Shown: one piece after another, positions 1-55,083 of the stretch
Numbering within the stretch: the stretch's first letter is position 1
Layout: each line of letters opens with the position of its first letter
Source of the DNA: Oscillospiraceae bacterium
GTDB taxonomy: Bacteria; Bacillota; Clostridia; WRLR01
Assembly (NCBI GenBank): GCA_009777515.1
Contig: WRLR01000013.1
Span: forward strand, 1-55,083
Length of the DNA: 55,083 nucleotides
Direction of reading: 5' to 3'
The notes under the pieces: model-generated
Seen by the model: the letters and a program-made list of their open reading frames with translations, nothing else
Databases searched by the model: none
Told to the model about the DNA's origin: nothing
Made by a program: the position numbers and the translations under genes

Positions 1-190
1 CTTCCTCACCCTCTTCATCTTCCGTATCCGCCGGTGCTTCCGTCGCAGCCGCAGCAGCAGTTGTGGCTGCGGCTGTCGTCGCCGCCGCAGTCGGCGCGTT
101 GCCGCCGCCGCCACCGCCACCGCACGACGCCGCCACAAGGGCGACCATAATAATTGCCATGAGCATAGCTAAAATCTTCCTGGCTTTCAT
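1..190 (-). CDS. Sugar ABC transporter substrate-binding lipoprotein, N-terminal part (cut by window edge)
   Basis: The reading frame opens at an ATG (188-190) preceded by a GGAGG-type ribosome binding site and runs off the window after 63 codons. It begins with a short charged segment, a hydrophobic stretch and a lipobox ending VAASC (Cys23), so the mature protein should be a lipid-anchored exported protein. After the Cys come a glycine run and an Ala/Thr-rich stalk ending in acidic residues. The same architecture starts the two complete sugar-binding lipoproteins at 10618 and 18988. From that likeness I infer a CUT1-type extracellular solute-binding protein; the ligand-binding part lies outside the window. 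Confidence 0.75.
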   Translation of the reverse strand, partial: MKARKILAMLMAIIMVALVAASCGGGGGGGNAPTAAATTAAATTAAAAATEAPADTEDEEGEE

Positions 191-264
191 TTGCATTCCT
201 CCAATATTGTTTATGTGAACATTATTACAAAAAACCTATAATTAGTAGCATTGAACACGGCGAT

Positions 265-291
265 GTTATACTAAAATCCAAATTTTGTCAA
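265..291 (-). promoter_or_regulatory. Candidate promoter of the truncated binding-protein gene
   Basis: Reading the minus strand, a perfect TTGACA (286-291) is followed by TATAAC (265-270) with a 15-nt spacer, shorter than the usual 17. It would give a leader of about 70 nt. The rest of 191-503 holds no gene; it is AT-rich, with a TATAAT at 421-426 that could serve the next gene on the plus strand. Confidence 0.4.
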
Positions 292-503
292 GAAAAATGC
301 ATTACCGCGCCCATAATATTAATTCATATGCATGACCGAACCCATAATGCATCCATTCATTTATGGATTTATAATTAAAGACTAGCCGCCACGGGTAGGG
401 CGCGGGGCAAAAATACTGTCTATAATTCTGTCATGCATTTCATTTATAATAATAATCACGACAGGCGCCTCCACCAGCGTGGCAGGAAAGAAGGAGAAAA
501 ATC

Positions 504-1382
504 ATGGGACTATTTGACAAGAAATTTTGCGATGCATGCGGCGAAAAGATAGGCCTTTTGGGCAACAGGAAATTGGATGATGGAAATATATGTTCAAAAT
601 GCGCGAAAAAACTCTCGCCGTTTGCCACCGACCGGCGCAGGACTGCCCTGGCCGAAATAAAAAAGCACCTTGAATACCGCGAGGCGAACAAAGCGGAGGT
701 GGCAGCCTTTCGGGTGACCCGGGAGCTTGGGGGATGGACAAAAGTGCTGATCGACGATAGCGCGGGCAAGTTCATCGTCACATCGTCTAACCGCTGGCAA
801 AACGATAACCCCGATGTTATCAACCTTTCTCAGATAAGCGGCTGCCGAACCAATGTCGAGGAAAGCAGGACCGAGATTCTGACAAAAGACAAGGACGGCA
901 AAATGGTCAGACAGTTCCCCAGGCAATACAAGGTGGAGCTCGATTATAAAGTAGCCATCGACGTCAACTCGCCCTATTTCAGCGAAATCGAATTTAAGCT
1001 CAATACGATGAGGGTAGACAGCACCTCCAGGGAGTGCCGGGAGTTAGAGCGCCAGCTTGACGAAATAAAGCAAGCGCTTAACAACGCGCGCTCGGCGGCA
1101 CAGCCGGTTGCGGCGCCATACGCGCCCGCGCACGCGCCCGCGCACGCTCCAGTGACTACATCTGCACCCGCACCGGCGCCTGCGACTACATCTGTGCCCA
1201 CACCGGCGCCAGCGTCGGCGTCGGTCTCATCGCCGGTAGCCGCAGCAGCCGCAGCAACTGCAGCAACCGCGTCAACCGCAGTGGCCGCGCCCACCGGCCC
1301 GAGGGTATGCCCCAACTGCGGGGCGGCAGCTTCTTCCAGCAACGCCAAATTCTGCGAGTCTTGTGGCGGTGCGATGCAATAA
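504..1382 (+). CDS. Double zinc-ribbon protein (DUF4428-like N-terminus) with Ala/Pro linker
   Basis: The protein has 292 residues. Residues 9-34 carry two CxxC pairs (CDACG and CSKCA) like the DUF4428 zinc ribbon, followed by a roughly 150-residue mixed domain with no signal peptide or membrane segment. Residues 190-265 are a low-complexity linker of Ala, Pro, Thr and Ser with APAH and APAP repeats. The C-terminus is a second zinc ribbon (CPNCG...CESCG). The ATG at 504 has AAGGAG nine bases upstream. This family is common in Bacillota and has no established function; a cytoplasmic scaffold or nucleic-acid-binding role is possible but unsupported. The linker probably varies in length between strains. 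Confidence 0.8.
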   Translation: MGLFDKKFCDACGEKIGLLGNRKLDDGNICSKCAKKLSPFATDRRRTALAEIKKHLEYREANKAEVAAFRVTRELGGWTKVLIDDSAGKFIVTSSNRWQNDNPDVINLSQISGCRTNVEESRTEILTKDKDGKMVRQFPRQYKVELDYKVAIDVNSPYFSEIEFKLNTMRVDSTSRECRELERQLDEIKQALNNARSAAQPVAAPYAPAHAPAHAPVTTSAPAPAPATTSVPTPAPASASVSSPVAAAAAATAATASTAVAAPTGPRVCPNCGAAASSSNAKFCESCGGAMQ

Positions 1383-1418
1383 AATATGATATTTACGAGC
1401 AGATCGCCTGAGTTTTTC

Positions 1419-1528
1419 AACAAAGTTTATAGATACAATGGCGTAACCGAACAATCGAACTGCCGAACAAAAGTTTATAGATACGATATCGCAACCGATC
1501 ATCCGAACAACCGAACACCGAACAAACG
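1419..1528. repeat. Two tandem copies of a ~47-bp unit
   Basis: Units at 1419-1465 and 1466-1513 share the core AAAGTTTATAGATAC and an ACCGA tail; a third partial unit follows to 1528. The array fills most of the gap between the zinc-ribbon gene and the nitroreductase gene. Confidence 0.75.
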
Positions 1529-1615
1529 ATAGTGAAAAGATTGTCCAAAAAGAATAGCTACTCTCAATACGTGGGTGTATAATTAACAAAACATCGCGAA
1601 GGGAGATAAATAACT

Positions 1616-2146
1616 ATGTCTAACCCCGTATTGGCAGCCATCGCGGATAGGCGCAGCAACCGCGCTTATAAGAAAGACCCGCTCACTAAGGAACAGTTGG
1701 ACGCCATACTCTTGGCGGCGGTGCAGTCGCCTAGCGCGCGGAACGCGCAGCCGTGGCATTTTACGGTAGTCCAGGACGGCGCCATCCTTGCGGAGATCAA
1801 CGCCGAATCGTCAAAAAACCTCAACAGGGACGTCGGCGACATCTTTTACGGCGCGCCTGCCGTCATATTCATCGCCGCGAACGTGAATGGCCCCACGCCC
1901 AAATGGGCGCGCCTCGACTGCGGCATAGCGGTGCAGAACATCGCGCTTGCCGCGCACTCGCTCGGCCTTGGCTCGGTCATTCTGGGCATGCCCGACGCCG
2001 CTTTCACCGGCCCGAGGGCAGATTATTTCAATAAACTGCTAAAATTCCCCGACACATACGAATTCGCAGTAGCGATATCCATCGGCGCGGCGACAGACAC
2101 GAAAGGCGCCCACCCGGTCGAGCCAAACAAGATAGCATACATTTAA
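1616..2146 (+). CDS. Nitroreductase family FMN oxidoreductase
   Basis: A 176-residue protein of the single-domain nitroreductase family. It starts with the typical AIADRRSNRAYK segment, where the Arg-Ser-x-Arg residues contact FMN phosphate, followed by the signature SPSARNAQPW near residues 42-51 that packs against the flavin. The C-terminal half has the family's LGLGSVILGMPD segment. Members reduce nitroaromatics, quinones or other electrophiles with NAD(P)H as homodimers in the cytoplasm; the natural substrate cannot be read here. AGGGAG lies upstream of the ATG. The gene stands alone and is followed by its own terminator. Confidence 0.88.
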   Translation: MSNPVLAAIADRRSNRAYKKDPLTKEQLDAILLAAVQSPSARNAQPWHFTVVQDGAILAEINAESSKNLNRDVGDIFYGAPAVIFIAANVNGPTPKWARLDCGIAVQNIALAAHSLGLGSVILGMPDAAFTGPRADYFNKLLKFPDTYEFAVAISIGAATDTKGAHPVEPNKIAYI

Positions 2147-2272
2147 ATAGCGCACATTAAAATTACGCACATTATGTATGTGCGAAATATGCGTATATCA
2201 TTCGATTGTATTTAAGAATTACGCGTATAGCGGGGACGCCCGCTCTGACGGATGCATAATATATGATTCGTT

Positions 2273-2310
2273 GGGGCGGGGAGTCCCCATTTGCATGTCC
2301 GCCCTTTTTT
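2273..2310 (+). terminator. Rho-independent terminator after the nitroreductase gene
   Basis: GGGCGG (2274-2279) pairs with CCGCCC (2299-2304), directly followed by six T. An inner GGGG/CCCC pairing lies inside the loop. Confidence 0.7.
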
Positions 2311-2311
2311 A

Positions 2312-2365
2312 ACCTCCATGCATCTAATTTACCTCCATGCATCTAATTTACCTCCATGCATCTAA
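2312..2365. repeat. Three tandem copies of a 19-bp unit
   Basis: The unit ACCTCCATGCATCTAATTT occurs perfectly at 2312-2330 and 2331-2349 and loses its last bases at 2350-2365. It contains the palindrome ATGCAT. An AT-rich stretch with TATAAT (2428-2433) lies between the array and the next gene and may be its -10 element. Confidence 0.85.
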
Positions 2366-2488
2366 TGAAAATTATTAAGACTTGTGAATAATTATTAATG
2401 TTTATGACTTAATATATATATTTATTCTATAATATAAGAACTAAAGTTATTTCACCTCAAACATTATCGTGCACTGGAGGTTGTTGCA

Positions 2489-4180
2489 ATGAAAAGAAGG
2501 TTTATTACAACATTGATCATTACAGCGCTGCTTTTGACGACGTTGCTGGCGGCGCAGCCCGTCGCCGTTTCGGCTGCGGCGGCAAGGCCCGTCGCCGTTG
2601 AAGGCAGGACGCTGGCCAGGGACAGGACGGGCGACAGCTCGGCGTGGATCGAAATCGCGCGCTACGGCGACTATTCGCTGATCATCCGGCAGGAACCCCT
2701 CACGGGCAGTGCCACATGGTACAACAGCGCGCTGAACAATTCGTACTCGAGTTCCATCCCGCGTTCCGAGTTCAACAACTGGTACAACAGCAGATTGTCC
2801 AGCAGCGCCAGGCTGCGCAGCTTTGTCGTAGCAAACAGCGCCATGTCCAACTGGGGCACCTACGGGACGGACTACATTGACGGCATCAGCCTGCCCATGG
2901 GTTCTGCTGCCCCCACTGGCAACGACGTGGCTTTCGCGCTCAGCTATTGCGAGGCGGCTTTGTACTGCTCCACGGAGTATCTGACGCGGCAAGGGGGCGG
3001 CACCGCCACGATCGAGCGAAGCTCCAACGCCGCGTACAACAACTATATGAGGCTGCTGCCCAGATATACCGGCGCGAACCAGACCCCGGCATACTGGCTG
3101 CGGACGCCTGGGCAGTCTTACATGTACGCCGGCTGCGTCGCCTATTCGGGCGGCTCGGGCGAGCGGACCCAGGGTCGCGTTAACCAACACACGACCATCG
3201 GCTATTATGGCCATTATCGCCCGGCTCTCTGGGTGGGCTCGGGCATTTTTGAAGACAAGGGGACTGTCAACGTAATTCATGCGGACAGGGACAGCGGCGC
3301 GGTACTCTACAGCGAAACGCACTCCGTTACGGCAGGCCCCTACGGGCCATACCTGCCCATATCGATTACAGACTATGTATATTTTGGCATACCTCAGGGC
3401 AGCGCCCCCATATCGGGCACTATCGCAGCCAACCAGACCATCAATATTATCCATCATTACGTTAAAATCCAACCACCCGTTACGTTGACATACCATCCAA
3501 ACGGCGGGGTCGGCGGTATCAACTCATATGCTTACCCATTCGGCTCGACACAGACAGTGTTCAGTCAAGGTTACAACAGGCCCGGTTATGTCTTTGATAG
3601 CTGGAACTCCCAGCCGGACGGCTCGGGGATGCGGATCGTGAACGGCGATCGGTTAACGTTGAACGGCAATTTCACTTTATATGCTCAGTGGGTGGACGAT
3701 TCAAACTATCAAATTGTTATTTATTATCCAAACGGCGGCTCGGGGTCGATAGAAGTTGACACGACCGACTCGCGCGGAAATATAACAATAACAAACAGAG
3801 GGTATACGCGCAACGGGTACATTTTCGCAGGCTGGAACACGATGCCCGACGGCAGCGGCGTGCCATATGCGGTAAGCCAGAATGTCACGCTAAGAAGCTT
3901 CCTCATCCTGTACGCGCAATGGATACCTATCCCGGTTACATATTCTGTCACCTATCATCCCGGTGGCGGCATCGGCGGCAGCACCGACGACAATTTAATC
4001 CCGGGCAGCTTTTATACAGTGAAAAGCACGACATCCGCAGGCGTTAGCTTTCAGGGGTATGAATTTATGAATTGGAACTCGCGCCCCGACAATTTAGGCG
4101 TGAGATATGATCCAGGCCAAACGTTTGTATTGACAAGCGATATGACGCTATACGCCATATGGCGGCGAAGGGTTGATTAG
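2489..4180 (+). CDS. Secreted DUF6273 protein with three InlB-type B repeats
   Basis: A 563-residue exported protein. Residues 1-32 form a signal peptide (MKRR plus a hydrophobic core ending AVSAAAA). Residues about 45-250 resemble DUF6273, with tryptophan-rich motifs such as SAWIEIARYGDY, FNNWYN and AYWLRTPG. A short MucBP-like segment follows (about 255-325). Three Listeria-Bacteroides (InlB B) repeats follow at about 329-400, 404-478 and 482-560, each starting with YxPNGG or YHPGGG and ending with LYAQW or LYAIW. I see no sortase motif, SLH domain or membrane anchor. The family is typical of Clostridia surface or secreted proteins of unknown ligand; adhesion is a guess. Confidence 0.85.
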   Translation: MKRRFITTLIITALLLTTLLAAQPVAVSAAAARPVAVEGRTLARDRTGDSSAWIEIARYGDYSLIIRQEPLTGSATWYNSALNNSYSSSIPRSEFNNWYNSRLSSSARLRSFVVANSAMSNWGTYGTDYIDGISLPMGSAAPTGNDVAFALSYCEAALYCSTEYLTRQGGGTATIERSSNAAYNNYMRLLPRYTGANQTPAYWLRTPGQSYMYAGCVAYSGGSGERTQGRVNQHTTIGYYGHYRPALWVGSGIFEDKGTVNVIHADRDSGAVLYSETHSVTAGPYGPYLPISITDYVYFGIPQGSAPISGTIAANQTINIIHHYVKIQPPVTLTYHPNGGVGGINSYAYPFGSTQTVFSQGYNRPGYVFDSWNSQPDGSGMRIVNGDRLTLNGNFTLYAQWVDDSNYQIVIYYPNGGSGSIEVDTTDSRGNITITNRGYTRNGYIFAGWNTMPDGSGVPYAVSQNVTLRSFLILYAQWIPIPVTYSVTYHPGGGIGGSTDDNLIPGSFYTVKSTTSAGVSFQGYEFMNWNSRPDNLGVRYDPGQTFVLTSDMTLYAIWRRRVD

Positions 4181-4200
4181 GTAGGTTAATAAACAAGAAC

Positions 4201-4221
4201 GGACGACCGGGGCGGTCGTCC
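4201..4221 (+). terminator. Stem-loop 20 bases after the InlB-repeat gene
   Basis: GGACGACCG and CGGTCGTCC form a perfect 9-bp stem around a GGG loop. No T run follows, so intrinsic termination is uncertain; it may instead protect the 3' end of the mRNA. Confidence 0.4.
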
Positions 4222-4245
4222 CATGCAGAAACAAATGCAATCTTC

Positions 4246-4271
4246 GTAGGGCGCGATGTCTTCATCGCGCC
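4246..4271 (+). repeat. REP-like 26-bp palindromic element, copy 1
   Basis: The copy begins GTAGGGCGCGATG, has a TCTT loop and closes with CATCGCGCC, giving a perfect 9-bp stem (4250-4258 with 4263-4271). Further copies occur at 6289, 28393-28496, 33711-33770 and 50361. Confidence 0.75.
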
Positions 4272-4307
4272 GATATACAAAATCCAACAAGGTATTGGTT
4301 ATTATAC

Positions 4308-4350
4308 AAAAACGTACAAGCGGACGGCTGCACTTGGTCGTCCGCTTGTA
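4308..4350 (-). terminator. Terminator of the dhaK-dhaL transcript
   Basis: On the minus strand a perfect 12-bp stem (TACAAGCGGACG at 4315-4326 with its complement at 4339-4350) is followed two bases later by five T (4308-4312). It lies 40 bases after the dhaL stop codon. Confidence 0.7.
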
Positions 4351-4390
4351 AATATCCAAATACATATAAATATTTATTTTTTGCGCCCCT

Positions 4391-5044
4391 CTATTGTTCT
4401 AACAGCGCCAGCACTGTGTCCGCCATGCTTGCCAGGATCAGGGCGCAGGAGGTGGCGCCGGCGTCGTAGAACCCCCGGGAGCGCTCGCCCAGGGTGGCCG
4501 CGCGCCCGACTTTTGCGATCATGTCTTTTGTCGCCTCCCTGGACGCGGCCGCCGCTACCTTCAGCGCCGCCAGCGCCCCGGCAAAATCGTCGCCGGCGGC
4601 CAGCGCGGTCTCGAACGCGCCGATTGACGGAATGAGAACGTCCAGCAATGTCTTGTCGCCTAGCTGTGTCGGCACAATAGAGGTTATACCCGCCAGCCCG
4701 GCTTTCAGCATTTCTAGAAAGTCCCCGGCGCCCAGTTGCTCTTTTCCGTAAATGTTTTCGCCCATCTCGATGAAAAATGTGCCGTAGAGCGGCCCCATGG
4801 AGCCGCCAATTTCAGAGAGCAGTGTGTTGCCAAGGGCGTCGGCCGCCGCCGCCAATCCGATGTCGCCGATATTGCCTTCAAGCTGAGCGCGACACATTGT
4901 AAAGCCCTTATTCATGTTCACGCCGTGGTCGCCGTCTCCGGTCGCCCCGTCGATTTCGCTCAAATAGTCTTTGTTGTTCTGGATGACTGTAGTCAAATTA
5001 TAAATAACTGCGCCGGCGCTTTTTTCCTCAAATGTATTATTCAT
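4391..5044 (-). CDS. dhaL: Dihydroxyacetone kinase-type subunit DhaL (nucleotide-binding)
   Basis: A 217-residue protein, the usual DhaL length. The signature GATGDGDHGVNM places the Mg-nucleotide-binding aspartates at Asp32, Asp37 and Asp39. The all-alpha barrel region has the glycine-rich segment GGSMGPLYGTFF. DhaL holds the adenine nucleotide and DhaK holds the sugar. In PTS-dependent systems ADP stays bound and is rephosphorylated by DhaM; no dhaM, fused or separate, is visible in this window. It lies 134 bases after dhaK on the same strand and is followed by a good terminator. With the neighbouring polyol dehydrogenase, an erythrulose-type ketotetrose is as likely a substrate as dihydroxyacetone. 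Confidence 0.9.
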   Translation of the reverse strand: MNNTFEEKSAGAVIYNLTTVIQNNKDYLSEIDGATGDGDHGVNMNKGFTMCRAQLEGNIGDIGLAAAADALGNTLLSEIGGSMGPLYGTFFIEMGENIYGKEQLGAGDFLEMLKAGLAGITSIVPTQLGDKTLLDVLIPSIGAFETALAAGDDFAGALAALKVAAAASREATKDMIAKVGRAATLGERSRGFYDAGATSCALILASMADTVLALLEQ

Positions 5045-5047
5045 ACG

Positions 5048-5122
5048 TCACATTCTCCAGTATCGCATTCTTCCGCGTCGCATTCTCCCGTGTCGCATTT
5101 TCCTGCGTCACATTCCTCTGCT
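5048..5122. repeat. Five tandem copies of a 15-bp unit between dhaK and dhaL
   Basis: Units such as TCGCATTCTCCCGTG repeat with a strict 15-base period at 5048, 5063, 5078, 5093 and 5108, with 2-4 changes each. The array fills most of the dhaK-dhaL gap. Confidence 0.85.
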
Positions 5123-5178
5123 CGCTTCTCTCCACACATTAATCATCCATTTTTATCCCGTTTATACCGGCCTTCGCC

Positions 5179-6183
5179 TTAATACTTAAATTGCGCTATG
5201 CCCATAGAGTCCGCCTCTGCGTCAATCAGCCCCTTCAGCTCATCGTCGATGCGCATCAGCGTAACCGTGATGCCCATCATCTCCAGTGATGTGAAATAGT
5301 TGCCGACATAGGAGCGATATACTGTAATGCCTTTTTCTGCAAGGATGTCGTGGGCGCGGTTGTAGAGGATGTACGTTTCCATCAGCGGCGTCGCGCCCAG
5401 CCCGGAAACGATCGCCGCGACTTCGCAGCCGCTCTCGAACGGCAGGTCGGGCAGTATGATGTCGAGCATCAACGCCGCGATTTCGTCTGCGGGCTTTAAA
5501 TTCGTAACGGACACGCCCGGCTCCCCGTGGTGCCCGATACCGAGCTCCATTTTTCCGTCGGCTATTTCGAAATTGGGCTTGCCCACCGCTGGGATTGTGC
5601 AGGGCGTCAGGCCCACGCCTACACTGCGTGTGTTGGCGATGGCCTTTTGCGCAACCGCGATGACCTCGTCCAGGCTCGCGCCGAGCGCGGCCTTCGCCCC
5701 TGCGGTCTTCCACATGAAAATCTCGCCCGCGCCGCCCCTGCGCTTTTCCGATTCCGCTTTCGGCGCCGATGGGACGTCGTCGTTCGCCACGACGGTGCGA
5801 ACCTCTATGTTGTTTTTTTGCACCATACGCTGCGCCAGTTTCACATTCATGTTGTCGCCGGCAAAGTTGCCGTACAGGCAAGCGACGCCTTTCCCGGAGT
5901 CGGCGGCGATGAAGGCGTCGCAAAATGCTTTGGCGGTCGGCGAGGTGAAGACTTCGCCCACGGCGCAGGCGTCCACCATGTTCCTGCCGACATAGCCGAC
6001 GAACGCCGGTTTATGGCCGGAGCCGCCCCCTGTAACCAGCCCGACCTTCCCCGGTACCGGCGCGTTGATGTATTTTATGACGCGCGGGTTATCGGTCGCC
6101 GCCACAAGGTTTTTATAGCTTTTCACGTACCCTTTGAGCATTTCCTCGACGACATTGTCCGGATTGTTTATGATACGTTGCAT
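5179..6183 (-). CDS. dhaK: Dihydroxyacetone kinase-type subunit DhaK (substrate-binding)
   Basis: A 334-residue protein of normal DhaK length. GGGSGHKPAF near residue 52 supplies the substrate-contacting Gly and His57. NFAGDNMN gives Asp110, and GHHGEPG gives His219, the residue expected to bind the ketone covalently as a hemiaminal. All key residues are present, so the subunit should be active. It heads a dhaK-dhaL pair with GGAGG before the ATG. An alcohol dehydrogenase gene lies 130 bases upstream on the same strand, consistent with oxidation of a polyol to a ketose followed by phosphorylation. The REP-like copies at 4246 and 6289 bracket this pair in opposite orientations. Confidence 0.92.
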   Translation of the reverse strand: MQRIINNPDNVVEEMLKGYVKSYKNLVAATDNPRVIKYINAPVPGKVGLVTGGGSGHKPAFVGYVGRNMVDACAVGEVFTSPTAKAFCDAFIAADSGKGVACLYGNFAGDNMNVKLAQRMVQKNNIEVRTVVANDDVPSAPKAESEKRRGGAGEIFMWKTAGAKAALGASLDEVIAVAQKAIANTRSVGVGLTPCTIPAVGKPNFEIADGKMELGIGHHGEPGVSVTNLKPADEIAALMLDIILPDLPFESGCEVAAIVSGLGATPLMETYILYNRAHDILAEKGITVYRSYVGNYFTSLEMMGITVTLMRIDDELKGLIDAEADSMGIAQFKY

Positions 6184-6288
6184 AATCGATCCCCTCCGAG
6201 TTTATAATATGCGTGGACGAGGGCGACCGCGAGGGCCGCCCAAGAAGAACATCAAATCGAATATATATAGTTGCGGCGCGATTTAATC

Positions 6289-6313
6289 GGTGCGATGAAG
6301 ACATCGCGCCTAC
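6289..6313 (-). repeat. REP-like element, copy 2 (inverted relative to copy 1)
   Basis: GGTGCGATG-AAGA-CATCGCGCC forms a 9-bp stem with one wobble pair. Read on the minus strand it matches the 4246 copy almost base for base. It directly abuts the stop codon of the dehydrogenase gene. Confidence 0.7.
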
Positions 6314-7390
6314 CTATGGTTTTAATATGACTTTGATGCTGCCTTCCGCTTTGCCGGCGAGGGCGAACGCCTCTTCCCACTGCGCCAGCGGGAACGAGTG
6401 CGTGACCACGCCTTCGGTCGGTAGCTTGCCGTTGCCGATCCACTCGATTACCGTGTCGTAGCAGTACGGGCTTAGATGCGAGCCAAGCACATCCAGCTCC
6501 TTGCGGTCCCCTATGATGCTCCAGTCGCATGTGACCATCTCGCCAAACACGGAAAATTCCACAAACGTCCCCAGCCGACGTATCATCTGCAGGCCCTGGT
6601 TCACGCTGGCCGGATGCCCCGTCGCCTCGATGTACACGTCGCAGCCGTATCCGTCCGTTAGATCGCGTATCTTCGCGACAACGTCCTCTTTCCCGGGATT
6701 CAGTACCATATCCGCCCCGAACTTCTTCGCGAGCGCCAAGCGATCGTCCTTCATGTCTAGTACAATTAAAAATTGCGGGTTGCGCTGTCGGAGCGCGCCG
6801 GTCATGCCGAGCCCGAGCGTGCCCGCACCGGATAGCACTACCACATCCTCGTTGCCTGCGCCGGACCTGTCCACGCAATGATACGCGCAGGCATATGGCT
6901 CGATCAAGATCGCCGCTTCTATGGGAAGCTCGTCAGGCACGCGGTAGTTGAGCCCCTCTTTTGTGAATTTCATGTATTCGGCCATCCCGCCGTTCACGTT
7001 GTGTTGGAACCCATAGAGATCGTGCTTTTGGCACATCCAGTATTTGCCCGTCATGCAAAAGCGGCACTCGCCGCATGGCACGATCTGCTCGGAGATGACG
7101 CGATCGCCGATGTTAAACCCGCCCTTGACCTCCTCGCCGAGTTCCACGATGCGCCCGATGAATTCATGGCCGGGTACGACGGGCGCTTTGACATACGGCG
7201 GGCTGCCGTCGCCGCCCCAGAGGCTCGGCGCGCCGTGCAGGCATTTTAAATCGCTGGCGCATACCCCGCACGCTTCGACCTTTATAACTATTTCGCCTTT
7301 GCCGGCGCGCGGAACCGCGATTTCCTCCAGCCTGTAGTCGTCAGGCGCATAGGCGACAAGCGCCTTCATTTTTTCCGGTAGTGCTCCCAT
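6314..7390 (-). CDS. Zinc-dependent MDR alcohol/polyol dehydrogenase
   Basis: A 358-residue medium-chain dehydrogenase. The catalytic-zinc Cys lies in EACGVCASDL, with GHEF following. Four cysteines in the CGECRFCMTGKYWMC segment form the structural zinc lobe, and a GAGTLGLG-type Rossmann loop binds NAD. The overall form resembles L-threitol/erythritol and sorbitol-type dehydrogenases more than simple ethanol dehydrogenases. Translation may start at 7390, or at an in-frame ATG at 7369 that gives the family-typical MKALVAY start. Its position upstream of dhaK-dhaL suggests it makes the ketose that DhaKL phosphorylates. The exact polyol is inferred, not shown. Confidence 0.85.
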   Translation of the reverse strand: MGALPEKMKALVAYAPDDYRLEEIAVPRAGKGEIVIKVEACGVCASDLKCLHGAPSLWGGDGSPPYVKAPVVPGHEFIGRIVELGEEVKGGFNIGDRVISEQIVPCGECRFCMTGKYWMCQKHDLYGFQHNVNGGMAEYMKFTKEGLNYRVPDELPIEAAILIEPYACAYHCVDRSGAGNEDVVVLSGAGTLGLGMTGALRQRNPQFLIVLDMKDDRLALAKKFGADMVLNPGKEDVVAKIRDLTDGYGCDVYIEATGHPASVNQGLQMIRRLGTFVEFSVFGEMVTCDWSIIGDRKELDVLGSHLSPYCYDTVIEWIGNGKLPTEGVVTHSFPLAQWEEAFALAGKAEGSIKVILKP

Positions 7391-7458
7391 TGTTTTGTTG
7401 CCCCCTTTGAAGATATGATGTTCAATGTATGTGATCGTGTGACTGTTTATATATTTAT

Positions 7459-8457
7459 TTATTGGTTTTTCAAGCGGTACGATACAAATGCGATTTTACG
7501 GCTGTCGGGCGACCATGAATTTACGTTGATGGTACCCTGCCCGCCAAACAGCTCCGCCAGCTTCGTATAACCGCTCCCGCCGTTCCCGCTGCTGCCGCCT
7601 CCACTTCCGCTACTACCTCCGCTCCCGCCACCGCCGCTCCCGCTGCCGCCGCCGACGGACATCAGCCTGAGCTCCACATGCTTGTTCGGCGGATGAGCCG
7701 CAGGCTCGACATCCCCCTTGCGGTAAGCGATGTACGCGATGCGCGTCCCGTCTGGAGATATGTGCGGGAACCAATTGTTCCAATCCTCATCGAACGTAAA
7801 CTGCACTTGGTTGCCCCCGTCGCTGTCCATCCTCCAGACCTGCATAAGCCCCGACCGCGTCGAGCAGAACCAAATATACCTGCCGCACGGCGAATATTCC
7901 GGCCCGTCGTCCAGCCCCGGCAAATCCGTAAGCTGTGTCTCTACACCGCCAACCGAGGGGATCGTATAAATGTCGTACTGCCCGTTGCGCTCGCCGCAAT
8001 AAGCCAGCGTGCCTCCGTCCGGCGAAATGCCGTGAAGATAGCTGGGGGCAATCGGTGTGATCAGCGCTGGCGTCCCGCCGGCCAAAGGCAGCGTATACAC
8101 CCTGGACCTGCCGTCCTCGCGCGTCCCGTGGCTAATCGCAAGCATTTGCCCGTCCGCAGACAGGACATGGTCGTTGTTGCAACGATCGGCAAACCCCGTG
8201 TCAACGCGCTCGACGGCGCCGCTCGCCAACTCATATGTATAGATGCGCCCGCCGCTGTTGTACACCAAGAACTTGCCGTCAACAGTCCAGTTGGGCGCCT
8301 CGATCAGCGTAGGGAACTCTTTAAGGGTCTTCCGCTCGCCTGAACCGACGTCGATTATTTCTAAAATACTGTCGACGCCCCTGTCCTGCATAGGTCTTTG
8401 CGTTTTTAAAACTTCCATATTATATTGGCTCGTAATATATCGGGCCGCCCCTTTCAT
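7459..8457 (-). CDS. TolB-like beta-propeller protein with Gly/Ser insertion
   Basis: A 332-residue protein of PD40/WD40-type blades (for example APNWTVDGKFLVYNSGG, LHGISPDGGTLAYCGE and PEYSPCGRYIWFCSTRSG), the pattern of TolB and oligogalacturonate-lyase-like propellers. There is no signal peptide, so it is probably cytoplasmic. Between blades, at about residues 268-296, sits a run made only of glycine, serine and an asparagine, which would form a flexible loop. The function is unknown; related proteins sit in sugar-degradation loci. The start at 8457 lacks a clear ribosome binding site, and a later in-frame ATG (residue 14) is possible. Confidence 0.7.
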   Translation of the reverse strand: MKGAARYITSQYNMEVLKTQRPMQDRGVDSILEIIDVGSGERKTLKEFPTLIEAPNWTVDGKFLVYNSGGRIYTYELASGAVERVDTGFADRCNNDHVLSADGQMLAISHGTREDGRSRVYTLPLAGGTPALITPIAPSYLHGISPDGGTLAYCGERNGQYDIYTIPSVGGVETQLTDLPGLDDGPEYSPCGRYIWFCSTRSGLMQVWRMDSDGGNQVQFTFDEDWNNWFPHISPDGTRIAYIAYRKGDVEPAAHPPNKHVELRLMSVGGGSGSGGGGSGGSSGSGGGSSGNGGSGYTKLAELFGGQGTINVNSWSPDSRKIAFVSYRLKNQ

Positions 8458-8572
8458 ATAATTTTTCTATTTATTAAAAATATGTTAATTTTGTTACAAA
8501 CAATATATAATACAGTTAACGAAAATGCAATCTTTGCCCGCACTACCTGTACACCCGCACCGCAAGACGCGG

Positions 8573-8636
8573 TGGCCCTGTGACCCTGTGACCCTGTGGC
8601 CTTGTGGCCCTGTTGCTCTGTGGCTCTGCAGCCCTG
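8573..8636. repeat. Eight tandem copies of an 8-bp unit
   Basis: Units of the type TGGCCCTG or TGACCCTG follow each other exactly every 8 bases from 8573 to 8636. The period is not a multiple of three. The array sits upstream of the first importer set. Confidence 0.85.
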
Positions 8637-8664
8637 CGGAGCGCGGAGGGGTAGGGGTTCAATT

Positions 8665-8719
8665 GGAGTCCATTATAATGAAACAACTCATATCATAGGA
8701 GTCCATCAAATGAAACAAC
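8665..8719. repeat. Duplicated ribosome binding site and start codon of the permease gene
   Basis: GGAGTCCAT, a short spacer and ATGAAACAAC occur at 8665-8687 and again at 8698-8719. The first copy encodes only MKQLIS before a stop; the second is the true start of the permease. The stop of the first copy overlaps the second ribosome binding site. Confidence 0.8.
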
Positions 8720-9618
8720 GCGTAACATGGATCAATGTCCGCGACAGGTGGCAGTTGTACGTATTGCTGCTTCCGGCTCTTGTATGGCTCGGCATATTTA
8801 TGTATACGCCGATGTACGGCGTAATCATCGCCTTTAAAGACTTCCGCATCAGCGAGGGTATCATGAAAAGCCCTTGGGCGGGATTTAAGTATTTTGGCCA
8901 GTTCTTTTCGACCACCATTGCGTTTTCGACCATCAGTAACACCATCATACTCAGCATGCTGAGCCTTTTGATCGGGTTCCCCTTTCCGATACTGTTCGCA
9001 TTGTTTTTGAACCAGCTCCGTTCCAACCGCTACAAGAAGGGCGTACAGACCATTTCGTACGCGCCTTACTTTATATCCAATGTCGTCGTCGTATCAATCC
9101 TGTCCGTCATCCTGGCGCCTAAAGGGTTCGTCAATGCGATGATCGAGTCGTTCGGCGGCACGGCAAAACTGTTCATGGCGAAGGCCGAATATTTCCGGGG
9201 CGTGTATATTACGTCGCATATATGGCAGACGATGGGCTTCAACGCGATTATTTACATAGCCGCGCTGGCGGGCGTCCCGCCCGAACTGCACGAGGCGGCT
9301 ATCATGGACGGCGCTTCAAAGCCCAAGCGCATTATCCATATCGACCTGCCGTCCATATTGCCGACCGTCATTATAATGCTGATTCTTTCCATCGGCAACC
9401 TGATGAGCGTCGGGTACGAGAAAGTGTACCTGATGCAGGGCGGCACAAATACGACCGTATCGGAAATCATATCCACTTATGTGTACAAGGTGGGTTTACT
9501 GAACGCGCAGTACAGTTTTTCGACCGCAGTGGGGCTATTTAACTCGTCGGTCAACCTGTTGTTGCTGGTGATCGCCAATCTTCTTGCACGCAAGGTGTCC
9601 GACATAAGCTTGTTTTAG
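8710..9618 (+). CDS. Sugar ABC transporter permease, LplB type (set A)
   Basis: A 302-residue inner-membrane protein with six predicted hydrophobic segments. It opens with YVLLLPALVWLGIFMYTPMYG, typical of LplB-type CUT1 permeases. The EAA loop HEAAIMDGASKPKRI near residue 200 is the coupling helix that contacts the ATPase. I place the start at 8710, where GGAG lies eight bases upstream; a longer in-frame reading from 8596 would run through repeat DNA and is rejected. It is followed after 12 bases by the second permease and then by the binding protein. No ATPase gene lies in the set, so a shared MsmX/UgpC-like ATPase encoded elsewhere is expected. Confidence 0.9.
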   Translation: MKQRVTWINVRDRWQLYVLLLPALVWLGIFMYTPMYGVIIAFKDFRISEGIMKSPWAGFKYFGQFFSTTIAFSTISNTIILSMLSLLIGFPFPILFALFLNQLRSNRYKKGVQTISYAPYFISNVVVVSILSVILAPKGFVNAMIESFGGTAKLFMAKAEYFRGVYITSHIWQTMGFNAIIYIAALAGVPPELHEAAIMDGASKPKRIIHIDLPSILPTVIIMLILSIGNLMSVGYEKVYLMQGGTNTTVSEIISTYVYKVGLLNAQYSFSTAVGLFNSSVNLLLLVIANLLARKVSDISLF

Positions 9619-9630
9619 GGTGGAGGGAGT

Positions 9631-10554
9631 ATGACGCAAAAAACGCAGGGCCGCGAACCGCGCGCGCCCGGTTTATTCGAACGCAAATGGGGGACCAACA
9701 TATTCGACTGGGCGAACAACATTTTTATGTTCGTCCTGGCGATTGCCATCCTGTACCCGCTGTATTTTGTGCTTGTCGCCTCCTTTACTGATCCGACGGT
9801 CGTCTCGACGGGTAAGCTTTTGCTATATCCGGAGACCCTGTACCTTGGCGGCTATAGGAGAGTTTTCGCATATACCCCCATCTGGCGCGGCTACAGCAAT
9901 ACAATCCTCTACACAACGGTCGGCACGAGCATATCGCTCCTGGTGACCATCCCGGGCGCCTACACCCTATCTCGCAAGGATCTGCCGTTCCGCAGGCAAC
10001 TTATGTTTTTGTTTACATTTACGATGTTTTTTTCAGGCGGGCTCATACCCATGTTCCTGCTGCTGAACACGCTCAGCCTCTACAACACAATTTGGGCGGT
10101 GACGCTGCCGGGCGCGGTCTCTGTATATAACCTCATCGTCTGCCGCACGTTCTTTTCGACCACTCTGCCCGATGAGCTGCTGGAAGCAGCCAGGATCGAG
10201 GGCTGCGACGATTTTGGGTTTTTCTTCCGCATCGCCTTGCCGCTGAGCTCCACGATAGTCACGGTCATGATCCTCTTTTACGCCACGAGCATATGGAATT
10301 CGTTCATGAACGCGCTCATGTTCCTCGGCGACGCCGCGAAGATGCCGCTGCAGGTAGTCCTGCGTAACCTGATCCTTATAAACGAGGCCACCATGCTGTC
10401 GTCGGAGGGCGTGGCGATGGTAGAGCGGATAAAGATAGCGGAGCAGTTGAAATTCGGCATAATTGTCGTAGCCGCGCTGCCCTTGCTGATGGTGTACCCG
10501 TTCCTGCAGCGCTATATAACAAAGGGCGTCATGATCGGTGCGATCAAAGGCTGA
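9631..10554 (+). CDS. Sugar ABC transporter permease, LplC/YtcP type (set A)
   Basis: A 307-residue membrane protein and partner of the preceding permease. It has the family marks IAILYPLYFVLVASFTDP near the N-terminus, FTMFFSGGLIPMFLL in the middle, an EAA loop (EAARIEGCDDFGFF) and the C-terminus KGVMIGAIKG. It starts 12 bases after the first permease with GGAGGG before the ATG, so the two are translated as a unit. The pair forms the membrane channel of a carbohydrate importer whose binding protein follows. Confidence 0.9.
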   Translation: MTQKTQGREPRAPGLFERKWGTNIFDWANNIFMFVLAIAILYPLYFVLVASFTDPTVVSTGKLLLYPETLYLGGYRRVFAYTPIWRGYSNTILYTTVGTSISLLVTIPGAYTLSRKDLPFRRQLMFLFTFTMFFSGGLIPMFLLLNTLSLYNTIWAVTLPGAVSVYNLIVCRTFFSTTLPDELLEAARIEGCDDFGFFFRIALPLSSTIVTVMILFYATSIWNSFMNALMFLGDAAKMPLQVVLRNLILINEATMLSSEGVAMVERIKIAEQLKFGIIVVAALPLLMVYPFLQRYITKGVMIGAIKG

Positions 10555-10617
10555 GCCTATGAACCAATATTATTATCAATATATTGCATAAATCAAACGG
10601 TTTACAAGGAGGGGAAG

Positions 10618-12519
10618 ATGAACAAAAATGTACTGGCTCTTCTGGCTATCGTAATGTGCTGCTTGATGCTGTTCGGTTGCGGCGCGCCCGCCTCGACGGG
10701 CGGCGGCGTCGATTCGGGCGGCAGCGGCGCGGCGACCCAGGCGCAGGCCACCACGACAGCAGCGACCACCGCTGCCGCTGGCGCGGGCGCGGGCTCGGGC
10801 TCCGGCAGCGCGGGCGGGCAAGCTGCCACAACAGCCGCCCAGGCGCAAACGCAGGCGCAAGCCGGCGCGACGACAGCCGCCGCCGCTCAGGGGCAGGCGT
10901 CGACGCCAGATTATTTGGAATTGTTTAATTTAGACGGCACGCTGCCTATCGTCAAGGACCCGGAAAACACGCCCCGGATGTCCATGGTTGTGTCGCAGGG
11001 CGCCACTGTCTATGTCGAGTACAACGACATGTTGATGAACCAAAAAATGAGCGAGGCCACGGGCGTCATATTTGACTGGCAGCCCATCCCGAGCGCGGGC
11101 TTCGCGGAAAAGGTCAACCTGATGCTCGCCAGCCGAGACCTGCCCGACTGCTTCTGGAGCGGCGTCTCGTTCGACACCATCGGCCTGTACGCAGACGAGG
11201 GCATATTTTACCCCATCGACACTTTAACGGAATATATGCCGCGCATCATGGGCCTGCTGACGGACATGCGCCCCGAGTACTTGGCGCAATGGTACGCGCC
11301 CAATGGCCACCTATATGGGTTCCCGTTCATTGAGGAGTGTATGGGCATGGTCGAGGTCCCCGGCCCGTTCATGATCAACCAGGTGTGGCTCGACAAAGTG
11401 GGCAAAGCCATGCCGACCACCCTGGACGAGTGGGTGGAATGCCTGATAGCCTTCAGGGACTACGGCGATTTGAATGAAAACGGCGTGGCCGACGAATACG
11501 CGTTCGCGTTCGGGCTCGCGTCCACGCAGACCATGGGATCGCTAAAGGGCTTCAACCGCTTCGTGGCCTGTTTTGGGACGCCGCATACCGAAGGCGGGAA
11601 TCGCACCAACGACCACTTGATCGTGCAGGACGGTACGATCATATGCTCGGCGACGAGCGAGGCTTACCGCGAGTGCGCGAATTTCTTCAACATGCTGTAC
11701 AACGAAAACTTGATCGACCCCAATTCGTTCTCCCCGGCGCCCACCGCCAGCTCGGCGCTGTACATCAACGATCTTAAGCTGGACTATGCAACCCTCGGCT
11801 CATTCGGCGTGTGGTCTGCGGAAAACGAAGTCTCTCCTGCCATCCTCTGGGAATATGAGGGGGTGCCGCGTTTGCAAGGGCCGAAAGGCAAGATGGGCAC
11901 GCGCAACAACTACAACGAGTTCCGTGACTTGAACACCGTCGTGACCACCGCGTGCAAGTACCCCGAGGTCATCGCCGCGTGGGTTGACTACACATGGGAC
12001 CCCGAAGTCATATTTGAGCTGGACTGGGGCCCGGTCGGCGAGGTGTACAAAGGCAAGGACGAAAATGGCGTCTTAAAGTTCGATTTGGATGAAGAGGGGC
12101 GCTTCGTACTAAAACACGGTTACGAGACATTTGGCGAGGTGCGCCACAACTCCACGCCCGCCAATGGTTCCTGCCTCGTGCTCAACGATTATTACAACGT
12201 CTACGCGGACGTCGCGTTTGACCAGGGCTACTTGCACAAGTATCAGGAAATTAACGGCCGCTCGGAGATACTCGCGGAGTTGGATGCGATCCCGCGCTTG
12301 CTGCTGACGGTGGAAGAGAGCAGCACGGTCTCCCGGATCGCCCCCCAGGTCAAAAACATCATCAACGAATATACCATGCAGTGGATACTCGACGGCGACG
12401 CCGACGCCACTTGGGACAGGTACATACAAGAAGTCGAAGCCGCCGGGCTGAACCAGTTGATCGAAGTGTATCAAACAGTTTACGACCGGTTCCAGGTGGC
12501 GCTGAGCAATATTAATTAG
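10618..12519 (+). CDS. Sugar-binding lipoprotein of importer set A
   Basis: A 633-residue extracellular solute-binding protein of the LplA-like class. The signal peptide ends in the lipobox LFGC (Cys21). Residues 22-97 are an Ala/Thr/Gln/Gly-rich stalk built of TTAA and AQAQ runs, followed by the folded binding domain. Typical elements of the class are DWQPIPSAGFAEKVNLML and LPTTLDEW-like segments. AAGGAGGGG precedes the ATG. It ends the permease-permease-binding-protein set and is followed by a DUF1080 gene; the ligand is probably an oligosaccharide or glycoside handled by the downstream enzymes. Confidence 0.9.
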   Translation: MNKNVLALLAIVMCCLMLFGCGAPASTGGGVDSGGSGAATQAQATTTAATTAAAGAGAGSGSGSAGGQAATTAAQAQTQAQAGATTAAAAQGQASTPDYLELFNLDGTLPIVKDPENTPRMSMVVSQGATVYVEYNDMLMNQKMSEATGVIFDWQPIPSAGFAEKVNLMLASRDLPDCFWSGVSFDTIGLYADEGIFYPIDTLTEYMPRIMGLLTDMRPEYLAQWYAPNGHLYGFPFIEECMGMVEVPGPFMINQVWLDKVGKAMPTTLDEWVECLIAFRDYGDLNENGVADEYAFAFGLASTQTMGSLKGFNRFVACFGTPHTEGGNRTNDHLIVQDGTIICSATSEAYRECANFFNMLYNENLIDPNSFSPAPTASSALYINDLKLDYATLGSFGVWSAENEVSPAILWEYEGVPRLQGPKGKMGTRNNYNEFRDLNTVVTTACKYPEVIAAWVDYTWDPEVIFELDWGPVGEVYKGKDENGVLKFDLDEEGRFVLKHGYETFGEVRHNSTPANGSCLVLNDYYNVYADVAFDQGYLHKYQEINGRSEILAELDAIPRLLLTVEESSTVSRIAPQVKNIINEYTMQWILDGDADATWDRYIQEVEAAGLNQLIEVYQTVYDRFQVALSNIN

Positions 12520-12544
12520 CAACGGATATGTATAACCTTTGCGG

Positions 12545-12564
12545 GGGCGATTCATTGATCGCCC
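12545..12564 (+). other. Hairpin between binding protein and DUF1080 gene
   Basis: GGGCGAT (12545-12551) pairs with ATCGCCC (12558-12564) around a 6-base loop, with no T run. It may stabilise the upstream mRNA so that binding protein exceeds downstream enzymes. Confidence 0.35.
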
Positions 12565-12634
12565 TCGCGATCACCCTCGCACAGCAAAAACAAAAAAAAT
12601 TATAACGATATTTAATGGCGTTGGAGGTAAAACT

Positions 12635-13438
12635 ATGATTCATGATGGATTTCGAGCCCTGTTTCAAGGCGACACGCTTAACGGCTGGAAAGTATTGCCG
12701 CGCGGCCTGTCGAGGCACCCCAAGGACAGCCCTGCATACGCGGAAGCGCTTAAGCACCCGGGCATTTGGACAATAGAGAACGGCGTTATCGAAGGCCGCC
12801 AGGACCCGCCCGGCTCGGGCTTTGGCTCATATTTGGTCAGCGAGGAGGCGTTTGGCGATTTCGAGCTGATATACGAGGCGAAGCCGGACTGGCCCGCAGA
12901 CACGGGCGTGTACCTGAGGACGAGCGCGGACGGCAGCACCGGCTATCAGGTTTTGCTGGATCACCGCAAATCCGGCAGCATCGGCGGGTACTTCGGCAAC
13001 GGCCTCGGCGGGTTCCACGCAATAAACTGGAACGTGGACGGCGTATACGACGGCGATGGGAATGTTATCGGCATTAAACTAGAGGACCCGGCTACCACGC
13101 TGGAGCCGATAACCCCAGACAAGCCTGCGCTGCTCGATTTCAAGGCGACCGGCGAAGATTTCCTAAAAGCGTGGAAATGGAACGACTGGAACGAGTTCCG
13201 TTTGGTATGCACGGGCAGTTTCCCCAAACTGACCACATACATCAACGGCGCAAAGCTAGCGTCCATTGACTTTAGCAAAGTGGAAAGTCCAAAATTCGAC
13301 AAGGCCAAGGCTACCGCGCTGGGCAGCAAGGGGCATATCTCGTTCGAAGTGCACGACAACGACCCCCGCATGGGCGAGGCCCGCTGGGGCAAAACCGCTG
13401 CGTGCCGCTGGCGGAACGTACAAATCAAAGAATTATAG
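12635..13438 (+). CDS. DUF1080 / 3-keto-disaccharide hydrolase domain protein
   Basis: A 267-residue protein made of one concanavalin-like beta-sandwich of PF06439. Family marks are FRALFQGDTLNGWKVLP at the start, DFELIYEAKPDWPADTGVYLR in the middle and NEFRLVCTGSFPKLTTYING near the end. PF06439 members act on 3-keto-glycosides, cleaving them after a partner dehydrogenase has oxidised the sugar at C3. There is no signal peptide, so the enzyme works in the cytoplasm on imported substrate. The start is at 12635, where GGAGG lies upstream. The oxidoreductase at 15594 is the obvious partner; the substrate is not known. Confidence 0.82.
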   Translation: MIHDGFRALFQGDTLNGWKVLPRGLSRHPKDSPAYAEALKHPGIWTIENGVIEGRQDPPGSGFGSYLVSEEAFGDFELIYEAKPDWPADTGVYLRTSADGSTGYQVLLDHRKSGSIGGYFGNGLGGFHAINWNVDGVYDGDGNVIGIKLEDPATTLEPITPDKPALLDFKATGEDFLKAWKWNDWNEFRLVCTGSFPKLTTYINGAKLASIDFSKVESPKFDKAKATALGSKGHISFEVHDNDPRMGEARWGKTAACRWRNVQIKEL

Positions 13439-13479
13439 GTTAAAATGATAGGTTAAAATTTATCAATGAGGTCGATTTT

Positions 13480-14463
13480 ATGGGAAAAATTTTAGATCGC
13501 GAAATTAGGGGGATATGCCTCGGCGTCCCTGCTGGCGGCGATATGGGCGACGTTGGCGTGGTCGTCAGGTTCATAGACGAGTGGCTGGCGCCGCGCGGGT
13601 GCAACATGCTGACGCTGCTCACCCGTTACGCGTACCACTTCGAGAGCCATCCGGAGTGCGCGGCAAAGGGGGCCGTCTCCAAAGAGGGCATGATTTTAAT
13701 CCGCGAAGCGTGCAAGCGGAACAATATCAAGCTGATCCCCAAGATGAACCTCTTGGGCCACCAGTCGGGCAAGACGCGGGACACGCTGGACGGCCTGCTG
13801 AACGCCTACCCGGAATTTGACGAAACGCCGCAAATGGACGAGGTGTTTTACTGCCGCAGCCTGTGCCCGAACCACCCGGGCGTGAAGCCGATTGTTTTCG
13901 ACTTGATGGACGAGCTAGTCGACGTATGCGAGGCCGACGCGATGCACATCGGTATGGACGAGGTTTTCGATATCGGGCTGTGCGACCGGTGCAAGGGCAC
14001 GCCCACCGCCGACATCTTCGCGGACTGGGTGAACGCGCTGGCAGGGCATCTGCGGGAGAGGGGCGTCCGCACGTACATGTGGGGGGACCGCTTGCTCCCG
14101 TCCGGGGCGACGGGCTACGGCACGTGGGAGGCCGCCGCTAACGGTACAGAGGGCGCGATCGACAAAGTCGCCAAGGACATATTCATCTGCGACTGGCACT
14201 ACGAGGACTGCGAGAAGTACGGCTCCGTTGAAATTTTCCAGGAACGCGGCTTCGACTATGTCGTCTGCCCCTGGCGGTACAAGGCGAACATGGAAAAATT
14301 CCTGCGCTATGCGAACGAACACGGCGGCGACCACTTAAAAGGCTTCATGGCCACGACATGGCACAATTCAGCGGTCATCACAAAACACATCCTGGGCATA
14401 GAAAAGAGCGACAACGACACTATAATAAACCTGGCAACCACGCTAGAGGCGCTGTTCGAATAA
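13480..14463 (+). CDS. GH20-like TIM-barrel glycosidase-type protein
   Basis: A 327-residue protein resembling the catalytic barrel of family 20 glycoside hydrolases. MHIGMDEVF gives the Asp160-Glu161 pair and His156 that match the H-x-G-x-D-E motif of beta-N-acetylhexosaminidases. A small CxxC pair follows (GLCDRCKG), and conserved aromatic segments YMWGDRLLP and ATTWHNSA mark later strands. It lacks the N-terminal GH20b domain and any signal peptide, so it would be intracellular. This clade often travels with Gfo/Idh oxidoreductases and LplB/C importers. Hydrolase activity is likely but the sugar is unknown. Confidence 0.7.
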   Translation: MGKILDREIRGICLGVPAGGDMGDVGVVVRFIDEWLAPRGCNMLTLLTRYAYHFESHPECAAKGAVSKEGMILIREACKRNNIKLIPKMNLLGHQSGKTRDTLDGLLNAYPEFDETPQMDEVFYCRSLCPNHPGVKPIVFDLMDELVDVCEADAMHIGMDEVFDIGLCDRCKGTPTADIFADWVNALAGHLRERGVRTYMWGDRLLPSGATGYGTWEAAANGTEGAIDKVAKDIFICDWHYEDCEKYGSVEIFQERGFDYVVCPWRYKANMEKFLRYANEHGGDHLKGFMATTWHNSAVITKHILGIEKSDNDTIINLATTLEALFE

Positions 14464-14482
14464 TACTATATGCTGCCAATGT

Positions 14483-14510
14483 TGGCGCCTGCGCACCCCA
14501 GCAGGCGCCA
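14483..14510 (+). other. GC-rich hairpin between the GH20-like and ThuA-like genes
   Basis: TGGCGCCTGC (14483-14492) and GCAGGCGCCA (14501-14510) form a perfect 10-bp stem with an 8-base loop. No T run follows, so partial attenuation or mRNA stabilisation is more likely than full termination. Confidence 0.5.
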
Positions 14511-14550
14511 CATGCACCGCACGCCCTATTTCAACTATAGAAATGAGTAA

Positions 14551-14585
14551 AATAGAATAGAATGGAATGGAAAGAAAGGAAAGGC
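14551..14585. repeat. Seven 5-bp units before the ThuA-like gene
   Basis: Units AATAG, AATAG, AATGG, AATGG, AAAGA, AAGGA and AAGGC follow each other and supply the purine-rich ribosome binding site of the next gene. Confidence 0.6.
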
Positions 14586-14592
14586 GCCTATT

Positions 14593-15372
14593 ATGGATCG
14601 GAAGATTAACGTCACAATTTATAATGAAAATTTCCACGAAACCAACGATCTGGAAGTCGCGAAAATTTATCCGCAAGGCATCCACGGGGCGATCAAGTCA
14701 ATCATCGAGAACGACGCTGAATTCGGGACTATTCGCACATGCACATTGCCCGACCATGCGCAGGTGCTTACCCTCGAAACGCTAGAAGATACGGATGTAT
14801 TGGTTTGGTGGGGGCATATGAAGCACCGCGAAATTGGCGACGAGCTTGTGGAAATAATAGCCAGACGCGTTTTAGATGGTATGGGCGTCATATTCCTGCA
14901 CTCCTCGCACGCGTCCAAGCTCTTTAAAAAACTGCTGGGGACCAGCGGTTCGCTGCGTTGGAGGGAGGCCGGGGAAAAGGGTCGGCTGTGGAACTTAATG
15001 CCGAACCATCCCATCACCGAAGGGATACCGGAGACTTTTACGGTGCCGCATGACGAAACTTACGGCGAACTATTCGGGATACCCACGCCCCATGACTTGA
15101 TATTCCTCACATGGTGGCAGGGCGGCGAGGTCTTTCGCAGCGGATGTACCTGGATCAGGGGCGAGGGGAAGCTTTTTTATTTGCAATCGGGGCATGAAAC
15201 TTTCCCCATATACTACCAAAAGGAAATCCGCACGATAATATACAACGCCATTAAATGGGCCTGTCCAGTCACCCGTAATATCATAAGGCAGCGCAGGCCA
15301 AATGTGCCCGCCCTGGAAAAGTACGAATTGGAAGACCACGATTTTTATGTGTTTTCAGAGCATAAAAAATAA
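14593..15372 (+). CDS. ThuA-like (trehalose utilization) domain protein
   Basis: A 259-residue single-domain protein of the ThuA family, a glutamine-amidotransferase-like fold without the catalytic Cys. Marks are KINVTIYNENFHE at the start, VLVWWGHMKHREI, GVIFLHSSHASKLFKKLLG and WWQGGEVFRSGCTW. In rhizobia ThuA and the oxidoreductase ThuB handle 3-keto derivatives of trehalose and related disaccharides. The neighbouring DUF1080 and Gfo/Idh genes fit the same chemistry. A purine-rich ribosome binding site precedes the ATG at 14593. Confidence 0.82.
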   Translation: MDRKINVTIYNENFHETNDLEVAKIYPQGIHGAIKSIIENDAEFGTIRTCTLPDHAQVLTLETLEDTDVLVWWGHMKHREIGDELVEIIARRVLDGMGVIFLHSSHASKLFKKLLGTSGSLRWREAGEKGRLWNLMPNHPITEGIPETFTVPHDETYGELFGIPTPHDLIFLTWWQGGEVFRSGCTWIRGEGKLFYLQSGHETFPIYYQKEIRTIIYNAIKWACPVTRNIIRQRRPNVPALEKYELEDHDFYVFSEHKK

Positions 15373-15434
15373 AAGGGAAACACAACTGGCACAAATTACG
15401 CATATTTCGCAAATGGCGCAAATGGCGCTACTCT

Positions 15435-15576
15435 AACGCAACTCTGACGCATGCAACTATGACACACGCAACGCTGATGCACGTAACTATGACGCAACTC
15501 TGATGCACGCAACTATGACGCATGCAACGCTGATGCACGCAACTCTTACGTATGCAACTATGACGAACGCAACTCT
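15435..15576. repeat. About ten degenerate copies of a 15-bp unit
   Basis: Units of the type GACGCATGCAACTAT or GATGCACGCAACTCT repeat every 15 bases, with two shortened 11-base units at 15435 and 15491. The array ends directly at the GAAAGG ribosome binding site of the oxidoreductase gene. Alternate units end in CTAT, CGCT or CTCT, hinting at a higher-order 30-45 bp duplication. Confidence 0.9.
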
Positions 15577-15593
15577 GAAAGGATAATATAATA

Positions 15594-16673
15594 ATGCGAA
15601 AATTTAACATGGCCATTGTGGGGCTGGGGAGCATGGGCAACACGCACCGCACGATTATCGTCGGCGAGGGCCAGTGGTACGACATCCCCATCGGGGGCCC
15701 GATTGAGAACCTGAGCATCGTCGGCAGCTATGACATCCGCGAGGAACGGCAGCAATTTGCCAGGGAGCATGGGCTGCGCGCGTATGCGTCTTACGACGAG
15801 CTGCTGGCCGATCCGCAGATTGACTTTATCACATGCGCCACGCAGAACGACGCCCACAAAGAAGTTATAATACGTGCCCTCCGCGCGGGCAAAGGCGCGG
15901 TCAGCGAAAAGCCGGCGACACTGTCCTCTGGCGACTTGCAAGATATGATTGATGTTGCGAATGAGACCGGGAAAGTGTTCACCGTCCACCAAAACCGCCG
16001 CTGGGACGACGACTACGTCACCGTTAAAAAGCTGATTGGCGAAGGGTATCTGGGCAAACTGCTCCGCATCGAGTCCCGCGTGCCGGGCGTTGGCACAGGC
16101 CCCGGGGGCTGGCGCTCTAAGGCGGAGCATGGCGGCGGTTATCTTTTTGACTGGGGCGTGCATATTTTGGATCAAGCTTTGGATATGTTCCCCGGAAAAG
16201 TCAAAACTGTTTATGCGCGGCTGACGCACTATGTCCATCAAGAAGTGGACGATGGGTTCCACATCGAGCTTTGCTTTGACGACGGCCTTGTATATTATCT
16301 GGAGGGGGGGAACAGCAATTTTATTCAACTGCCCCGCTGGTATGTCATGGGTATGGAAGGCACGGCCGTAGTGGACGATTTTCATGTAAACGGAAAAATG
16401 ACGCGTATTTCGCAGCGCATGCGCAACAATCCGGTGGATTACCCCATAGCCGGCGGCACAGTAAAAATCGTGCCGCGCAGGGGCTCGCCCCTCGTCACCG
16501 AACCATTGCCCGTAATCAAGGCGGACATACGCGATTTTTATCGCAACGTCATGGACGCGGTGGACGGCAAAGCCGAAATTATCGTGAAACCGGAGCAGGT
16601 CATGCGTGTCATGAAGCTGATGGAGGCAGTAAAAGAGTCCGACCGCACCCACAGCGTCGTCGCCTTCGAATAA
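15594..16673 (+). CDS. Gfo/Idh/MocA family NAD(P)-dependent sugar oxidoreductase
   Basis: A 359-residue protein. The N-terminal Rossmann domain begins FNMAIVGLGSMGNTHRT. The motif AVSEKPATLS supplies the conserved Lys of the EKP signature. HQNRRWDDD and GGGYLFDWGVHILDQ (His of the active site) come from the alpha/beta C-terminal domain, about residues 130-359. Family members oxidise or reduce a ring carbon, often C3, of glycosides. In this operon it is the candidate 3-dehydrogenase feeding the DUF1080 and ThuA-like proteins. The gene starts after a repeat array and has GAAAGG upstream. Confidence 0.9.
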   Translation: MRKFNMAIVGLGSMGNTHRTIIVGEGQWYDIPIGGPIENLSIVGSYDIREERQQFAREHGLRAYASYDELLADPQIDFITCATQNDAHKEVIIRALRAGKGAVSEKPATLSSGDLQDMIDVANETGKVFTVHQNRRWDDDYVTVKKLIGEGYLGKLLRIESRVPGVGTGPGGWRSKAEHGGGYLFDWGVHILDQALDMFPGKVKTVYARLTHYVHQEVDDGFHIELCFDDGLVYYLEGGNSNFIQLPRWYVMGMEGTAVVDDFHVNGKMTRISQRMRNNPVDYPIAGGTVKIVPRRGSPLVTEPLPVIKADIRDFYRNVMDAVDGKAEIIVKPEQVMRVMKLMEAVKESDRTHSVVAFE

Positions 16674-16793
16674 CAATGCTTTAATAGATTTTTAACATTG
16701 ACTTAGAAAATAAATTAAAATATAATTGGTTTATACATAAAAATTAGTACAATATGGACGAAGAGGCATCAATATTGAGCGTGTTTAACTCGG

Positions 16794-16866
16794 TTTTGCT
16801 ACCGGTTCGCTTTGCATGTGGGCTTCGTTTTGGGTTTTGCATTTTGGCTTCGCATTTTAACTTCGC
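16794..16866. repeat. Degenerate GGCTTCGCATTTT-type repeats before importer set B
   Basis: Short units such as GGCTTCGTTTTGGGTTTTGCATTTT and GGCTTCGCATTTT recur with variable spacing up to the start of the permease gene. The period is not strict. Confidence 0.55.
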
Positions 16867-16881
16867 ATGGAGATGGTTAAT

Positions 16882-17808
16882 ATGGCAGCCGCTATTTCTA
16901 ATTTTATACAATTGATTAAAAACATCAAAAAGAACCTCGGGCTTTACCTGCTCCTATTTCCGGCGATAATATTATTGGCGTTGTTTGTCTATAAACCGAT
17001 GTACGGCGTACTCATCGCCTTTAAGGACTATAAGCCGATATTGGGCATAATGGGCAGCCCATGGATTGGTTTTACCAACTTCCAAAAGTTTTTTAACTCC
17101 TATCAATTCTCCAACACCATATCCAACACAGTCATCATCAGCCTCTACGGCTTGCTTGTGGCGTTCCCTTTCCCGGTGATAATGGCGCTGTGCATAAACC
17201 AGATGCGCGCGCAGGGGTTCCGCAAGGTCTTCCAAGTCTCAACCTATCTGCCCCACTTCATTTCAACCGTCGTACTTGTCGGCACTATGCTGCTCATCTT
17301 GTCCCCAAGCAATGGGCTGGTCGGCAACGTGGCGCGGCTCATTGGCGTCGAGCCCATCAATATCATGGCGCAGGGGAAATGGTTCCGGCATGTTTACATC
17401 TGGTCGGGTGTTTGGCAGAACACAGGCTGGGACAGCATTATTTATTTAGCGGCCCTGTCCGCCGTCGACCCGACGCTATATGAAGCGGCGACGGTAGACG
17501 GCGCTACAAGATTCCAAAAACTCTTATACATCGATGTATTCATGCTCATCCCAACCATCGTCACATTGTTGATCCTACGATCCGGCACAATCATGAGCGT
17601 CGGTTTCGAAAAAATATACCTGATGCAAAACTCGTTGAATATGGTGTATAGCGAAGTTATTTCGACATATGTATATAAAATCGGACTTCTAAATGCGCAA
17701 TACAGTTTTTCGTCGGCGGTTAACCTCTTTAACAATTTAATAAATTTCCTGCTCCTGGTCATGGTCAACCAAATTTCGAGGCATATCAGCAACAACAGCC
17801 TCTGGTAG
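16882..17808 (+). CDS. Sugar ABC transporter permease, LplB type (set B)
   Basis: A membrane protein of about 308 residues, close in pattern to the set A LplB protein: LGLYLLLFPAIILLALFVYKPMYG-like start, EAATVDGATRFQKL EAA loop and a C-terminus ending ISNNSLW. I choose the ATG at 16882 because GGAG lies nine bases upstream. An in-frame ATG at 16867 that itself contains this GGAG is the alternative and would add five residues. Six membrane segments are evident. It forms a channel with the protein encoded at 17937. Confidence 0.9.
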   Translation: MAAAISNFIQLIKNIKKNLGLYLLLFPAIILLALFVYKPMYGVLIAFKDYKPILGIMGSPWIGFTNFQKFFNSYQFSNTISNTVIISLYGLLVAFPFPVIMALCINQMRAQGFRKVFQVSTYLPHFISTVVLVGTMLLILSPSNGLVGNVARLIGVEPINIMAQGKWFRHVYIWSGVWQNTGWDSIIYLAALSAVDPTLYEAATVDGATRFQKLLYIDVFMLIPTIVTLLILRSGTIMSVGFEKIYLMQNSLNMVYSEVISTYVYKIGLLNAQYSFSSAVNLFNNLINFLLLVMVNQISRHISNNSLW

Positions 17809-17819
17809 AGACATAGCGT

Positions 17820-17910
17820 CAGCATTGCTATGGAATTGCTATGGCATTAGCATTTGTATTTGTATTAGCATTCGCATTATCGTTAGCATTTGAGTTAGCA
17901 TTACCAGGCC
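17820..17910. repeat. TTAGCATT-type short repeats between the set B permeases
   Basis: The words TTAGCATT, TCGCATTA and GCTATGGCA recur with 10-15 base spacing in the 128-base gap. Set A has only 12 bases here, so the gap appears to have grown by repeat expansion. Confidence 0.65.
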
Positions 17911-17936
17911 ATATTTTTTATTAATACGGTGGATAT

Positions 17937-18827
17937 ATGAAAAAAAAGCTGCATTATTCCCGAGGGGACACGATTTTTAGTATATTGCTTTACACTATAT
18001 CCGTGCTCATATTGATCATCGTTATTTATCCGCTGTGGTTCATTGTGATCGCATCTTTTAGCGATCCGTCCGCTGTAGGCACGGGCAAGGTCTGGTTGGT
18101 TCCAAGCCACTTCACTCTGCTGGGGTACCAAGAACTGATTAAGCGCTCAAACATATGGACGGGGTACCGCAATACGATACTGTATGTGGCCGTAGGGACA
18201 TTTATCGGGCTCAGCGTAAACATACCTGCGGCGTACGCGCTATCGCGGCGCGACTTGGTGGGCAGACGAATAATTACGCTATACTTCATTTTCACAATGT
18301 TCTTTAGCGGCGGGCTGATCCCGACATACCTAAATATCCAGGGTTTCAATTTATACAATACTTTTTGGGTCATGGTCCTGCCTTTTTCGGTGGCGGTATA
18401 CAATATAATCGTAGCGCGCACTTTTTACACCGCCAGCCTCCCCGACGGGATTTTAGACGCGGCGCAAATCGATGGTTGCAACAATCTGCGCTTCTTTTTC
18501 ACAATGGCGCTCCCGCTGTCAAAAGCGATAATTGCCGTCCTGGGCCTGTGGATGGCAGTCGGGCATTGGAATGCGTACTTCAACGCGCTGATTTATTTGA
18601 AAGACGAATCGCGGTACCCGCTGCAATTGATTTTGCGTTCCATACTCATCATAAACGACAACCTGACCATAGCGGGCAGCGACGAGGCAGCCATATTGGC
18701 TAGGAAGATTGCGGATCTGATCAAATATTCCTGCATCATCGTCTCCACCGTACCAATTATGATGCTGTATCCATTTGTGCAAAAATATTTCAATCAAGGC
18801 GTCATGATAGGCGCAATCAAGGAATAA
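17937..18827 (+). CDS. Sugar ABC transporter permease, LplC/YtcP type (set B)
   Basis: A 296-residue membrane protein with the marks of its family: IVIYPLWFIVIASFSDP, FIFTMFFSGGLIPTYL, EAA-loop equivalent LDAAQIDGCNNLRFF and the C-terminus QGVMIGAIKE. It pairs with the LplB protein at 16882. The last eight codons with the stop are copied three more times in the DNA that follows. Confidence 0.9.
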   Translation: MKKKLHYSRGDTIFSILLYTISVLILIIVIYPLWFIVIASFSDPSAVGTGKVWLVPSHFTLLGYQELIKRSNIWTGYRNTILYVAVGTFIGLSVNIPAAYALSRRDLVGRRIITLYFIFTMFFSGGLIPTYLNIQGFNLYNTFWVMVLPFSVAVYNIIVARTFYTASLPDGILDAAQIDGCNNLRFFFTMALPLSKAIIAVLGLWMAVGHWNAYFNALIYLKDESRYPLQLILRSILIINDNLTIAGSDEAAILARKIADLIKYSCIIVSTVPIMMLYPFVQKYFNQGVMIGAIKE

Positions 18828-18958
18828 TTCCGATAATCATGATAGGCGCAACCAAGGAATAATTTCAATAAACATTAATCATGATAGGCGCAGCCAAGGA
18901 GTAATTACATTAAACATTAAATCATTATAGGCGTAATCAAGATGCAATACTGGTAATT
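18804..18958. repeat. Four tandem copies of the 3' end of the permease gene
   Basis: The sequence encoding MIGAIKE-stop (from 18804) recurs at 18839 (MIGATKE-stop), 18881 (MIGAAKE-stop) and 18924 (IIGVIK, no stop). Unit lengths are 35, 42, 43 and about 35 bases. The first copy is the real gene end; the rest are intergenic. Confidence 0.9.
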
Positions 18959-18987
18959 AAAAAATATAAGGTTTGAAAGGAGCAAAA

Positions 18988-20727
18988 ATGAAAAAAACTG
19001 TACTTGCAACGCTTTGTTTTATCATGGCAATATCAATGCTGGCCGCTTGCGGCGGCGGGGGCGGCGGCGATGCGACCACGGCAGGCGCGGCTGCAACAAC
19101 CGCAGCGGGCGCTGCCGCGACCACCACAGCGGCAGCCGCGACGGAAGCTGCCACGACGGCGGCGGCCACCACGGCAGCGGCAACGGCGGCTGCCGCAGCC
19201 ACGACCGCAGGGGCGGCAACCGGCGGCGAACCGGACGACAATTTTAACGCCGAAGGCCTGCCCATCGTCAACACGCCCGTCACAATCGACGTGCTGGCCG
19301 TGCGCTACCTGTCGCATGGCGACGCGTTCAAAACAAATTCATGGTACACCCAGCTCGAACAGGACACGAACGTAATCATCGATTGGCAGATAGCATACGA
19401 TTCCGACTGGGCGGAGAAAAAATCCATAATGTTCGCCAGCGGGGACATCCCCAGCGTTATTTTTGGCGCCAACGGCTTTTCAGACACGGATATCCTCACC
19501 AACCTGGATTATTTTATCCCGCTAAACGATCTCATCGAGGACTACATGCCCAGGCTGAAGTCCGTGTTCGAGCAAGAGCCTGACATGAAAAAAATTATCA
19601 CCAACCTTGACGGGAAAATATACAGCCTGTCAAAACGCTTGCCCTACCGCCCCATAGTTTCATACCAGCCGTTCATCAACAAGGTCTGGCTGGATAACCT
19701 TGGCCTGGAAGTCCCCGACACCACCGAAGACTTGTTCGACGCGCTCATGGCCTTTAAAGAACAGGACGCGAACGGCAACGGGGACGCGAACGACGAAATC
19801 CCGTTTACGGGGTCGGCGGGCAACAGCTTCTTCGGGAACTTTAACCTATACAGTTTATTTGGCGCAAACGCAAACGGGGAAGGATTGACTATTATAGATG
19901 ACACGGCGATATTCGTTCCCATGACCGACGAATTTATGGAAGCGATAAAATATGCGCGCAGGATGTACGCCGAAGGCTTGATGGACAACGAATATTTCAC
20001 GCAGGACGGCAGCATGGCCAACGCGAAGAGGCAAAACCCGGATCTGTGCATCGTTGGGTTCGAATACGCCTGGACGCCCGACGCGACATTGGCCGGGCAT
20101 GCGGATGAATTCATCACGATCCCGCCCCCCGCAAGACCGGACGGGCAGCGTTTCAGCACGTCAATCCGCGAGAGCAATATCGGTCGGCGCGAATTGGAAA
20201 TCTCCATCTATTGCAAATATCCGGAAGTGGTCGCCCGCTGGGCCGACGAGTTTTATACATACGACGCCGCAGTCCAGAACTATTGGGGGCCTTTCGGCGT
20301 AGGCATGGAGAAGCTTGCCGACGGCACATATAGAATGCTGCCGCCGGACGAAGGCGAAAGCATCGACTACCGCTCCTGGGCGACCAGCAACAGGGACTTC
20401 GGGCCTAAATGGATGCCTGCCGACTATGATAATTTCGATCTGATAAAAACCAACGGCGACGGCTTAAAATGGGAAATCAACAAGATTGGCGAGCCATATT
20501 CCTACCCGACGTTCCCTCCGGTTATATACTCCGTGGAACAGGCCGATCAAATACAGTCGTACCGCACGGACATCAGGACATATGTCGGCACAACCACCGC
20601 TAAATGGATCACCGAAGGCGGCATAGAATCGGAGTGGGACGGCTACATTTCGCAGCTCAGGGCAATGGGTGTCGATGACTGGATGGCAATTCATCAGGAC
20701 GCATATGATAATTACATGAACTCATGA
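18988..20727 (+). CDS. Sugar-binding lipoprotein of importer set B
   Basis: A 579-residue extracellular solute-binding protein. The signal peptide ends in the lipobox LAAC, followed by a glycine run and an Ala/Thr stalk (about residues 20-75). The binding domain has VNTPVTIDVLAVRY and DTNVIIDWQIAYDSDWAEKK-like segments typical of LplA-like proteins. I place the start at 18988, where AAAGGAG is seven bases upstream, rather than at the in-frame TTG at 18973 that overlaps this site. It closes importer set B and the whole 8.7-20.7 kb locus. Confidence 0.9.
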   Translation: MKKTVLATLCFIMAISMLAACGGGGGGDATTAGAAATTAAGAAATTTAAAATEAATTAAATTAAATAAAAATTAGAATGGEPDDNFNAEGLPIVNTPVTIDVLAVRYLSHGDAFKTNSWYTQLEQDTNVIIDWQIAYDSDWAEKKSIMFASGDIPSVIFGANGFSDTDILTNLDYFIPLNDLIEDYMPRLKSVFEQEPDMKKIITNLDGKIYSLSKRLPYRPIVSYQPFINKVWLDNLGLEVPDTTEDLFDALMAFKEQDANGNGDANDEIPFTGSAGNSFFGNFNLYSLFGANANGEGLTIIDDTAIFVPMTDEFMEAIKYARRMYAEGLMDNEYFTQDGSMANAKRQNPDLCIVGFEYAWTPDATLAGHADEFITIPPPARPDGQRFSTSIRESNIGRRELEISIYCKYPEVVARWADEFYTYDAAVQNYWGPFGVGMEKLADGTYRMLPPDEGESIDYRSWATSNRDFGPKWMPADYDNFDLIKTNGDGLKWEINKIGEPYSYPTFPPVIYSVEQADQIQSYRTDIRTYVGTTTAKWITEGGIESEWDGYISQLRAMGVDDWMAIHQDAYDNYMNS

Positions 20728-20771
20728 TTTGTACCAGATAAACGAAAAAAAACAGTAAATTACAAAAGCCG

Positions 20772-20805
20772 CAGGGCCTCCCATTTAACAGATCGGGAGG
20801 CCCTG
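20772..20805 (+). terminator. Strong stem-loop after importer set B
   Basis: CAGGGCCTCCC (20772-20782) and GGGAGGCCCTG (20795-20805) form a perfect 11-bp stem. No T run follows directly, so the termination mode is uncertain; position and strength fit an operon end. Confidence 0.55.
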
Positions 20806-21051
20806 GTCGCGCTCAACACAGCGCGCAGCATGACGCTTTACGTATATTGGCATCTTTGAGCGCCCTATTGTCCCGCAGTGGATGATAAATGGAGTTTAAA
20901 TCAGACTGTATTGCTGTTCCGCCAAATTATCTTGGTTATGTAAATGGTCCATAATTATCCGCTAATTATAATTATATACAAATGTAATTATATATTCATT
21001 AATTATTTATTTAAGCTAACTAATATTAGTATTGCATTTGATATTTTCACA

Positions 21052-21060
21052 TGCTATAAT
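21052..21060 (+). promoter_or_regulatory. Extended -10 promoter of the candidate RNA gene
   Basis: TGCTATAAT is a perfect extended -10 element. The -35 position 17 bases upstream (TTGCAT) is weak, as is usual for extended -10 promoters. Transcription would start near 21066. Confidence 0.5.
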
Positions 21061-21065
21061 GCCCC

Positions 21066-21340
21066 GTAAGTGAGGTAAATAAATAGAGCCGCAGTGACCG
21101 TGAGGTGCTAGAACACCACCACGGCGAATGTAGGACACTGTAAACCCAAGCCTACAAACACGGAAACCCGCCACCACGACACTTTTAGTATACTTATTAT
21201 ACCAGTAATAATCAAGCAGACGTAAGGCAGACATCAGGCGCAGCCGTCGTGATGGTTGTATATTAGTGTCGCATAACGCCATATATGCTGATTTTGGCGC
21301 GTAGGCAAGGCATTCATGCCCCCTACGCGCTTTTTATTTT
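21066..21340 (+). ncRNA. Candidate structured non-coding RNA of about 270 nt
   Basis: The segment lies between an extended -10 promoter and a strong terminator and has no credible reading frame on the plus strand. Visible helices: CCGTG-a-GGTG (21098-21107) with CACC-ac-CACGG (21114-21124); TGTAGG (21129-21134) with CCTACA (21151-21156); a long-range stem between 21171-21180 and 21246-21255 with 9 of 10 pairs; and GTATA with TATAC near 21188-21202. I do not recognise it as tmRNA, RNase P, 6S or SRP RNA. It could also be an untranslated regulatory leader, but the next gene starts 200 bases beyond the terminator. Confidence 0.4.
21297..21340 (+). terminator. Rho-independent terminator
   Basis: GCGCGTAGG (21297-21305) pairs with CCTACGCGC (21322-21330), with an inner GGCAT/ATGCC helix, followed by TTTTTATTTT. 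It ends the candidate RNA. Confidence 0.85.
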
Positions 21341-21546
21341 GACCTCCCGCATACCCGGCGGGCGGGCATAACCCCCTTTTGCCGACGGCATTTTAATGAA
21401 TCCTTAGACAAATATTTATACTGAGGAGTAGGTTATTAAGAAAGGATTGAAATGTTTTTAAAATTTATAAAGCCGCCTTGAACAGTCTGTGTATAAATCA
21501 AAAAATAATTATTTGATCAATTAATTTTTTGAGGAGGCAAATCTAA

Positions 21547-24500
21547 GTGTATAACTATCAATTTATTAAACTCTTTGTAGTCTTTTATATTATTTCATGC
21601 ATATTTACCATTATACCGCAAAATGTCATTGCCAATGCAGCGAGCCAAGGCCTGTTCATAGATATCGAAGGTGGGGAATACTATGCGGACGCCGCAGATA
21701 TTTTAGCAAAACTACGTATTTTACAAGGTTACCCTGACGGCACTTTTGGTGCGAATAGAAATATAACTAGAGCTGAAATTACTGCTGTTGTTTTAAGGGC
21801 TTTAGGACTAGAAGATGAGGCTGGTCGATTGGCGGGAACGACGTCATATGATGACGTCGCGAGTAATCATTGGGCAAGCGGGTACATCAACGTAGCCACT
21901 GATCTAGGCATCATACAAGGAGACGGTGATGGTACGTTCCGCCCTGAAGACAATGTTAAGTATGAAGAAGCTATTAAAATGGTTGTAGAAACCGTAGGAT
22001 TAGGCGAAGACGCTCTCCAGTCGGGCGGCTGGCCTGACGGTTATATTGACGTAGCTAAGGAAAATGGCATTATTGATAATGTTCCAGGGGCTAAAGGCAA
22101 CACATCCGTTCGAGGCGATGTCGCACTCATGACATATCAGGCTCTATTGTCTCAGGTGACTGCGCCGACAGTATCATTGGCTGGGGGGGAGTACACATCC
22201 GAGCAAAAGGTCCGGCTTTTAACGACTGTAAGAAATTCAGTTATATACTACACATTGGACGGTTCTGTTCCTACAACACGCAGCTCAAGATATAGAAGCG
22301 AGCTGACATTGAAGGAAACGACTACCCTTAGCGCAATAGTCGTGAGACATGGGCTTTTGGCAAGCAGTGTACTCACAGCAAGGTACGTTATAAATATTCC
22401 ACCAGTTCTGCCTGCTCCTACCCCAGTTGTGAATATTGTCAGCACTGGCGGGGGCGGGGGCGGAGGTGGCGGGGGCGGCGGCGTATCGACACCGACACCA
22501 ACCCCTGGTGGTGGTGGCGGCGGATCGACACCGACACCGACGCCAACCCCTGGTGGTGGTACAGGACCGACAATCAATGTCCTTACGGAATTCCCATCGG
22601 GCAACACGCGCAGCAACTTCGTTGATATAACTTATACCGCTACACCAGGCATCGGCGCCAGCATTTCCGAGGTGTACTATAAAATTAACAATGGTATAGG
22701 AGAGTATATTTATTTAACAGGCGGCGGCGGGATAACCGCAAAAGGCACTCTGGGGACAGGCCGCGTCATGCTCCTACCTGGCGAAAACAGTATTGTGTTT
22801 ACAGCAAAAGACTCAAATGGCGATACGGGCAATTTTGATGTTATCAACCATCCATTTTATGATTTTGGATCGACTCCCGATTATGAAGTGGGCTTCATAG
22901 AGGCTCTGCCGAGCAATCCAGAATTGTTATTTGCGACCAATAGGATTGTCGTTTTTGCGAAAATAGGCGCCACGGACGCGCAGGTAGAGGAGGCTGTCGC
23001 AACAGCGGGAGGTGCAGTAATTGGCCAGATAAACATATTAGGCAAGTACATCGTTCAAGTCCCTGCTAGCAGTGCGCCTGAATTGACAGCTTTATGTGAA
23101 AGCCTTATGGTTGCGTACCCAAGCATATTTGATTCCGTTCTGCTTGATATAATCGAGGAAGTGGACGCCGGGTCCGGATCAATATTACACACAAACGATC
23201 CGTGGTGGGACACAAGCCAATGGGGGTTAGATGCCATTGACGCCCCGATAGCTTGGTCCGAATATAGCGAGTATCTACACGATATAAAAGTGGGAGTCGT
23301 TGATAATGGTTTCAAGTACTCCCATGAGGACATAGGCGTCCCCTCCAGCAACATATCCAACTTGGACCGCGCTGACCAAAATCACGGAACGCACGTAATG
23401 GGGACGATCGGGGCGATTCATAACAATAATAAAGGCCTGGCCGGGGTAATAGATGTTAGCCGTGGTTCTTTGTATGGTTTTGACGCTTTTGACATAGACG
23501 AGACGTTTTGGGGCATTACAATTGAACGCGGCGCCTACGCGTCGACGCAAAAAATACTCGAAGGCTTGGCTTGGAATGTAGCAAACGGGGCAAAAGTCAT
23601 TAATTTTAGCCTTGGATCAAGCGGCGCGACGGGGACATACGACGGATACACGATAGCCTTGAATAGGCTTCTTATGCAAGGGTACGATTTTATCGTTGTA
23701 CAAGCTGCCGGTAACAGCGCCGAGGATGCTAATATGGCCGGCGTGTTTGCGTATGTAAATGAACCTGATCTGCGAAAAAGAATAATCACCGTCGGAGCCT
23801 CTGATGTTAATGGAGATATGGCATATTTTTCCAACTATGGTCCTAGGGTTGATGTTGTTGCTCCCGGCGTCGGTATTTACAGCAGTTTCGCAAACAGTGA
23901 TTCCGCGTATAGCAGCATTTCAGGTACTTCCATGGCTGCGCCACATACAACCGGAGTTACCGCACTTGCATGGTCTGCCAATCCTGGCTTAACAGGTACG
24001 CAAGTAAAGGAGATTGTCATTGACTCGGCGAATCTCTTCGGGCGCAGGATCACTGATACAAGAAGCGGCCTTCCGGCTGAATCAAGGGATAGATCGTACG
24101 GCGAAATCAATGCAAAGGCGGCTGTTGAAATAGCAATTGGCGTCACCCATGAAAATGGTCGGCTCGCGGGACAGGTCGTAACCGCTATGGCCAACGGGTC
24201 AGACGGCCCTGCCATCGGCGGTGCATTGATCACTTTGCATTCCGGTTCAACTAGCCCTGCGATAAACTCTGTCACATCCGATGCCGAGGGCCACTATGTC
24301 ATGGAAAATATCATTGTTGGTGAATATTTTCTTGAGATAGCAGCCGAAGGCCACATCCCTGAAAGGTTCTTTATTAATATTGAAGCAGACCTGACGACGC
24401 ATATACACCGTTTAAGAGCGGTTCCGAGAAGTATTGAGGATGGAACAGTCAGCGGCAGCATTATAAATGCATTCTCCGGCGCTATGATCAATGACGAAAT

Positions 24501-25416
24501 AACGCTGATATTCCGCAGGGGTATTGATATAGGCGGCACGGGCAATATTGTTCAAACCATTGTAACGTCAAATGGGTATTATAGTGTCGAACTCCCGGCT
24601 GGTAATTATACTGTGACGGCGTCTGGCAACGGATACATAAATACAAGCGCTTATGTTTATTCATTTGGTGGTGCTTCATTGAGTAACCAAGACATAGTCA
24701 TATCACCTACGTTTGCAAGCGGAGGCGAGGGCGGCGTAAGAATTGTTTTAACATGGGGCGCGACGCCTTGGGATTTAGATTCTCATTTGCGCGGACCTAC
24801 TCCAGAGGGGTATGACTTCCATGTATATTATGCAAATATGAGCTATAGACACGACAATCAGGTTTATGCCAGCCTAGACGTTGATGATACAACCAGTTAT
24901 GGGCCTGAAACGATTACAATTAGCAATTTAGTTAATGGTAATTATAATTATTTTATACATGACTTTACAAACGGTTGGGTTACGAATAGCGAAGCCCTAC
25001 GAAATTCACAAGCGGTTGTTAGGATATATAGTGAGAACAATGAATTGCTCAGGACGTTTAACGTTCCAACGAGCGGAGGCGCAAGCATCGTATGGCATGT
25101 TTTTACTCTCTTAGTGTCGGACGGGCATTATACGATAGTGCCTGTTAACACTATGAATAATAATATAGTAAATACAAGCGATGTAGGATTTGATATTTTA
25201 ATGCTTGATGCCATGTTAGCAATTGAAATGGAAAATGATGAAATAATCCCTTCTGTAGTGATGGATGTTGAGGGCATGGCAGAAATATCTGATATATTTA
25301 AATCAAAAAATATTAAAGAATCAGATATCAATATTCCAACTGAATCCATCATCGAATTAGAGCCTAACATATTAAGTGAAATTGAGTTTGATGACATTAT
25401 TGATGAAGCAGCATAA
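21547..25416 (+). CDS. SLH-domain subtilisin-like (S8) cell-surface protease
   Basis: A 1289-residue exported protein. Residues 1-33 form a signal peptide. SLH modules occupy about 37-88, 98-150 and 160-200 and should bind secondary cell-wall polymer. A chitobiase/FN3-like domain (205-282) and a Gly/Pro/Thr linker (299-340) follow. The S8 domain holds Asp586 (VVDNG), His613 (NHGTHVMG) and Ser795 (GTSMAAP), so the triad is intact. Behind it lie two carboxypeptidase-regulatory-like domains and a YfaP-like domain (WDLDSHLRGP). The start codon is GTG with GAGGAGG nine bases upstream. Base composition is more AT-rich than in the sugar locus before it. It probably processes surface or environmental proteins. 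Confidence 0.88.
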   Translation: MYNYQFIKLFVVFYIISCIFTIIPQNVIANAASQGLFIDIEGGEYYADAADILAKLRILQGYPDGTFGANRNITRAEITAVVLRALGLEDEAGRLAGTTSYDDVASNHWASGYINVATDLGIIQGDGDGTFRPEDNVKYEEAIKMVVETVGLGEDALQSGGWPDGYIDVAKENGIIDNVPGAKGNTSVRGDVALMTYQALLSQVTAPTVSLAGGEYTSEQKVRLLTTVRNSVIYYTLDGSVPTTRSSRYRSELTLKETTTLSAIVVRHGLLASSVLTARYVINIPPVLPAPTPVVNIVSTGGGGGGGGGGGGVSTPTPTPGGGGGGSTPTPTPTPGGGTGPTINVLTEFPSGNTRSNFVDITYTATPGIGASISEVYYKINNGIGEYIYLTGGGGITAKGTLGTGRVMLLPGENSIVFTAKDSNGDTGNFDVINHPFYDFGSTPDYEVGFIEALPSNPELLFATNRIVVFAKIGATDAQVEEAVATAGGAVIGQINILGKYIVQVPASSAPELTALCESLMVAYPSIFDSVLLDIIEEVDAGSGSILHTNDPWWDTSQWGLDAIDAPIAWSEYSEYLHDIKVGVVDNGFKYSHEDIGVPSSNISNLDRADQNHGTHVMGTIGAIHNNNKGLAGVIDVSRGSLYGFDAFDIDETFWGITIERGAYASTQKILEGLAWNVANGAKVINFSLGSSGATGTYDGYTIALNRLLMQGYDFIVVQAAGNSAEDANMAGVFAYVNEPDLRKRIITVGASDVNGDMAYFSNYGPRVDVVAPGVGIYSSFANSDSAYSSISGTSMAAPHTTGVTALAWSANPGLTGTQVKEIVIDSANLFGRRITDTRSGLPAESRDRSYGEINAKAAVEIAIGVTHENGRLAGQVVTAMANGSDGPAIGGALITLHSGSTSPAINSVTSDAEGHYVMENIIVGEYFLEIAAEGHIPERFFINIEADLTTHIHRLRAVPRSIEDGTVSGSIINAFSGAMINDEITLIFRRGIDIGGTGNIVQTIVTSNGYYSVELPAGNYTVTASGNGYINTSAYVYSFGGASLSNQDIVISPTFASGGEGGVRIVLTWGATPWDLDSHLRGPTPEGYDFHVYYANMSYRHDNQVYASLDVDDTTSYGPETITISNLVNGNYNYFIHDFTNGWVTNSEALRNSQAVVRIYSENNELLRTFNVPTSGGASIVWHVFTLLVSDGHYTIVPVNTMNNNIVNTSDVGFDILMLDAMLAIEMENDEIIPSVVMDVEGMAEISDIFKSKNIKESDINIPTESIIELEPNILSEIEFDDIIDEAA

Positions 25417-25521
25417 AATGATAGTCTATATTAATATTAGGTCGTTGCTAGCAAATCTTATGTAAAATTTTATCTAGAACAACATCAATGTATTAATTAC
25501 TTAAATGAGTAATATAGGGCT

Positions 25522-25547
25522 GCAGTAGGTGATAAATCATCTACTGC
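25522..25547 (+). terminator. Hairpin after the protease gene
   Basis: GCAGTAGGTGAT (25522-25533) pairs with ATCATCTACTGC (25536-25547) with one wobble and a 2-base nominal loop. A T run is lacking, so it is a weak terminator candidate. Confidence 0.4.
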
Positions 25548-25602
25548 TCGCCTTATATATGCATTTAGGCGTCTGTCAACAGGGGTAGAAAGGCGTAGAA
25601 AA

Positions 25603-26853
25603 ATGTATAAAAAGATCCAATTATTACTGTCAATGAGTTTGTTATTTTTCATATGCATGCTTCCGTTGGCAAATGTGCATGCAATAAGCGACGAATGGGG
25701 CGTCGCGGTTCATTTGGGACATAATGGGGCAGGTGGCACGTCATTAAATTATATTACAATCAACGGTAGCAACTATCGGACTAAGATCATACTTGCGCAC
25801 GATGAAATCGACAACGCGGAGAACGTAAACTCCATGCTGGAAAGGGCAAGCTTAGAAGGTACGGTCGCCGCAGCTTTTGTCGGCACGTATTTTACCCCAT
25901 ACGATGGCTCGAACATAACCGAAGGTTTTTTATTGCAGGATGGGAAAGTTATAAATCCCAAATGGTTTGACAGCTATCTTGTTTTTACGAACGATAAAGA
26001 ATGGCGGATAATGGACAGGCATGAGATGGGGCGGTTGGGGTATGAAAACCTAATGACCGTAGTCGCGGCAGATCCTCGGATTATCCGCGATGGGCAAAAA
26101 AGCTTGGAGCAAAGCAATGGCATAACTTCAGAGGATATGACACGAACACACCAAAGGACATTGGTGGGGGTAAGGACGGATGGCTCACTGCTGATAGCGG
26201 AAGGGGCGACAAACTACGATAGGGCTGCAGATACATTGCTCGCTTTAGGCTGCGTTGATGCAATGGCGGTAGACGGAGGCGCGTCTTCTTTTTTATACGC
26301 TAATGGGAAGACCATACAGCAAGCCGGGCGCAACTTGAACAATATCGTCGTCGTATATGAAGACGCTCCTGAAAGCTCGCTTTCCTCACCAGGTGATTTC
26401 ACAGCGGCAGAACAATCTACAGCGTTGAACGCAATCCCGATTGCGTCGACGGTGTATATAAATGGTGAGGATATCGCCTTTAACGCGTATACCATCGAGG
26501 GCGCGAATTATTTTAAGATACGGGATTTGGCATATGCCATAAATCATACAAATAAACAATTCTCGGTGGGTTACGATGAATTGTCGCAGGCAATAACCCT
26601 TACAAGCGGCCAACCGTACGAACCAGACGGCTCCGAGATGGTTTTGGGGGATGGTTCGGCAAAGGTCGCGTCATTGAACGCAAATATCAATATTGCGATG
26701 GATAACACCTCCGTAGATATTATCGCGTATCTCATCGAAGGCAGCAACTATGTCAGATTGCGCGATATCATGCGCCTGCTCGATATTGGCGTCGGATACG
26801 ACGAAGTAACCCGAAATATAACTATCGACACGTCGCTGCAGTATATAGAATAA
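25603..26853 (+). CDS. Secreted phosphodiester glycosidase (NAGPA-like) with copper-amine-oxidase-N-like stalk domains
   Basis: A 416-residue protein with a signal peptide (residues 1-27, ending VHA). The first two thirds match the phosphodiester glycosidase family PF09992: GTYFTPYDGSNITEGFLLQDGK, TLVGVRTDGSLLIAEG and the signature AMAVDGGASSFLYANG. The C-terminal third holds two repeats of the type VYINGEDIAFNAYTIEGANYFKIRDLA and LIEGSNYVRLRDIM, which is the copper-amine-oxidase N-domain fold often used as a wall-associated module. It likely trims phosphodiester-linked sugars of cell-envelope polymers. It follows the SLH protease after 186 bases. Confidence 0.85.
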   Translation: MYKKIQLLLSMSLLFFICMLPLANVHAISDEWGVAVHLGHNGAGGTSLNYITINGSNYRTKIILAHDEIDNAENVNSMLERASLEGTVAAAFVGTYFTPYDGSNITEGFLLQDGKVINPKWFDSYLVFTNDKEWRIMDRHEMGRLGYENLMTVVAADPRIIRDGQKSLEQSNGITSEDMTRTHQRTLVGVRTDGSLLIAEGATNYDRAADTLLALGCVDAMAVDGGASSFLYANGKTIQQAGRNLNNIVVVYEDAPESSLSSPGDFTAAEQSTALNAIPIASTVYINGEDIAFNAYTIEGANYFKIRDLAYAINHTNKQFSVGYDELSQAITLTSGQPYEPDGSEMVLGDGSAKVASLNANINIAMDNTSVDIIAYLIEGSNYVRLRDIMRLLDIGVGYDEVTRNITIDTSLQYIE

Positions 26854-26866
26854 TTTTTTGATGAAT

Positions 26867-26890
26867 GCGGCACCACCACCGCGTTTTTTT
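26867..26890 (+). terminator. Weak terminator between convergent genes
   Basis: GCGG (26867-26870) and CCGC (26879-26882) form a short stem followed by G and seven T. Confidence 0.4.
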
Positions 26891-26896
26891 ATTATT

Positions 26897-28192
26897 TTAT
26901 AAACAGAACGCTGCGTACAGTGGGATGGTTTTTTTACCGTCCGTGAACCCAAAATTCAAGGCGGAAAGCTTCACCGCGTATTCAGGCTTGTATGAGCTGA
27001 TATACGCCGACAAGCTTTTCGCCTTGGTGTTTTCCGCCGATTTTACTTCTATGGGGATTATTTTCCCTTCGCGCATTATAATAAAATCGACCTCTGCGCC
27101 GCGCTCGCTTGTCCAGTAATAACAAGGATAGTCATTGGCGATAAGCTGGCAGCACACATAGTTTTCCGCCATCCCACCCTTAAAATCGTCAAGCTCCGCC
27201 GACTGATACAGCACATCCTCTGCGGCAATGTCTTTTTTCGCACACAGCAAGCCCACATCGGACACATATATTTTAAACGCGTCGATGTCGCGGTAATTCT
27301 CTATCGGCTTTATGGGGCGCTCCACCCGATGTATACGGGTGACAATACCGGACAGCGCCAGCCATTCTATTGCGTTTTCAAATTCGGCGGCGCGCGCGCC
27401 CGACTTAATCAGTTTATATTGAAAGCGCGTGTTTTTTCTTGAAAGCTGGACGGTGATATTGTCATATACCAGCCGCGTTTTTTTGATTTCGTTTTCTTTG
27501 TTGTACTTGCTCATGTCGTTCAAATAGCTTTCCAATATCATGCGCTGCGTGTGACGCAGGAGAATCAAGTCCTTGGTAGCTATGTATTTATCCACGCACT
27601 CCGGCATGCCCCCAGTCACAAGGTACTGGCGGTAGTACGACATAGCCGCGCTATGCAGGGCGGAAGGCATTGGTGCGTTCGACTCAAAACATTCGCGGAT
27701 TTTTTCTACTAGCTCGCGCTCTCCATTCGCATATAAGAATTCTTCCATGTCCATTGGATACAGCGTTTTTATGTCAACTTTGCCGACGGGGAAAGAAAAC
27801 GCCCCACGGTTGACCGCCACGCCCAGCAGGCTCCCTGCCGCGACAATGTGGTACTCCGGCGCGTCCTCACAAAAATATTTAAGCGAGGTCAATGCGCGCT
27901 CGCAGAGCTGCACCTCGTCGAAGATTATCAATGTCTTTTCTTTTATTATAGTTTGCCCACAGATGCGCGAAAGAATCGGTATCAGGTATGACGGCTCAAT
28001 ATTCTCGTCAAAGGTTTTGTTCAAGCTGCGGTTCGTTTCAAAATTAAAGTAGGCGACATTGGCGTAGTGCTCACGCCCGAAAGCAAGAGCAGAATACGTT
28101 TTCCCCGTTTGTCGCGCGCCTTGCAATATCAACGGTTTGCGATAAGGGCTGTTTTTCCATCCGATTAAGTATTTTGAAATTTTTCGCTCCAT
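26897..28192 (-). CDS. AAA ATPase with DUF4143
   Basis: A 431-residue protein. The Walker A motif GARQTGKT (residues 25-32) and Walker B TLIIFDEVQ belong to the AAA_14 domain. The C-terminal half is DUF4143, with the nuclease-like strand pattern AEVDFIIMREGKIIPIEVKSAENTKAKSL near the end, as in this widespread family. Its role is unproven; many copies behave as accessory genes. I start at the ATG at 28192, with AGGGGG upstream, instead of the GTG at 28225 that precedes it in frame. It stands alone, convergent with the NAGPA-like gene. Confidence 0.85.
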   Translation of the reverse strand: MERKISKYLIGWKNSPYRKPLILQGARQTGKTYSALAFGREHYANVAYFNFETNRSLNKTFDENIEPSYLIPILSRICGQTIIKEKTLIIFDEVQLCERALTSLKYFCEDAPEYHIVAAGSLLGVAVNRGAFSFPVGKVDIKTLYPMDMEEFLYANGERELVEKIRECFESNAPMPSALHSAAMSYYRQYLVTGGMPECVDKYIATKDLILLRHTQRMILESYLNDMSKYNKENEIKKTRLVYDNITVQLSRKNTRFQYKLIKSGARAAEFENAIEWLALSGIVTRIHRVERPIKPIENYRDIDAFKIYVSDVGLLCAKKDIAAEDVLYQSAELDDFKGGMAENYVCCQLIANDYPCYYWTSERGAEVDFIIMREGKIIPIEVKSAENTKAKSLSAYISSYKPEYAVKLSALNFGFTDGKKTIPLYAAFCL

Positions 28193-28392
28193 GCCGCTTC
28201 GCTGCCCCCTGTACTTGCGAATCACTGATACACATTTGCGTGGTTATATTCTAACATTAATTCATGCAATTTTCAATGGAATAATCATCAGTTTTTGCAT
28301 TAATTTGCGCGAATATAAATTCCTTTACATTGTTCATCAAAGATCGTTGATGTAATTTATTTATAACAAACCATATAAGACGCCCGGGACGC

Positions 28393-28496
28393 GGCGCGCC
28401 GAGGGCGTCGCGCCCTACGAATATTTGCCGGTGCGCCGAGGGCGTCGCACATTGCAAAACATAGGCGCCTGTAGGGCGCGACGCCCCCGGCGCGCC
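28393..28496. repeat. REP-like cluster: inverted 26-bp pair plus a partial copy
   Basis: A 26-bp copy at 28393-28418 (minus orientation, ending GCGCCCTAC) faces a plus-orientation copy at 28471-28496 (starting GTAGGGCGCGACG) with 25 of 26 bases complementary. A partial minus copy lies at 28430-28450. The remainder of the gene-free stretch 28193-28528 is AT-rich with no further feature visible. Confidence 0.8.
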
Positions 28497-28528
28497 TCCG
28501 TCTGCTGTGCAGACATATTAACCTTACT

Positions 28529-29716
28529 TCATGATTTCACTATTCCCTTAACATGGGCATTCTTATGCTCATTCGGGGTTAGACCTGTAATTTTTTTGAA
28601 CACCATAGACATGTAATTAGACGACGCGTACCCCAATTGCGCCGATACTTCCAATACGCTCATATCTGTAGCCGTAAGGAGCCTTTTAGCTTCATCGATT
28701 TTTATTTCGTTTATGTATGTAGTTATGGTTTTACCTGTTTGGGCTTTGTAGTGCCTGCATAAATATGATAAAGACATTTGCAATTCATCGGCAATTATGG
28801 TTGGCGTTATTTTTTCATGTAAACGTGAATGGATTAGTTGATGAATTTTATATGCTGTCAGCGAATTTATAGACGCTTTTTTAATTAGCGCGACAGCGTT
28901 GGCAAAACTCATAAACATTCTTTTCATTAACTCGATCACTTCTATATAGCCGCTTTTTTCTTCTATTTGCATAATAAAATAATCCGTCGTCTCGTTCATC
29001 ATATCGTATGGCATCCCTGCTCGGTAAGCTGTGCGTGACACAATGCCTAATGAAAAAATAAATATGTTTTTAATTGCCCTTTCTTCTATCAGTGATACTT
29101 GAGGCACTCCGGAACCTTGTATTAATTTATCGAAATATAAGTCCATTAAATCGGTTCTGCCGTGTTCGACATATGATATTAATGTCCTTTCCAAATCATT
29201 ATTAATATGCTCAACGGCAGGCATAATGACAAGATCGGGATCTTTTGCGATTTCTGTTTTAAATATATGGACTCTATTTACATTACGCCCTATTTTTCCG
29301 TTAACTAAATAATCAAGCATAGACAATATGCTTTTCGACTGGCTTTCGGTATAAAGAGGAATCCTGCTTAAATACCATAACAACGCATTGTCGCCCGCTA
29401 TACTTTGCTTCATGTTTTTTAATATCGTTTTCGTTAAAGACAATGTGGGCTTAAAAGCAGACGTAGGGCCCATCACATAAAACCCTGGCATATCGTCAAG
29501 CCTGACAAATCCGTAAAATAAATGCTCCTCTGTTACAATATAGCCTATTGTCGATGGGGTTTTTTCAATATAAGGCAGCATCATCGAAATAGGGTTTGGA
29601 TGGAATTTATTTTCCATATACTCGAAGGACAGTTTATTGTTTTCATAATAATGCATAGGCACGCGTATGATTTTATGAAATTCTTGAATCGTTTGAATAT
29701 TCACTATAATTTCCAT
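28529..29716 (-). CDS. AraC family transcriptional regulator
   Basis: A 395-residue protein. The C-terminal 100 residues carry the two helix-turn-helix motifs of AraC/YesN regulators: ITPTIIADELQMSLSYLCRHYK and the signature VSAQLGYASSNYMSMVFKKITGLTPNEHK. The N-terminal 290 residues form a sensory region with no recognised cupin motif and no membrane segment. It is divergent from the tannase-like hydrolase and symporter genes and is their probable regulator. A ribosome binding site is not obvious before the ATG at 29716. Confidence 0.88.
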   Translation of the reverse strand: MEIIVNIQTIQEFHKIIRVPMHYYENNKLSFEYMENKFHPNPISMMLPYIEKTPSTIGYIVTEEHLFYGFVRLDDMPGFYVMGPTSAFKPTLSLTKTILKNMKQSIAGDNALLWYLSRIPLYTESQSKSILSMLDYLVNGKIGRNVNRVHIFKTEIAKDPDLVIMPAVEHINNDLERTLISYVEHGRTDLMDLYFDKLIQGSGVPQVSLIEERAIKNIFIFSLGIVSRTAYRAGMPYDMMNETTDYFIMQIEEKSGYIEVIELMKRMFMSFANAVALIKKASINSLTAYKIHQLIHSRLHEKITPTIIADELQMSLSYLCRHYKAQTGKTITTYINEIKIDEAKRLLTATDMSVLEVSAQLGYASSNYMSMVFKKITGLTPNEHKNAHVKGIVKS

Positions 29717-29800
29717 ATCTTAAATATTATTAATATTGTCAATATATTATAGCAAAAATCAATATAATGGTAGAGTTGTTTTTTTGAAACAAATATATTT

Positions 29801-29889
29801 ATATGCAAATATGAAAATAGGCAAATATGTAAATTAATCAAATATGCAAATTAGCTAACATGTATGCAATTATGCAAATGGCAAACTAA
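29801..29889. repeat. Degenerate ATATGCAAAT-type repeats in the divergent promoter region
   Basis: AATATGCAAAT, AATATGTAAAT, AATATGCAAATTAGC and ATTATGCAAATGGC follow each other with 17-23 base spacing, ending just before the AGGAGGG of the hydrolase gene. Regulator sites may overlap this array. Confidence 0.7.
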
Positions 29890-29912
29890 TATAGGAGGGT
29901 TTTTAACACACT

Positions 29913-31994
29913 ATGGATAAATACGATCCCAAAACTGATCCACAATTCCAAAAACCTTATATCGATATTGAAGAAATCCGCGAAGACACGGCCAGATATC
30001 GCTATGTGCATGGGGGATTTGAAGGGACGGAAGCACGTTTTTCGTTTTTTTACCCGGTTTCTAAAGAGGGCTACAAAGGCAGGTTTTTCCATTTTATGGC
30101 GCCAATGCAAGGCCATGAGGATGCTTCCATAGGCCGGACAGGCATTGTGGATAAAATTAAGTTCGCGATTGATAACGGGGCATATTTCGTAGAGACAAAT
30201 ATGGGCGTTGGGCCAATATTTGGCATGGCGCCCGATCCGACGATAATTTACAGATCTAGCGCCGCCTGCGCGGAATACTCCCGGAGCGTCGCTGTTCGGC
30301 TTTTTGGGGAACATCGTCCATATGGCTACATATATGGCGGTAGCGGCGGCGGGTTTAAAAGCACAAGTTGTTTTGAAAATACACAAACATGGGATGGCGC
30401 GTGCCCATATATCATCGGAACACCAATGGCGATACCTTGCATGTTTACAGTCCGCGCGCTCGCGAAGCGCGTCCTGCGGCATAAGCTGGAGCAAATAGCC
30501 GACGCCGTCGACGCAGGTGGCGGGGATATGTACGCGGGCTTAGCGAAAGATGAACACGCTGTACTGGAAGAGGTTACGAAAATGGGGTTCCCGCCCAAAG
30601 TATGGTTCTTGCATAAAACACTCGACGACGGCGCGTTGCCCGTACTGACGCCCAATATCGCCATAATGGATCCGACTTATTACGAGGATTTTTGGAAACT
30701 TCCCGGATACGAAGGCGCCGATGCCGACGGGACAGCGCAAAAAGACCGCGTACTTCATAGCGCCGTCATTGAGGAAATCTACATCCCCGATGAATTGAGT
30801 GTTAAAGTGCCATTTGAAAAAGACGCAAGGCGTATTCCGAAACCTGTAGACAAAAGGACGGGCGCGGACGAATCGTGGAAACGCATGTCTAGCCTCGAAC
30901 CTGACGTAACCGACAAAATTGCGTTGAAGCTCTCAAGCGTACCATGCGGAGACGACTTGTACCTATACGGTACTCAGGTAAAAATAACCAGCGGCGAAAT
31001 AGCTGGTTACGCTGTCCCATTGGAAAGGCTGACAGGCAGTGACAATTGGATCATCATCAACGAAGGTTTCGGGCTGTTTGATATTTTGGAAAAGCTATCG
31101 AAACTCAAGCCTGGAGATGAGGTTTTGCTGGATAATTCCGATTACATTGCCATACAGTATTATCACCGGCACCAGGTCCCAGATGAATACTACGAAGGGT
31201 TCGCGCAATTTATTGACAGCAGTGGCAAACCCAAATATCCCCAGCGCCCGAAATTGATTGGCCCAATTGTTACGGCGGGTGGCGCAGGCTCCCTCCAGTC
31301 AGGCGAATTTACGGGCAAAATGATGAATGTCTGCACTCTGATGGATGAAAGTGCATTGCCATGGAACCCCGATTGGTACGCCCGTAAGGTCGCAGCGTAT
31401 TTCGGAGACAAAAAAGATGAGCATCATAGGCTGTGGTACATAGACAACGCCCTCCATAGCGACGGTGAAAAAACGCAGGACGACACACATCTCATCCATT
31501 ACATAGGGGCGCTGCATCAGGCGCTGCTGGATGTGAGCGATTGGGTAGAGCGGGGCATAGCGCCCATGGATAGCACCTGTTACTCGATAAAAGACGGCCA
31601 GGTCATTGTAGGAGACAGTGCTGCGGAGCGCCGGGGCATTCAGCCTACAATAAAATTTATTGTCAACGGAGCAGAAAGAACCGTCGTAAAGCCCGGCGAA
31701 ACAGTAGAATTATACGCAGAAATTGAATTGCCCAAAGGAGCAGGCGCGAGCATATTAACCGAAGCTAAGCTTGCCGTGGATCCCATAGAAAATGAATATT
31801 TAAAAGATTATTCAGATAACTTGGATGGACAAGATTCTGATAGCGGCAACGTAATAATCCGCGATGAAATTTCATTCGATGCCACCGGCGTATATTTTCC
31901 TGTCATCAGGATAAAGTCCCAACGCAATGGAGTCAAAGACGATATTTTTACCCAAATAGAAAACTTGAAAAGAGCCAGAGTGATCGTGGAATGA
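29913..31994 (+). CDS. Large alpha/beta-hydrolase resembling tannase/feruloyl esterase
   Basis: A 693-residue protein without a signal peptide. YIYGGSGGGF (Ser144) matches a nucleophile elbow, and the following FENTQTWDGACPYIIGTP corresponds to the RYPxxFDGIxxGAP segment that follows the nucleophile Ser in tannase/feruloyl-esterase proteins (PF07519). The last 180 residues may form a separate domain. From the pattern I infer an intracellular esterase-like enzyme, but no characterised close relative is recognised, so the substrate (for example an aromatic ester) is open. A GPH symporter gene follows in the same operon and an AraC gene is divergent. AGGAGGG lies 13 bases before the ATG, slightly far. 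Confidence 0.6.
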   Translation: MDKYDPKTDPQFQKPYIDIEEIREDTARYRYVHGGFEGTEARFSFFYPVSKEGYKGRFFHFMAPMQGHEDASIGRTGIVDKIKFAIDNGAYFVETNMGVGPIFGMAPDPTIIYRSSAACAEYSRSVAVRLFGEHRPYGYIYGGSGGGFKSTSCFENTQTWDGACPYIIGTPMAIPCMFTVRALAKRVLRHKLEQIADAVDAGGGDMYAGLAKDEHAVLEEVTKMGFPPKVWFLHKTLDDGALPVLTPNIAIMDPTYYEDFWKLPGYEGADADGTAQKDRVLHSAVIEEIYIPDELSVKVPFEKDARRIPKPVDKRTGADESWKRMSSLEPDVTDKIALKLSSVPCGDDLYLYGTQVKITSGEIAGYAVPLERLTGSDNWIIINEGFGLFDILEKLSKLKPGDEVLLDNSDYIAIQYYHRHQVPDEYYEGFAQFIDSSGKPKYPQRPKLIGPIVTAGGAGSLQSGEFTGKMMNVCTLMDESALPWNPDWYARKVAAYFGDKKDEHHRLWYIDNALHSDGEKTQDDTHLIHYIGALHQALLDVSDWVERGIAPMDSTCYSIKDGQVIVGDSAAERRGIQPTIKFIVNGAERTVVKPGETVELYAEIELPKGAGASILTEAKLAVDPIENEYLKDYSDNLDGQDSDSGNVIIRDEISFDATGVYFPVIRIKSQRNGVKDDIFTQIENLKRARVIVE

Positions 31995-32087
31995 GCATTT
32001 ATGATAGAGCCGCAAAATATGCGATTCCATCATCCATCATCCAACCATCCATCGCATTTTGAAACCATAGAATATAGGAGCAAAAGC

Positions 32088-33560
32088 ATGGCTAAGAAAA
32101 CTTTAAAAGAGGGCTGGATCGTTCCGGGCAGGGAAAAACTGGCAGCGATATTCGGCGCCGGGTCATATCAGGCGATGAACACTTTTGTCACCTCGTTTTT
32201 AGCTGTCTATCTGCTAATGGTCGGCATCAGTCCGGCTATCGCCGCTGCCGTTTTGTTGATTATCAGGGCGTGGGACGCTATCAATGACGTGATATTCGGC
32301 TATCTGGTAGACAAGTACAGGTTCAAGGAAGGCAAAAGCTCATTTACTAAGTGGCTCTTTTCCGGCCGCTATATGCCATGGTTCAGGATTTTGTTCCTCA
32401 TTATTCCGATTGGGACAGTTGTCATGTTTTCTATAAATACGGGCTGGCCCCTTTGGCTTAGGGTGGTTCAGTATGTCCTGGGGTACATATTGTTTGACTT
32501 GGGCTATACTGCTTCCGGCGCGTATGTGCTTTTGCCTATATCCATGACGAATAATTATCAGGAGAGAAATTTTATCCTTGCTTGGAACGGCCTGGGGCAA
32601 GGCATCGGCTCTCTCCCCGTGGTATTTTTGGGGACAATGTTCATCGCCGGATCGTTCGGCTATACCGGTTCGGCTGTCGTGTTCTCCATTCTTGGTCTGG
32701 TCCTCGCGCTTATACCCGCGTTGTTTGTAAAAGAAAGAAATGTTGCGGAGTATGATGAGAACGCGATGCGCAATTATAGCATTAAAGAAATGTTCATCGC
32801 ATTAAAACAAGTGCCGGAGCTATTTATCATTTTTTTAGGCGCGCTGCTTTGGGGCATATTTTATGCGCGTGGATATAACCTGTTTGTGGCATACTACATT
32901 TTCAACGATGCGAACATCAGTATTGTTTTATCGTTAGTCGGCATTATACCTTCAATCTGCATCATACCCTTTTTACCTGTAATCTTTAAGCACATGGATA
33001 AAATCGCTGTGGCGAGGTTGGTCTGTGCGATATTCGCAATATGCGGCATTATTATGTGCATTTTAGGCCCCGGCTTTTTCGTTGGAAACTTGCCGCTCTT
33101 CTATTTTTTGTTCTTAATCCAGAACACCGCATATGTATTGACCATGTTTTCCCTATCGCAACTCATGCCTGATATGGCGGAAGTCGTAAAATGCCGATCT
33201 GGAAAGGATGTAGCGGGGGTTGTCTCATCAACATACGCATTTGTCAATAAATTGGTTGGCTCCCTGGTCACAAGCGTATCGCTGCTCATTTTGGGAGCAT
33301 ATGGATGGGTAGCCGTTGAAGCCAATTCTTTTGACGAACTGGCGGGGCTCAACGCCCAAGGCATTGGGTTACAGACCGAAAGGGCTTTGGAGGGGCTGTG
33401 GAATGTTTCCTTCTTTATTCCCAATATCGGCTTCGCATTGGCGGCGATCACGTTTTGCTTTGTAAAAATCAAGCGAAAAAACGTCGCCATCTATATGAGG
33501 GTCAACAGCGGCGAAATAACTAAAGAAGAAGGAGATGAACTGATAGCAAAAGGCGGATAA
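32088..33560 (+). CDS. GPH-family sugar/glycoside symporter (MFS)
   Basis: A 490-residue, twelve-segment membrane protein of the glycoside-pentoside-hexuronide:cation symporter family. The RAWDAINDVIFGYLVDK motif after the second segment is the family signature (Asp-containing cation site). I place the start at 32088, with AGGAG eight bases upstream; an earlier in-frame ATG at 32001 would add 29 His/Ser-rich residues read from CCATCCAT repeats and is unlikely. It probably imports the substrate of the hydrolase encoded just upstream. Confidence 0.88.
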   Translation: MAKKTLKEGWIVPGREKLAAIFGAGSYQAMNTFVTSFLAVYLLMVGISPAIAAAVLLIIRAWDAINDVIFGYLVDKYRFKEGKSSFTKWLFSGRYMPWFRILFLIIPIGTVVMFSINTGWPLWLRVVQYVLGYILFDLGYTASGAYVLLPISMTNNYQERNFILAWNGLGQGIGSLPVVFLGTMFIAGSFGYTGSAVVFSILGLVLALIPALFVKERNVAEYDENAMRNYSIKEMFIALKQVPELFIIFLGALLWGIFYARGYNLFVAYYIFNDANISIVLSLVGIIPSICIIPFLPVIFKHMDKIAVARLVCAIFAICGIIMCILGPGFFVGNLPLFYFLFLIQNTAYVLTMFSLSQLMPDMAEVVKCRSGKDVAGVVSSTYAFVNKLVGSLVTSVSLLILGAYGWVAVEANSFDELAGLNAQGIGLQTERALEGLWNVSFFIPNIGFALAAITFCFVKIKRKNVAIYMRVNSGEITKEEGDELIAKGG

Positions 33561-33674
33561 TTGGCTGTTCCAATAATTAACCGAACACATATTTAGGGCT
33601 ACTGCCCATAAAACGTGCGATTACATAGCTGGTTATTAACCGGAAAATTTTATACTTGCCACATTGGCAGCAGG

Positions 33675-33781
33675 GAGCCGCGCCAGAGCACCCTACGAAT
33701 ATATGACAGTGTGTCGAGGACATCGCACCCTACGAATATATGACGGTGTGCCGGGGGCGTCGCGCCCTACGAATATTTCAC
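33675..33781. repeat. Three tandem 36-bp units of the REP-like family
   Basis: Units begin at 33675, 33711 and 33747 and share CCCTACGAATATATGAC; the second and third contain the minus-oriented REP core (GGGCGTCGCGCCCTAC in the third). The third unit runs into the 3' end of the P-type ATPase gene and supplies its stop codon (33767-33769). Confidence 0.8.
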
Positions 33782-35671
33782 ATTCAACGCCCGTGTTGCG
33801 TTCAGGACGGCGAGCAGCGTTACGCCGACGTCCGCGATAACGCCGCCCCACATAGAGGCGATGCCGAGCGCGGCCAGTATCAACACGGCGAATTTAACCG
33901 CGAGCGAAAATATAATGTTTTGTTTGACGATGCCGAGCGTTTTTTTAGCAATGTTAATGCCGGAAGTGATCTTGGACGGCTCGTCTGTCATTATGACGAC
34001 GTCGGCCGCTTCAATTGCGGCATCCGAGCCCAGGCCGCCCATGGCGATGCCCACGTCCGCCCTCGCGAGGACGGGCGCGTCGTTGATACCGTCACCCACA
34101 AAGGCGAGTTTGCCGCGGGCGCTTTTTTGCGAGAGTAGCTCCTCCACCTTAGCGACTTTGTCGCCCGGCAGCAGCTCCGCGTGTACCATGTCCATACCGA
34201 GGCGCCTCGCCACTGCTTCGCCCGCGCTTTTCGCGTCGCCGGTCAGCATGACGGTTTTTCGGATTTTGGCGTCTTTGAGCGCCCTGATGGCCATTGGGGC
34301 GTCCTCCTTGACCTCGTCCGCAATTATAATATAGCCTTCAAACACACCATCGGCGGCTATCAAGACCATCGAGCCGCCACCATCCATCATGTCACCGTCT
34401 TTGCCGCCACTATATTCATAATCGTTGGCGCCGCCCACCATGCGGTACTGTATGCCCATTTTATCCAATAACTTTGCGTTGCCGGCAAGCACCGACTTCC
34501 CGTCAACGGTGGCGCGGACGCCGTGGCCTGCTATTTCCTCCACTTCGGACACCCTTGTATAGTCGATCTCTTTTCCATAAGCGGCTTTTATAGACATGGA
34601 TATGGGGTGGTTGGAATAGCTTTCGGCGTGCGCGGCCAATTCCAAAAGCGCATCGCGCCCCATTTTTATGCCATGCGCCTCCTGCACGCGGAACACGCCC
34701 TTGGTGAGCGTCCCGGTTTTATCAAAAACGACCGTCTCCAGCCGCGCCAGCACCTCCAGATAGTTGCTGCCCTTGATCAGTATGCCTTTCCTGGACGCGC
34801 CGCCGATCCCCCCGAAAAAGCTGAGCGGTATGGATACAACAAGGGCGCAGGGACAGGATATGACTAAAAAGGTAAGCCCCCTGTACACCCAATCCTCGAG
34901 CGACGCGCCGCTGATGAGAAGCGGCGGGATAATGGAAATGAGGGCGGCAAGCAGCACGACAACGGGGGTATAGTATTTGGCAAACTTGGTGATGAAATTT
35001 TCCGTTTTAGCTTTTTGGGACGTCGCGTTCTCGACCAGATCGAGGATTTTACTGACGGTGGATTCCCCGTATTCTTTTGTCGTCCTCACCGTCAGCAGCC
35101 CGTTTATGTTTATGCAGCCGCTCAGTATCTCGCTACCGGGGCGGGCCTCGCGCGGGACCGGCTCGCCCGTCAGGGCGGAGGTGTCCAGCATTGAGCTGCC
35201 TTCAACGACTGTGCCGTCCAGCGGTACTTTTTCGCCTGCCTTTATTATAATGGTGTCGCCGACCTGCACATCCTCCGGGTCAACTTTGGAAATTTCCCCT
35301 CCCTTTATCACATTTGCATAGTCTGGCCTTATGTCCATGAGGCTCGCTATGGATTTTCTGGATTTGTCTACGGCATAGCGCTGGAACAGCTCCCCTACTT
35401 GATAAAACAGCATGACGGCTATCCCCTCCGGATATTCGCCGATGATGAACGCGCCGATAGTGGCCGCGCTCATAAGGAAATTCTCGTCGAACACCTGCCC
35501 CCTTATGATGTTTTTCGCCGCTTTAAGAACAATGTCCCCGCCGACAATCAAATAACTGGCGAGGAACAGACCGAGGCCAATCCAACGAATATCCGTTTGC
35601 AAAAATATCCCAGCCGAAAGCAAAATGCCGCCGATGATGATCCGCGATAAGCGCCTCGCCATTTTACTCAT
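33767..35671 (-). CDS. Heavy-metal P1B-type ATPase (Zn/Cd/Pb efflux type)
   Basis: A 634-residue membrane ATPase with CPC in the sixth membrane helix (VISCPCALVV), the phosphorylation site DKTGTLT, the SNHP motif (SYSNHPIS), and the hinge GDGINDAP. LTGDA and DVGIAMGG are also present. The N-terminal metal-binding domain is absent; a separate HMA protein is encoded upstream. Together with the CadC-like repressor this suggests Zn/Cd/Pb export rather than copper. I start at the ATG at 35671, with AAGG upstream, rather than at the in-frame GTG at 35701 that lies in repeat DNA. The last codons come from a REP-like repeat. Confidence 0.9.
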   Translation of the reverse strand: MSKMARRLSRIIIGGILLSAGIFLQTDIRWIGLGLFLASYLIVGGDIVLKAAKNIIRGQVFDENFLMSAATIGAFIIGEYPEGIAVMLFYQVGELFQRYAVDKSRKSIASLMDIRPDYANVIKGGEISKVDPEDVQVGDTIIIKAGEKVPLDGTVVEGSSMLDTSALTGEPVPREARPGSEILSGCININGLLTVRTTKEYGESTVSKILDLVENATSQKAKTENFITKFAKYYTPVVVLLAALISIIPPLLISGASLEDWVYRGLTFLVISCPCALVVSIPLSFFGGIGGASRKGILIKGSNYLEVLARLETVVFDKTGTLTKGVFRVQEAHGIKMGRDALLELAAHAESYSNHPISMSIKAAYGKEIDYTRVSEVEEIAGHGVRATVDGKSVLAGNAKLLDKMGIQYRMVGGANDYEYSGGKDGDMMDGGGSMVLIAADGVFEGYIIIADEVKEDAPMAIRALKDAKIRKTVMLTGDAKSAGEAVARRLGMDMVHAELLPGDKVAKVEELLSQKSARGKLAFVGDGINDAPVLARADVGIAMGGLGSDAAIEAADVVIMTDEPSKITSGINIAKKTLGIVKQNIIFSLAVKFAVLILAALGIASMWGGVIADVGVTLLAVLNATRALNVKYS

Positions 35672-35689
35672 AATAAAAACCTTGCCCCT

Positions 35690-35842
35690 TGTCCTTATCA
35701 CAATGTCCTTATTCCAAGGTCTTATGCCTAATGTCCTTTGCCCTATGTCCTTTGCCCTATGTCCAATGCCTGATGTCCTTATCCAATGTCCTTTGCTTAA
35801 TGTCTTTATCCCGATGTACTTTATCTAATATCCTTTGAATAA
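35690..35842. repeat. Eleven degenerate 14-bp units before the ATPase gene
   Basis: Units such as ATGTCCTTTGCCCT and ATGTCCTTATCCA repeat with a period of 13-15 bases from 35690 to 35842. The array separates the metal operator from the ATPase start and merges with the operator at its distal end. Confidence 0.9.
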
Positions 35843-35858
35843 TTGATCTATTATTCAA
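35843..35858. promoter_or_regulatory. Metal-repressor operator 1 (ATPase side)
   Basis: TTGATCTATTATTCAA fits TTGA-N8-TCAA, the form shared with the operators at 36250 and 36365. A longer perfect palindrome TTGAATAA-N8-TTATTCAA overlaps it (35835-35858). No clear -10/-35 pair is visible next to it. Confidence 0.55.
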
Positions 35859-35982
35859 CTATTGCATATTTTTTTAGGGGCGCCGCTTAGCGCGGAACAT
35901 CCCCTTATACCACCACAAACTCTACGCCTCTACGCGTCAAGCGCGGAATGACGGGTTGATCAACTTATTACTTGACAGTTCT

Positions 35983-36204
35983 TTATGCTTTTTGCATGAC
36001 TACGTCCGGTTCCAATTTCTTTATTATCGCCTTGGCCGCATCAATGATATTATCCATTTTATCATTGTCGCCCACAATGGTGAGCTTGGTCGTCACAAAA
36101 TTGACGGCAGCGCTGTCCACCCCGTCGAGCTTGCATATCCTGTCTTGAATCTTGGCGGCGCAGTTCGCGCAGTCCAGCCCATCCAGCTTAAATATCTTTT
36201 TCAT
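35983..36204 (-). CDS. Free-standing HMA metal-binding protein (metallochaperone-like)
   Basis: A 73-residue protein made of a single heavy-metal-associated domain. The metal site is LDCANCAAK (CxxC at Cys13 and Cys16), within the beta-alpha-beta-beta-alpha-beta fold (KKIFKLDGLDCANC...VNFVTTKLTIVGD). A GGGAGG ribosome binding site precedes the ATG. Cd/Zn ATPases usually carry this domain at their own N-terminus; here it is a separate gene with its own promoter, lying upstream of the ATPase on the same strand. The acidic residue just before CxxC is typical of Zn/Cd rather than Cu domains. Confidence 0.9.
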   Translation of the reverse strand: MKKIFKLDGLDCANCAAKIQDRICKLDGVDSAAVNFVTTKLTIVGDNDKMDNIIDAAKAIIKKLEPDVVMQKA

Positions 36205-36245
36205 ACGCGCCTCCCGGTCACATATTATAAATTAAAATGATTTTT

Positions 36246-36269
36246 ATAGTTGATTGATTGTTCAACTAT
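36246..36269. promoter_or_regulatory. Metal-repressor operator 2 (HMA gene)
   Basis: ATAGTTGA and TCAACTAT are perfect 8-bp arms with an 8-base spacer. The site lies just downstream of the HMA gene -10 element. Confidence 0.7.
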
Positions 36270-36273
36270 TGTT

Positions 36274-36302
36274 ATTATATCCCCACCGATATAGTTTGTC
36301 AA
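36274..36302 (-). promoter_or_regulatory. Consensus promoter of the HMA gene
   Basis: On the minus strand TTGACA (36297-36302) and TATAAT (36274-36279) are separated by exactly 17 bases, a perfect sigma-A consensus. Confidence 0.85.
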
Positions 36303-36324
36303 TAGGAATATTTGCGCTTTTTAT

Positions 36325-36353
36325 TTGACAATATTTGGGGGCAGGGGTATAAT
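36325..36353 (+). promoter_or_regulatory. Consensus promoter of the repressor gene
   Basis: TTGACA (36325-36330) and TATAAT (36348-36353) with a 17-base spacer. It is divergent from the HMA promoter, with the two -35 boxes only 22 bases apart. Confidence 0.85.
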
Positions 36354-36364
36354 ACATTATACGG

Positions 36365-36380
36365 TTGAATAATTGTTCAA
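36365..36380. promoter_or_regulatory. Metal-repressor operator 3 (repressor gene)
   Basis: TTGAATAATTGTTCAA matches TTGA-N8-TCAA and lies at about +5 to +20 of the repressor transcript, an autoregulation position. Confidence 0.7.
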
Positions 36381-36397
36381 TTAAAGGGGCTGCTGGC

Positions 36398-36775
36398 ATG
36401 GCTAAATTAAACACGGGCGGTTCTCCGTCGACAATACAATGTGACTGTGAAGTCATCCATGAGGAAGTCGTAAACAGGGTCCGCGATATCATGCTGGACG
36501 GCGGCGACTTCAACGCCCTTGCCAATTTATATAAGATGTTCTCCGATCCCACGCGGATAAAAATCATGTGGGCCCTTCATTGCAATGAGATGTGCGTATG
36601 CGACCTCGCGGTCCTGTTGAACATGACGAAGTCGGCCATATCGCATCAGCTCAAGTCACTGCGCCTGACGAATCTGGTGAAGTTTACAAAGCAGGGAAAG
36701 GTCGTTTATTATTCCCTGGCGGACGATCATGTAAAAGACATATTCGAGCAAGGCCTTGCGCATATTAATGAGTAG
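36398..36775 (+). CDS. ArsR/SmtB-family metal-responsive repressor (CadC-like)
   Basis: A 125-residue winged-helix repressor. CVCDLAVLLNMTKSAISHQLKSL holds both the alpha-3 metal-site motif (Cys-Val-Cys-Asp) and the recognition helix. The N-terminal CDCEVIHEE resembles the extra cysteines of CadC. A beta-wing VKFTKQGKVVYYSL and a C-terminal helix complete the fold. Such proteins leave DNA when Cd, Pb or Zn bind. I start at the ATG at 36398, with AGGGG upstream; the TTG at 36365 overlaps the operator. It is divergent from the HMA gene and ATPase it presumably controls. Confidence 0.92.
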   Translation: MAKLNTGGSPSTIQCDCEVIHEEVVNRVRDIMLDGGDFNALANLYKMFSDPTRIKIMWALHCNEMCVCDLAVLLNMTKSAISHQLKSLRLTNLVKFTKQGKVVYYSLADDHVKDIFEQGLAHINE

Positions 36776-36802
36776 GGCGCCAGGTGCGCAAAAACTGCGC
36801 AA

Positions 36803-37813
36803 TCATTCGCGGCCATGCGATTTTGCCGGGGCCTTGTAGCGGTTGCCTGCTGTGTCCGCCTTATCATAGCTCATGCCCATGCCAACGATGCCGCCCAATA
36901 TGACTGCGGCGCCGACGACATCCGCCGCCCGCAGGCTCTCGCCCAGAATGAACACGCCCGCCAGTATGGCTACCACCGTATTCAAAGTACTGGTGGAGGC
37001 CGAAACCGCTATCGGGAGGCGGCCTACAGCGTACGTCATGCACAGGAACGCCACGACGCAGGAGCAGATCCCCATGTACAGGACGGGTACCACAAAACCG
37101 GGAACCCACAGGCCTGCGAAAAAATCGCCAAAGCCGCCGCCCCTTGCGGCGTGCGCGGTCGCTGACACAATGCTAAAGCCAACCGCACCCATACCGGTAG
37201 TCACATAGATGGTCTCAAACGCGGTAAAGTGCGTCGATGCCCTGCGAATAAACACCCTGGCAAACGATATGACAACGAGCGCTATTACAATGTAGGCAAT
37301 CCCCCTGCCGGAGCCGCCGCCCATGTTCCCCCCCGCAAAGTTAATTATCAGCATGCCCGACACGGATACGCCCATGAACACAATCTGGCGCCTGGTGGGC
37401 TTTTCCCTGTTTATGCAAACGGACAGTACCACCACCAATATCGGTATAAGGCTCAAAAACACGGCTATCTGCGCCGTGGGGGCGTACGTTACGGAGGACG
37501 TCTCCATCACCTGGCTGACTAGCGGGTTCAACGCGCCGCACAAAAACAACAGCCACACCGGCTTCCCCTTGTAGCTGACCCGCCGCGCCCCGAGCAGCAG
37601 CATCAGCGACAACACGGCAAACCCAAGCGTAAAACGGAACGCGAGGAATTTCACGGCGTCCTGGCCGACCACGTTCATGGCGGTTTTCATGAACACCATA
37701 GCGAACCCGAAAATCACCCCAGTCAAAAGGTTTGCCGCCAGCGGCAAGTAATTGGGCAAGCGGCTTCTTAAATTTTTAAGTGATATATATCGCATAATGT
37801 TTGCGTACGGCAT
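36803..37813 (-). CDS. DMT-superfamily transporter (EamA domains)
   Basis: A 336-residue membrane protein with ten predicted segments in two EamA halves: LLTGVIFGFAMVFMKTAMNVVG opens the first, and GIAYIVIALVVISFARVFIRRAS opens the second. The first half includes the typical ETSSVTYAPTAQIAVFLSLIPILVV stretch. Members export metabolites or amino acids. No ribosome binding site is clear before the ATG at 37813; an in-frame ATG seven codons later is equally poor. It is convergent with the repressor gene, 27 bases apart. Confidence 0.85.
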   Translation of the reverse strand: MPYANIMRYISLKNLRSRLPNYLPLAANLLTGVIFGFAMVFMKTAMNVVGQDAVKFLAFRFTLGFAVLSLMLLLGARRVSYKGKPVWLLFLCGALNPLVSQVMETSSVTYAPTAQIAVFLSLIPILVVVLSVCINREKPTRRQIVFMGVSVSGMLIINFAGGNMGGGSGRGIAYIVIALVVISFARVFIRRASTHFTAFETIYVTTGMGAVGFSIVSATAHAARGGGFGDFFAGLWVPGFVVPVLYMGICSCVVAFLCMTYAVGRLPIAVSASTSTLNTVVAILAGVFILGESLRAADVVGAAVILGGIVGMGMSYDKADTAGNRYKAPAKSHGRE

Positions 37814-37859
37814 CCATATAATTATTTGGCAAGCGGGTTCATAAGTGATAATTCAAATA

Positions 37860-37943
37860 GTGTAAAACGCATATGGTGCAATAATGCAAAAAGCATATGA
37901 TGCAAATAGATCAAAACGCCAATGGTGTAAATAATGCAAATAA
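37860..37943. repeat. Degenerate GTGCAATAATGCAAA-type repeats
   Basis: Units such as GTGTAAAACGCATATG, GTGCAATAATGCAAAAAGCATATG and GTGTAAATAATGCAAATAA recur with a 16-25 base period in the gap 37814-38216, which holds no gene. A TATAAT at 37999-38004 may be a -10 element of the GH4 gene. Confidence 0.6.
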
Positions 37944-38032
37944 TTTAATATTGGTTGATATTTTGTCAGCCACGCCATAATAGTATCATTTCAAATGGTA
38001 TAATACTATTTGTCAACAACACATTTAGTGTA

Positions 38033-38174
38033 GACAACATGCTTGTTGTTTCAACATGCTTATTGTTTCGACACACATGTTGTTTCAACATGCTTATTGC
38101 TTCAACACACATGTTGTTTCAACACACATGTTGTTTCAACACGCATGTTGTTTAAATGCGCTTGTTGTATCAAC
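38033..38174. repeat. Array of about eight 17-bp hairpin-forming units
   Basis: The unit ATGTTGTTTCAACACAC recurs with variants. Each holds the small palindrome TGTTG-TTT-CAACA, so the transcribed leader could fold into a chain of mini-hairpins or alternative long hairpins. Confidence 0.85.
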
Positions 38175-38216
38175 AATCTTAGTAAAACGATTTTAATTAT
38201 TTAAAGGAGAGTTTTT

Positions 38217-39536
38217 ATGCCGAAGAAAATTGCTTTTATTGGGGCAGGCAGCTTTGGTTTCACCCGCACACTGGTCAAAGACATTCTTACGTTCCCCGCG
38301 TTCAAAGATGCGGAGATCGCGTTGATGGATATCGACAGTCGGCGGCTGGACTATATTTTACAGGCTGTCAAAAAAATAATAAAAGCCGGCGGCTATGCCG
38401 CGACGGTTACGGCGACGATGGATCGGGCTGTCGCCCTCAAAGGCGCGGACGGCGTATGCATCACGATACTATCAGGCGGGCCGCGCGTTTTCCGCACGGA
38501 TATCGAGATTCCCATGAAGTACGGCGTGGACATCAACGTGGGCGACACGCGGGGGCCTTCGGGCATATTCCGTTTCCTGCGCACCGCACCGCCTATGCTG
38601 GAGATTTGCCGCGATATTGAGAAGTATTGCCCGAACGCCATTGTATTGAACTACACGAACCCGATGGCGATGCTGTGCCGGTACCTGCAGACCCTGACGA
38701 ACCTGCAGATCAGCGGCTTGTGCCACAGTGTGCAGGGCACGGCGGAAATGCTGGCGCACTGGATCGGCGCCGACATGAAGGACGTCACGTATACATGCGC
38801 CGGGATCAATCACCAGGCGTTCTATACCGAATTCAAGGTCAAAGGCGAGGACGCGTACCCGGCGCTGCGTAAGGCAATGGAAGACCCAGAAATATATAAC
38901 CATGAGCAGGTGCGCAATGAAATGTTCCTGCATATGGACTATTATGTCACCGAGTCGTCCGGCCACAATTCGGAGTACGTGGCGTGGTTCCGCAAGCGCA
39001 AGGACCTCATTGATAAATATTGCACAAACGGGACAGGCTGGAACCCCGGCGCGCACGCGTACATCCTCAATGAGTACCTGCAGCGCGAGGATTCCTGGAT
39101 GGGCGCCATCGAGGAGTGGTTGAACAAAGACGACATTGATATATCTCGCGGCAAGGAGTATGCGGCGTATATTTTCAACGCTGTTTTCGGCGACAACACG
39201 ATGTTCGAGTACAACGGCAACGTGCGCAACTTCGGGCTCATCAGCAACCTGCCGGAGGGGTGCTGCGTGGAGGTGCCAGTGATCGCGTCGCAGGCCGGCA
39301 TGAGGCCGCTGCACGTGGGCGAACTGCCGAGCCAACTGGCCGTGCTGGTCAACACGAGCGCGCGCTGCGAGGAGCTGGCCGTCGAGGGGCTCATTGAGGG
39401 CGATCGCCGCAAGATTTTCCATGCGATCCTGTACGATCCGCTCACGTCCGCGATGCTCAGCATGCAGGAGACGAAAGACATGGTCGACGAGATGTTCGAA
39501 GCGAACCGCGATTATTTACCGAAGAACCTGCTGTAA
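38217..39536 (+). CDS. GH4 family NAD-dependent glycosidase (alpha-galactosidase/alpha-glucosidase type)
   Basis: A 439-residue family 4 glycoside hydrolase. The N-terminal Rossmann fold [21 protein letters not shown] binds NAD. Asn-Tyr-Thr-Asn-Pro ([10 protein letters not shown]) and the metal ligands in GLCHSVQGT (Cys) and GINHQAFY (His) are all present. Family 4 enzymes work by C3 oxidation of the sugar followed by elimination, with Mn2+. The GLCHSVQ form fits the alpha-galactosidase MelA or LplD-like branch. GGAG lies upstream of the ATG. The convergent GPH symporter at 39603 may import its substrate. Confidence 0.88.
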
Positions 39537-39583
39537 TGGAGCAATTATTGCGGTAAAGATGGCATAAGCTGAAATGATAGACG

Positions 39584-39612
39584 GGGCGGGAGGAATCCCG
39601 CCCTATGCTTTT
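39584..39612 (+). terminator. Terminator of the GH4 gene overlapping the convergent gene end
   Basis: GGGCGGGA (39584-39591) and TCCCGCCC (39596-39603) form an 8-bp stem with a GGAA loop, followed after TATGC by five T. It overlaps the last codons of the symporter gene on the other strand. Confidence 0.6.
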
Positions 39613-40958
39613 TGGCGTTTTTGATGTATGGCGAACAGCATGGCGGCGCCGGATAGCGCCATGCCGATTGCGGTAAATGAAAAATATAGTGCCTTGATGC
39701 TGGACAGCGCCGATGCCGGTTGCATCGCGTTTTCGGCGGAATACCCGTACATCGCCATTATGATTGGCGCCGCCCCTCCCGCGATAGCCATGCCCACTTT
39801 GTAGCTGAGGCTTAAAATGGCCGACAGCACATCGCTCATCTGCATTTCGTGGCGGGCGCGCATTTCGTCCGCAAACGTCGCCACCATCGCATATACCAAG
39901 TTCACAGACAAAGCGGTGAACGACCCGTACAGCACTGCGCAAACGAGCAGCGCCGCCGCCCCGCCGGAAATGGCGGGCAGTATAAAATTGAGCGCTGACG
40001 CCGCGAACAGTCCGAAAATGATGCACGTCTCCTTTTTCGCGAACGCGAGCAGCCGGGGGATGATGGGTTGCATCGCGAACGGCGTTATCACCCCCGCCAT
40101 TATAACGAACGATATAAATTCCGGTCGGCCCAAGTTGTTCGCGACATAGTAATACGCTGTGAGGTTGCGAAAAGCGTCCGCAGTCGCGAACAGGCAATAT
40201 CCTGCAAAGAACAAAACGAGGCGCTTGTTCTTTATGATTGCCGCATACATTTTTGCTATCGGCTGTTTGACCAGCGTCGCGTCATAGCTCCCCTCGCTCA
40301 GGCGATGGTACGCGTTGAGGCACATTGGAACGGAGACGATCGCCAGCAGCGCGAACAGCAACGCGAACCCGGCCCGCTGCCCGTCGATGCCCCCGGACCA
40401 TGTCCCGCCCACAACCCGGCTAAACCCTCCGCCAAGCAGCCCGACCAGCGGCATCATGAACGTGCCGACGATGAAGAATGCGCCTATGGAAGCGGCGGTG
40501 GAGAACGATACATATTTTGTCCTCTCCTCGTCCGTGTCGGCCATGTACGGCAGCATGGACATGGCTGCCATATTTATTATGGAGCGGAAAAGCTCGCACA
40601 GCGCGAGCGTGATGGCGGCAAATATAATTTTCCCGCCAAGCCCGAAGCCCGGGGTCAGGCCGACGGCGGCGAGGCAGACGGCGTGCGGGATTGCGCATCG
40701 CCGGAACCACGGGCGGTATTTGCCGCCTTTGATGCTCGCCCGATTTATATATATGCCGATCGCCTGATCCCCCGCCGCGCTGAACAGGCGCAGCCCGGAC
40801 AGAAGCAAGCCGGCGATGGCCGGCGGTATCAGCGCGACGTCAGTCAGCAGTACCAACGGGTAGTACGCCAGAAAGGCGAGGAATATCGAGGATGCAAATT
40901 GCACCCCGCCGTACGAGAGCATATTGACTATTTTGCCATTGCTATTTGTATTTGTCAT
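39603..40958 (-). CDS. GPH-like MFS sugar transporter
   Basis: A 451-residue membrane protein with about twelve hydrophobic segments. GLRLFSAAGDQAIGIYINRASIKGGKYRPWF near the N-terminus is the degenerate counterpart of the GPH signature (D-x-x-x-G-x-x-x-D), and YMADTDEERTKYVSFSTAASIG matches the second half of the family pattern. The substrate is probably a glycoside or hexuronide. It faces the GH4 gene, so joint use is plausible but they are not in one operon. Confidence 0.8.
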   Translation of the reverse strand: MTNTNSNGKIVNMLSYGGVQFASSIFLAFLAYYPLVLLTDVALIPPAIAGLLLSGLRLFSAAGDQAIGIYINRASIKGGKYRPWFRRCAIPHAVCLAAVGLTPGFGLGGKIIFAAITLALCELFRSIINMAAMSMLPYMADTDEERTKYVSFSTAASIGAFFIVGTFMMPLVGLLGGGFSRVVGGTWSGGIDGQRAGFALLFALLAIVSVPMCLNAYHRLSEGSYDATLVKQPIAKMYAAIIKNKRLVLFFAGYCLFATADAFRNLTAYYYVANNLGRPEFISFVIMAGVITPFAMQPIIPRLLAFAKKETCIIFGLFAASALNFILPAISGGAAALLVCAVLYGSFTALSVNLVYAMVATFADEMRARHEMQMSDVLSAILSLSYKVGMAIAGGAAPIIMAMYGYSAENAMQPASALSSIKALYFSFTAIGMALSGAAMLFAIHQKRQKA

Positions 40959-40966
40959 TTTATCTG

Positions 40967-41011
40967 CTGCGCATCAAATACTGCGCATCAACTCGTAAAA
41001 ATCGTAAAATC
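40967..41011. repeat. Tandem 14-bp duplication before the symporter gene
   Basis: CTGCGCATCAAATA (40967-40980) is followed by CTGCGCATCAACTC (40981-40994), then by two shorter GTAAAAATC/GTAAAATC units. The array lies nine bases upstream of the symporter start codon. Confidence 0.7.
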
Positions 41012-41103
41012 GTTATATTGTTGATATACAAAAAATATGTTAAATATATGTGCTATGCTATATTAACAAATATTAGTTCGTCAATCAATAAAAATCACAC
41101 ATA

Positions 41104-41280
41104 ACAGTTTACACACTTCAGCGAAGCGAAAGTTTGAACGATAACCACGACGCCGAGAGGCGTCGTGCGAGCGCTTCGCGCTCGTAAGATGCGCGAACCT
41201 GCTGTTCGCACGGGGAAATCGAATTTTCCCCGCCGATTCAAGTCGAATATGCACTCTGTATCGGTTATGGCGTAAACTAT
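41104..41280. mobile_element. Highly structured element of ~175 bp with terminal inverted repeats (MITE-like)
   Basis: AGTTTAC (41106-41112) and GTAAACT (41272-41278) form the ends. Inside are four compact hairpins: CACGACGCC-GAGA-GGCGTCGTG (41146-41167); CGAGCGC-TTC-GCGCTCG (41168-41184); GCGAAC with GTTCGC (41193-41209); and GGGGAAA with TTTCCCC (41212-41231). There is no reading frame of note. It could be a miniature mobile repeat or a structured RNA. No flanking target duplication is obvious. Confidence 0.5.
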
Positions 41281-41297
41281 ATTTATAGAATAGAAGA

Positions 41298-41326
41298 CCC
41301 CCCGGACGAATTATGCGTCCGGGGGG
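41298..41326 (-). terminator. Terminator of the meta-cleavage operon
   Basis: CCCCCCGGACG (41298-41308) and CGTCCGGGGGG (41316-41326) form a perfect 11-bp stem with a 7-base loop. On the minus strand a T-rich tail (TCTTCTATTC) follows. It lies 64 bases after the dioxygenase stop codon. Confidence 0.7.
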
Positions 41327-41389
41327 CCTTCTTGAGAGGATTGTAGGAAATTGGTAAATTAAAATGCTGCCTTGCTAATGCCGCCTTGC

Positions 41390-42316
41390 TTATGTCACGA
41401 TTTCCAGGAAGCTCGGGATTACTTCTCCCGAATAATAGAACAGGCCGCGGCCCAGTTGCGCAGCGTCCCAAACGCGCTGCGGGTTGTCCGGGTACGCCGT
41501 GTAGCCGCCCGCGTAAACCTCGATGCGGTTGCCGGAGGGCTCCCAGAAGTAGATGGAATGCCCGCGTGTGATGGCGTGGCGCGTCGGCCCTATGTCGAGC
41601 TTCAGATGGTTGATGGCTATCAGGTCCGCCGCGTTGCCAACGTCGTTCCAATCCTGGAGGTAGAAGCCCAGGTGGTGGATCTTGCCCGGCTGCGGATATT
41701 CCACAAATGCCAGGTCGTGCGGTTTGTTGCTGCTGGTGATCCATGAGGCCAGGCGATTACCGTCGTCAGTGTTGCAGACCTCCGGCACGAACATGCCCAG
41801 GACATCCTTGCAGAAGCGTTCAGCCTCGGCGATGTTAGGCCCATACAGTAAAAAGTGATCCATGCGCTGCGCGCGCATGCCGCGCGGGGCGGTCGTCCAG
41901 ATATCCGGGTTTTTGATCTGCGGGCCTTTTGCCGCCACGTCGACTTCGCTGAATATCTGGAAAATATGGCCGGTCGATATTTTGAAGCTGTAGCGCTTGC
42001 CAAACCCGGGCTGATCCGTATTAGCGCCTATTTCGGACACTGCGTAGCCGAAATTGATTGTCTTTTGTTTGATTGCTTCCAACTCGTCCGGGCAGCCAAC
42101 CTTGAACGCCACGAAGTCAAGGCCAGCCTGGTCGGCCAGGCGCAGCGACAAACTGTGGTGATCAAATTCGTCATATGCCTTCAACATGACGCGGCCGTCC
42201 GCCGTCCTGCCCACTTCATCAAGCCCCAAGACATTGATGTAAAAGTCAAGGGTTTTGTCCAAATCCAATACCCTCAGTTGTACGAGGCCCGGCCTCAATG
42301 TTCCACAAAATCCCAT
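41390..42316 (-). CDS. dmpB: Catechol 2,3-dioxygenase (extradiol, XylE/DmpB type)
   Basis: A 308-residue two-domain extradiol dioxygenase, the same length as XylE. The iron ligands His154 (RMDHFLLYG), His215 (KIHHLGFYL) and Glu266 (GNRIEVYAGG) are all present, as are the acid-base residues His200, His247 and Tyr256. The numbering is offset from XylE by one. The enzyme cleaves catechol with O2 to 2-hydroxymuconic semialdehyde. AAGGAG precedes the ATG. It is the last gene of the operon, directly after the ferredoxin that in pseudomonads re-reduces its iron. Complete conservation argues for an active enzyme. Confidence 0.93.
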   Translation of the reverse strand: MGFCGTLRPGLVQLRVLDLDKTLDFYINVLGLDEVGRTADGRVMLKAYDEFDHHSLSLRLADQAGLDFVAFKVGCPDELEAIKQKTINFGYAVSEIGANTDQPGFGKRYSFKISTGHIFQIFSEVDVAAKGPQIKNPDIWTTAPRGMRAQRMDHFLLYGPNIAEAERFCKDVLGMFVPEVCNTDDGNRLASWITSSNKPHDLAFVEYPQPGKIHHLGFYLQDWNDVGNAADLIAINHLKLDIGPTRHAITRGHSIYFWEPSGNRIEVYAGGYTAYPDNPQRVWDAAQLGRGLFYYSGEVIPSFLEIVT

Positions 42317-42360
42317 TTTCTTGCTCCTTTCAGAAATAAATAATTTAATATTATTGAATA

Positions 42361-42648
42361 TTACGTATTTTCGCCGGAGACGACCATGTCGCTACGCGGC
42401 GTTATGCAACAGAGCAATACTACGCCCTTCTCTTCGTCGGCTGCGGTCACATGAGCTCTGCTCATTCTCTTGACCCTCTCGTAATCGCCTTCTACTACCC
42501 TCATGCGGCAAATGCCGCAACCTCCTCCGAAGCAGCCGTGCCTTATCGGCCCGACCCTCGAACGTATCATCGCCGACAGTACTATCTCGTCCTTGCTGCA
42601 AAGAAAACTTCCGCCCGTTTCCAAGACGGTTATGCAATAATCACTCAG
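42361..42648 (-). CDS. dmpQ: XylT/DmpQ-type [2Fe-2S] ferredoxin with probable CTG start
   Basis: A plant-type [2Fe-2S] ferredoxin of about 95 residues. The cluster cysteines are in GCFGGGCGICRMRV (Cys-x5-Cys-x2-Cys) and LLCC. RVKRMSRAHVTAADEEKG matches XylT of toluene pathways. XylT re-reduces oxidised catechol 2,3-dioxygenase. No ATG or GTG in frame fits; GGAGG stands six bases before an in-frame CTG (42646-42648). Starting there adds SDYCITV, restoring the first beta-strand of the fold. An internal TTG at 42624 would cut that strand. The CTG start is therefore my choice, though not proven. Confidence 0.85.
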   Translation of the reverse strand: MSDYCITVLETGGSFLCSKDEIVLSAMIRSRVGPIRHGCFGGGCGICRMRVVEGDYERVKRMSRAHVTAADEEKGVVLLCCITPRSDMVVSGENT

Positions 42649-42677
42649 GCTTTACCTCCTTTCCCATGTGCTTGAAT

Positions 42678-42759
42678 CGTTGTGCATCCATCACATATCG
42701 TTGTGCATCCACTAGATATCTTTGTGCATCCACTAAGTATCGTTGCGCATATGGTATGC
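42678..42759. repeat. Four 21-bp units copied from the dmpG 3' end
   Basis: Units begin at 42678, 42699, 42720 and 42741. The period is a multiple of three. In the dmpG frame they read HMRNDT-stop, then WMHKDI-stop, WMHNDM-stop and WMHNDS, so each copy keeps the tail peptide and, in three of four, a stop codon. Confidence 0.9.
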
Positions 42760-43737
42760 AACGTCGATAATCATGTCCTCCTGGCCGCCTACCATGCCTC
42801 GGCGACCCAGCTCCACTAAAATGTCCCTGGGCTCCAGCGCGTATTTTTCAGCCGCTTTGTATACATGCAGCAAAAATGACGAATAGACGCCGGCATAGCC
42901 GAGCATGAGTGCGCCGTTGTCCACGGTCTGCGGGCGCCTCAAAAGCGGGTCGATGACATTTTGCGCCAGATCCATTATTTTATAGAAGTCTATACCTGTA
43001 TCGATGCCGCGCCGCCCTAACACCCCAACAAGCACCTCGAGTTGCGCGTTCCCGGCGCCCGCGCCCAAGCCCCGCAGCGTGCCGTCTATATAGTCGGCGC
43101 CCGCCTCGACGGCGGCGATTGTGTTTGCCATCGCCAATGCGAGGTTGTTGTGCGCGTGCCACCCGACCGGGACGCTCACGGCGCGCCGCACCGCTTCCAC
43201 CCGCTCGGCTACGCCCTCCGGCATGAGGTAGCCCGCAGAATCGGCAAGGTTTATGTAGTCCGCGCCATAGCTCTCCATTTTTGCGGCTTCCTCCGCTATC
43301 CGCGCCGGTTCCGCCATATGGACCATCATTAAAAATCCTACCGTGAACATACCAAGCCCTTTGGCGGCGGCTATATGCTGGGCGGATACATCCGCTTCCG
43401 TCACGTGAGTCGCCACGCGAACGGCGGACGCCCCGCGCGCCTCGGCCTTTTTCAGCTCCTCGATGGTTCCAATCCCCGGGAGGAGGAGTACGGCGACCTT
43501 TGTACGCGTCGCTTTGCAGGCCGCCGCCTCTATTAAGTCGAATTCGTCGGTTTTAGAAAAACCATATGTATAACTGGAGCCCCCAAGGCCGTCGCCATGC
43601 GATATTTCCATATAGGGCACGCCTGCGTCGTCCAGCCCGGCGGCGATCGCCTCCACATGCCCGCGTTCAAACTCATGCCGCAGGGCGTGGCTGCCGTCGC
43701 GCATCGTAGTATCTATCAAAGTCAGTTTTCTGGCCAT
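42733..43737 (-). CDS. dmpG: 4-hydroxy-2-oxovalerate aldolase
   Basis: A 334-residue class II aldolase of the DmpG/BphI type. LIDTTMRDGSHALRHEF holds the catalytic Arg-Asp and His near the N-terminus, and VGWHAHNNLALA holds the two metal-binding histidines. The C-terminal communication domain includes DNGALMLGYAGVYSSFL. It splits 4-hydroxy-2-oxovalerate into pyruvate and acetaldehyde, and channels acetaldehyde to the dehydrogenase DmpF encoded just upstream. Both genes lie in the same operon in the usual F-G order. Confidence 0.93.
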   Translation of the reverse strand: MARKLTLIDTTMRDGSHALRHEFERGHVEAIAAGLDDAGVPYMEISHGDGLGGSSYTYGFSKTDEFDLIEAAACKATRTKVAVLLLPGIGTIEELKKAEARGASAVRVATHVTEADVSAQHIAAAKGLGMFTVGFLMMVHMAEPARIAEEAAKMESYGADYINLADSAGYLMPEGVAERVEAVRRAVSVPVGWHAHNNLALAMANTIAAVEAGADYIDGTLRGLGAGAGNAQLEVLVGVLGRRGIDTGIDFYKIMDLAQNVIDPLLRRPQTVDNGALMLGYAGVYSSFLLHVYKAAEKYALEPRDILVELGRRGMVGGQEDMIIDVAYHMRNDT

Positions 43738-43755
43738 ATTGTGCCTTCCTATAAA

Positions 43756-43833
43756 GTACTGCCTTGTTATGTGTGCGCCTTATTATGTGCACGCCACGTT
43801 ATGTATGCAATAATTTATGTATGTATTTGCGGC
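43756..43833. repeat. Five 16-bp units between dmpF and dmpG
   Basis: Units such as GTGTGCGCCTTATTAT (43771), GTGCACGCCACGTTAT (43787) and GTATGCAATAATTTAT (43803) repeat every 15-16 bases up to the dmpF stop codon. Confidence 0.8.
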
Positions 43834-44754
43834 TTATGCTGCGGGCATGTCTGTTGCAATCCGTTCGGCTGCGGCGATGGCCGCCGATGTGATGATGTCG
43901 AGGTTCCCGGAATAATCCGGCAAGAAATCCCCCTGCCCGCGCACCTGCACGATGACGGTCACTACATCGCCATCCATCATCGGCGGCACCCGGAGCTGGT
44001 AGCCGGGCACATATGTGTTCACATCGGCCACAATCTCGTCCACCGACGCGCGGATGCGCTCGAGCCCCACCGACTTGTCCTTGACTTTGACGATGATCGT
44101 ATTCGTCATCATTAGCGGGGGCACAGCCGGGTTCAAAATGATAATCGCCTTGCCCCTTTCCGCCCCGCCTACGGTTTCTATGGCTTTTGCGGTCGTCTCC
44201 GTAAACTCGTCCATGTTCGCGCGCGTGCCGGGCCCGGCGCTCTCCGACGAGATGCACGCTACAATTTCGGCATACGCCGCCCCCGCGACCCGCTCGACGG
44301 CATGCACGATCGGTATCGTCGCCTGCCCGCCGCAGGTCACCATGTTTATATCCTGCTCACGGCGTAGCGCGGACAGATTGACGCTCGGCACGCAATACGG
44401 CCCCAACGCCGCCGGCGTGAGATCGACGGATACGATGCCCGCCCCCCGGAGCGCGGGCGCGTTGAATTTTTTGTGGGCGGCGGCGCTGGTGGCGTCAAAC
44501 GCGATGCGTATGTCGCCTTTTTCGGTCAGCGCTTTGACGCCTTCCGTGGACACGGGCACGCCAAGGCCGGCCGCGCGGCGTATGCCCTCGGACTCAACGA
44601 TGCCGACCATCATGCCCATTTCCAGCCGCTCGCTCCTGAAAACCTTATACATCAGATCGGTGCCGATATTCCCCGGCCCGATGATACCGACCTTGATCTT
44701 GCCGTTTGATTTTTTGGCTTCCATGTCATTTACCATGTTGTTTTCCATGTCCAT
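43834..44754 (-). CDS. dmpF: Acetaldehyde dehydrogenase (acylating)
   Basis: A 306-residue CoA-acylating dehydrogenase. The Rossmann motif [15 protein letters not shown] binds NAD, and the catalytic Cys141 is in [12 protein letters not shown]. It turns acetaldehyde, NAD and CoA into acetyl-CoA in complex with DmpG. The N-terminus is ambiguous: a 12-bp repeat array crosses the start and offers several in-frame ATGs (residues 1, 3, 7 and 11). The family normally begins a few residues before KVGIIG, so the start at residue 11 (44724) may be real. Confidence 0.92.
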
Positions 44755-44842
44755 TTCTCATGTCATTTACCATGTCATTAACAATGTCCATTTCACATGT
44801 TATTTACAATGCTGTTTTCCATGCCGTTTAATATGTCATTTC
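44721..44842. repeat. About ten 12-bp ATG-containing units over the dmpF start
   Basis: Units of the type CCATGTCATTTA repeat every 11-14 bases from 44721 to 44842. Each holds an ATG on the minus strand, several in the dmpF frame, giving the start peptide its M-x-M-x-x-x-M pattern. Confidence 0.9.
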
Positions 44843-44863
44843 CAACGATGTTCGCCCCGCCGC

Positions 44864-45670
44864 TCATTCGAACCTCGCTTCCACGCTGCCGATGCTTGTA
44901 AAATAGGCCCGGAACAAATCGCCCTTGCGCGCTGCGGGCGCTGCGGAGAAAGCGCCGGAGAGCACCACCTCGCCCGCTTTCAGCGCGACGCCGTAATGAT
45001 GCAGCTTATTGGCGAGCCACGCCACTGACACCTTGGGATCGCCCAGGACCGCCGACCCCAGCCCCTCGCTGACAAGCTCCGCGCGGCCGTCTATAATTTT
45101 AAACAACTTCATAGAGACGGATTTAAAATCGACGCCATTGATGTATACCTTGTCGCGGCCGAGGACATAGCGCCCCGACGAAGCGTTGTCCGCTACCGTG
45201 TCCGGCAGCGTGAGCCGCCAGTCGGCTATCCGGCTGTCAACCACCTCGAACGCGGCGACCACATAATCGGTGGCGTCTTCGACGTCCGCCGGGGTCACAT
45301 TGCCGCCGGTCAAGTCCTTTTTCAAAACAAAAGCCAGTTCCGCCTCAATTTTGGGCTGGATCAGCGCCGCCGTATCTACGCCGCCGCCGGGGCAGTTCAT
45401 CGCCGCGAACAGGTGCCCATAGTCCGGCTCGTCCACGCCGAGCTGGCGCTGTATGGCGGGGGAGGTCAGGCCGATCTTCTTGCCGGACACCGTATGCCCC
45501 ATCGCGGACGCCCGCGCGATGTTCACCATCTGCACGGCGTACGCGTCGTCGGCGCCAAACGCCGGCTCGCGCTCCGTAATGGGCGGCACGGCCCGCCTCG
45601 CGCGCTCCGCCTCAAACAATTCAAGCGCAAATGCCTCTATTTTACTTTTATCCATTTTACTTTTGTCCAT
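44864..45670 (-). CDS. dmpE: 2-oxopent-4-enoate hydratase (MhpD/DmpE type)
   Basis: A 268-residue member of the hydratase/decarboxylase family. GKKIGLTSPAIQRQLGVDEPDYGHL and KIEAELAFVLKKDL (the metal-binding Glu-x-Glu) are diagnostic. It adds water to 2-hydroxypenta-2,4-dienoate to give 4-hydroxy-2-oxovalerate. The homologous 4-oxalocrotonate decarboxylase (DmpH) cannot be excluded from sequence alone. However, the operon has the hydrolase DmpD and lacks DmpC and DmpI, which favours the hydratase. The ATG at 45670 has GGAG seven bases upstream; the earlier ATG at 45682 contains this site. The first ten residues repeat MDKSK twice. Confidence 0.88.
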   Translation of the reverse strand: MDKSKMDKSKIEAFALELFEAERARRAVPPITEREPAFGADDAYAVQMVNIARASAMGHTVSGKKIGLTSPAIQRQLGVDEPDYGHLFAAMNCPGGGVDTAALIQPKIEAELAFVLKKDLTGGNVTPADVEDATDYVVAAFEVVDSRIADWRLTLPDTVADNASSGRYVLGRDKVYINGVDFKSVSMKLFKIIDGRAELVSEGLGSAVLGDPKVSVAWLANKLHHYGVALKAGEVVLSGAFSAAPAARKGDLFRAYFTSIGSVEARFE

Positions 45671-45683
45671 ATAAAACTCCATT
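45654..45683. repeat. Duplicated first codons of dmpE
   Basis: ATGGACAAAAGTAAA and ATGGATAAAAGTAAA (minus strand) are adjacent 15-bp copies, encoding MDKSK-MDKSK at the start of dmpE. Confidence 0.8.
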
Positions 45684-45711
45684 GTCCATCAAGCTATAAT
45701 ACATTTGCCTT

Positions 45712-46533
45712 TTATCGCTTGAAGAAGCCCAGTATCAAATCCGCGAACTCCGCTGTGTGCTCGATCTGCGTCCAATGGCCGCAGTGGCCAAACACATGCA
45801 ACTGCGCGTTATCTATCAACCGCAGCAGCTCCAGGGAGTTTTCCAGCGGGATGACCCTGTCCTCGCGGCCATGCACAATCAGCGTCTCGTGCGGGATATT
45901 GCGTATGTACGCCTGGTTCCCGGCCATGCCCTCGACGCCGTTCTGGCGGGGCGCCGGGAACAGCGAGGAGAAGCTCTCCTGGAACCCGGGCTGGATGCTG
46001 GACTCATATCGGGTCTTTATGAGCTCCTTCGTGGCAAAGCTGTGATCGTATGTGAAAAGTTCGAGCAGCTCTTCCATGTTGGCTTCGCTCGGCGTGTAGC
46101 CCCATACCCGGTCAAGGCCGTATGTAATGGGGAAGCTTACGCCCATGCTGCCCATCAATACAATTTTATTTATGCGCTTGGGGTACTTAATCGCCAGCGA
46201 AAGGGCCAGCGCGCCGCCGAACGAGTTGCCGACGAGGTGGACCTGTTCGAGCTTCAGCGCGTCAATCAAGTCGGCGACCTGTTGCACCCACGCGTTCATA
46301 TTGTATACCGCGCCCGCTTCCCGCTCGGTAAAGCCGAAGCCCGCCATGTCCGGGGCTATCATGCGAAAATGCTCTTTGACCAGCGGGAAAAGCCTGTTCC
46401 AGTTGGCAAAGGCGGTGACGCCGGGCCCGCTGCCGTGCAAAAACACTATCGGGAAGCCCTGCCCCAAATCGTGATAATTAGTCTTGTATGATCCCGTCTG
46501 TATACTGTTTGCAATCTCCGGCCTGTCGCTCAT
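45712..46533 (-). CDS. dmpD: 2-hydroxymuconic semialdehyde hydrolase (XylF/DmpD type)
   Basis: A 273-residue alpha/beta-hydrolase. The oxyanion segment FLHGSGPGVTAFANW is the hallmark of meta-cleavage hydrolases. The nucleophile elbow GNSFGG holds Ser104, and the C-terminal part holds the acid Asp (VHGREDRVIPL) and His (FGHCGHWTQIEH). It cleaves 2-hydroxymuconic semialdehyde to 2-hydroxypentadienoate and formate; ring-substituted analogues are also possible. GGAGG stands before the ATG. It is the first enzyme gene after the regulator. Confidence 0.92.
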   Translation of the reverse strand: MSDRPEIANSIQTGSYKTNYHDLGQGFPIVFLHGSGPGVTAFANWNRLFPLVKEHFRMIAPDMAGFGFTEREAGAVYNMNAWVQQVADLIDALKLEQVHLVGNSFGGALALSLAIKYPKRINKIVLMGSMGVSFPITYGLDRVWGYTPSEANMEELLELFTYDHSFATKELIKTRYESSIQPGFQESFSSLFPAPRQNGVEGMAGNQAYIRNIPHETLIVHGREDRVIPLENSLELLRLIDNAQLHVFGHCGHWTQIEHTAEFADLILGFFKR

Positions 46534-46660
46534 AAAAATCCTCCCAAAAACAATGATAAAATCTTTTATAGTTTCTATCCTGTAATCTAATCCGGAATAT
46601 ATCTTGACTTCTGTCCTAAATTTATTCCGCTGACTACTCCTCGTAGCTACTCTGTACTAA

Positions 46661-47452
46661 TTACTCCTCTTCCGGCTCGATATAACCCATGTTCTTTGAT
46701 ATCTCTGCGGCGGCTTCCATGACAGCGTTTTTAATGAAATCGAAGTAATTACCCGTCAATCGTTCGGCAAGGCCGGATATACTGACGGCATATCTGACCT
46801 CGCCGTTTTTATCCCAAATGGGCGCAGCTATGCATCGCAAGCCTTCCATTATTTCCTGGTTATCCTGCGCAAACCCCTGTTTCCTGATTTGCGCGAGTTC
46901 AGACTCCATTAGGACGGGGTCGGTAATCGTGTTGTTCGTCATCCTGCGCATGCCGTTGCGCATAAGGATGCTCCGCGCCTCCGCGTATGGGCGGTACGCC
47001 AGTAGCACCTTGCCTAGCCCGCTGCAGTGCATAGGGAGACGGATACCTATCTCCGACACGATGCGGATGATGTGGGTGGAGTCTATCTTCTCCAGATAAA
47101 ACACCTCGCCAGCGTCCTCCGTCGCCAATTGCACCATCTCTCCGCATTGGGAGTTGAGCTTCTGCATGACCGGCAGCGCGATCTCCCGGATGCCCCAGTT
47201 GCGCGCGGCCTTTTGGCCGAATTCGAACAGCCGTACGCCCAGCCGGTACCGCCCGTTCAAGGGCGACTGATCCACGAAACGGTAGTCGCGCAATGTGGCA
47301 AGAATCCCGTGCGCCGTGCTCTTCGGCCATTCCAGCGTCTCCGCCAACTCCGTCAGCGAAAGCTCGCGATCCGCGTTTGCCAGCGCTTCTAACAGCCGGA
47401 GCGCGCGCGCCAGCGATTGTACATGCGATTTTGTTCTGTCTGTCTCATCCAT
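46661..47452 (-). CDS. IclR family transcriptional regulator
   Basis: A 263-residue regulator. Residues about 12-70 form the winged helix (ALRLLEALANADRELSLTELAETLEWPKSTAHGILATLRD), and the rest is the IclR effector-binding domain with GLGKVLLAYRP and GLRCIAAPIWDKNGEV. It is the first gene of the meta-cleavage operon, 127 bases before dmpD, and should sense catechol, a pathway intermediate or an upstream aromatic. It has its own promoter with a palindrome over the -10 element. Confidence 0.9.
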   Translation of the reverse strand: MDETDRTKSHVQSLARALRLLEALANADRELSLTELAETLEWPKSTAHGILATLRDYRFVDQSPLNGRYRLGVRLFEFGQKAARNWGIREIALPVMQKLNSQCGEMVQLATEDAGEVFYLEKIDSTHIIRIVSEIGIRLPMHCSGLGKVLLAYRPYAEARSILMRNGMRRMTNNTITDPVLMESELAQIRKQGFAQDNQEIMEGLRCIAAPIWDKNGEVRYAVSISGLAERLTGNYFDFIKNAVMEAAAEISKNMGYIEPEEE

Positions 47453-47468
47453 TTTGCAAGTCCTCTGA

Positions 47469-47492
47469 ATATGATCATACCAATGGTCATAT
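47469..47492. promoter_or_regulatory. Palindrome over the iclR -10 element
   Basis: ATATGATCAT (47469-47478) and ATGGTCATAT (47483-47492) pair in 9 of 10 positions around ACCA. The position suggests autorepression. Confidence 0.5.
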
Positions 47493-47502
47493 ATTCAGTC
47501 AA
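47474..47502 (-). promoter_or_regulatory. Promoter of the iclR-dmp operon
   Basis: On the minus strand TTGACT (47497-47502) and TATGAT (47474-47479) are separated by 17 bases. Confidence 0.7.
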
Positions 47503-47531
47503 ATAAAATGTTCGGTATTTGGGAATCTTTT

Positions 47532-47546
47532 TTCGGTATATCCGAA
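47532..47546. promoter_or_regulatory. Candidate IclR binding site
   Basis: TTCGGTATATCCGAA is a 15-bp palindrome of 5-5-5 form, 30 bases upstream of the -35 box. A degenerate half (TTCGGTATTT) lies 21 bases away at 47511. Confidence 0.5.
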
Positions 47547-47711
47547 CAATGATCTACTTAAACTATTAATGTAAATGAAGGTCTTTATAGCAATAAAATT
47601 TTTACATTGGTCTGATCCGTGGAAATAAAAATCCTTAGCATCCATATTGACAAACATATATTATTGTTATATTATTATGATATCAATTTAATATCAGAGG
47701 GGGATGTTAAT

Positions 47712-48770
47712 ATGAGCGATGTATTCAAGACTGAATATGTTGAAAAAGAACCGAAGACCAGCAACGGCATGGCCGCGCTGGTGGCGACCATCCTTACGAT
47801 GCTCGTGTCGATCCTGTTCGTCATCATCGGCGGGATATGGATGGCGGCGGGAGGCGGGCGGCAGCCCTTCGGGGTGATCCTGCTGATTATCGGCATACTG
47901 TACATCTGCACGGGATGGATATTTTTTCTCGGCTTGAAAGTTATCAAACCGAATGAAGCGATTGTTTTGACGCTGTTCGGAAAATACTACGGCACAATAA
48001 AGCGCGAGGGCTTCTATTATGTCAATCCGTTTGTATCGGCTGTCAACCCTGCGGCTAACTACAAAAGCACGACCTCAGGGGCAATGGAAAAATCCGGCAA
48101 ATCTTCGCTTGGCAGTATTATTAATACAGCCGTGACACTGGACGCCACCGGCAGTCAGGAAATATCCCTGGGGGGCTTCAACAAAAAGATATCGTTGAAA
48201 GTATCGACGATCAACAACGAAACGCAGAAGATCAACGACCAAATGGGCAACCCGATAATAATCGGCATCGTTGTCATATGGAGGGTAATTAACCCTACGA
48301 AAGCCGTGTTCAACACCGACAACTACATCGAGTACCTGTCAATTCAGTGCGACTCCGCGTTGCGCAATATCGTCAGGCTGTACCCATATGACACATTCGG
48401 CGACGACAATGAAAAGACTCTGCGCGCGAGCAGTTTGGAAATAGCGTTGAAGCTAAAAGATGAAATACAGGAAAAGATGGATATCGCCGGCATAGAAATT
48501 ATTGAAGCGCGCATCACGCAGTTGTCGTACGCGCCGGAGATAGCGGCGGCGATGCTGCAGCGCCAGCAGGCGTCGGCTGTCGTCGACGCGAGGCAGATGA
48601 TCGTCGAGGGCGCCGTCGGGATGGTGGAGCTCGCGTTGGCGAAGCTGAGCGAAAATGATATTGTTAAATTGGACGACGAGCGAAAAGCCGCCATGGTCAG
48701 CAACTTGATGGTGGTGCTGTGCGGCAGCCGGGACGCCCAACCGGTGATCAACAGCGGTACGATATATTAA
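47712..48770 (+). CDS. SPFH/Band 7 domain membrane protein
   Basis: A 352-residue protein with two N-terminal membrane segments (about residues 20-43 and 55-77), followed by an SPFH domain: VIKPNEAIVLTLFGKYYGTIKREGFYYVNPF, then VVIWRVINPTKAVFNTDNY and the helical AGIEIIEARITQLSYAPEIAAAMLQRQQA. Such flotillin-like proteins organise membrane microdomains or scaffold proteases. The start at 47712 has AGGGGG upstream; a longer in-frame reading from 47619 is rejected. A small ribbon-helix-helix gene follows, a frequent pairing in Clostridia. Confidence 0.9.
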   Translation: MSDVFKTEYVEKEPKTSNGMAALVATILTMLVSILFVIIGGIWMAAGGGRQPFGVILLIIGILYICTGWIFFLGLKVIKPNEAIVLTLFGKYYGTIKREGFYYVNPFVSAVNPAANYKSTTSGAMEKSGKSSLGSIINTAVTLDATGSQEISLGGFNKKISLKVSTINNETQKINDQMGNPIIIGIVVIWRVINPTKAVFNTDNYIEYLSIQCDSALRNIVRLYPYDTFGDDNEKTLRASSLEIALKLKDEIQEKMDIAGIEIIEARITQLSYAPEIAAAMLQRQQASAVVDARQMIVEGAVGMVELALAKLSENDIVKLDDERKAAMVSNLMVVLCGSRDAQPVINSGTIY

Positions 48771-48842
48771 TCGAATTATTGGGTGCATAATTTTACGCGC
48801 CATTGGGCGGGGAGAGAAGCGAGACAATGAAAATGCAGCTAA

Positions 48843-49076
48843 GTGTCGCCTGTCGGTTATATTTTGAATGAAAAAGATAAAAAGCAAATACCGCTGCGCA
48901 TAACGCAGGCGTTATGGAACGATCTTTCGGCGTGGGCGGACGACGAGTTCCGCTCACTGAACGGGCAGATAGAATATCTGCTGACCGATTGCGTAAAAAA
49001 GCGGAAGCGCCGGCACGCAGACAACCGCCCCACAAACGGCGGCGGCAACGGCGACGATGACAACGTCGAATCGTAA
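48843..49076 (+). CDS. Arc-type ribbon-helix-helix protein
   Basis: A small protein of 77 residues (70 if translation starts at the TTG at 48864). IPLRITQALWNDLSAWADDEFRSLNGQIEYLLTDCV is the Arc/MetJ-like beta-strand-helix-helix pattern. The tail is basic, then Gly/Asp/Asn-rich. It would bind DNA as a dimer and may regulate the SPFH gene just upstream. The GTG at 48843 has no ribosome binding site. A short ATG-initiated frame (about 48827-48871) with a GGAG upstream overlaps out of frame and could couple translation. Confidence 0.75.
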   Translation: MSPVGYILNEKDKKQIPLRITQALWNDLSAWADDEFRSLNGQIEYLLTDCVKKRKRRHADNRPTNGGGNGDDDNVES

Positions 49077-49103
49077 GGCGGGGGGTCCACCCACGCCGCG
49101 CCC

Positions 49104-49940
49104 CTATATAGCCCCATGCTTTCGCATATACTCCATGGACTGGCCGACGGCACCGCCGATTTCCGTTTCGTTTATCGGAGCGGCATCCGACGACAGCTGC
49201 GCCAACGTACCCGCCACGAACACGGGTATCTCCAGCCCGCAATGGATCGGCCGCCCCAACTGAGCCAACGCTTCGAACACCTTGGGCAGGTTGACGTCGC
49301 CCATGCCCAGGGGCCGGTAATACGCGTTGTCGCCGTCAATATGGATGTCCTTGACATGGACATATGCTAAAAATTCCAGCCCGTAGAGGATGTCCTCCTC
49401 TATCACAACGTTCCCACCGGCGTAAAAATACGTATTCCCCGTATCATAATTAAGGCGAATCAACGGGTGGTTTATTTCGCAGAAGAGCGAAGCCGCATCT
49501 TTCGCCGTGCCGACAATGTCGCCGTGGCTTTCGAGGCAGACCGTCAGCCCGAGCCGCTCCGCGCGTTCGATGATCCTCGGCAGGTTCCTGCGGAACTCGC
49601 CCAAGCGCCCTACCGGGCCCGAATTGGTATTAATGACCGTGCAGCCGATACCGGCAGCCAGATCCATCTTTTTTAGAAACCCCTCCAACTCAGCGTCCTG
49701 CGTCAGATCCACATGTCCGGCAAACGCGTACGCAGATAATTTATTTTGCCCCATCATGTCCGACAAGGATTCTATGAACCCCGGCGTGATGTCCCCCGGT
49801 ACGATGTGTTCGCACATCCCGGCAATCGATGCGATCTCCACGCGGTCAAACCCGCACTCCGACGCGATGCGCAGCGCCTGTGGCAGGCTGTAGCCCTTTG
49901 CTATGTTAGTGACAAAAGAAACCGACTCAAATATAGCCAT
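49104..49940 (-). CDS. Sugar phosphate isomerase/epimerase (xylose-isomerase-like TIM barrel)
   Basis: A 278-residue TIM barrel of the AP endonuclease 2/hydroxypyruvate-isomerase-like family. The metal ligands appear in order: Glu in CLESHGD, Asp in LNYDTGN, His in YVHVKDIH and Glu in CGLEIPV. This set matches tagatose 3-epimerase and hydroxypyruvate isomerase type enzymes. It is intracellular and stands alone, convergent with the ribbon-helix-helix gene. A role in tetrose or inosose metabolism is possible. Confidence 0.85.
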   Translation of the reverse strand: MAIFESVSFVTNIAKGYSLPQALRIASECGFDRVEIASIAGMCEHIVPGDITPGFIESLSDMMGQNKLSAYAFAGHVDLTQDAELEGFLKKMDLAAGIGCTVINTNSGPVGRLGEFRRNLPRIIERAERLGLTVCLESHGDIVGTAKDAASLFCEINHPLIRLNYDTGNTYFYAGGNVVIEEDILYGLEFLAYVHVKDIHIDGDNAYYRPLGMGDVNLPKVFEALAQLGRPIHCGLEIPVFVAGTLAQLSSDAAPINETEIGGAVGQSMEYMRKHGAI

Positions 49941-49991
49941 TTTATGCTCCTAAAACTTTTAATGCCATGAATTATACATTACCGCCCACGC

Positions 49992-50077
49992 CTCGGCAAT
50001 GCATCGAACAAATCTCGGCAACGCATTGACCACATCTCACAATGCATCACCCACGTCTCGACAATGCCATAACCAAC
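49992..50077. repeat. Four ~22-bp units upstream of the isomerase gene
   Basis: Units CTCGGCAATGCATCGAACAA..., CTCGGCAACGCATTGACCAC..., CTCACAATGCATCACCCACG and CTCGACAATGCCATAACCAA start at 49992, 50014, 50036 and 50057. Confidence 0.8.
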
Positions 50078-50180
50078 ACCACAACCACCGCCCGCAGCCA
50101 TCGCGCTCCTAACTAAACATTGACAATGCGCCGATTTATTGCTAAAATTTTAGAGTTGATACAGTGTTCACACCGTTTGC

Positions 50181-50253
50181 GCGCCATTAGCTCAGTTGGT
50201 AGAGCAATTGACTCTTAATCAATGGGTCCCGGGTTCGAGCCCCTGATGGCGCA
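50181..50253 (+). tRNA. tRNA-Lys (anticodon CTT)
   Basis: The acceptor stem GCGCCAT pairs with ATGGCGC, followed by discriminator A. The D loop AGCTCAGTTGGTAGAGC, the anticodon loop CTCTTAA with CTT, and the T loop GGGTTCGAGCCCC are all normal. CCA is not encoded. It is a single tRNA gene with its own terminator. Confidence 0.97.
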
Positions 50254-50263
50254 TGGCAGAAAG

Positions 50264-50296
50264 ACCCTATAGCCGCAAAGGCTGTAGGGTTTTTTA
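50264..50296 (+). terminator. Terminator of tRNA-Lys
   Basis: ACCCTATAGCC (50264-50274) pairs with GGCTGTAGGGT (50280-50290) with one wobble, followed by a T run. Confidence 0.9.
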
Positions 50297-50360
50297 TCTG
50301 CTCGCGTTTACCCCCACCTGCCACTTTCACCTATAAAAGCAGCAGTGAGATAATGTCAAT

Positions 50361-50386
50361 GTAGGGTGCGACGCCCTCGGCGCACC
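50361..50386 (+). repeat. REP-like element, plus orientation
   Basis: Starts GTAGGGTGCGACGCCC and ends GGCGCACC, matching the copy at 28471 with three changes. The remaining gene-free DNA to 50717 is AT-rich, and I see no further feature in it. Confidence 0.75.
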
Positions 50387-50717
50387 GCAGAAAGACGTGA
50401 CCGCCATTCATTTGAAAAATGGGTCGGGTTTCGGCAGCATCACAATTTATAATTTGTTGTCAATTTTTAAGTGGTTAAGATGCTTGATTTAGTACATAAT
50501 AAGATATAGAATAAATAAAGGCAAAACACGGATATCTTACCTTTGACTCATAATTGCCGCGTTCGTGGCAGACATCGGTTGATGAGCAATCCGGTTCGCA
50601 TTTCGGCTATCCGAATATCCGGCTTGTTACAATAACACAATTTAAACATCATACAAATGATAGCTCATAGTATGTAATCGATGTAAAAATCATAATCAAA
50701 TTGGATGTGATGTTAGT

Positions 50718-51617
50718 ATGGAGTTGGAAAAACTCTATTTGACGATTATCAATAATCTGTTGGACGGCGTCTATTTTGTCAACAAAGACAGGCGCATCAC
50801 TTTCTGGAACGATGCCGCAGAAAATATCACAGGCTACAAAGCCGACGAAATAGTGGGCCAGTGCTGCCAGGACAACCTGCTCAACCACATTGACAGCGAC
50901 GGGCGCGCGCTGTGCCTTTTGGGGTGCCCGCTGTTCGCGACCATCATTGACGGGCGGCAGCGCAAGGACACAGTGTTCTTGCAACACAAAGAGGGGCACA
51001 GAATCCCCGTATACATCAATATCATTCCCATGATGGAAGACGGCGCAATCATCGGCGCAATCGAAGTGTTTACGCAAAGCTCATCCGCCATCAATGACAA
51101 CACCGTCATCCTTAAGCTTTTGGACATGCAGCTCAACAGCGACCTGTCAGGCGTCACGAACCGGGGGAAAACCGAAAGCTATATTGCGTATAGGCTAAAT
51201 GAGCTGAAAAGATTCCAAAAGGATTTTTGCGTTATTTTCTTTAACATGGACAATTTTAAGCAGTTTAATGACCTCTACGGGCATGAAACGGTAGAAAAGC
51301 TGCTAAAAAACGTTTATAAATCCATAAACTATAATATCAGGCCATCTGATTTTTTCAGCCACTGGAGCAGCGATGCGTTTATCGGCGTATTCGAAATAAG
51401 CAAAAAATACGAAGCTACGCTGCTCGCGGAAAAAATACGGATACTGGTCGCCGGTTCCGACGTCCCGCACGATTTGAAGAACCTGTCAATCACGGCATCT
51501 TTTGGGGTGACGGTCGCGCGGGAGGACGACACGGTGGATTCTGTCGTACAGCGTGCAGACGCGCTTATGCGCCAGAGCAAAGCTAAAAATAAAAACTGTG
51601 TGTCTTCAGACGCGTGA
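50718..51617 (+). CDS. PAS domain protein with degenerate GGDEF domain
   Basis: A 299-residue protein without membrane segments. Residues 1-120 form a PAS domain (DGVYFVNKDRRITFWNDAAENITGY). Residues 135-295 form a GGDEF-fold domain with the conserved NMDNFKQFNDLYGH. The catalytic GG(D/E)EF stretch is replaced by SSDAF (WSSDAFIGVF), so diguanylate cyclase activity is unlikely; a GTP- or c-di-GMP-sensing or partner role is more probable. ADALMRQSKAKNKN at the end is family-typical. It precedes an HD-GYP gene by 243 bases, probably in one operon. Confidence 0.85.
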   Translation: MELEKLYLTIINNLLDGVYFVNKDRRITFWNDAAENITGYKADEIVGQCCQDNLLNHIDSDGRALCLLGCPLFATIIDGRQRKDTVFLQHKEGHRIPVYINIIPMMEDGAIIGAIEVFTQSSSAINDNTVILKLLDMQLNSDLSGVTNRGKTESYIAYRLNELKRFQKDFCVIFFNMDNFKQFNDLYGHETVEKLLKNVYKSINYNIRPSDFFSHWSSDAFIGVFEISKKYEATLLAEKIRILVAGSDVPHDLKNLSITASFGVTVAREDDTVDSVVQRADALMRQSKAKNKNCVSSDA

Positions 51618-51634
51618 CAGATGCGTGAAACAAA

Positions 51635-51738
51635 ACGCATGACATAAAGCGCAAGATAACTGGCGCTGTGGCAACAAACGCGTGACATAAAGCGCAAGAT
51701 AACTGGCGCTGTGGCAACAAACGCGTGACATTAAACCC
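51635..51738. repeat. Tandem 43-bp direct repeat
   Basis: Two almost identical 43-base units (51635-51677 and 51678-51720; one difference noted) and a partial third (51721-51738). Each begins ACGC(A/G)TGACAT, resembling the end of the preceding gene (GACGCGTGACAG). Confidence 0.9.
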
Positions 51739-51860
51739 ATGACAACAGGCGCGGCAGCAATATTCGCGTATGTTCGAGTGCGTGAAATCAAGAGCGGCAG
51801 CCCGTTGAAATAGTATTTCGCGAACATCTGCGCCAGGTAAAATCAGAAAGGGTAGTGCGC

Positions 51861-53048
51861 ATGTTAATCCGGATGGATGAGCTGATCATTGCGATAACGA
51901 CAGCGCTTGATATGGTGGAGTGCAATTTGCTTGGCTGCAGCGTCAACCATGGCAAGCGCATTTCAAGCCTGTGCGCCTCCATGGGGCGTAACCTTGGCAT
52001 GGACGACGACACGCTGTCGGCTTTGACCACATGCGCATTATTTCACGACAACGCGCTCACAGAGTACATTCTCTCCGAGCGCCCCGGCGACGAGCAGGAA
52101 ATGAACATGCTGCTGCATTGCCGCTACGGGCAGCGCAATATCGGCTCACTGCCGCTGAAGGCCGATTCCAGCGGATTTATTTTATATCACCACGAGCGCG
52201 CCGACGGCAAGGGCCCGTTCAATAAAATCGAGGGAGAGTTCCCGCTGGGCGCGGAGCTGATTGCCATCGCAGATATGGTCGACGTGGATCACCACTTGCA
52301 AATGGTGCCCATCGACAGCCTGCCGGCAATACGCAAGCAGATAGCGGAGCAGGCGGGCACGCGCTTTACGCGGAGGGCGGCCGCCGCGATGCTGGACGTC
52401 CTCGATGAGGAAATGATACTTTCGCTGCGGGAGGACCGCATTGAAGAAACGGTCGCGCGCTCCATCCCGGTTTGGGTCGTAAGCATTGAAGACACGATAT
52501 CCCTGTCGGTGCTTGCCGCCAGGATCATTAACTATAAATCCATGTACACGATGGATCATTCCACTAAAATCGCCAATATCGTATGGACAATGAGCGGGCA
52601 TTACAATTTTGATCACGAGATGCGGGCGCAGTTGTACCTGGCGGCGTCCCTACACGACATAGGCAAGCTCAGTACGCCCACGGACATATTGGAAAAGCCC
52701 GGCCTGTTGGACGAGAACGAGTTTGACCAGATAAAGGAACACTCCATATGTACGCATGATATGCTTAAAAACATCGTCGGCTTCGAAAATATCTGTAACT
52801 GGGCGTCGTGCCACCACGAAAGGCTGGACGGCTCCGGTTACCCGTTTAAAAAGAACGGGGGCGAACTGGACTTCATTTCACGCCTGCTAGCCTGCGCCGA
52901 TATATATGAAGCAGTCAGCGCGGAGCGCCCATACCACTCCAGCCGAAACCACCGGGACACAATGAAAATAATGTACGATATGGTAAACAAAAATTTGATC
53001 GACGGGGGCATCGTAAAAGATTTCGACGCCGTCATGGGCCGAAACTAA
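51861..53048 (+). CDS. Tandem HD-GYP domain protein (c-di-GMP phosphodiesterase-type)
   Basis: A 395-residue cytoplasmic protein. The N-terminal half is a degenerate HD domain (CALFHDNALTEY and FILYHHERADGKGPF). The C-terminal half is a full HD-GYP domain: LAASLHDIGKLSTP (His-Asp metal site), HSICTHDML, CHHERLDGSGYP and LACADIYEAVSAERPY. HD-GYP enzymes hydrolyse c-di-GMP; the second domain retains the needed residues. The ATG at 51861 has AAAGGG upstream. With the degenerate GGDEF protein before it, this forms a small signalling pair. Confidence 0.88.
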   Translation: MLIRMDELIIAITTALDMVECNLLGCSVNHGKRISSLCASMGRNLGMDDDTLSALTTCALFHDNALTEYILSERPGDEQEMNMLLHCRYGQRNIGSLPLKADSSGFILYHHERADGKGPFNKIEGEFPLGAELIAIADMVDVDHHLQMVPIDSLPAIRKQIAEQAGTRFTRRAAAAMLDVLDEEMILSLREDRIEETVARSIPVWVVSIEDTISLSVLAARIINYKSMYTMDHSTKIANIVWTMSGHYNFDHEMRAQLYLAASLHDIGKLSTPTDILEKPGLLDENEFDQIKEHSICTHDMLKNIVGFENICNWASCHHERLDGSGYPFKKNGGELDFISRLLACADIYEAVSAERPYHSSRNHRDTMKIMYDMVNKNLIDGGIVKDFDAVMGRN

Positions 53049-53142
53049 GCACCGCCGCATGTCTATAAAACAACCCCGTAAACAGCCGCGTGCGCGATTA
53101 TGAAAAGAACGCTGCGGCATTTGATTTTAGTGGAGTTTAATG

Positions 53143-54024
53143 CTAGCCTTTAACCGATCCAAGGACAATCCCTTGCGCAAAATGTTTTTGTAAAAAAGGA
53201 TAAACGCACAATATCGGTATCATAGCTATAAATATCTGGGCCGATATAACTGTCTTGTTTGAAAGTTTGTTTAAAATCTTCATATCGCTCAAATCGTTAA
53301 CATTAAACCTTGCTGAGATTATCGTCGATCTCAAATATGTCTGAAGGGGATAATCCTCCGTCCGCTTCATATAGATTATTGGCGTGAACCACTCGTTCCA
53401 ATGCGCCACAATCATAAATAACGATATGGTAGCGAGCGCCGCTTTAGAGACAGGCAAAATGATGTTAATCAGCGTTGTGATGTGTCCTGCGCCGTCAATA
53501 AACGCCGCTTCTTCCAACTCTTTTGGGAGCTGCCGAAAAAAGTTCAACAAAAGTACCACATTGAAAATCGGGACGGCGCCGGGTATGACAAGCGCGAACA
53601 TAGAACCAATCAGCCCTGTGTTTTTAACGACCAGGAAAGTCGGAATCAATCCGCCGCTAAAAAGGATGGTAACGAGAAAAAACCAAACATACCTGGTCCT
53701 TGCGGGAAAAACCTGGCTGCTTTTAGACAAGGGATACGCAACCAAGATAGTCATTGTTATATTGACGGAAAACCCAAGCGCGACGCGCATTACGCTGACC
53801 CACATCGCTCGCCAAAAAGCTGTATTGCTGATAATATATTGATATCCAACCGAAGTAAAATTAACCGGCCAGAAAAGCACCTTCCCCTGCTGCACGGCTA
53901 TATTGTCGCTGAGCGAAAGGGAAAGTATGTTTAAGATTGGCAAAAAGCATAATAATGCCAAAACGGTCAATAATACGGTGTTGAATACATAGAATACCGT
54001 GTAGGAAGGCGACATTTTCTTCAT
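53143..54024 (-). CDS. Sugar ABC transporter permease, LplC/YtcP type (set C)
   Basis: A 293-residue membrane protein. The sequence has LCFLPILNILSLSLSDNIAV, FFLVTILFSGGLIPTFLV, an EAA loop ELEEAAFIDGAGHITTLINI and the C-terminus AQGIVLGSVKG. It follows the LplB-type gene after 17 bases. It differs from the set A and B permeases more than those differ from each other, so it is probably specific for another sugar. Confidence 0.9.
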   Translation of the reverse strand: MKKMSPSYTVFYVFNTVLLTVLALLCFLPILNILSLSLSDNIAVQQGKVLFWPVNFTSVGYQYIISNTAFWRAMWVSVMRVALGFSVNITMTILVAYPLSKSSQVFPARTRYVWFFLVTILFSGGLIPTFLVVKNTGLIGSMFALVIPGAVPIFNVVLLLNFFRQLPKELEEAAFIDGAGHITTLINIILPVSKAALATISLFMIVAHWNEWFTPIIYMKRTEDYPLQTYLRSTIISARFNVNDLSDMKILNKLSNKTVISAQIFIAMIPILCVYPFLQKHFAQGIVLGSVKG

Positions 54025-54041
54025 AAACCAACAAGCACCCC

Positions 54042-54983
54042 CTAAAATATCTGATAGTTGGCAAAGCGATGCGCAAGGTAATATGACGAAGAAATAAAAA
54101 CCAGCGAAACCACGGATTTAAACAGGCCTACCGCCGCACCCAGGCTGTACATCGGAGTCGTGGACTCAAAACTTATCCTGTAGACCCATGTATCTATTAT
54201 ATCTGCCGATCTGTATACGCTGGAGTTGTATAAATTAAAAATTTGATCGAAACCCGCGTTGAGCACATTTTGCAACGACAATACCAGGGTGAGCACAATA
54301 ATCGGCTGCATGGCCGGCAGCGTGACGTGCCATGTTTGCTTTAAACGGTTGGCGCCGTCCATAATAGCGGCTTCATACAATGCCGGATCGGCGTTTGTGA
54401 TAGCCGCCAGGTACACGATTGTCCCAAAGCCGAACTCTTTCCATATATTTGTGCCGATGAGCAATGGGACAAAGTGGTCGTTGCTGGATAGAAAAGGCAC
54501 ACTCGCAAGCCCCAGATTCATAGTAAGGAAATTGTTGATTATCCCGTCCGCTGAAAATATTTGTCGGATGACTCCAGCAAGCAGCACCCAGGATATAAAA
54601 TGGGGCATATATACAATTGTCTGCACGCTGCGCTTTAATGTTTTAAGGCGCAGCTCGTTGAGCATGAGCGCTACAAGCACCGGCACCAAAAACCCGCATG
54701 TGAGCTTCAGGAATGCGATAACCACAGTGTTGCGCAGCACGCGTATTGGCTCGCCCATTCGTAAAAGCGTCGTATAGTTGCCCAGCCCAACCCATTCTGA
54801 CGTCCAAAAAGCTTCGATGCCTTTATATATGTCAAATTTTTGAAACGCCATCACCAGCCCCGCCATTGGCAGATAGCTGTATATGAATACGATTATCACG
54901 CCCGGCAGCAGCATCATATGCAGCGGCACGGTACTGAGCGTCGATCGTGGTTTGCGTTTATTGCGTAACAATGCGTTAGACAT
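54042..54983 (-). CDS. Sugar ABC transporter permease, LplB type (set C)
   Basis: A 313-residue membrane protein: LHMMLLPGVIIVFIYSYLPMAG opens it and YEAAIMDGANRLKQTWHVTLP is the EAA loop. Like the other two sets it lacks an ATPase gene. Gene order is binding protein, LplB, LplC, the reverse of sets A and B where the binding protein comes last. Confidence 0.9.
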   Translation of the reverse strand: MSNALLRNKRKPRSTLSTVPLHMMLLPGVIIVFIYSYLPMAGLVMAFQKFDIYKGIEAFWTSEWVGLGNYTTLLRMGEPIRVLRNTVVIAFLKLTCGFLVPVLVALMLNELRLKTLKRSVQTIVYMPHFISWVLLAGVIRQIFSADGIINNFLTMNLGLASVPFLSSNDHFVPLLIGTNIWKEFGFGTIVYLAAITNADPALYEAAIMDGANRLKQTWHVTLPAMQPIIVLTLVLSLQNVLNAGFDQIFNLYNSSVYRSADIIDTWVYRISFESTTPMYSLGAAVGLFKSVVSLVFISSSYYLAHRFANYQIF

Positions 54984-54995
54984 CGGTTATCTCCT

Positions 54996-55030
54996 GCGGG
55001 CAGGCCGGAGAAAACCCACGGCCTGCCCGC
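54996..55030 (-). other. Strong hairpin between binding-protein and permease genes
   Basis: GCGGGCAGGCCG (54996-55007) and CGGCCTGCCCGC (55019-55030) form a perfect 12-bp stem with an 11-base loop. It lies ten bases after the binding-protein stop and ends 13 bases before the permease start codon. It probably holds permease expression below that of the binding protein. Confidence 0.7.
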
Positions 55031-55039
55031 TATCCAGTG

Positions 55040-55083
55040 TTATTGCTGCGCGTACCACTCGTTGACTTCTTGTGTTATTTTGT
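55040..55083 (-). CDS. Sugar-binding protein of importer set C, last residues (cut by window edge)
   Basis: On the minus strand a frame enters from the window edge and reads KITQEVNEWYAQQ then a TAA stop (55040-55042). The gene position before two LplB/LplC permeases and the NEWYAQQ-like helical tail suggest the C-terminus of a binding lipoprotein. The rest lies outside the window. Confidence 0.65.
   Translation of the reverse strand, partial: KITQEVNEWYAQQ

Follow-up and report, generated by a model that had tools for sequence, protein, structure and literature searches.

Short tandem arrays were found throughout the genome of this Oscillospiraceae bacterium and across its family, at a level roughly ten times that of other members of the class. 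The explanation that we consider probable (about 0.75) is a family-wide, continuing tandem duplication of the slippage type, with decay of the copies by point mutation and filtering by selection only. The initial annotation, which had described such repeats between the genes of one contig, was a real observation; it was overstated within that contig and understated in scope, as the arrays are genome-wide and family-wide and reach core proteins.

The window (the whole stretch of 55,083 nucleotides that was analyzed, contig 13 of the genome) was searched using Tandem Repeats Finder (TRF), with a score of at least 50 as the cut-off for array counts. Each gap of at least 40 bp was also tested for self-repetition against 199 dinucleotide shuffles of its own sequence. 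Gene calls came from an in-house frame-specific Markov caller combined with greedy selection. The longest frame was taken as the start, so that starts are approximate and gaps tend to come out shorter, a bias against the finding of arrays. Self-repetition was significant (p ≤ 0.01) in 19 of the 34 gaps, for which 0.3 was expected, and about 15 gaps showed little or none. The count of about twenty intergenic tandem-repeat sites was thus correct, and TRF arrays were present at most of the places named (Table 1). The arrays at 14551 and 43761 were weak, and at 40967 no 14-bp TRF array was found (gap p = 0.05). The statement that nearly every gene junction is filled in this way went too far, as the genome-wide share ranges from ~30% of gaps for strong arrays to about half for any significant self-repeat.

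Table 1. Tandem arrays found in the window by TRF, in gaps and in coding sequence (in frame), with the self-repetition p value of the gap.
Position	Strand	Location	Repeat	TRF score	Gap p
1120..1281	+	coding, linker of zinc-ribbon protein (ORF 504-1382)	periods 12, 30, 9		
1422..1529 (TRF 1422-1517)		gap	48 bp x2.0, inner 15/8 bp repeat	129	0.005
2312..2366		gap	19 bp x2.9, copies 100% identical	110	0.005
5046..5115		gap	15 bp x4.6 (30 bp x2.3)	103	0.005
7606..7654	-	coding, ORF 7459-8457	period 15	47-55	
8572..8636		gap	8 bp x8.1	74	0.005
14551..14576		gap	5 bp x5.4, weak	31 only	0.005
15436..15578		gap	15 bp x9.8, nested 30 + 56 bp periods	139-183	0.005
16809..16868		gap	13 bp x4.7, degenerate	50	0.010
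17844..17903		gap	6 bp x10, degenerate	50	0.005
18802..18941		gap	35 bp x2.1 + 42 bp x2.5	120 + 158	0.005
19049..19234	+	coding, near N-terminus of ORF 18973-20727	periods 3, 24, 15/30	35-78	
22477..22556	+	coding, subtilase-type protein, between SLH/CHB domains and peptidase domain (Pfam)	39 bp x2.1	97	
29801..29853		gap	8 bp x6.2 / 17 bp x2.9	58-59	0.005
33688..33776		gap	37 bp x2.4	136	0.005
35690..35821		gap	14 bp x9.5, degenerate	85	0.005
37854..37940		gap, shared with 38035..38175	25 bp x3.5	102	
38035..38175		gap	17 bp x8.3, nested 34 + 51 bp periods	156-191	0.005
42676..42750		gap	21 bp x3.6	101	0.005
43761..43795		gap	16 bp x2.2, weak	49	0.005
44719..44841		gap	12 bp x9.9, 25 + 37 bp periods	90-149	0.005
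49992..50067		gap	22 bp x3.5	82	0.005
51633..51752		gap	43 bp x2.8	191	0.005

The zinc-ribbon protein has Pfam DUF4428 and DZR at its two ends, and the long gap with the 22-bp array also holds a tRNA-Lys (ctt) at 50181-50253. A TRF hit in dhaK (5231-5291) was considered as an enzyme insert and was not counted, as no insertion relative to the solved DhaK 3ct4 was seen in the aligned part, whose end lies within the stretch. Repeats of other kinds were also observed. Short palindromes with the pattern GTAGGG-palindrome-CCCTAC and cores of several types occur at dispersed sites (4201-4221, 4253-4268, and 6292-6307 in the window) and are REP-like; two of the types each occur at ~15-17 per Mb in this genome and almost never in the sister genera or comparators. 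A dispersed repeat of ~160-195 bp, 85-92% identical, lies on several contigs (L085:15342, L088:5466, L099:14607, L100:4418 and 7138, and L169:15103), and no Rfam match to it was obtained in L085, L088, and L099.

Over 888 kb of the genome (G000; 4.54 Mb in 272 contigs, 91% complete, 7.5% estimated contamination), a strong array was present in 119 of 391 gaps, compared with about one in the shuffles. Twenty contigs other than the window (400 kb) had arrays in 53 of 176 gaps, with at least one array on every contig. Arrays were found in 27 of 64 gaps in G002 (73% complete) and 7 of 43 in G001, which represent two sister genera of the family with one genome each, compared with 10 of 380 gaps across 43 further genomes of the class. 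The Fisher p values against these 43 genomes (2.5e-28 for G000, 1e-17 for G002, and 6e-4 for G001) are descriptive because gaps within a genome share ancestry. The check proposed with the initial annotation, enrichment over shuffled gaps and related genomes, therefore came out in its favor. Under a laxer test (a gap exceeding all of its 39 shuffles), 46% of the G000 gaps and 12% of those in comparators were positive, where 2.5% was expected, and arrays of at least four copies with units of at least 10 bp numbered 127 per Mb in G000 and 2.5 in comparators. In named genomes from several phyla, 17 of ~469 gaps near GH4 genes had arrays (3.6%, summed over rows), and none of the 17 gaps in a 50-kb stretch of E. 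coli K-12 did. High GC was rejected as an explanation, since, among GC-rich comparators, arrays were found for example in 0 of 10 gaps of G004 (66%) and 1 of 7 gaps of G036 (61%). Two further sequences, JASGUW010000034.1 (L004, 2/8 gaps) and CACXHD010000088.1 (L024, 3/11), possibly come from other array-rich Bacillota, the numbers being small.

The number of contigs and the estimated contamination would be compatible with an artefact of assembly or binning, but we find this hardly credible: the arrays are short with mostly diverged copies, those in coding sequence keep the frame, all 20 contigs first sampled had them, and the two other assemblies of the family were alike.

The gap arrays of G000 had a median period of 19 bp (5-95% range 10-51) and consisted, as minisatellites do, of head-to-tail units of roughly 10-60 bp repeated beyond chance. 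Units were unrelated between sites, as initially described; similar pairs numbered 6 of 13,366, and shuffles gave 2-5, which is not the pattern of a transposed or dispersed repeat family. The remark that copies had diverged to varying degrees was also borne out, as identity ran continuously from ~65 to 100%, with values of at least 95% in 28 of 164 gap arrays. Arrays that continually arise and decay should show such a spread, and the word continuing rests on this identity spectrum. Nested periods (15/30/56, 17/34/51, and 12/25/37) suggest rounds of duplication acting on units that had already diverged. In the few gap pairs whose synteny with G001 looked genuine (in L153 and L228), the array was present in G000 only; most other "syntenic" pairs involved paralogous transporter genes and were left out.

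Arrays of the same kind were present in frame within genes, where the initial annotation had supposed that the process might also act. Coding arrays numbered 238 in 855 kb of G000, compared with 9 in 393 kb of the first 20 comparators (~12-fold per kb). The periods of gap arrays fell into all classes modulo three, and those of coding arrays were divisible by three in 230 of 238 cases, a figure that by itself is no proof since naturally repetitive proteins would also yield multiples of three. The same size range in gaps and genes, with a frame filter in genes only, suggests that a single mutational process is at work and that selection filters its products. The proposal of a genome-wide process in which local tandem duplications subsequently acquire point mutations is thus supported by the genome survey, the identity spread, and the in-frame coding arrays.

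Clean cases, defined as exact two-copy duplications with no further similarity on either side, numbered 25 in gaps and 12 in coding sequence; end homology of at least 2 bp was present in 13 and 6 of these, respectively, compared with ~6% by chance. Short direct repeats, as left by replication slippage, were therefore found at the borders of duplicated segments, not universally; about half of the clean duplications had 0-1 bp of homology, and another route may contribute to these. The end homology is in keeping with slipped strands that pair at very short repeats, and RecA recombination usually requires longer sequences than most of the units. Hairpin-prone founder units showed no excess over other gap DNA. 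Slippage would be the likely mechanism. During replication or repair, slipped pairing between very short matches (a few bp) would copy ~10-50 bp in place, repeated rounds would build minisatellites, and point mutation would wear the copies down. Selection would not favor the arrays; it would remove those next to start codons and those out of frame inside genes, and the survivors would be seen as filler in gaps and, within proteins, as low-complexity linkers made of whole codons.

Array coverage was 0.03-0.06 in the 30 bp upstream of starts, compared with ~0.14 further up; the scarcity extended over the 30-40 bp before start codons, and no dip was seen after stops. No orientation preference was observed, as co-directional, convergent, and divergent gaps held arrays at about the same frequency. 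Since arrays are scarce before starts and not after stops and show no preference for gap orientation, they are unlikely to act in regulation or as terminators. Intergenic VNTRs do regulate genes in some bacteria, but that selection maintains the arrays as a whole for a function, be it as binding sites, terminators, or phase-variable switches, is highly improbable, considering also that units are unrelated between sites, that hairpins are not in excess, and that the same kind of array occurs inside genes.

Proteins were also compared with those of outgroups. For 77 G000-outgroup pairs, inserted residues numbered 24.8 per 1000 amino acids in G000 and 7.9 in the partners, compared with 7.6 and 8.1 for comparators among themselves. 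In DNA polymerase I (PolA) of G000, G001, and G002, the exonuclease and polymerase parts were separated by long inserts rich in Gly/Ala/Ser/Glu/Pro, which differed in each genome and were absent from G038, G005, and G043. The N-terminal linker of PolC likewise had low-complexity inserts that differed per sister (e.g., QEHRED-type repeats in G000). The polA gene appears to run in frame into coaE (identified by its sequence and by customary gene order rather than a profile search) via a repetitive linker in G001 (L202) and G002 (L204), not in G000. A second PolA-type polymerase stretch with one internal TAG is located at G000:C106:11654-12595.

The tolerance of inserts even in PolA and PolC, together with the rather long array-free gaps of G000 (median 149 bp for gaps of at least 50 bp), would agree with relaxed selection, in which duplication occurs at an ordinary bacterial rate and mildly deleterious duplications persist in the family owing to a small effective population size. 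We regard this as possible, though doubtful, since the coding density is ordinary (0.87) in a genome of 4.5 Mb and the frame and start-codon filters are strong. Decayed genomes are not known to show this single kind of change alone. Apart from mere tolerance, the duplication rate itself may be raised, two situations that one genome per genus does not separate.

The loss of mismatch-repair or related genes, suggested at the outset as a place to look for the cause, was not supported. MutS (934 aa) and MutL (732 aa) were open frames without stops in G000, and MutS2, RecJ, XseA, and a Y-family polymerase were all present, which excludes the loss of RecJ, XseA, or the Y-family polymerase as the cause there; the 73% complete G002 gave hits neither to RecJ nor to the Y family. 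Long repair-gene frames in G000 were, in addition to MutL, those of PolA (1028 aa), MutS2 (924 aa), DnaE (1350 aa), and XseA (488 aa), these being frame lengths of predicted proteins. Ku end joining was rejected, as Ku was absent from G000, G001, and G002 and found in 10 of 60 relatives. A predicted PolA flap nuclease (5'-3' exonuclease, PF02739) was present in all three, and SbcD, not found in G000, was present in G001 and G002 and thus does not track the trait.

One difference in the replicative polymerase was found. The PolC proteins of G000, G001, and G002 matched model positions 5-174 and 371/379-1210, so that the embedded 3'-5' exonuclease was missing; G000 had a low-complexity stretch at the position of this domain and no other hit to the exonuclease part of the PolC model. 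The loss of this exonuclease may contribute to the arrays; that it raised slippage and caused them is unlikely. Seven genomes had PolC without the exonuclease (loci L209, L210, L211, L212, L216, L220, and L224), and the four outside the family had arrays in 1 of 31 (G003), 0 of 35 (G008), 0 of 23 (G013), and 0 of 20 gaps (G016); the loss is therefore not sufficient by itself. The PHP proofreading site also appears intact, its residues being kept in all PolCs compared. Moreover, 6% of PolCs were reported to be without the exonuclease, almost all of them from Clostridia and Negativicutes (PMC3919608). A combined loss of the PolC exonuclease and DnaQ is compatible with the data, as a DnaQ-like ORF separate from PolC is present in the array-free G008 and G013. 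We tentatively envisage that the whole family is in a heritable hyper-duplication state, in which altered replication or repair (e.g., exonuclease-less PolC without a stand-alone DnaQ, together with the insert-laden PolA) would generate 10-50 bp duplications far above the normal rate, remodel the gaps, and place low-complexity linkers in essential proteins including replication enzymes.

Prokaryotes rich in tandem repeats are already known, and the present case is an extreme variant among bacteria, not a new kind. In a survey of satellites (Subirana and Messeguer 2019), group medians were 0-3 per Mb, with a bacterial maximum of 23 per Mb in a Burkholderia chromosome and values of 28 per Mb for Methanobrevibacter ruminantium and 89 for a Methanosarcina (PMC6749651). 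Those satellite-rich prokaryotes, especially M. ruminantium and Methanosarcina, likewise have many short arrays scattered genome-wide; the 127 per Mb of G000 was obtained under a similar but not identical rule, and the spread over a family and the inserts in replication enzymes are particular to the present case. Ordinary bacterial VNTR loci (MLVA markers) share the anatomy of the arrays but are usually scattered rather than present in ~30% of gaps. De novo in-frame tandem duplications in beta-lactamase genes, some bounded by 3-8 bp direct repeats, were ascribed to replication slippage (PMC4169377); they are similarly short, but are single events under drug selection, unlike the genome-wide accumulation here, for which selection is not evident. 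Low-complexity insertions in Plasmodium falciparum are likewise pervasive in the proteome and lie within conserved proteins (PMC7534687), but that eukaryote has AT-rich codons and homopeptides of Asn, and the present bacterium, with 54-62% GC, has Gly/Ala/Ser/Pro/Glu-rich stretches built from 10-50 bp units.

Protein lengths, linkers, and domain borders derived from such genomes call for care. If the duplication rate is truly raised, the family would be a natural mutator for short tandem duplication, a change that leaves few traces in most bacteria, and a bacterial counterpart of the low-complexity protein expansion of Plasmodium. It would then offer a way to ask which parts of the replication machinery restrain short tandem duplication.

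What the first reader, a model, noticed from the sequence alone, without database searches (positions are those of the whole stretch)
21052..21340. Possible new structured RNA gene between the sugar locus and the SLH protease
An extended -10 promoter (TGCTATAAT), a 270-nt stretch with several helices including a long-range 9-of-10-pair stem, and a strong terminator enclose no reading frame. I cannot match it to common RNAs. It is isolated from both neighbours by its own signals, so it is more likely an independent RNA than a leader.
Basis: partly seen in the sequence, partly recalled or inferred. Interest (0 to 1): 0.65.

Follow-up and report, generated by a model that had tools for sequence, protein, structure and literature searches.

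The report
Antisense RNA switch on opposite strand
The spotted region does hold a real, undescribed structured RNA gene, but it lies on the opposite strand from the one proposed: a cloverleaf-shaped antisense RNA, found in many copies across Bacillota, that probably switches off transcription of the gene downstream by pairing with its leader through fast-changing loops.

Summary
The region is a real RNA locus, but the strand was misread. A paralogue elsewhere in the genome and covariance-model searches gave 63 distinct homologues in Bacillota genomes and prophages. None matches Rfam. In the core helices, departures from Watson-Crick pairing are 101 A.C against 6 G.T, so the structured RNA is on the minus strand (about 21180-21075), where it folds into a closed three-hairpin cloverleaf (window z -4.6, against -1.6 on the plus strand). 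A minus-strand promoter just downstream of the core was found by unrestricted search in all 63 (61 with a 17-bp spacer). The plus strand behaves as an attenuated leader: it has its own promoter and terminator, and the terminator's 5' arm covaries with the hairpin-4 arm that the antisense RNA would cover. The hairpin loops are near saturation in difference between otherwise near-identical paralogues and carry kissing-loop signatures. Best explanation: a chromosomal and prophage family of antisense-RNA-controlled transcription attenuators, working like those of plasmids pT181 and pIP501 but with different targets (DUF6809, Spo0E-like, SymE, recombinases, IS110). Antisense RNA, promoter and structure are strongly supported. 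The attenuation step, and the SLH protease as the target in the window, are inferred. No RNA-seq was available.

The parts
21075..21180 (-). Antisense RNA: cloverleaf (closing stem plus three hairpins) ending in a U-rich tail
   Evidence: Minus-strand fold -43.7 kcal/mol, z -4.6; strand test 101 A.C against 6 G.T; consensus fold of 41 antisense sequences -38.2 kcal/mol, 31 pairs, 22 with changes on both sides. Ends inferred from promoter spacing and U tract, plus or minus a few nt.
21187..21215 (-). Antisense promoter: -35 TTGATT (21215-21210), 17-bp spacer, -10 TATACT (21192-21187)
   Evidence: homologous position and spacing in 61 of 63 relatives.
21032..21060 (+). Sense promoter: -35 TTGCAT (21032-21037), 17 bp, extended -10 TGCTATAAT (TATAAT 21055-21060)
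   Evidence: Most relatives with enough upstream sequence have one; the own-genome paralogue's is weak.
21067..21340 (+). Sense leader transcript from inferred start to terminator
   Evidence: Inferred from promoter and terminator.
21088..21096 (-). Closing stem P2 of the antisense RNA, one strand; pairs with 21171-21180
21098..21124 (-). Hairpin P3 with hypervariable 6-nt loop (21108-21113, CTAGAA on plus, TTCTAG on minus)
   Evidence: Covariation in 7 of 10 pairs; loop difference 0.52-0.71 per site between close paralogues in most groups.
21129..21156 (-). Hairpin P4 with variable loop; its plus-strand 3' arm GCCTAC (21150-21155) is the antiterminator arm
21161..21170 (-). Hairpin P5
   Evidence: 3 of 3 pairs covary.
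21301..21306 (+). GTAGGC in the terminator 5' arm, complementary to GCCTAC 21150-21155 (antiterminator pairing)
   Evidence: the pairing covaries across lineages.
21296..21340 (+). Sense intrinsic terminator (GGCGCGTAGG / CCTACGCGCT, then T tract)
21072..21083 (+). P1 5' strand (GAGGTAAATAAA), pairs with 21333-21346 (TTTATTTTGACCTC)
   Evidence: Cognate duplex -11.8 against -7.2 kcal/mol with other lineages' 3' strands.
21547..25416 (+). Downstream SLH-domain subtilase, candidate regulated gene
   Evidence: Pfam Peptidase_S8 and SLH; regulation inferred only from position (465 nt after core start, like the small ORFs 417-480 nt after it in other long-leader copies).

Best explanation
The locus is an antisense-RNA-controlled transcription attenuator. 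A minus-strand promoter (TTGATT-17-TATACT) makes a cloverleaf RNA of about 105 nt that is the exact complement of the first half of a plus-strand leader. In the leader the 3' arm of hairpin P4 (GCCUAC) can pair with the 5' arm of the terminator (GUAGGC), which lets RNA polymerase read through. When the antisense RNA docks by loop-loop kissing (P3 and P4 loops) and pairs with the leader, that arm is taken, the terminator forms and transcription stops. Loop sequence sets which antisense RNA recognises which leader, so many copies can coexist without cross-talk. Shown by sequence: the strand, the structure, the antisense promoter, loop hypervariability, and the terminator and its covarying alternative partner. 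Inferred: transcription of both strands, kissing, pairing-induced termination, and the regulated gene in the window (the SLH protease at 21547).
For: Homologues: 74% paralogue in own genome; models R1-R3 find 16 of 58 genomes in the Ruminiclostridium order, 12 of 391 in the class, 4 of 399 in the phylum, plus named hosts. Covariation: 145 cells changed on both sides against 44.8 shuffled. Strand: 101 A.C against 6 G.T; antisense consensus fold -38.2 against -21.8 kcal/mol. Antisense promoter: free search of the 80 nt 3' of the core gives mean score 14.1 against 6.8 shuffled and 6.0 on the other strand; 61 of 63 have a 17-bp spacer, 59 TATAAT and 4 TATACT, at a nearly fixed position; repeated in six loci not used before. 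Attenuator: terminator 5' arm complementary to P4 3' arm with compensatory variants (CCUACAUG/CAUGUAGG, CCAACAA/UUGUUGG, CCGUACAA/UUGUACGG, GCCUAC/GUAGGC). Loops: P3 loop divergence 0.52-0.71 against 0.014-0.08 in the rest of the core in most paralogue groups; YUNR on one strand or the other in 47 of 62 against 20.4 expected, maximum 34 in 2000 shuffles; commonest loop CGCCAA/TTGGCG, the latter being the natural kissing loop named in PMC3753616.
Against: No transcript data. In the window the downstream gene is about 210 nt past the terminator and may have its own promoter. The own-genome paralogue C45 has a weak sense promoter. Several SymE/IS110-linked copies (L106, L117, L027, L023) have no clear GC-rich terminator in the first 345 nt. 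In most Ruminiclostridium copies the antiterminator pairing has a bulge, and averaged over 55 copies the longest pairing is only modestly better than shuffled (6.2 against 5.0). Loop variation alone could also reflect relaxed constraint.
Confidence: 0.75

Rival explanations
1. The antisense RNA acts on the sense mRNA mainly at translation or stability, as a type I toxin-antitoxin-like module (RNase III cleavage or Shine-Dalgarno control), not by attenuation.
For: SymE-type ORFs (a type I toxin family) follow the RNA in 13 of 63 copies; in the Ruminiclostridium copies the Shine-Dalgarno GGAGGG is in a hairpin with CCCUCC that overlaps the P1 3' strand.
Against: The antisense RNA does not overlap the ribosome-binding site or ORF; the conserved covarying element downstream is the terminator arm. 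No toxin-like ORF in the window.
Confidence: 0.15
2. The minus-strand cloverleaf RNA is an independent trans-acting small RNA whose loops pair with other mRNAs; the plus-strand features are secondary.
For: Structure and promoter are strongest on the minus strand; the own genome has two copies and no DUF6809 gene.
Against: Covariation of the terminator arm with P4, covarying P1 and plus-strand promoters in most copies make sense only if the plus-strand leader matters.
Confidence: 0.08
3. A plus-strand riboswitch or protein-binding leader for the downstream gene (or a plus-strand stand-alone RNA, as first proposed).
For: Terminator, alternative pairing and Shine-Dalgarno hairpin resemble riboswitch platforms.
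Against: G.U asymmetry puts the structured core on the minus strand; loops hypervariable; conserved minus-strand promoter inside the leader; weak plus-strand fold.
Confidence: 0.04

Closest known systems
pT181 / pIP501-type antisense-controlled attenuators of plasmid replication genes
   Same: Antisense promoter inside a leader, small structured antisense RNA with kissing loops, terminator with an alternative antiterminator partner.
   Different: Chromosomal and prophage copies, several per genome with different loops; closed cloverleaf; targets are DUF6809, Spo0E-like, SymE, recombinase or IS110 genes, not a replication initiator; no Rfam match.
ColE1 RNAI and IncB/IncI/IncFII antisense RNAs
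   Same: Three hairpins or kissing hairpins; the loop TTGGCG used by natural loop-loop regulators (PMC3753616) is, as CGCCAA/TTGGCG, the commonest loop here.
   Different: Those act on a primer RNA or on translation; here the target is a terminator-bearing leader.
SymE-SymR and other type I toxin-antitoxin loci
   Same: Antisense RNA opposite the leader of a SymE-family ORF in some copies.
   Different: Most copies have other genes; here the antisense RNA covers only the leader; toxicity not tested.
raiA / ModT RNA (RF03072)
   Different: No match in this genome.

Membership tests
pT181/pIP501-type antisense attenuator (mechanistic class) | Antisense promoter directed into the leader | tested here: met
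   Found in all 63; 61 with 17-bp spacer; six further loci agree
pT181/pIP501-type antisense attenuator (mechanistic class) | Leader terminator with alternative pairing to the antisense-covered region | tested here: met
   covarying, though bulged or short in some lineages
pT181/pIP501-type antisense attenuator (mechanistic class) | Antisense RNA raises termination | not testable with these tools
   Needs in vitro transcription or reporters
pT181/pIP501 plasmid replicon | Controls a plasmid Rep gene | tested here: not met
   Downstream genes are DUF6809, Spo0E-like, SymE, recombinases or IS110; no similar DNA in the plasmid collection
Any Rfam 15 family | Match at gathering score, or E up to 0.1 in the homologue loci | tested here: not met
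   two weak hits lay away from the RNA
raiA RF03072 | Covariance-model match | tested here: not met
   None in own genome; positive in one relative
Type I toxin-antitoxin (SymE-SymR) | SymE-family ORF downstream | tested here: inconclusive
   Met in 13 of 63 copies, not in the window
Type I toxin-antitoxin (SymE-SymR) | Protein toxic without the RNA | not testable with these tools
   Needs expression in a host
IS110 bridge RNA | RNA encoded with an IS110 recombinase | tested here: not met
   IS110 near only 4 of 63 copies

The most novel reading that the evidence does not exclude
A previously undescribed, widespread family of natural, mutually insulated antisense-RNA transcription switches, carried on chromosomes and prophages, in which diversifying selection on two kissing loops creates a private recognition code for each copy, and which has been attached to sporulation regulators, SymE, recombinases and transposases.
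Probability: 0.65. Interest if true: 0.8.

Novelty: new variant of a known kind. Interest (0 to 1): 0.7.

Why it matters
[quoted passage not shown] This family offers dozens, with up to nine differently looped copies in one genome. It also gives a regulatory handle on uncharacterised DUF6809 proteins, Spo0E-like phosphatases and mobile-element recombinases, and explains a 'noncoding RNA' that annotation misses because it lies opposite a leader.

Tried and rejected
Rfam at gathering and relaxed thresholds: nothing. raiA: absent. DNA similarity in plasmids and phages: none. The third BLAST hit (G005) is a 26-bp chance match inside a coding gene. DUF6809 as an obligate partner: rejected, absent from own genome, and other genes follow the RNA elsewhere. 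IS110 bridge RNA: rejected on linkage. Pairing of the P3 loop with the P4 loop in the same RNA: rejected by eye, because copies with the same P3 loop have unrelated P4 loops. Plus-strand riboswitch: rejected by the G.U asymmetry. Literature searches for DUF6809, SymE/IS110 RNAs and chromosomal antisense attenuators found no description; the held library is only the open part of PubMed Central.

Full report
Observation. The extended -10 (TATAAT 21055-21060) and the terminator (21296-21331 plus T tract) are present, and no known RNA family matches. As a plus-strand RNA the region is not unusually structured (z -1.65).

Homologues. The own genome has a second copy, 74% identical, on another contig. 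Two-sequence model R1 gave distant matches in two genomes of the class. Model R2 (5 sequences) gave 1-5 copies in 16 of 58 genomes of the order of G059, which contig names and lengths identify as Ruminiclostridium sufflavum. Model R3 (35 sequences) gave 12 of 391 genomes in the class and 4 of 399 in the phylum. A pattern scan gave named hosts including Ruminiclostridium papyrosolvens, Pseudobacteroides cellulosolvens, Maledivibacter halophilus, Lucifera butyrica and Paenibacillus ferrarius. Seven matches are on viral (prophage) contigs. After removing duplicates, 63 distinct sequences were compared. E-values from these models are rough, and the sequences are related by descent.

Structure and strand. 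The 25 core pairs are formed in 92.6% of cells, with 145 doubly changed cells against 44.8 in shuffles and at most 26 when the partners are slid. The decisive test is strand asymmetry: a G.U pair on one strand reads as A.C on the other. Over 61 RNAs the core helices hold 1401 Watson-Crick cells, 101 A.C, 6 G.T and 16 others. The constrained RNA is therefore on the minus strand. RNAalifold agrees: -38.2 kcal/mol with 31 pairs on the minus strand, -21.8 with 16 pairs on the plus strand. The window alone shows it too: -43.7, z -4.6 against -23.8, z -1.6. The minus-strand fold is a closed cloverleaf followed by a tail that averages 57% T.

Antisense promoter. The models cover only the core, so the flank is an independent test. 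A free search of the 80 nt 3' of the core, minus strand, found in every sequence a sigma-A-like promoter pointing back into the core: 61 of 63 with a 17-bp spacer, -10 TATAAT in 59 and TATACT in 4, -10 at core +100 to +110 in 61. Mean score was 14.1 against 6.8 (sd 2.2) for dinucleotide shuffles and 6.0 for the plus strand of the same DNA. Six later loci behave the same. In the window it is TTGATT-17-TATACT, already listed. The scoring matrix was my own approximation of the sigma-70/sigma-A consensus.

Leader and attenuator. Most copies also have a plus-strand promoter upstream and a GC-rich terminator downstream. Its 5' arm carries a motif complementary to the 3' arm of P4, and the two change together: CCUACACG/CGUGUAGG, CCUACAUG/CAUGUAGG (L116), CCAACAA/UUGUUGG (L031), CCGUACAA/UUGUACGG (G017 copies), GCCUAC/GUAGGC (window and paralogue). 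The long-range helix P1 also covaries (cognate -15.4 against -10.7 kcal/mol between lineages). In copies close to an ORF the Shine-Dalgarno lies in a hairpin that shares bases with P1.

Loops. Among paralogues that are otherwise near-identical (0.014-0.08 differences per site), P3 loops differ at 0.52-0.71 per site; the own-genome pair is less extreme (0.33 against 0.107). Loops fall into two classes that are reverse complements of each other, C..AA and UU..G (41 of 62; 2.6 expected after shuffling), which is expected if either strand of a kissing pair may carry either form. YUNR U-turn motifs are in 47 of 62 on one strand or the other (20.4 expected). That such a motif marks antisense/target loops is from my own knowledge of the field, not from a paper read here. 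The commonest loop, CGCCAA/TTGGCG, includes the loop 5'-TTGGCG-3' reported for natural loop-loop regulators in PMC3753616. Only 1 of 80 same-genome pairs share a P3 loop; random pairs share 32 of 1953, so this shows saturation rather than avoidance.

What is controlled. Downstream genes differ: DUF6809-like (Pfam PF20648, weak), Spo0E-like (PF09388), SymE (PF08845), serine recombinases, IS110 (PF01548), and uncharacterised small ORFs. Own-genome copies have no DUF6809. In the window the first gene is the SLH subtilase, 465 nt after the core start, similar to the 417-480 nt seen in other long-leader copies. That it is the target is a guess from position.

Mechanism, known and inferred. By analogy with pT181 and pIP501, where antisense RNA induces attenuation of transcription (PMC5415839), the antisense RNA would occupy the P4 arm and let the terminator form. 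Sequence supports each element; expression, kissing and termination are untested. I therefore call it a new variant of a known kind: the working principle is that of plasmid attenuators; the RNA family, its chromosomal and prophage spread, its multiplicity and its targets are not described in anything I could search.

Noticed in passing
L003 1470-1740 (G000:C45): Second copy of the module in the same genome, ahead of a 48-aa membrane ORF and a protein kinase gene; terminator hairpin almost identical to the window's.
   Followed up: partly
L134 1500-3092 (G658): A copy of the RNA precedes a small ORF and a TnpB/Cas12-like ORF (C-terminal CxxC zinc ribbon, by eye); no family search was run on it.
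   Followed up: no
L015 2467-10685 (Ruminiclostridium sufflavum): The module, a DUF6809-like ORF and two large serine recombinases sit next to three tyrosine integrases (by eye) and a phage holin and amidase: a nested mobile-element junction.
   Followed up: partly
L091, L093, L102, L107, L108, L110, L118, L121 (MAG CTSoil_080): One soil Bacillota MAG carries at least nine copies differing almost only in loops, some ahead of SymE ORFs.
   Followed up: partly
L132, L133, L135-L137 (G766 with 8 copies, G804 with 3): In the G766 and G804 copies examined, a small ORF (MTDYxKMYFQLAAKVAD...) with no Pfam match follows the RNA about 475 nt after the core start.
   Followed up: partly
L055, L059 (G178): Two copies carry an insertion of about 35 nt in hairpin P5, moving the antisense promoter to core +136/+137 without changing its 17-bp spacer.
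   Followed up: no
window 20776-20806: Strong hairpin AGGGCCTCCC...GGGAGGCCCT just after the sugar-binding lipoprotein gene, probably its terminator, though without a clear T tract.
   Followed up: no
window 50181-50253: The only Rfam hit in the window: an ordinary tRNA gene.
   Followed up: no
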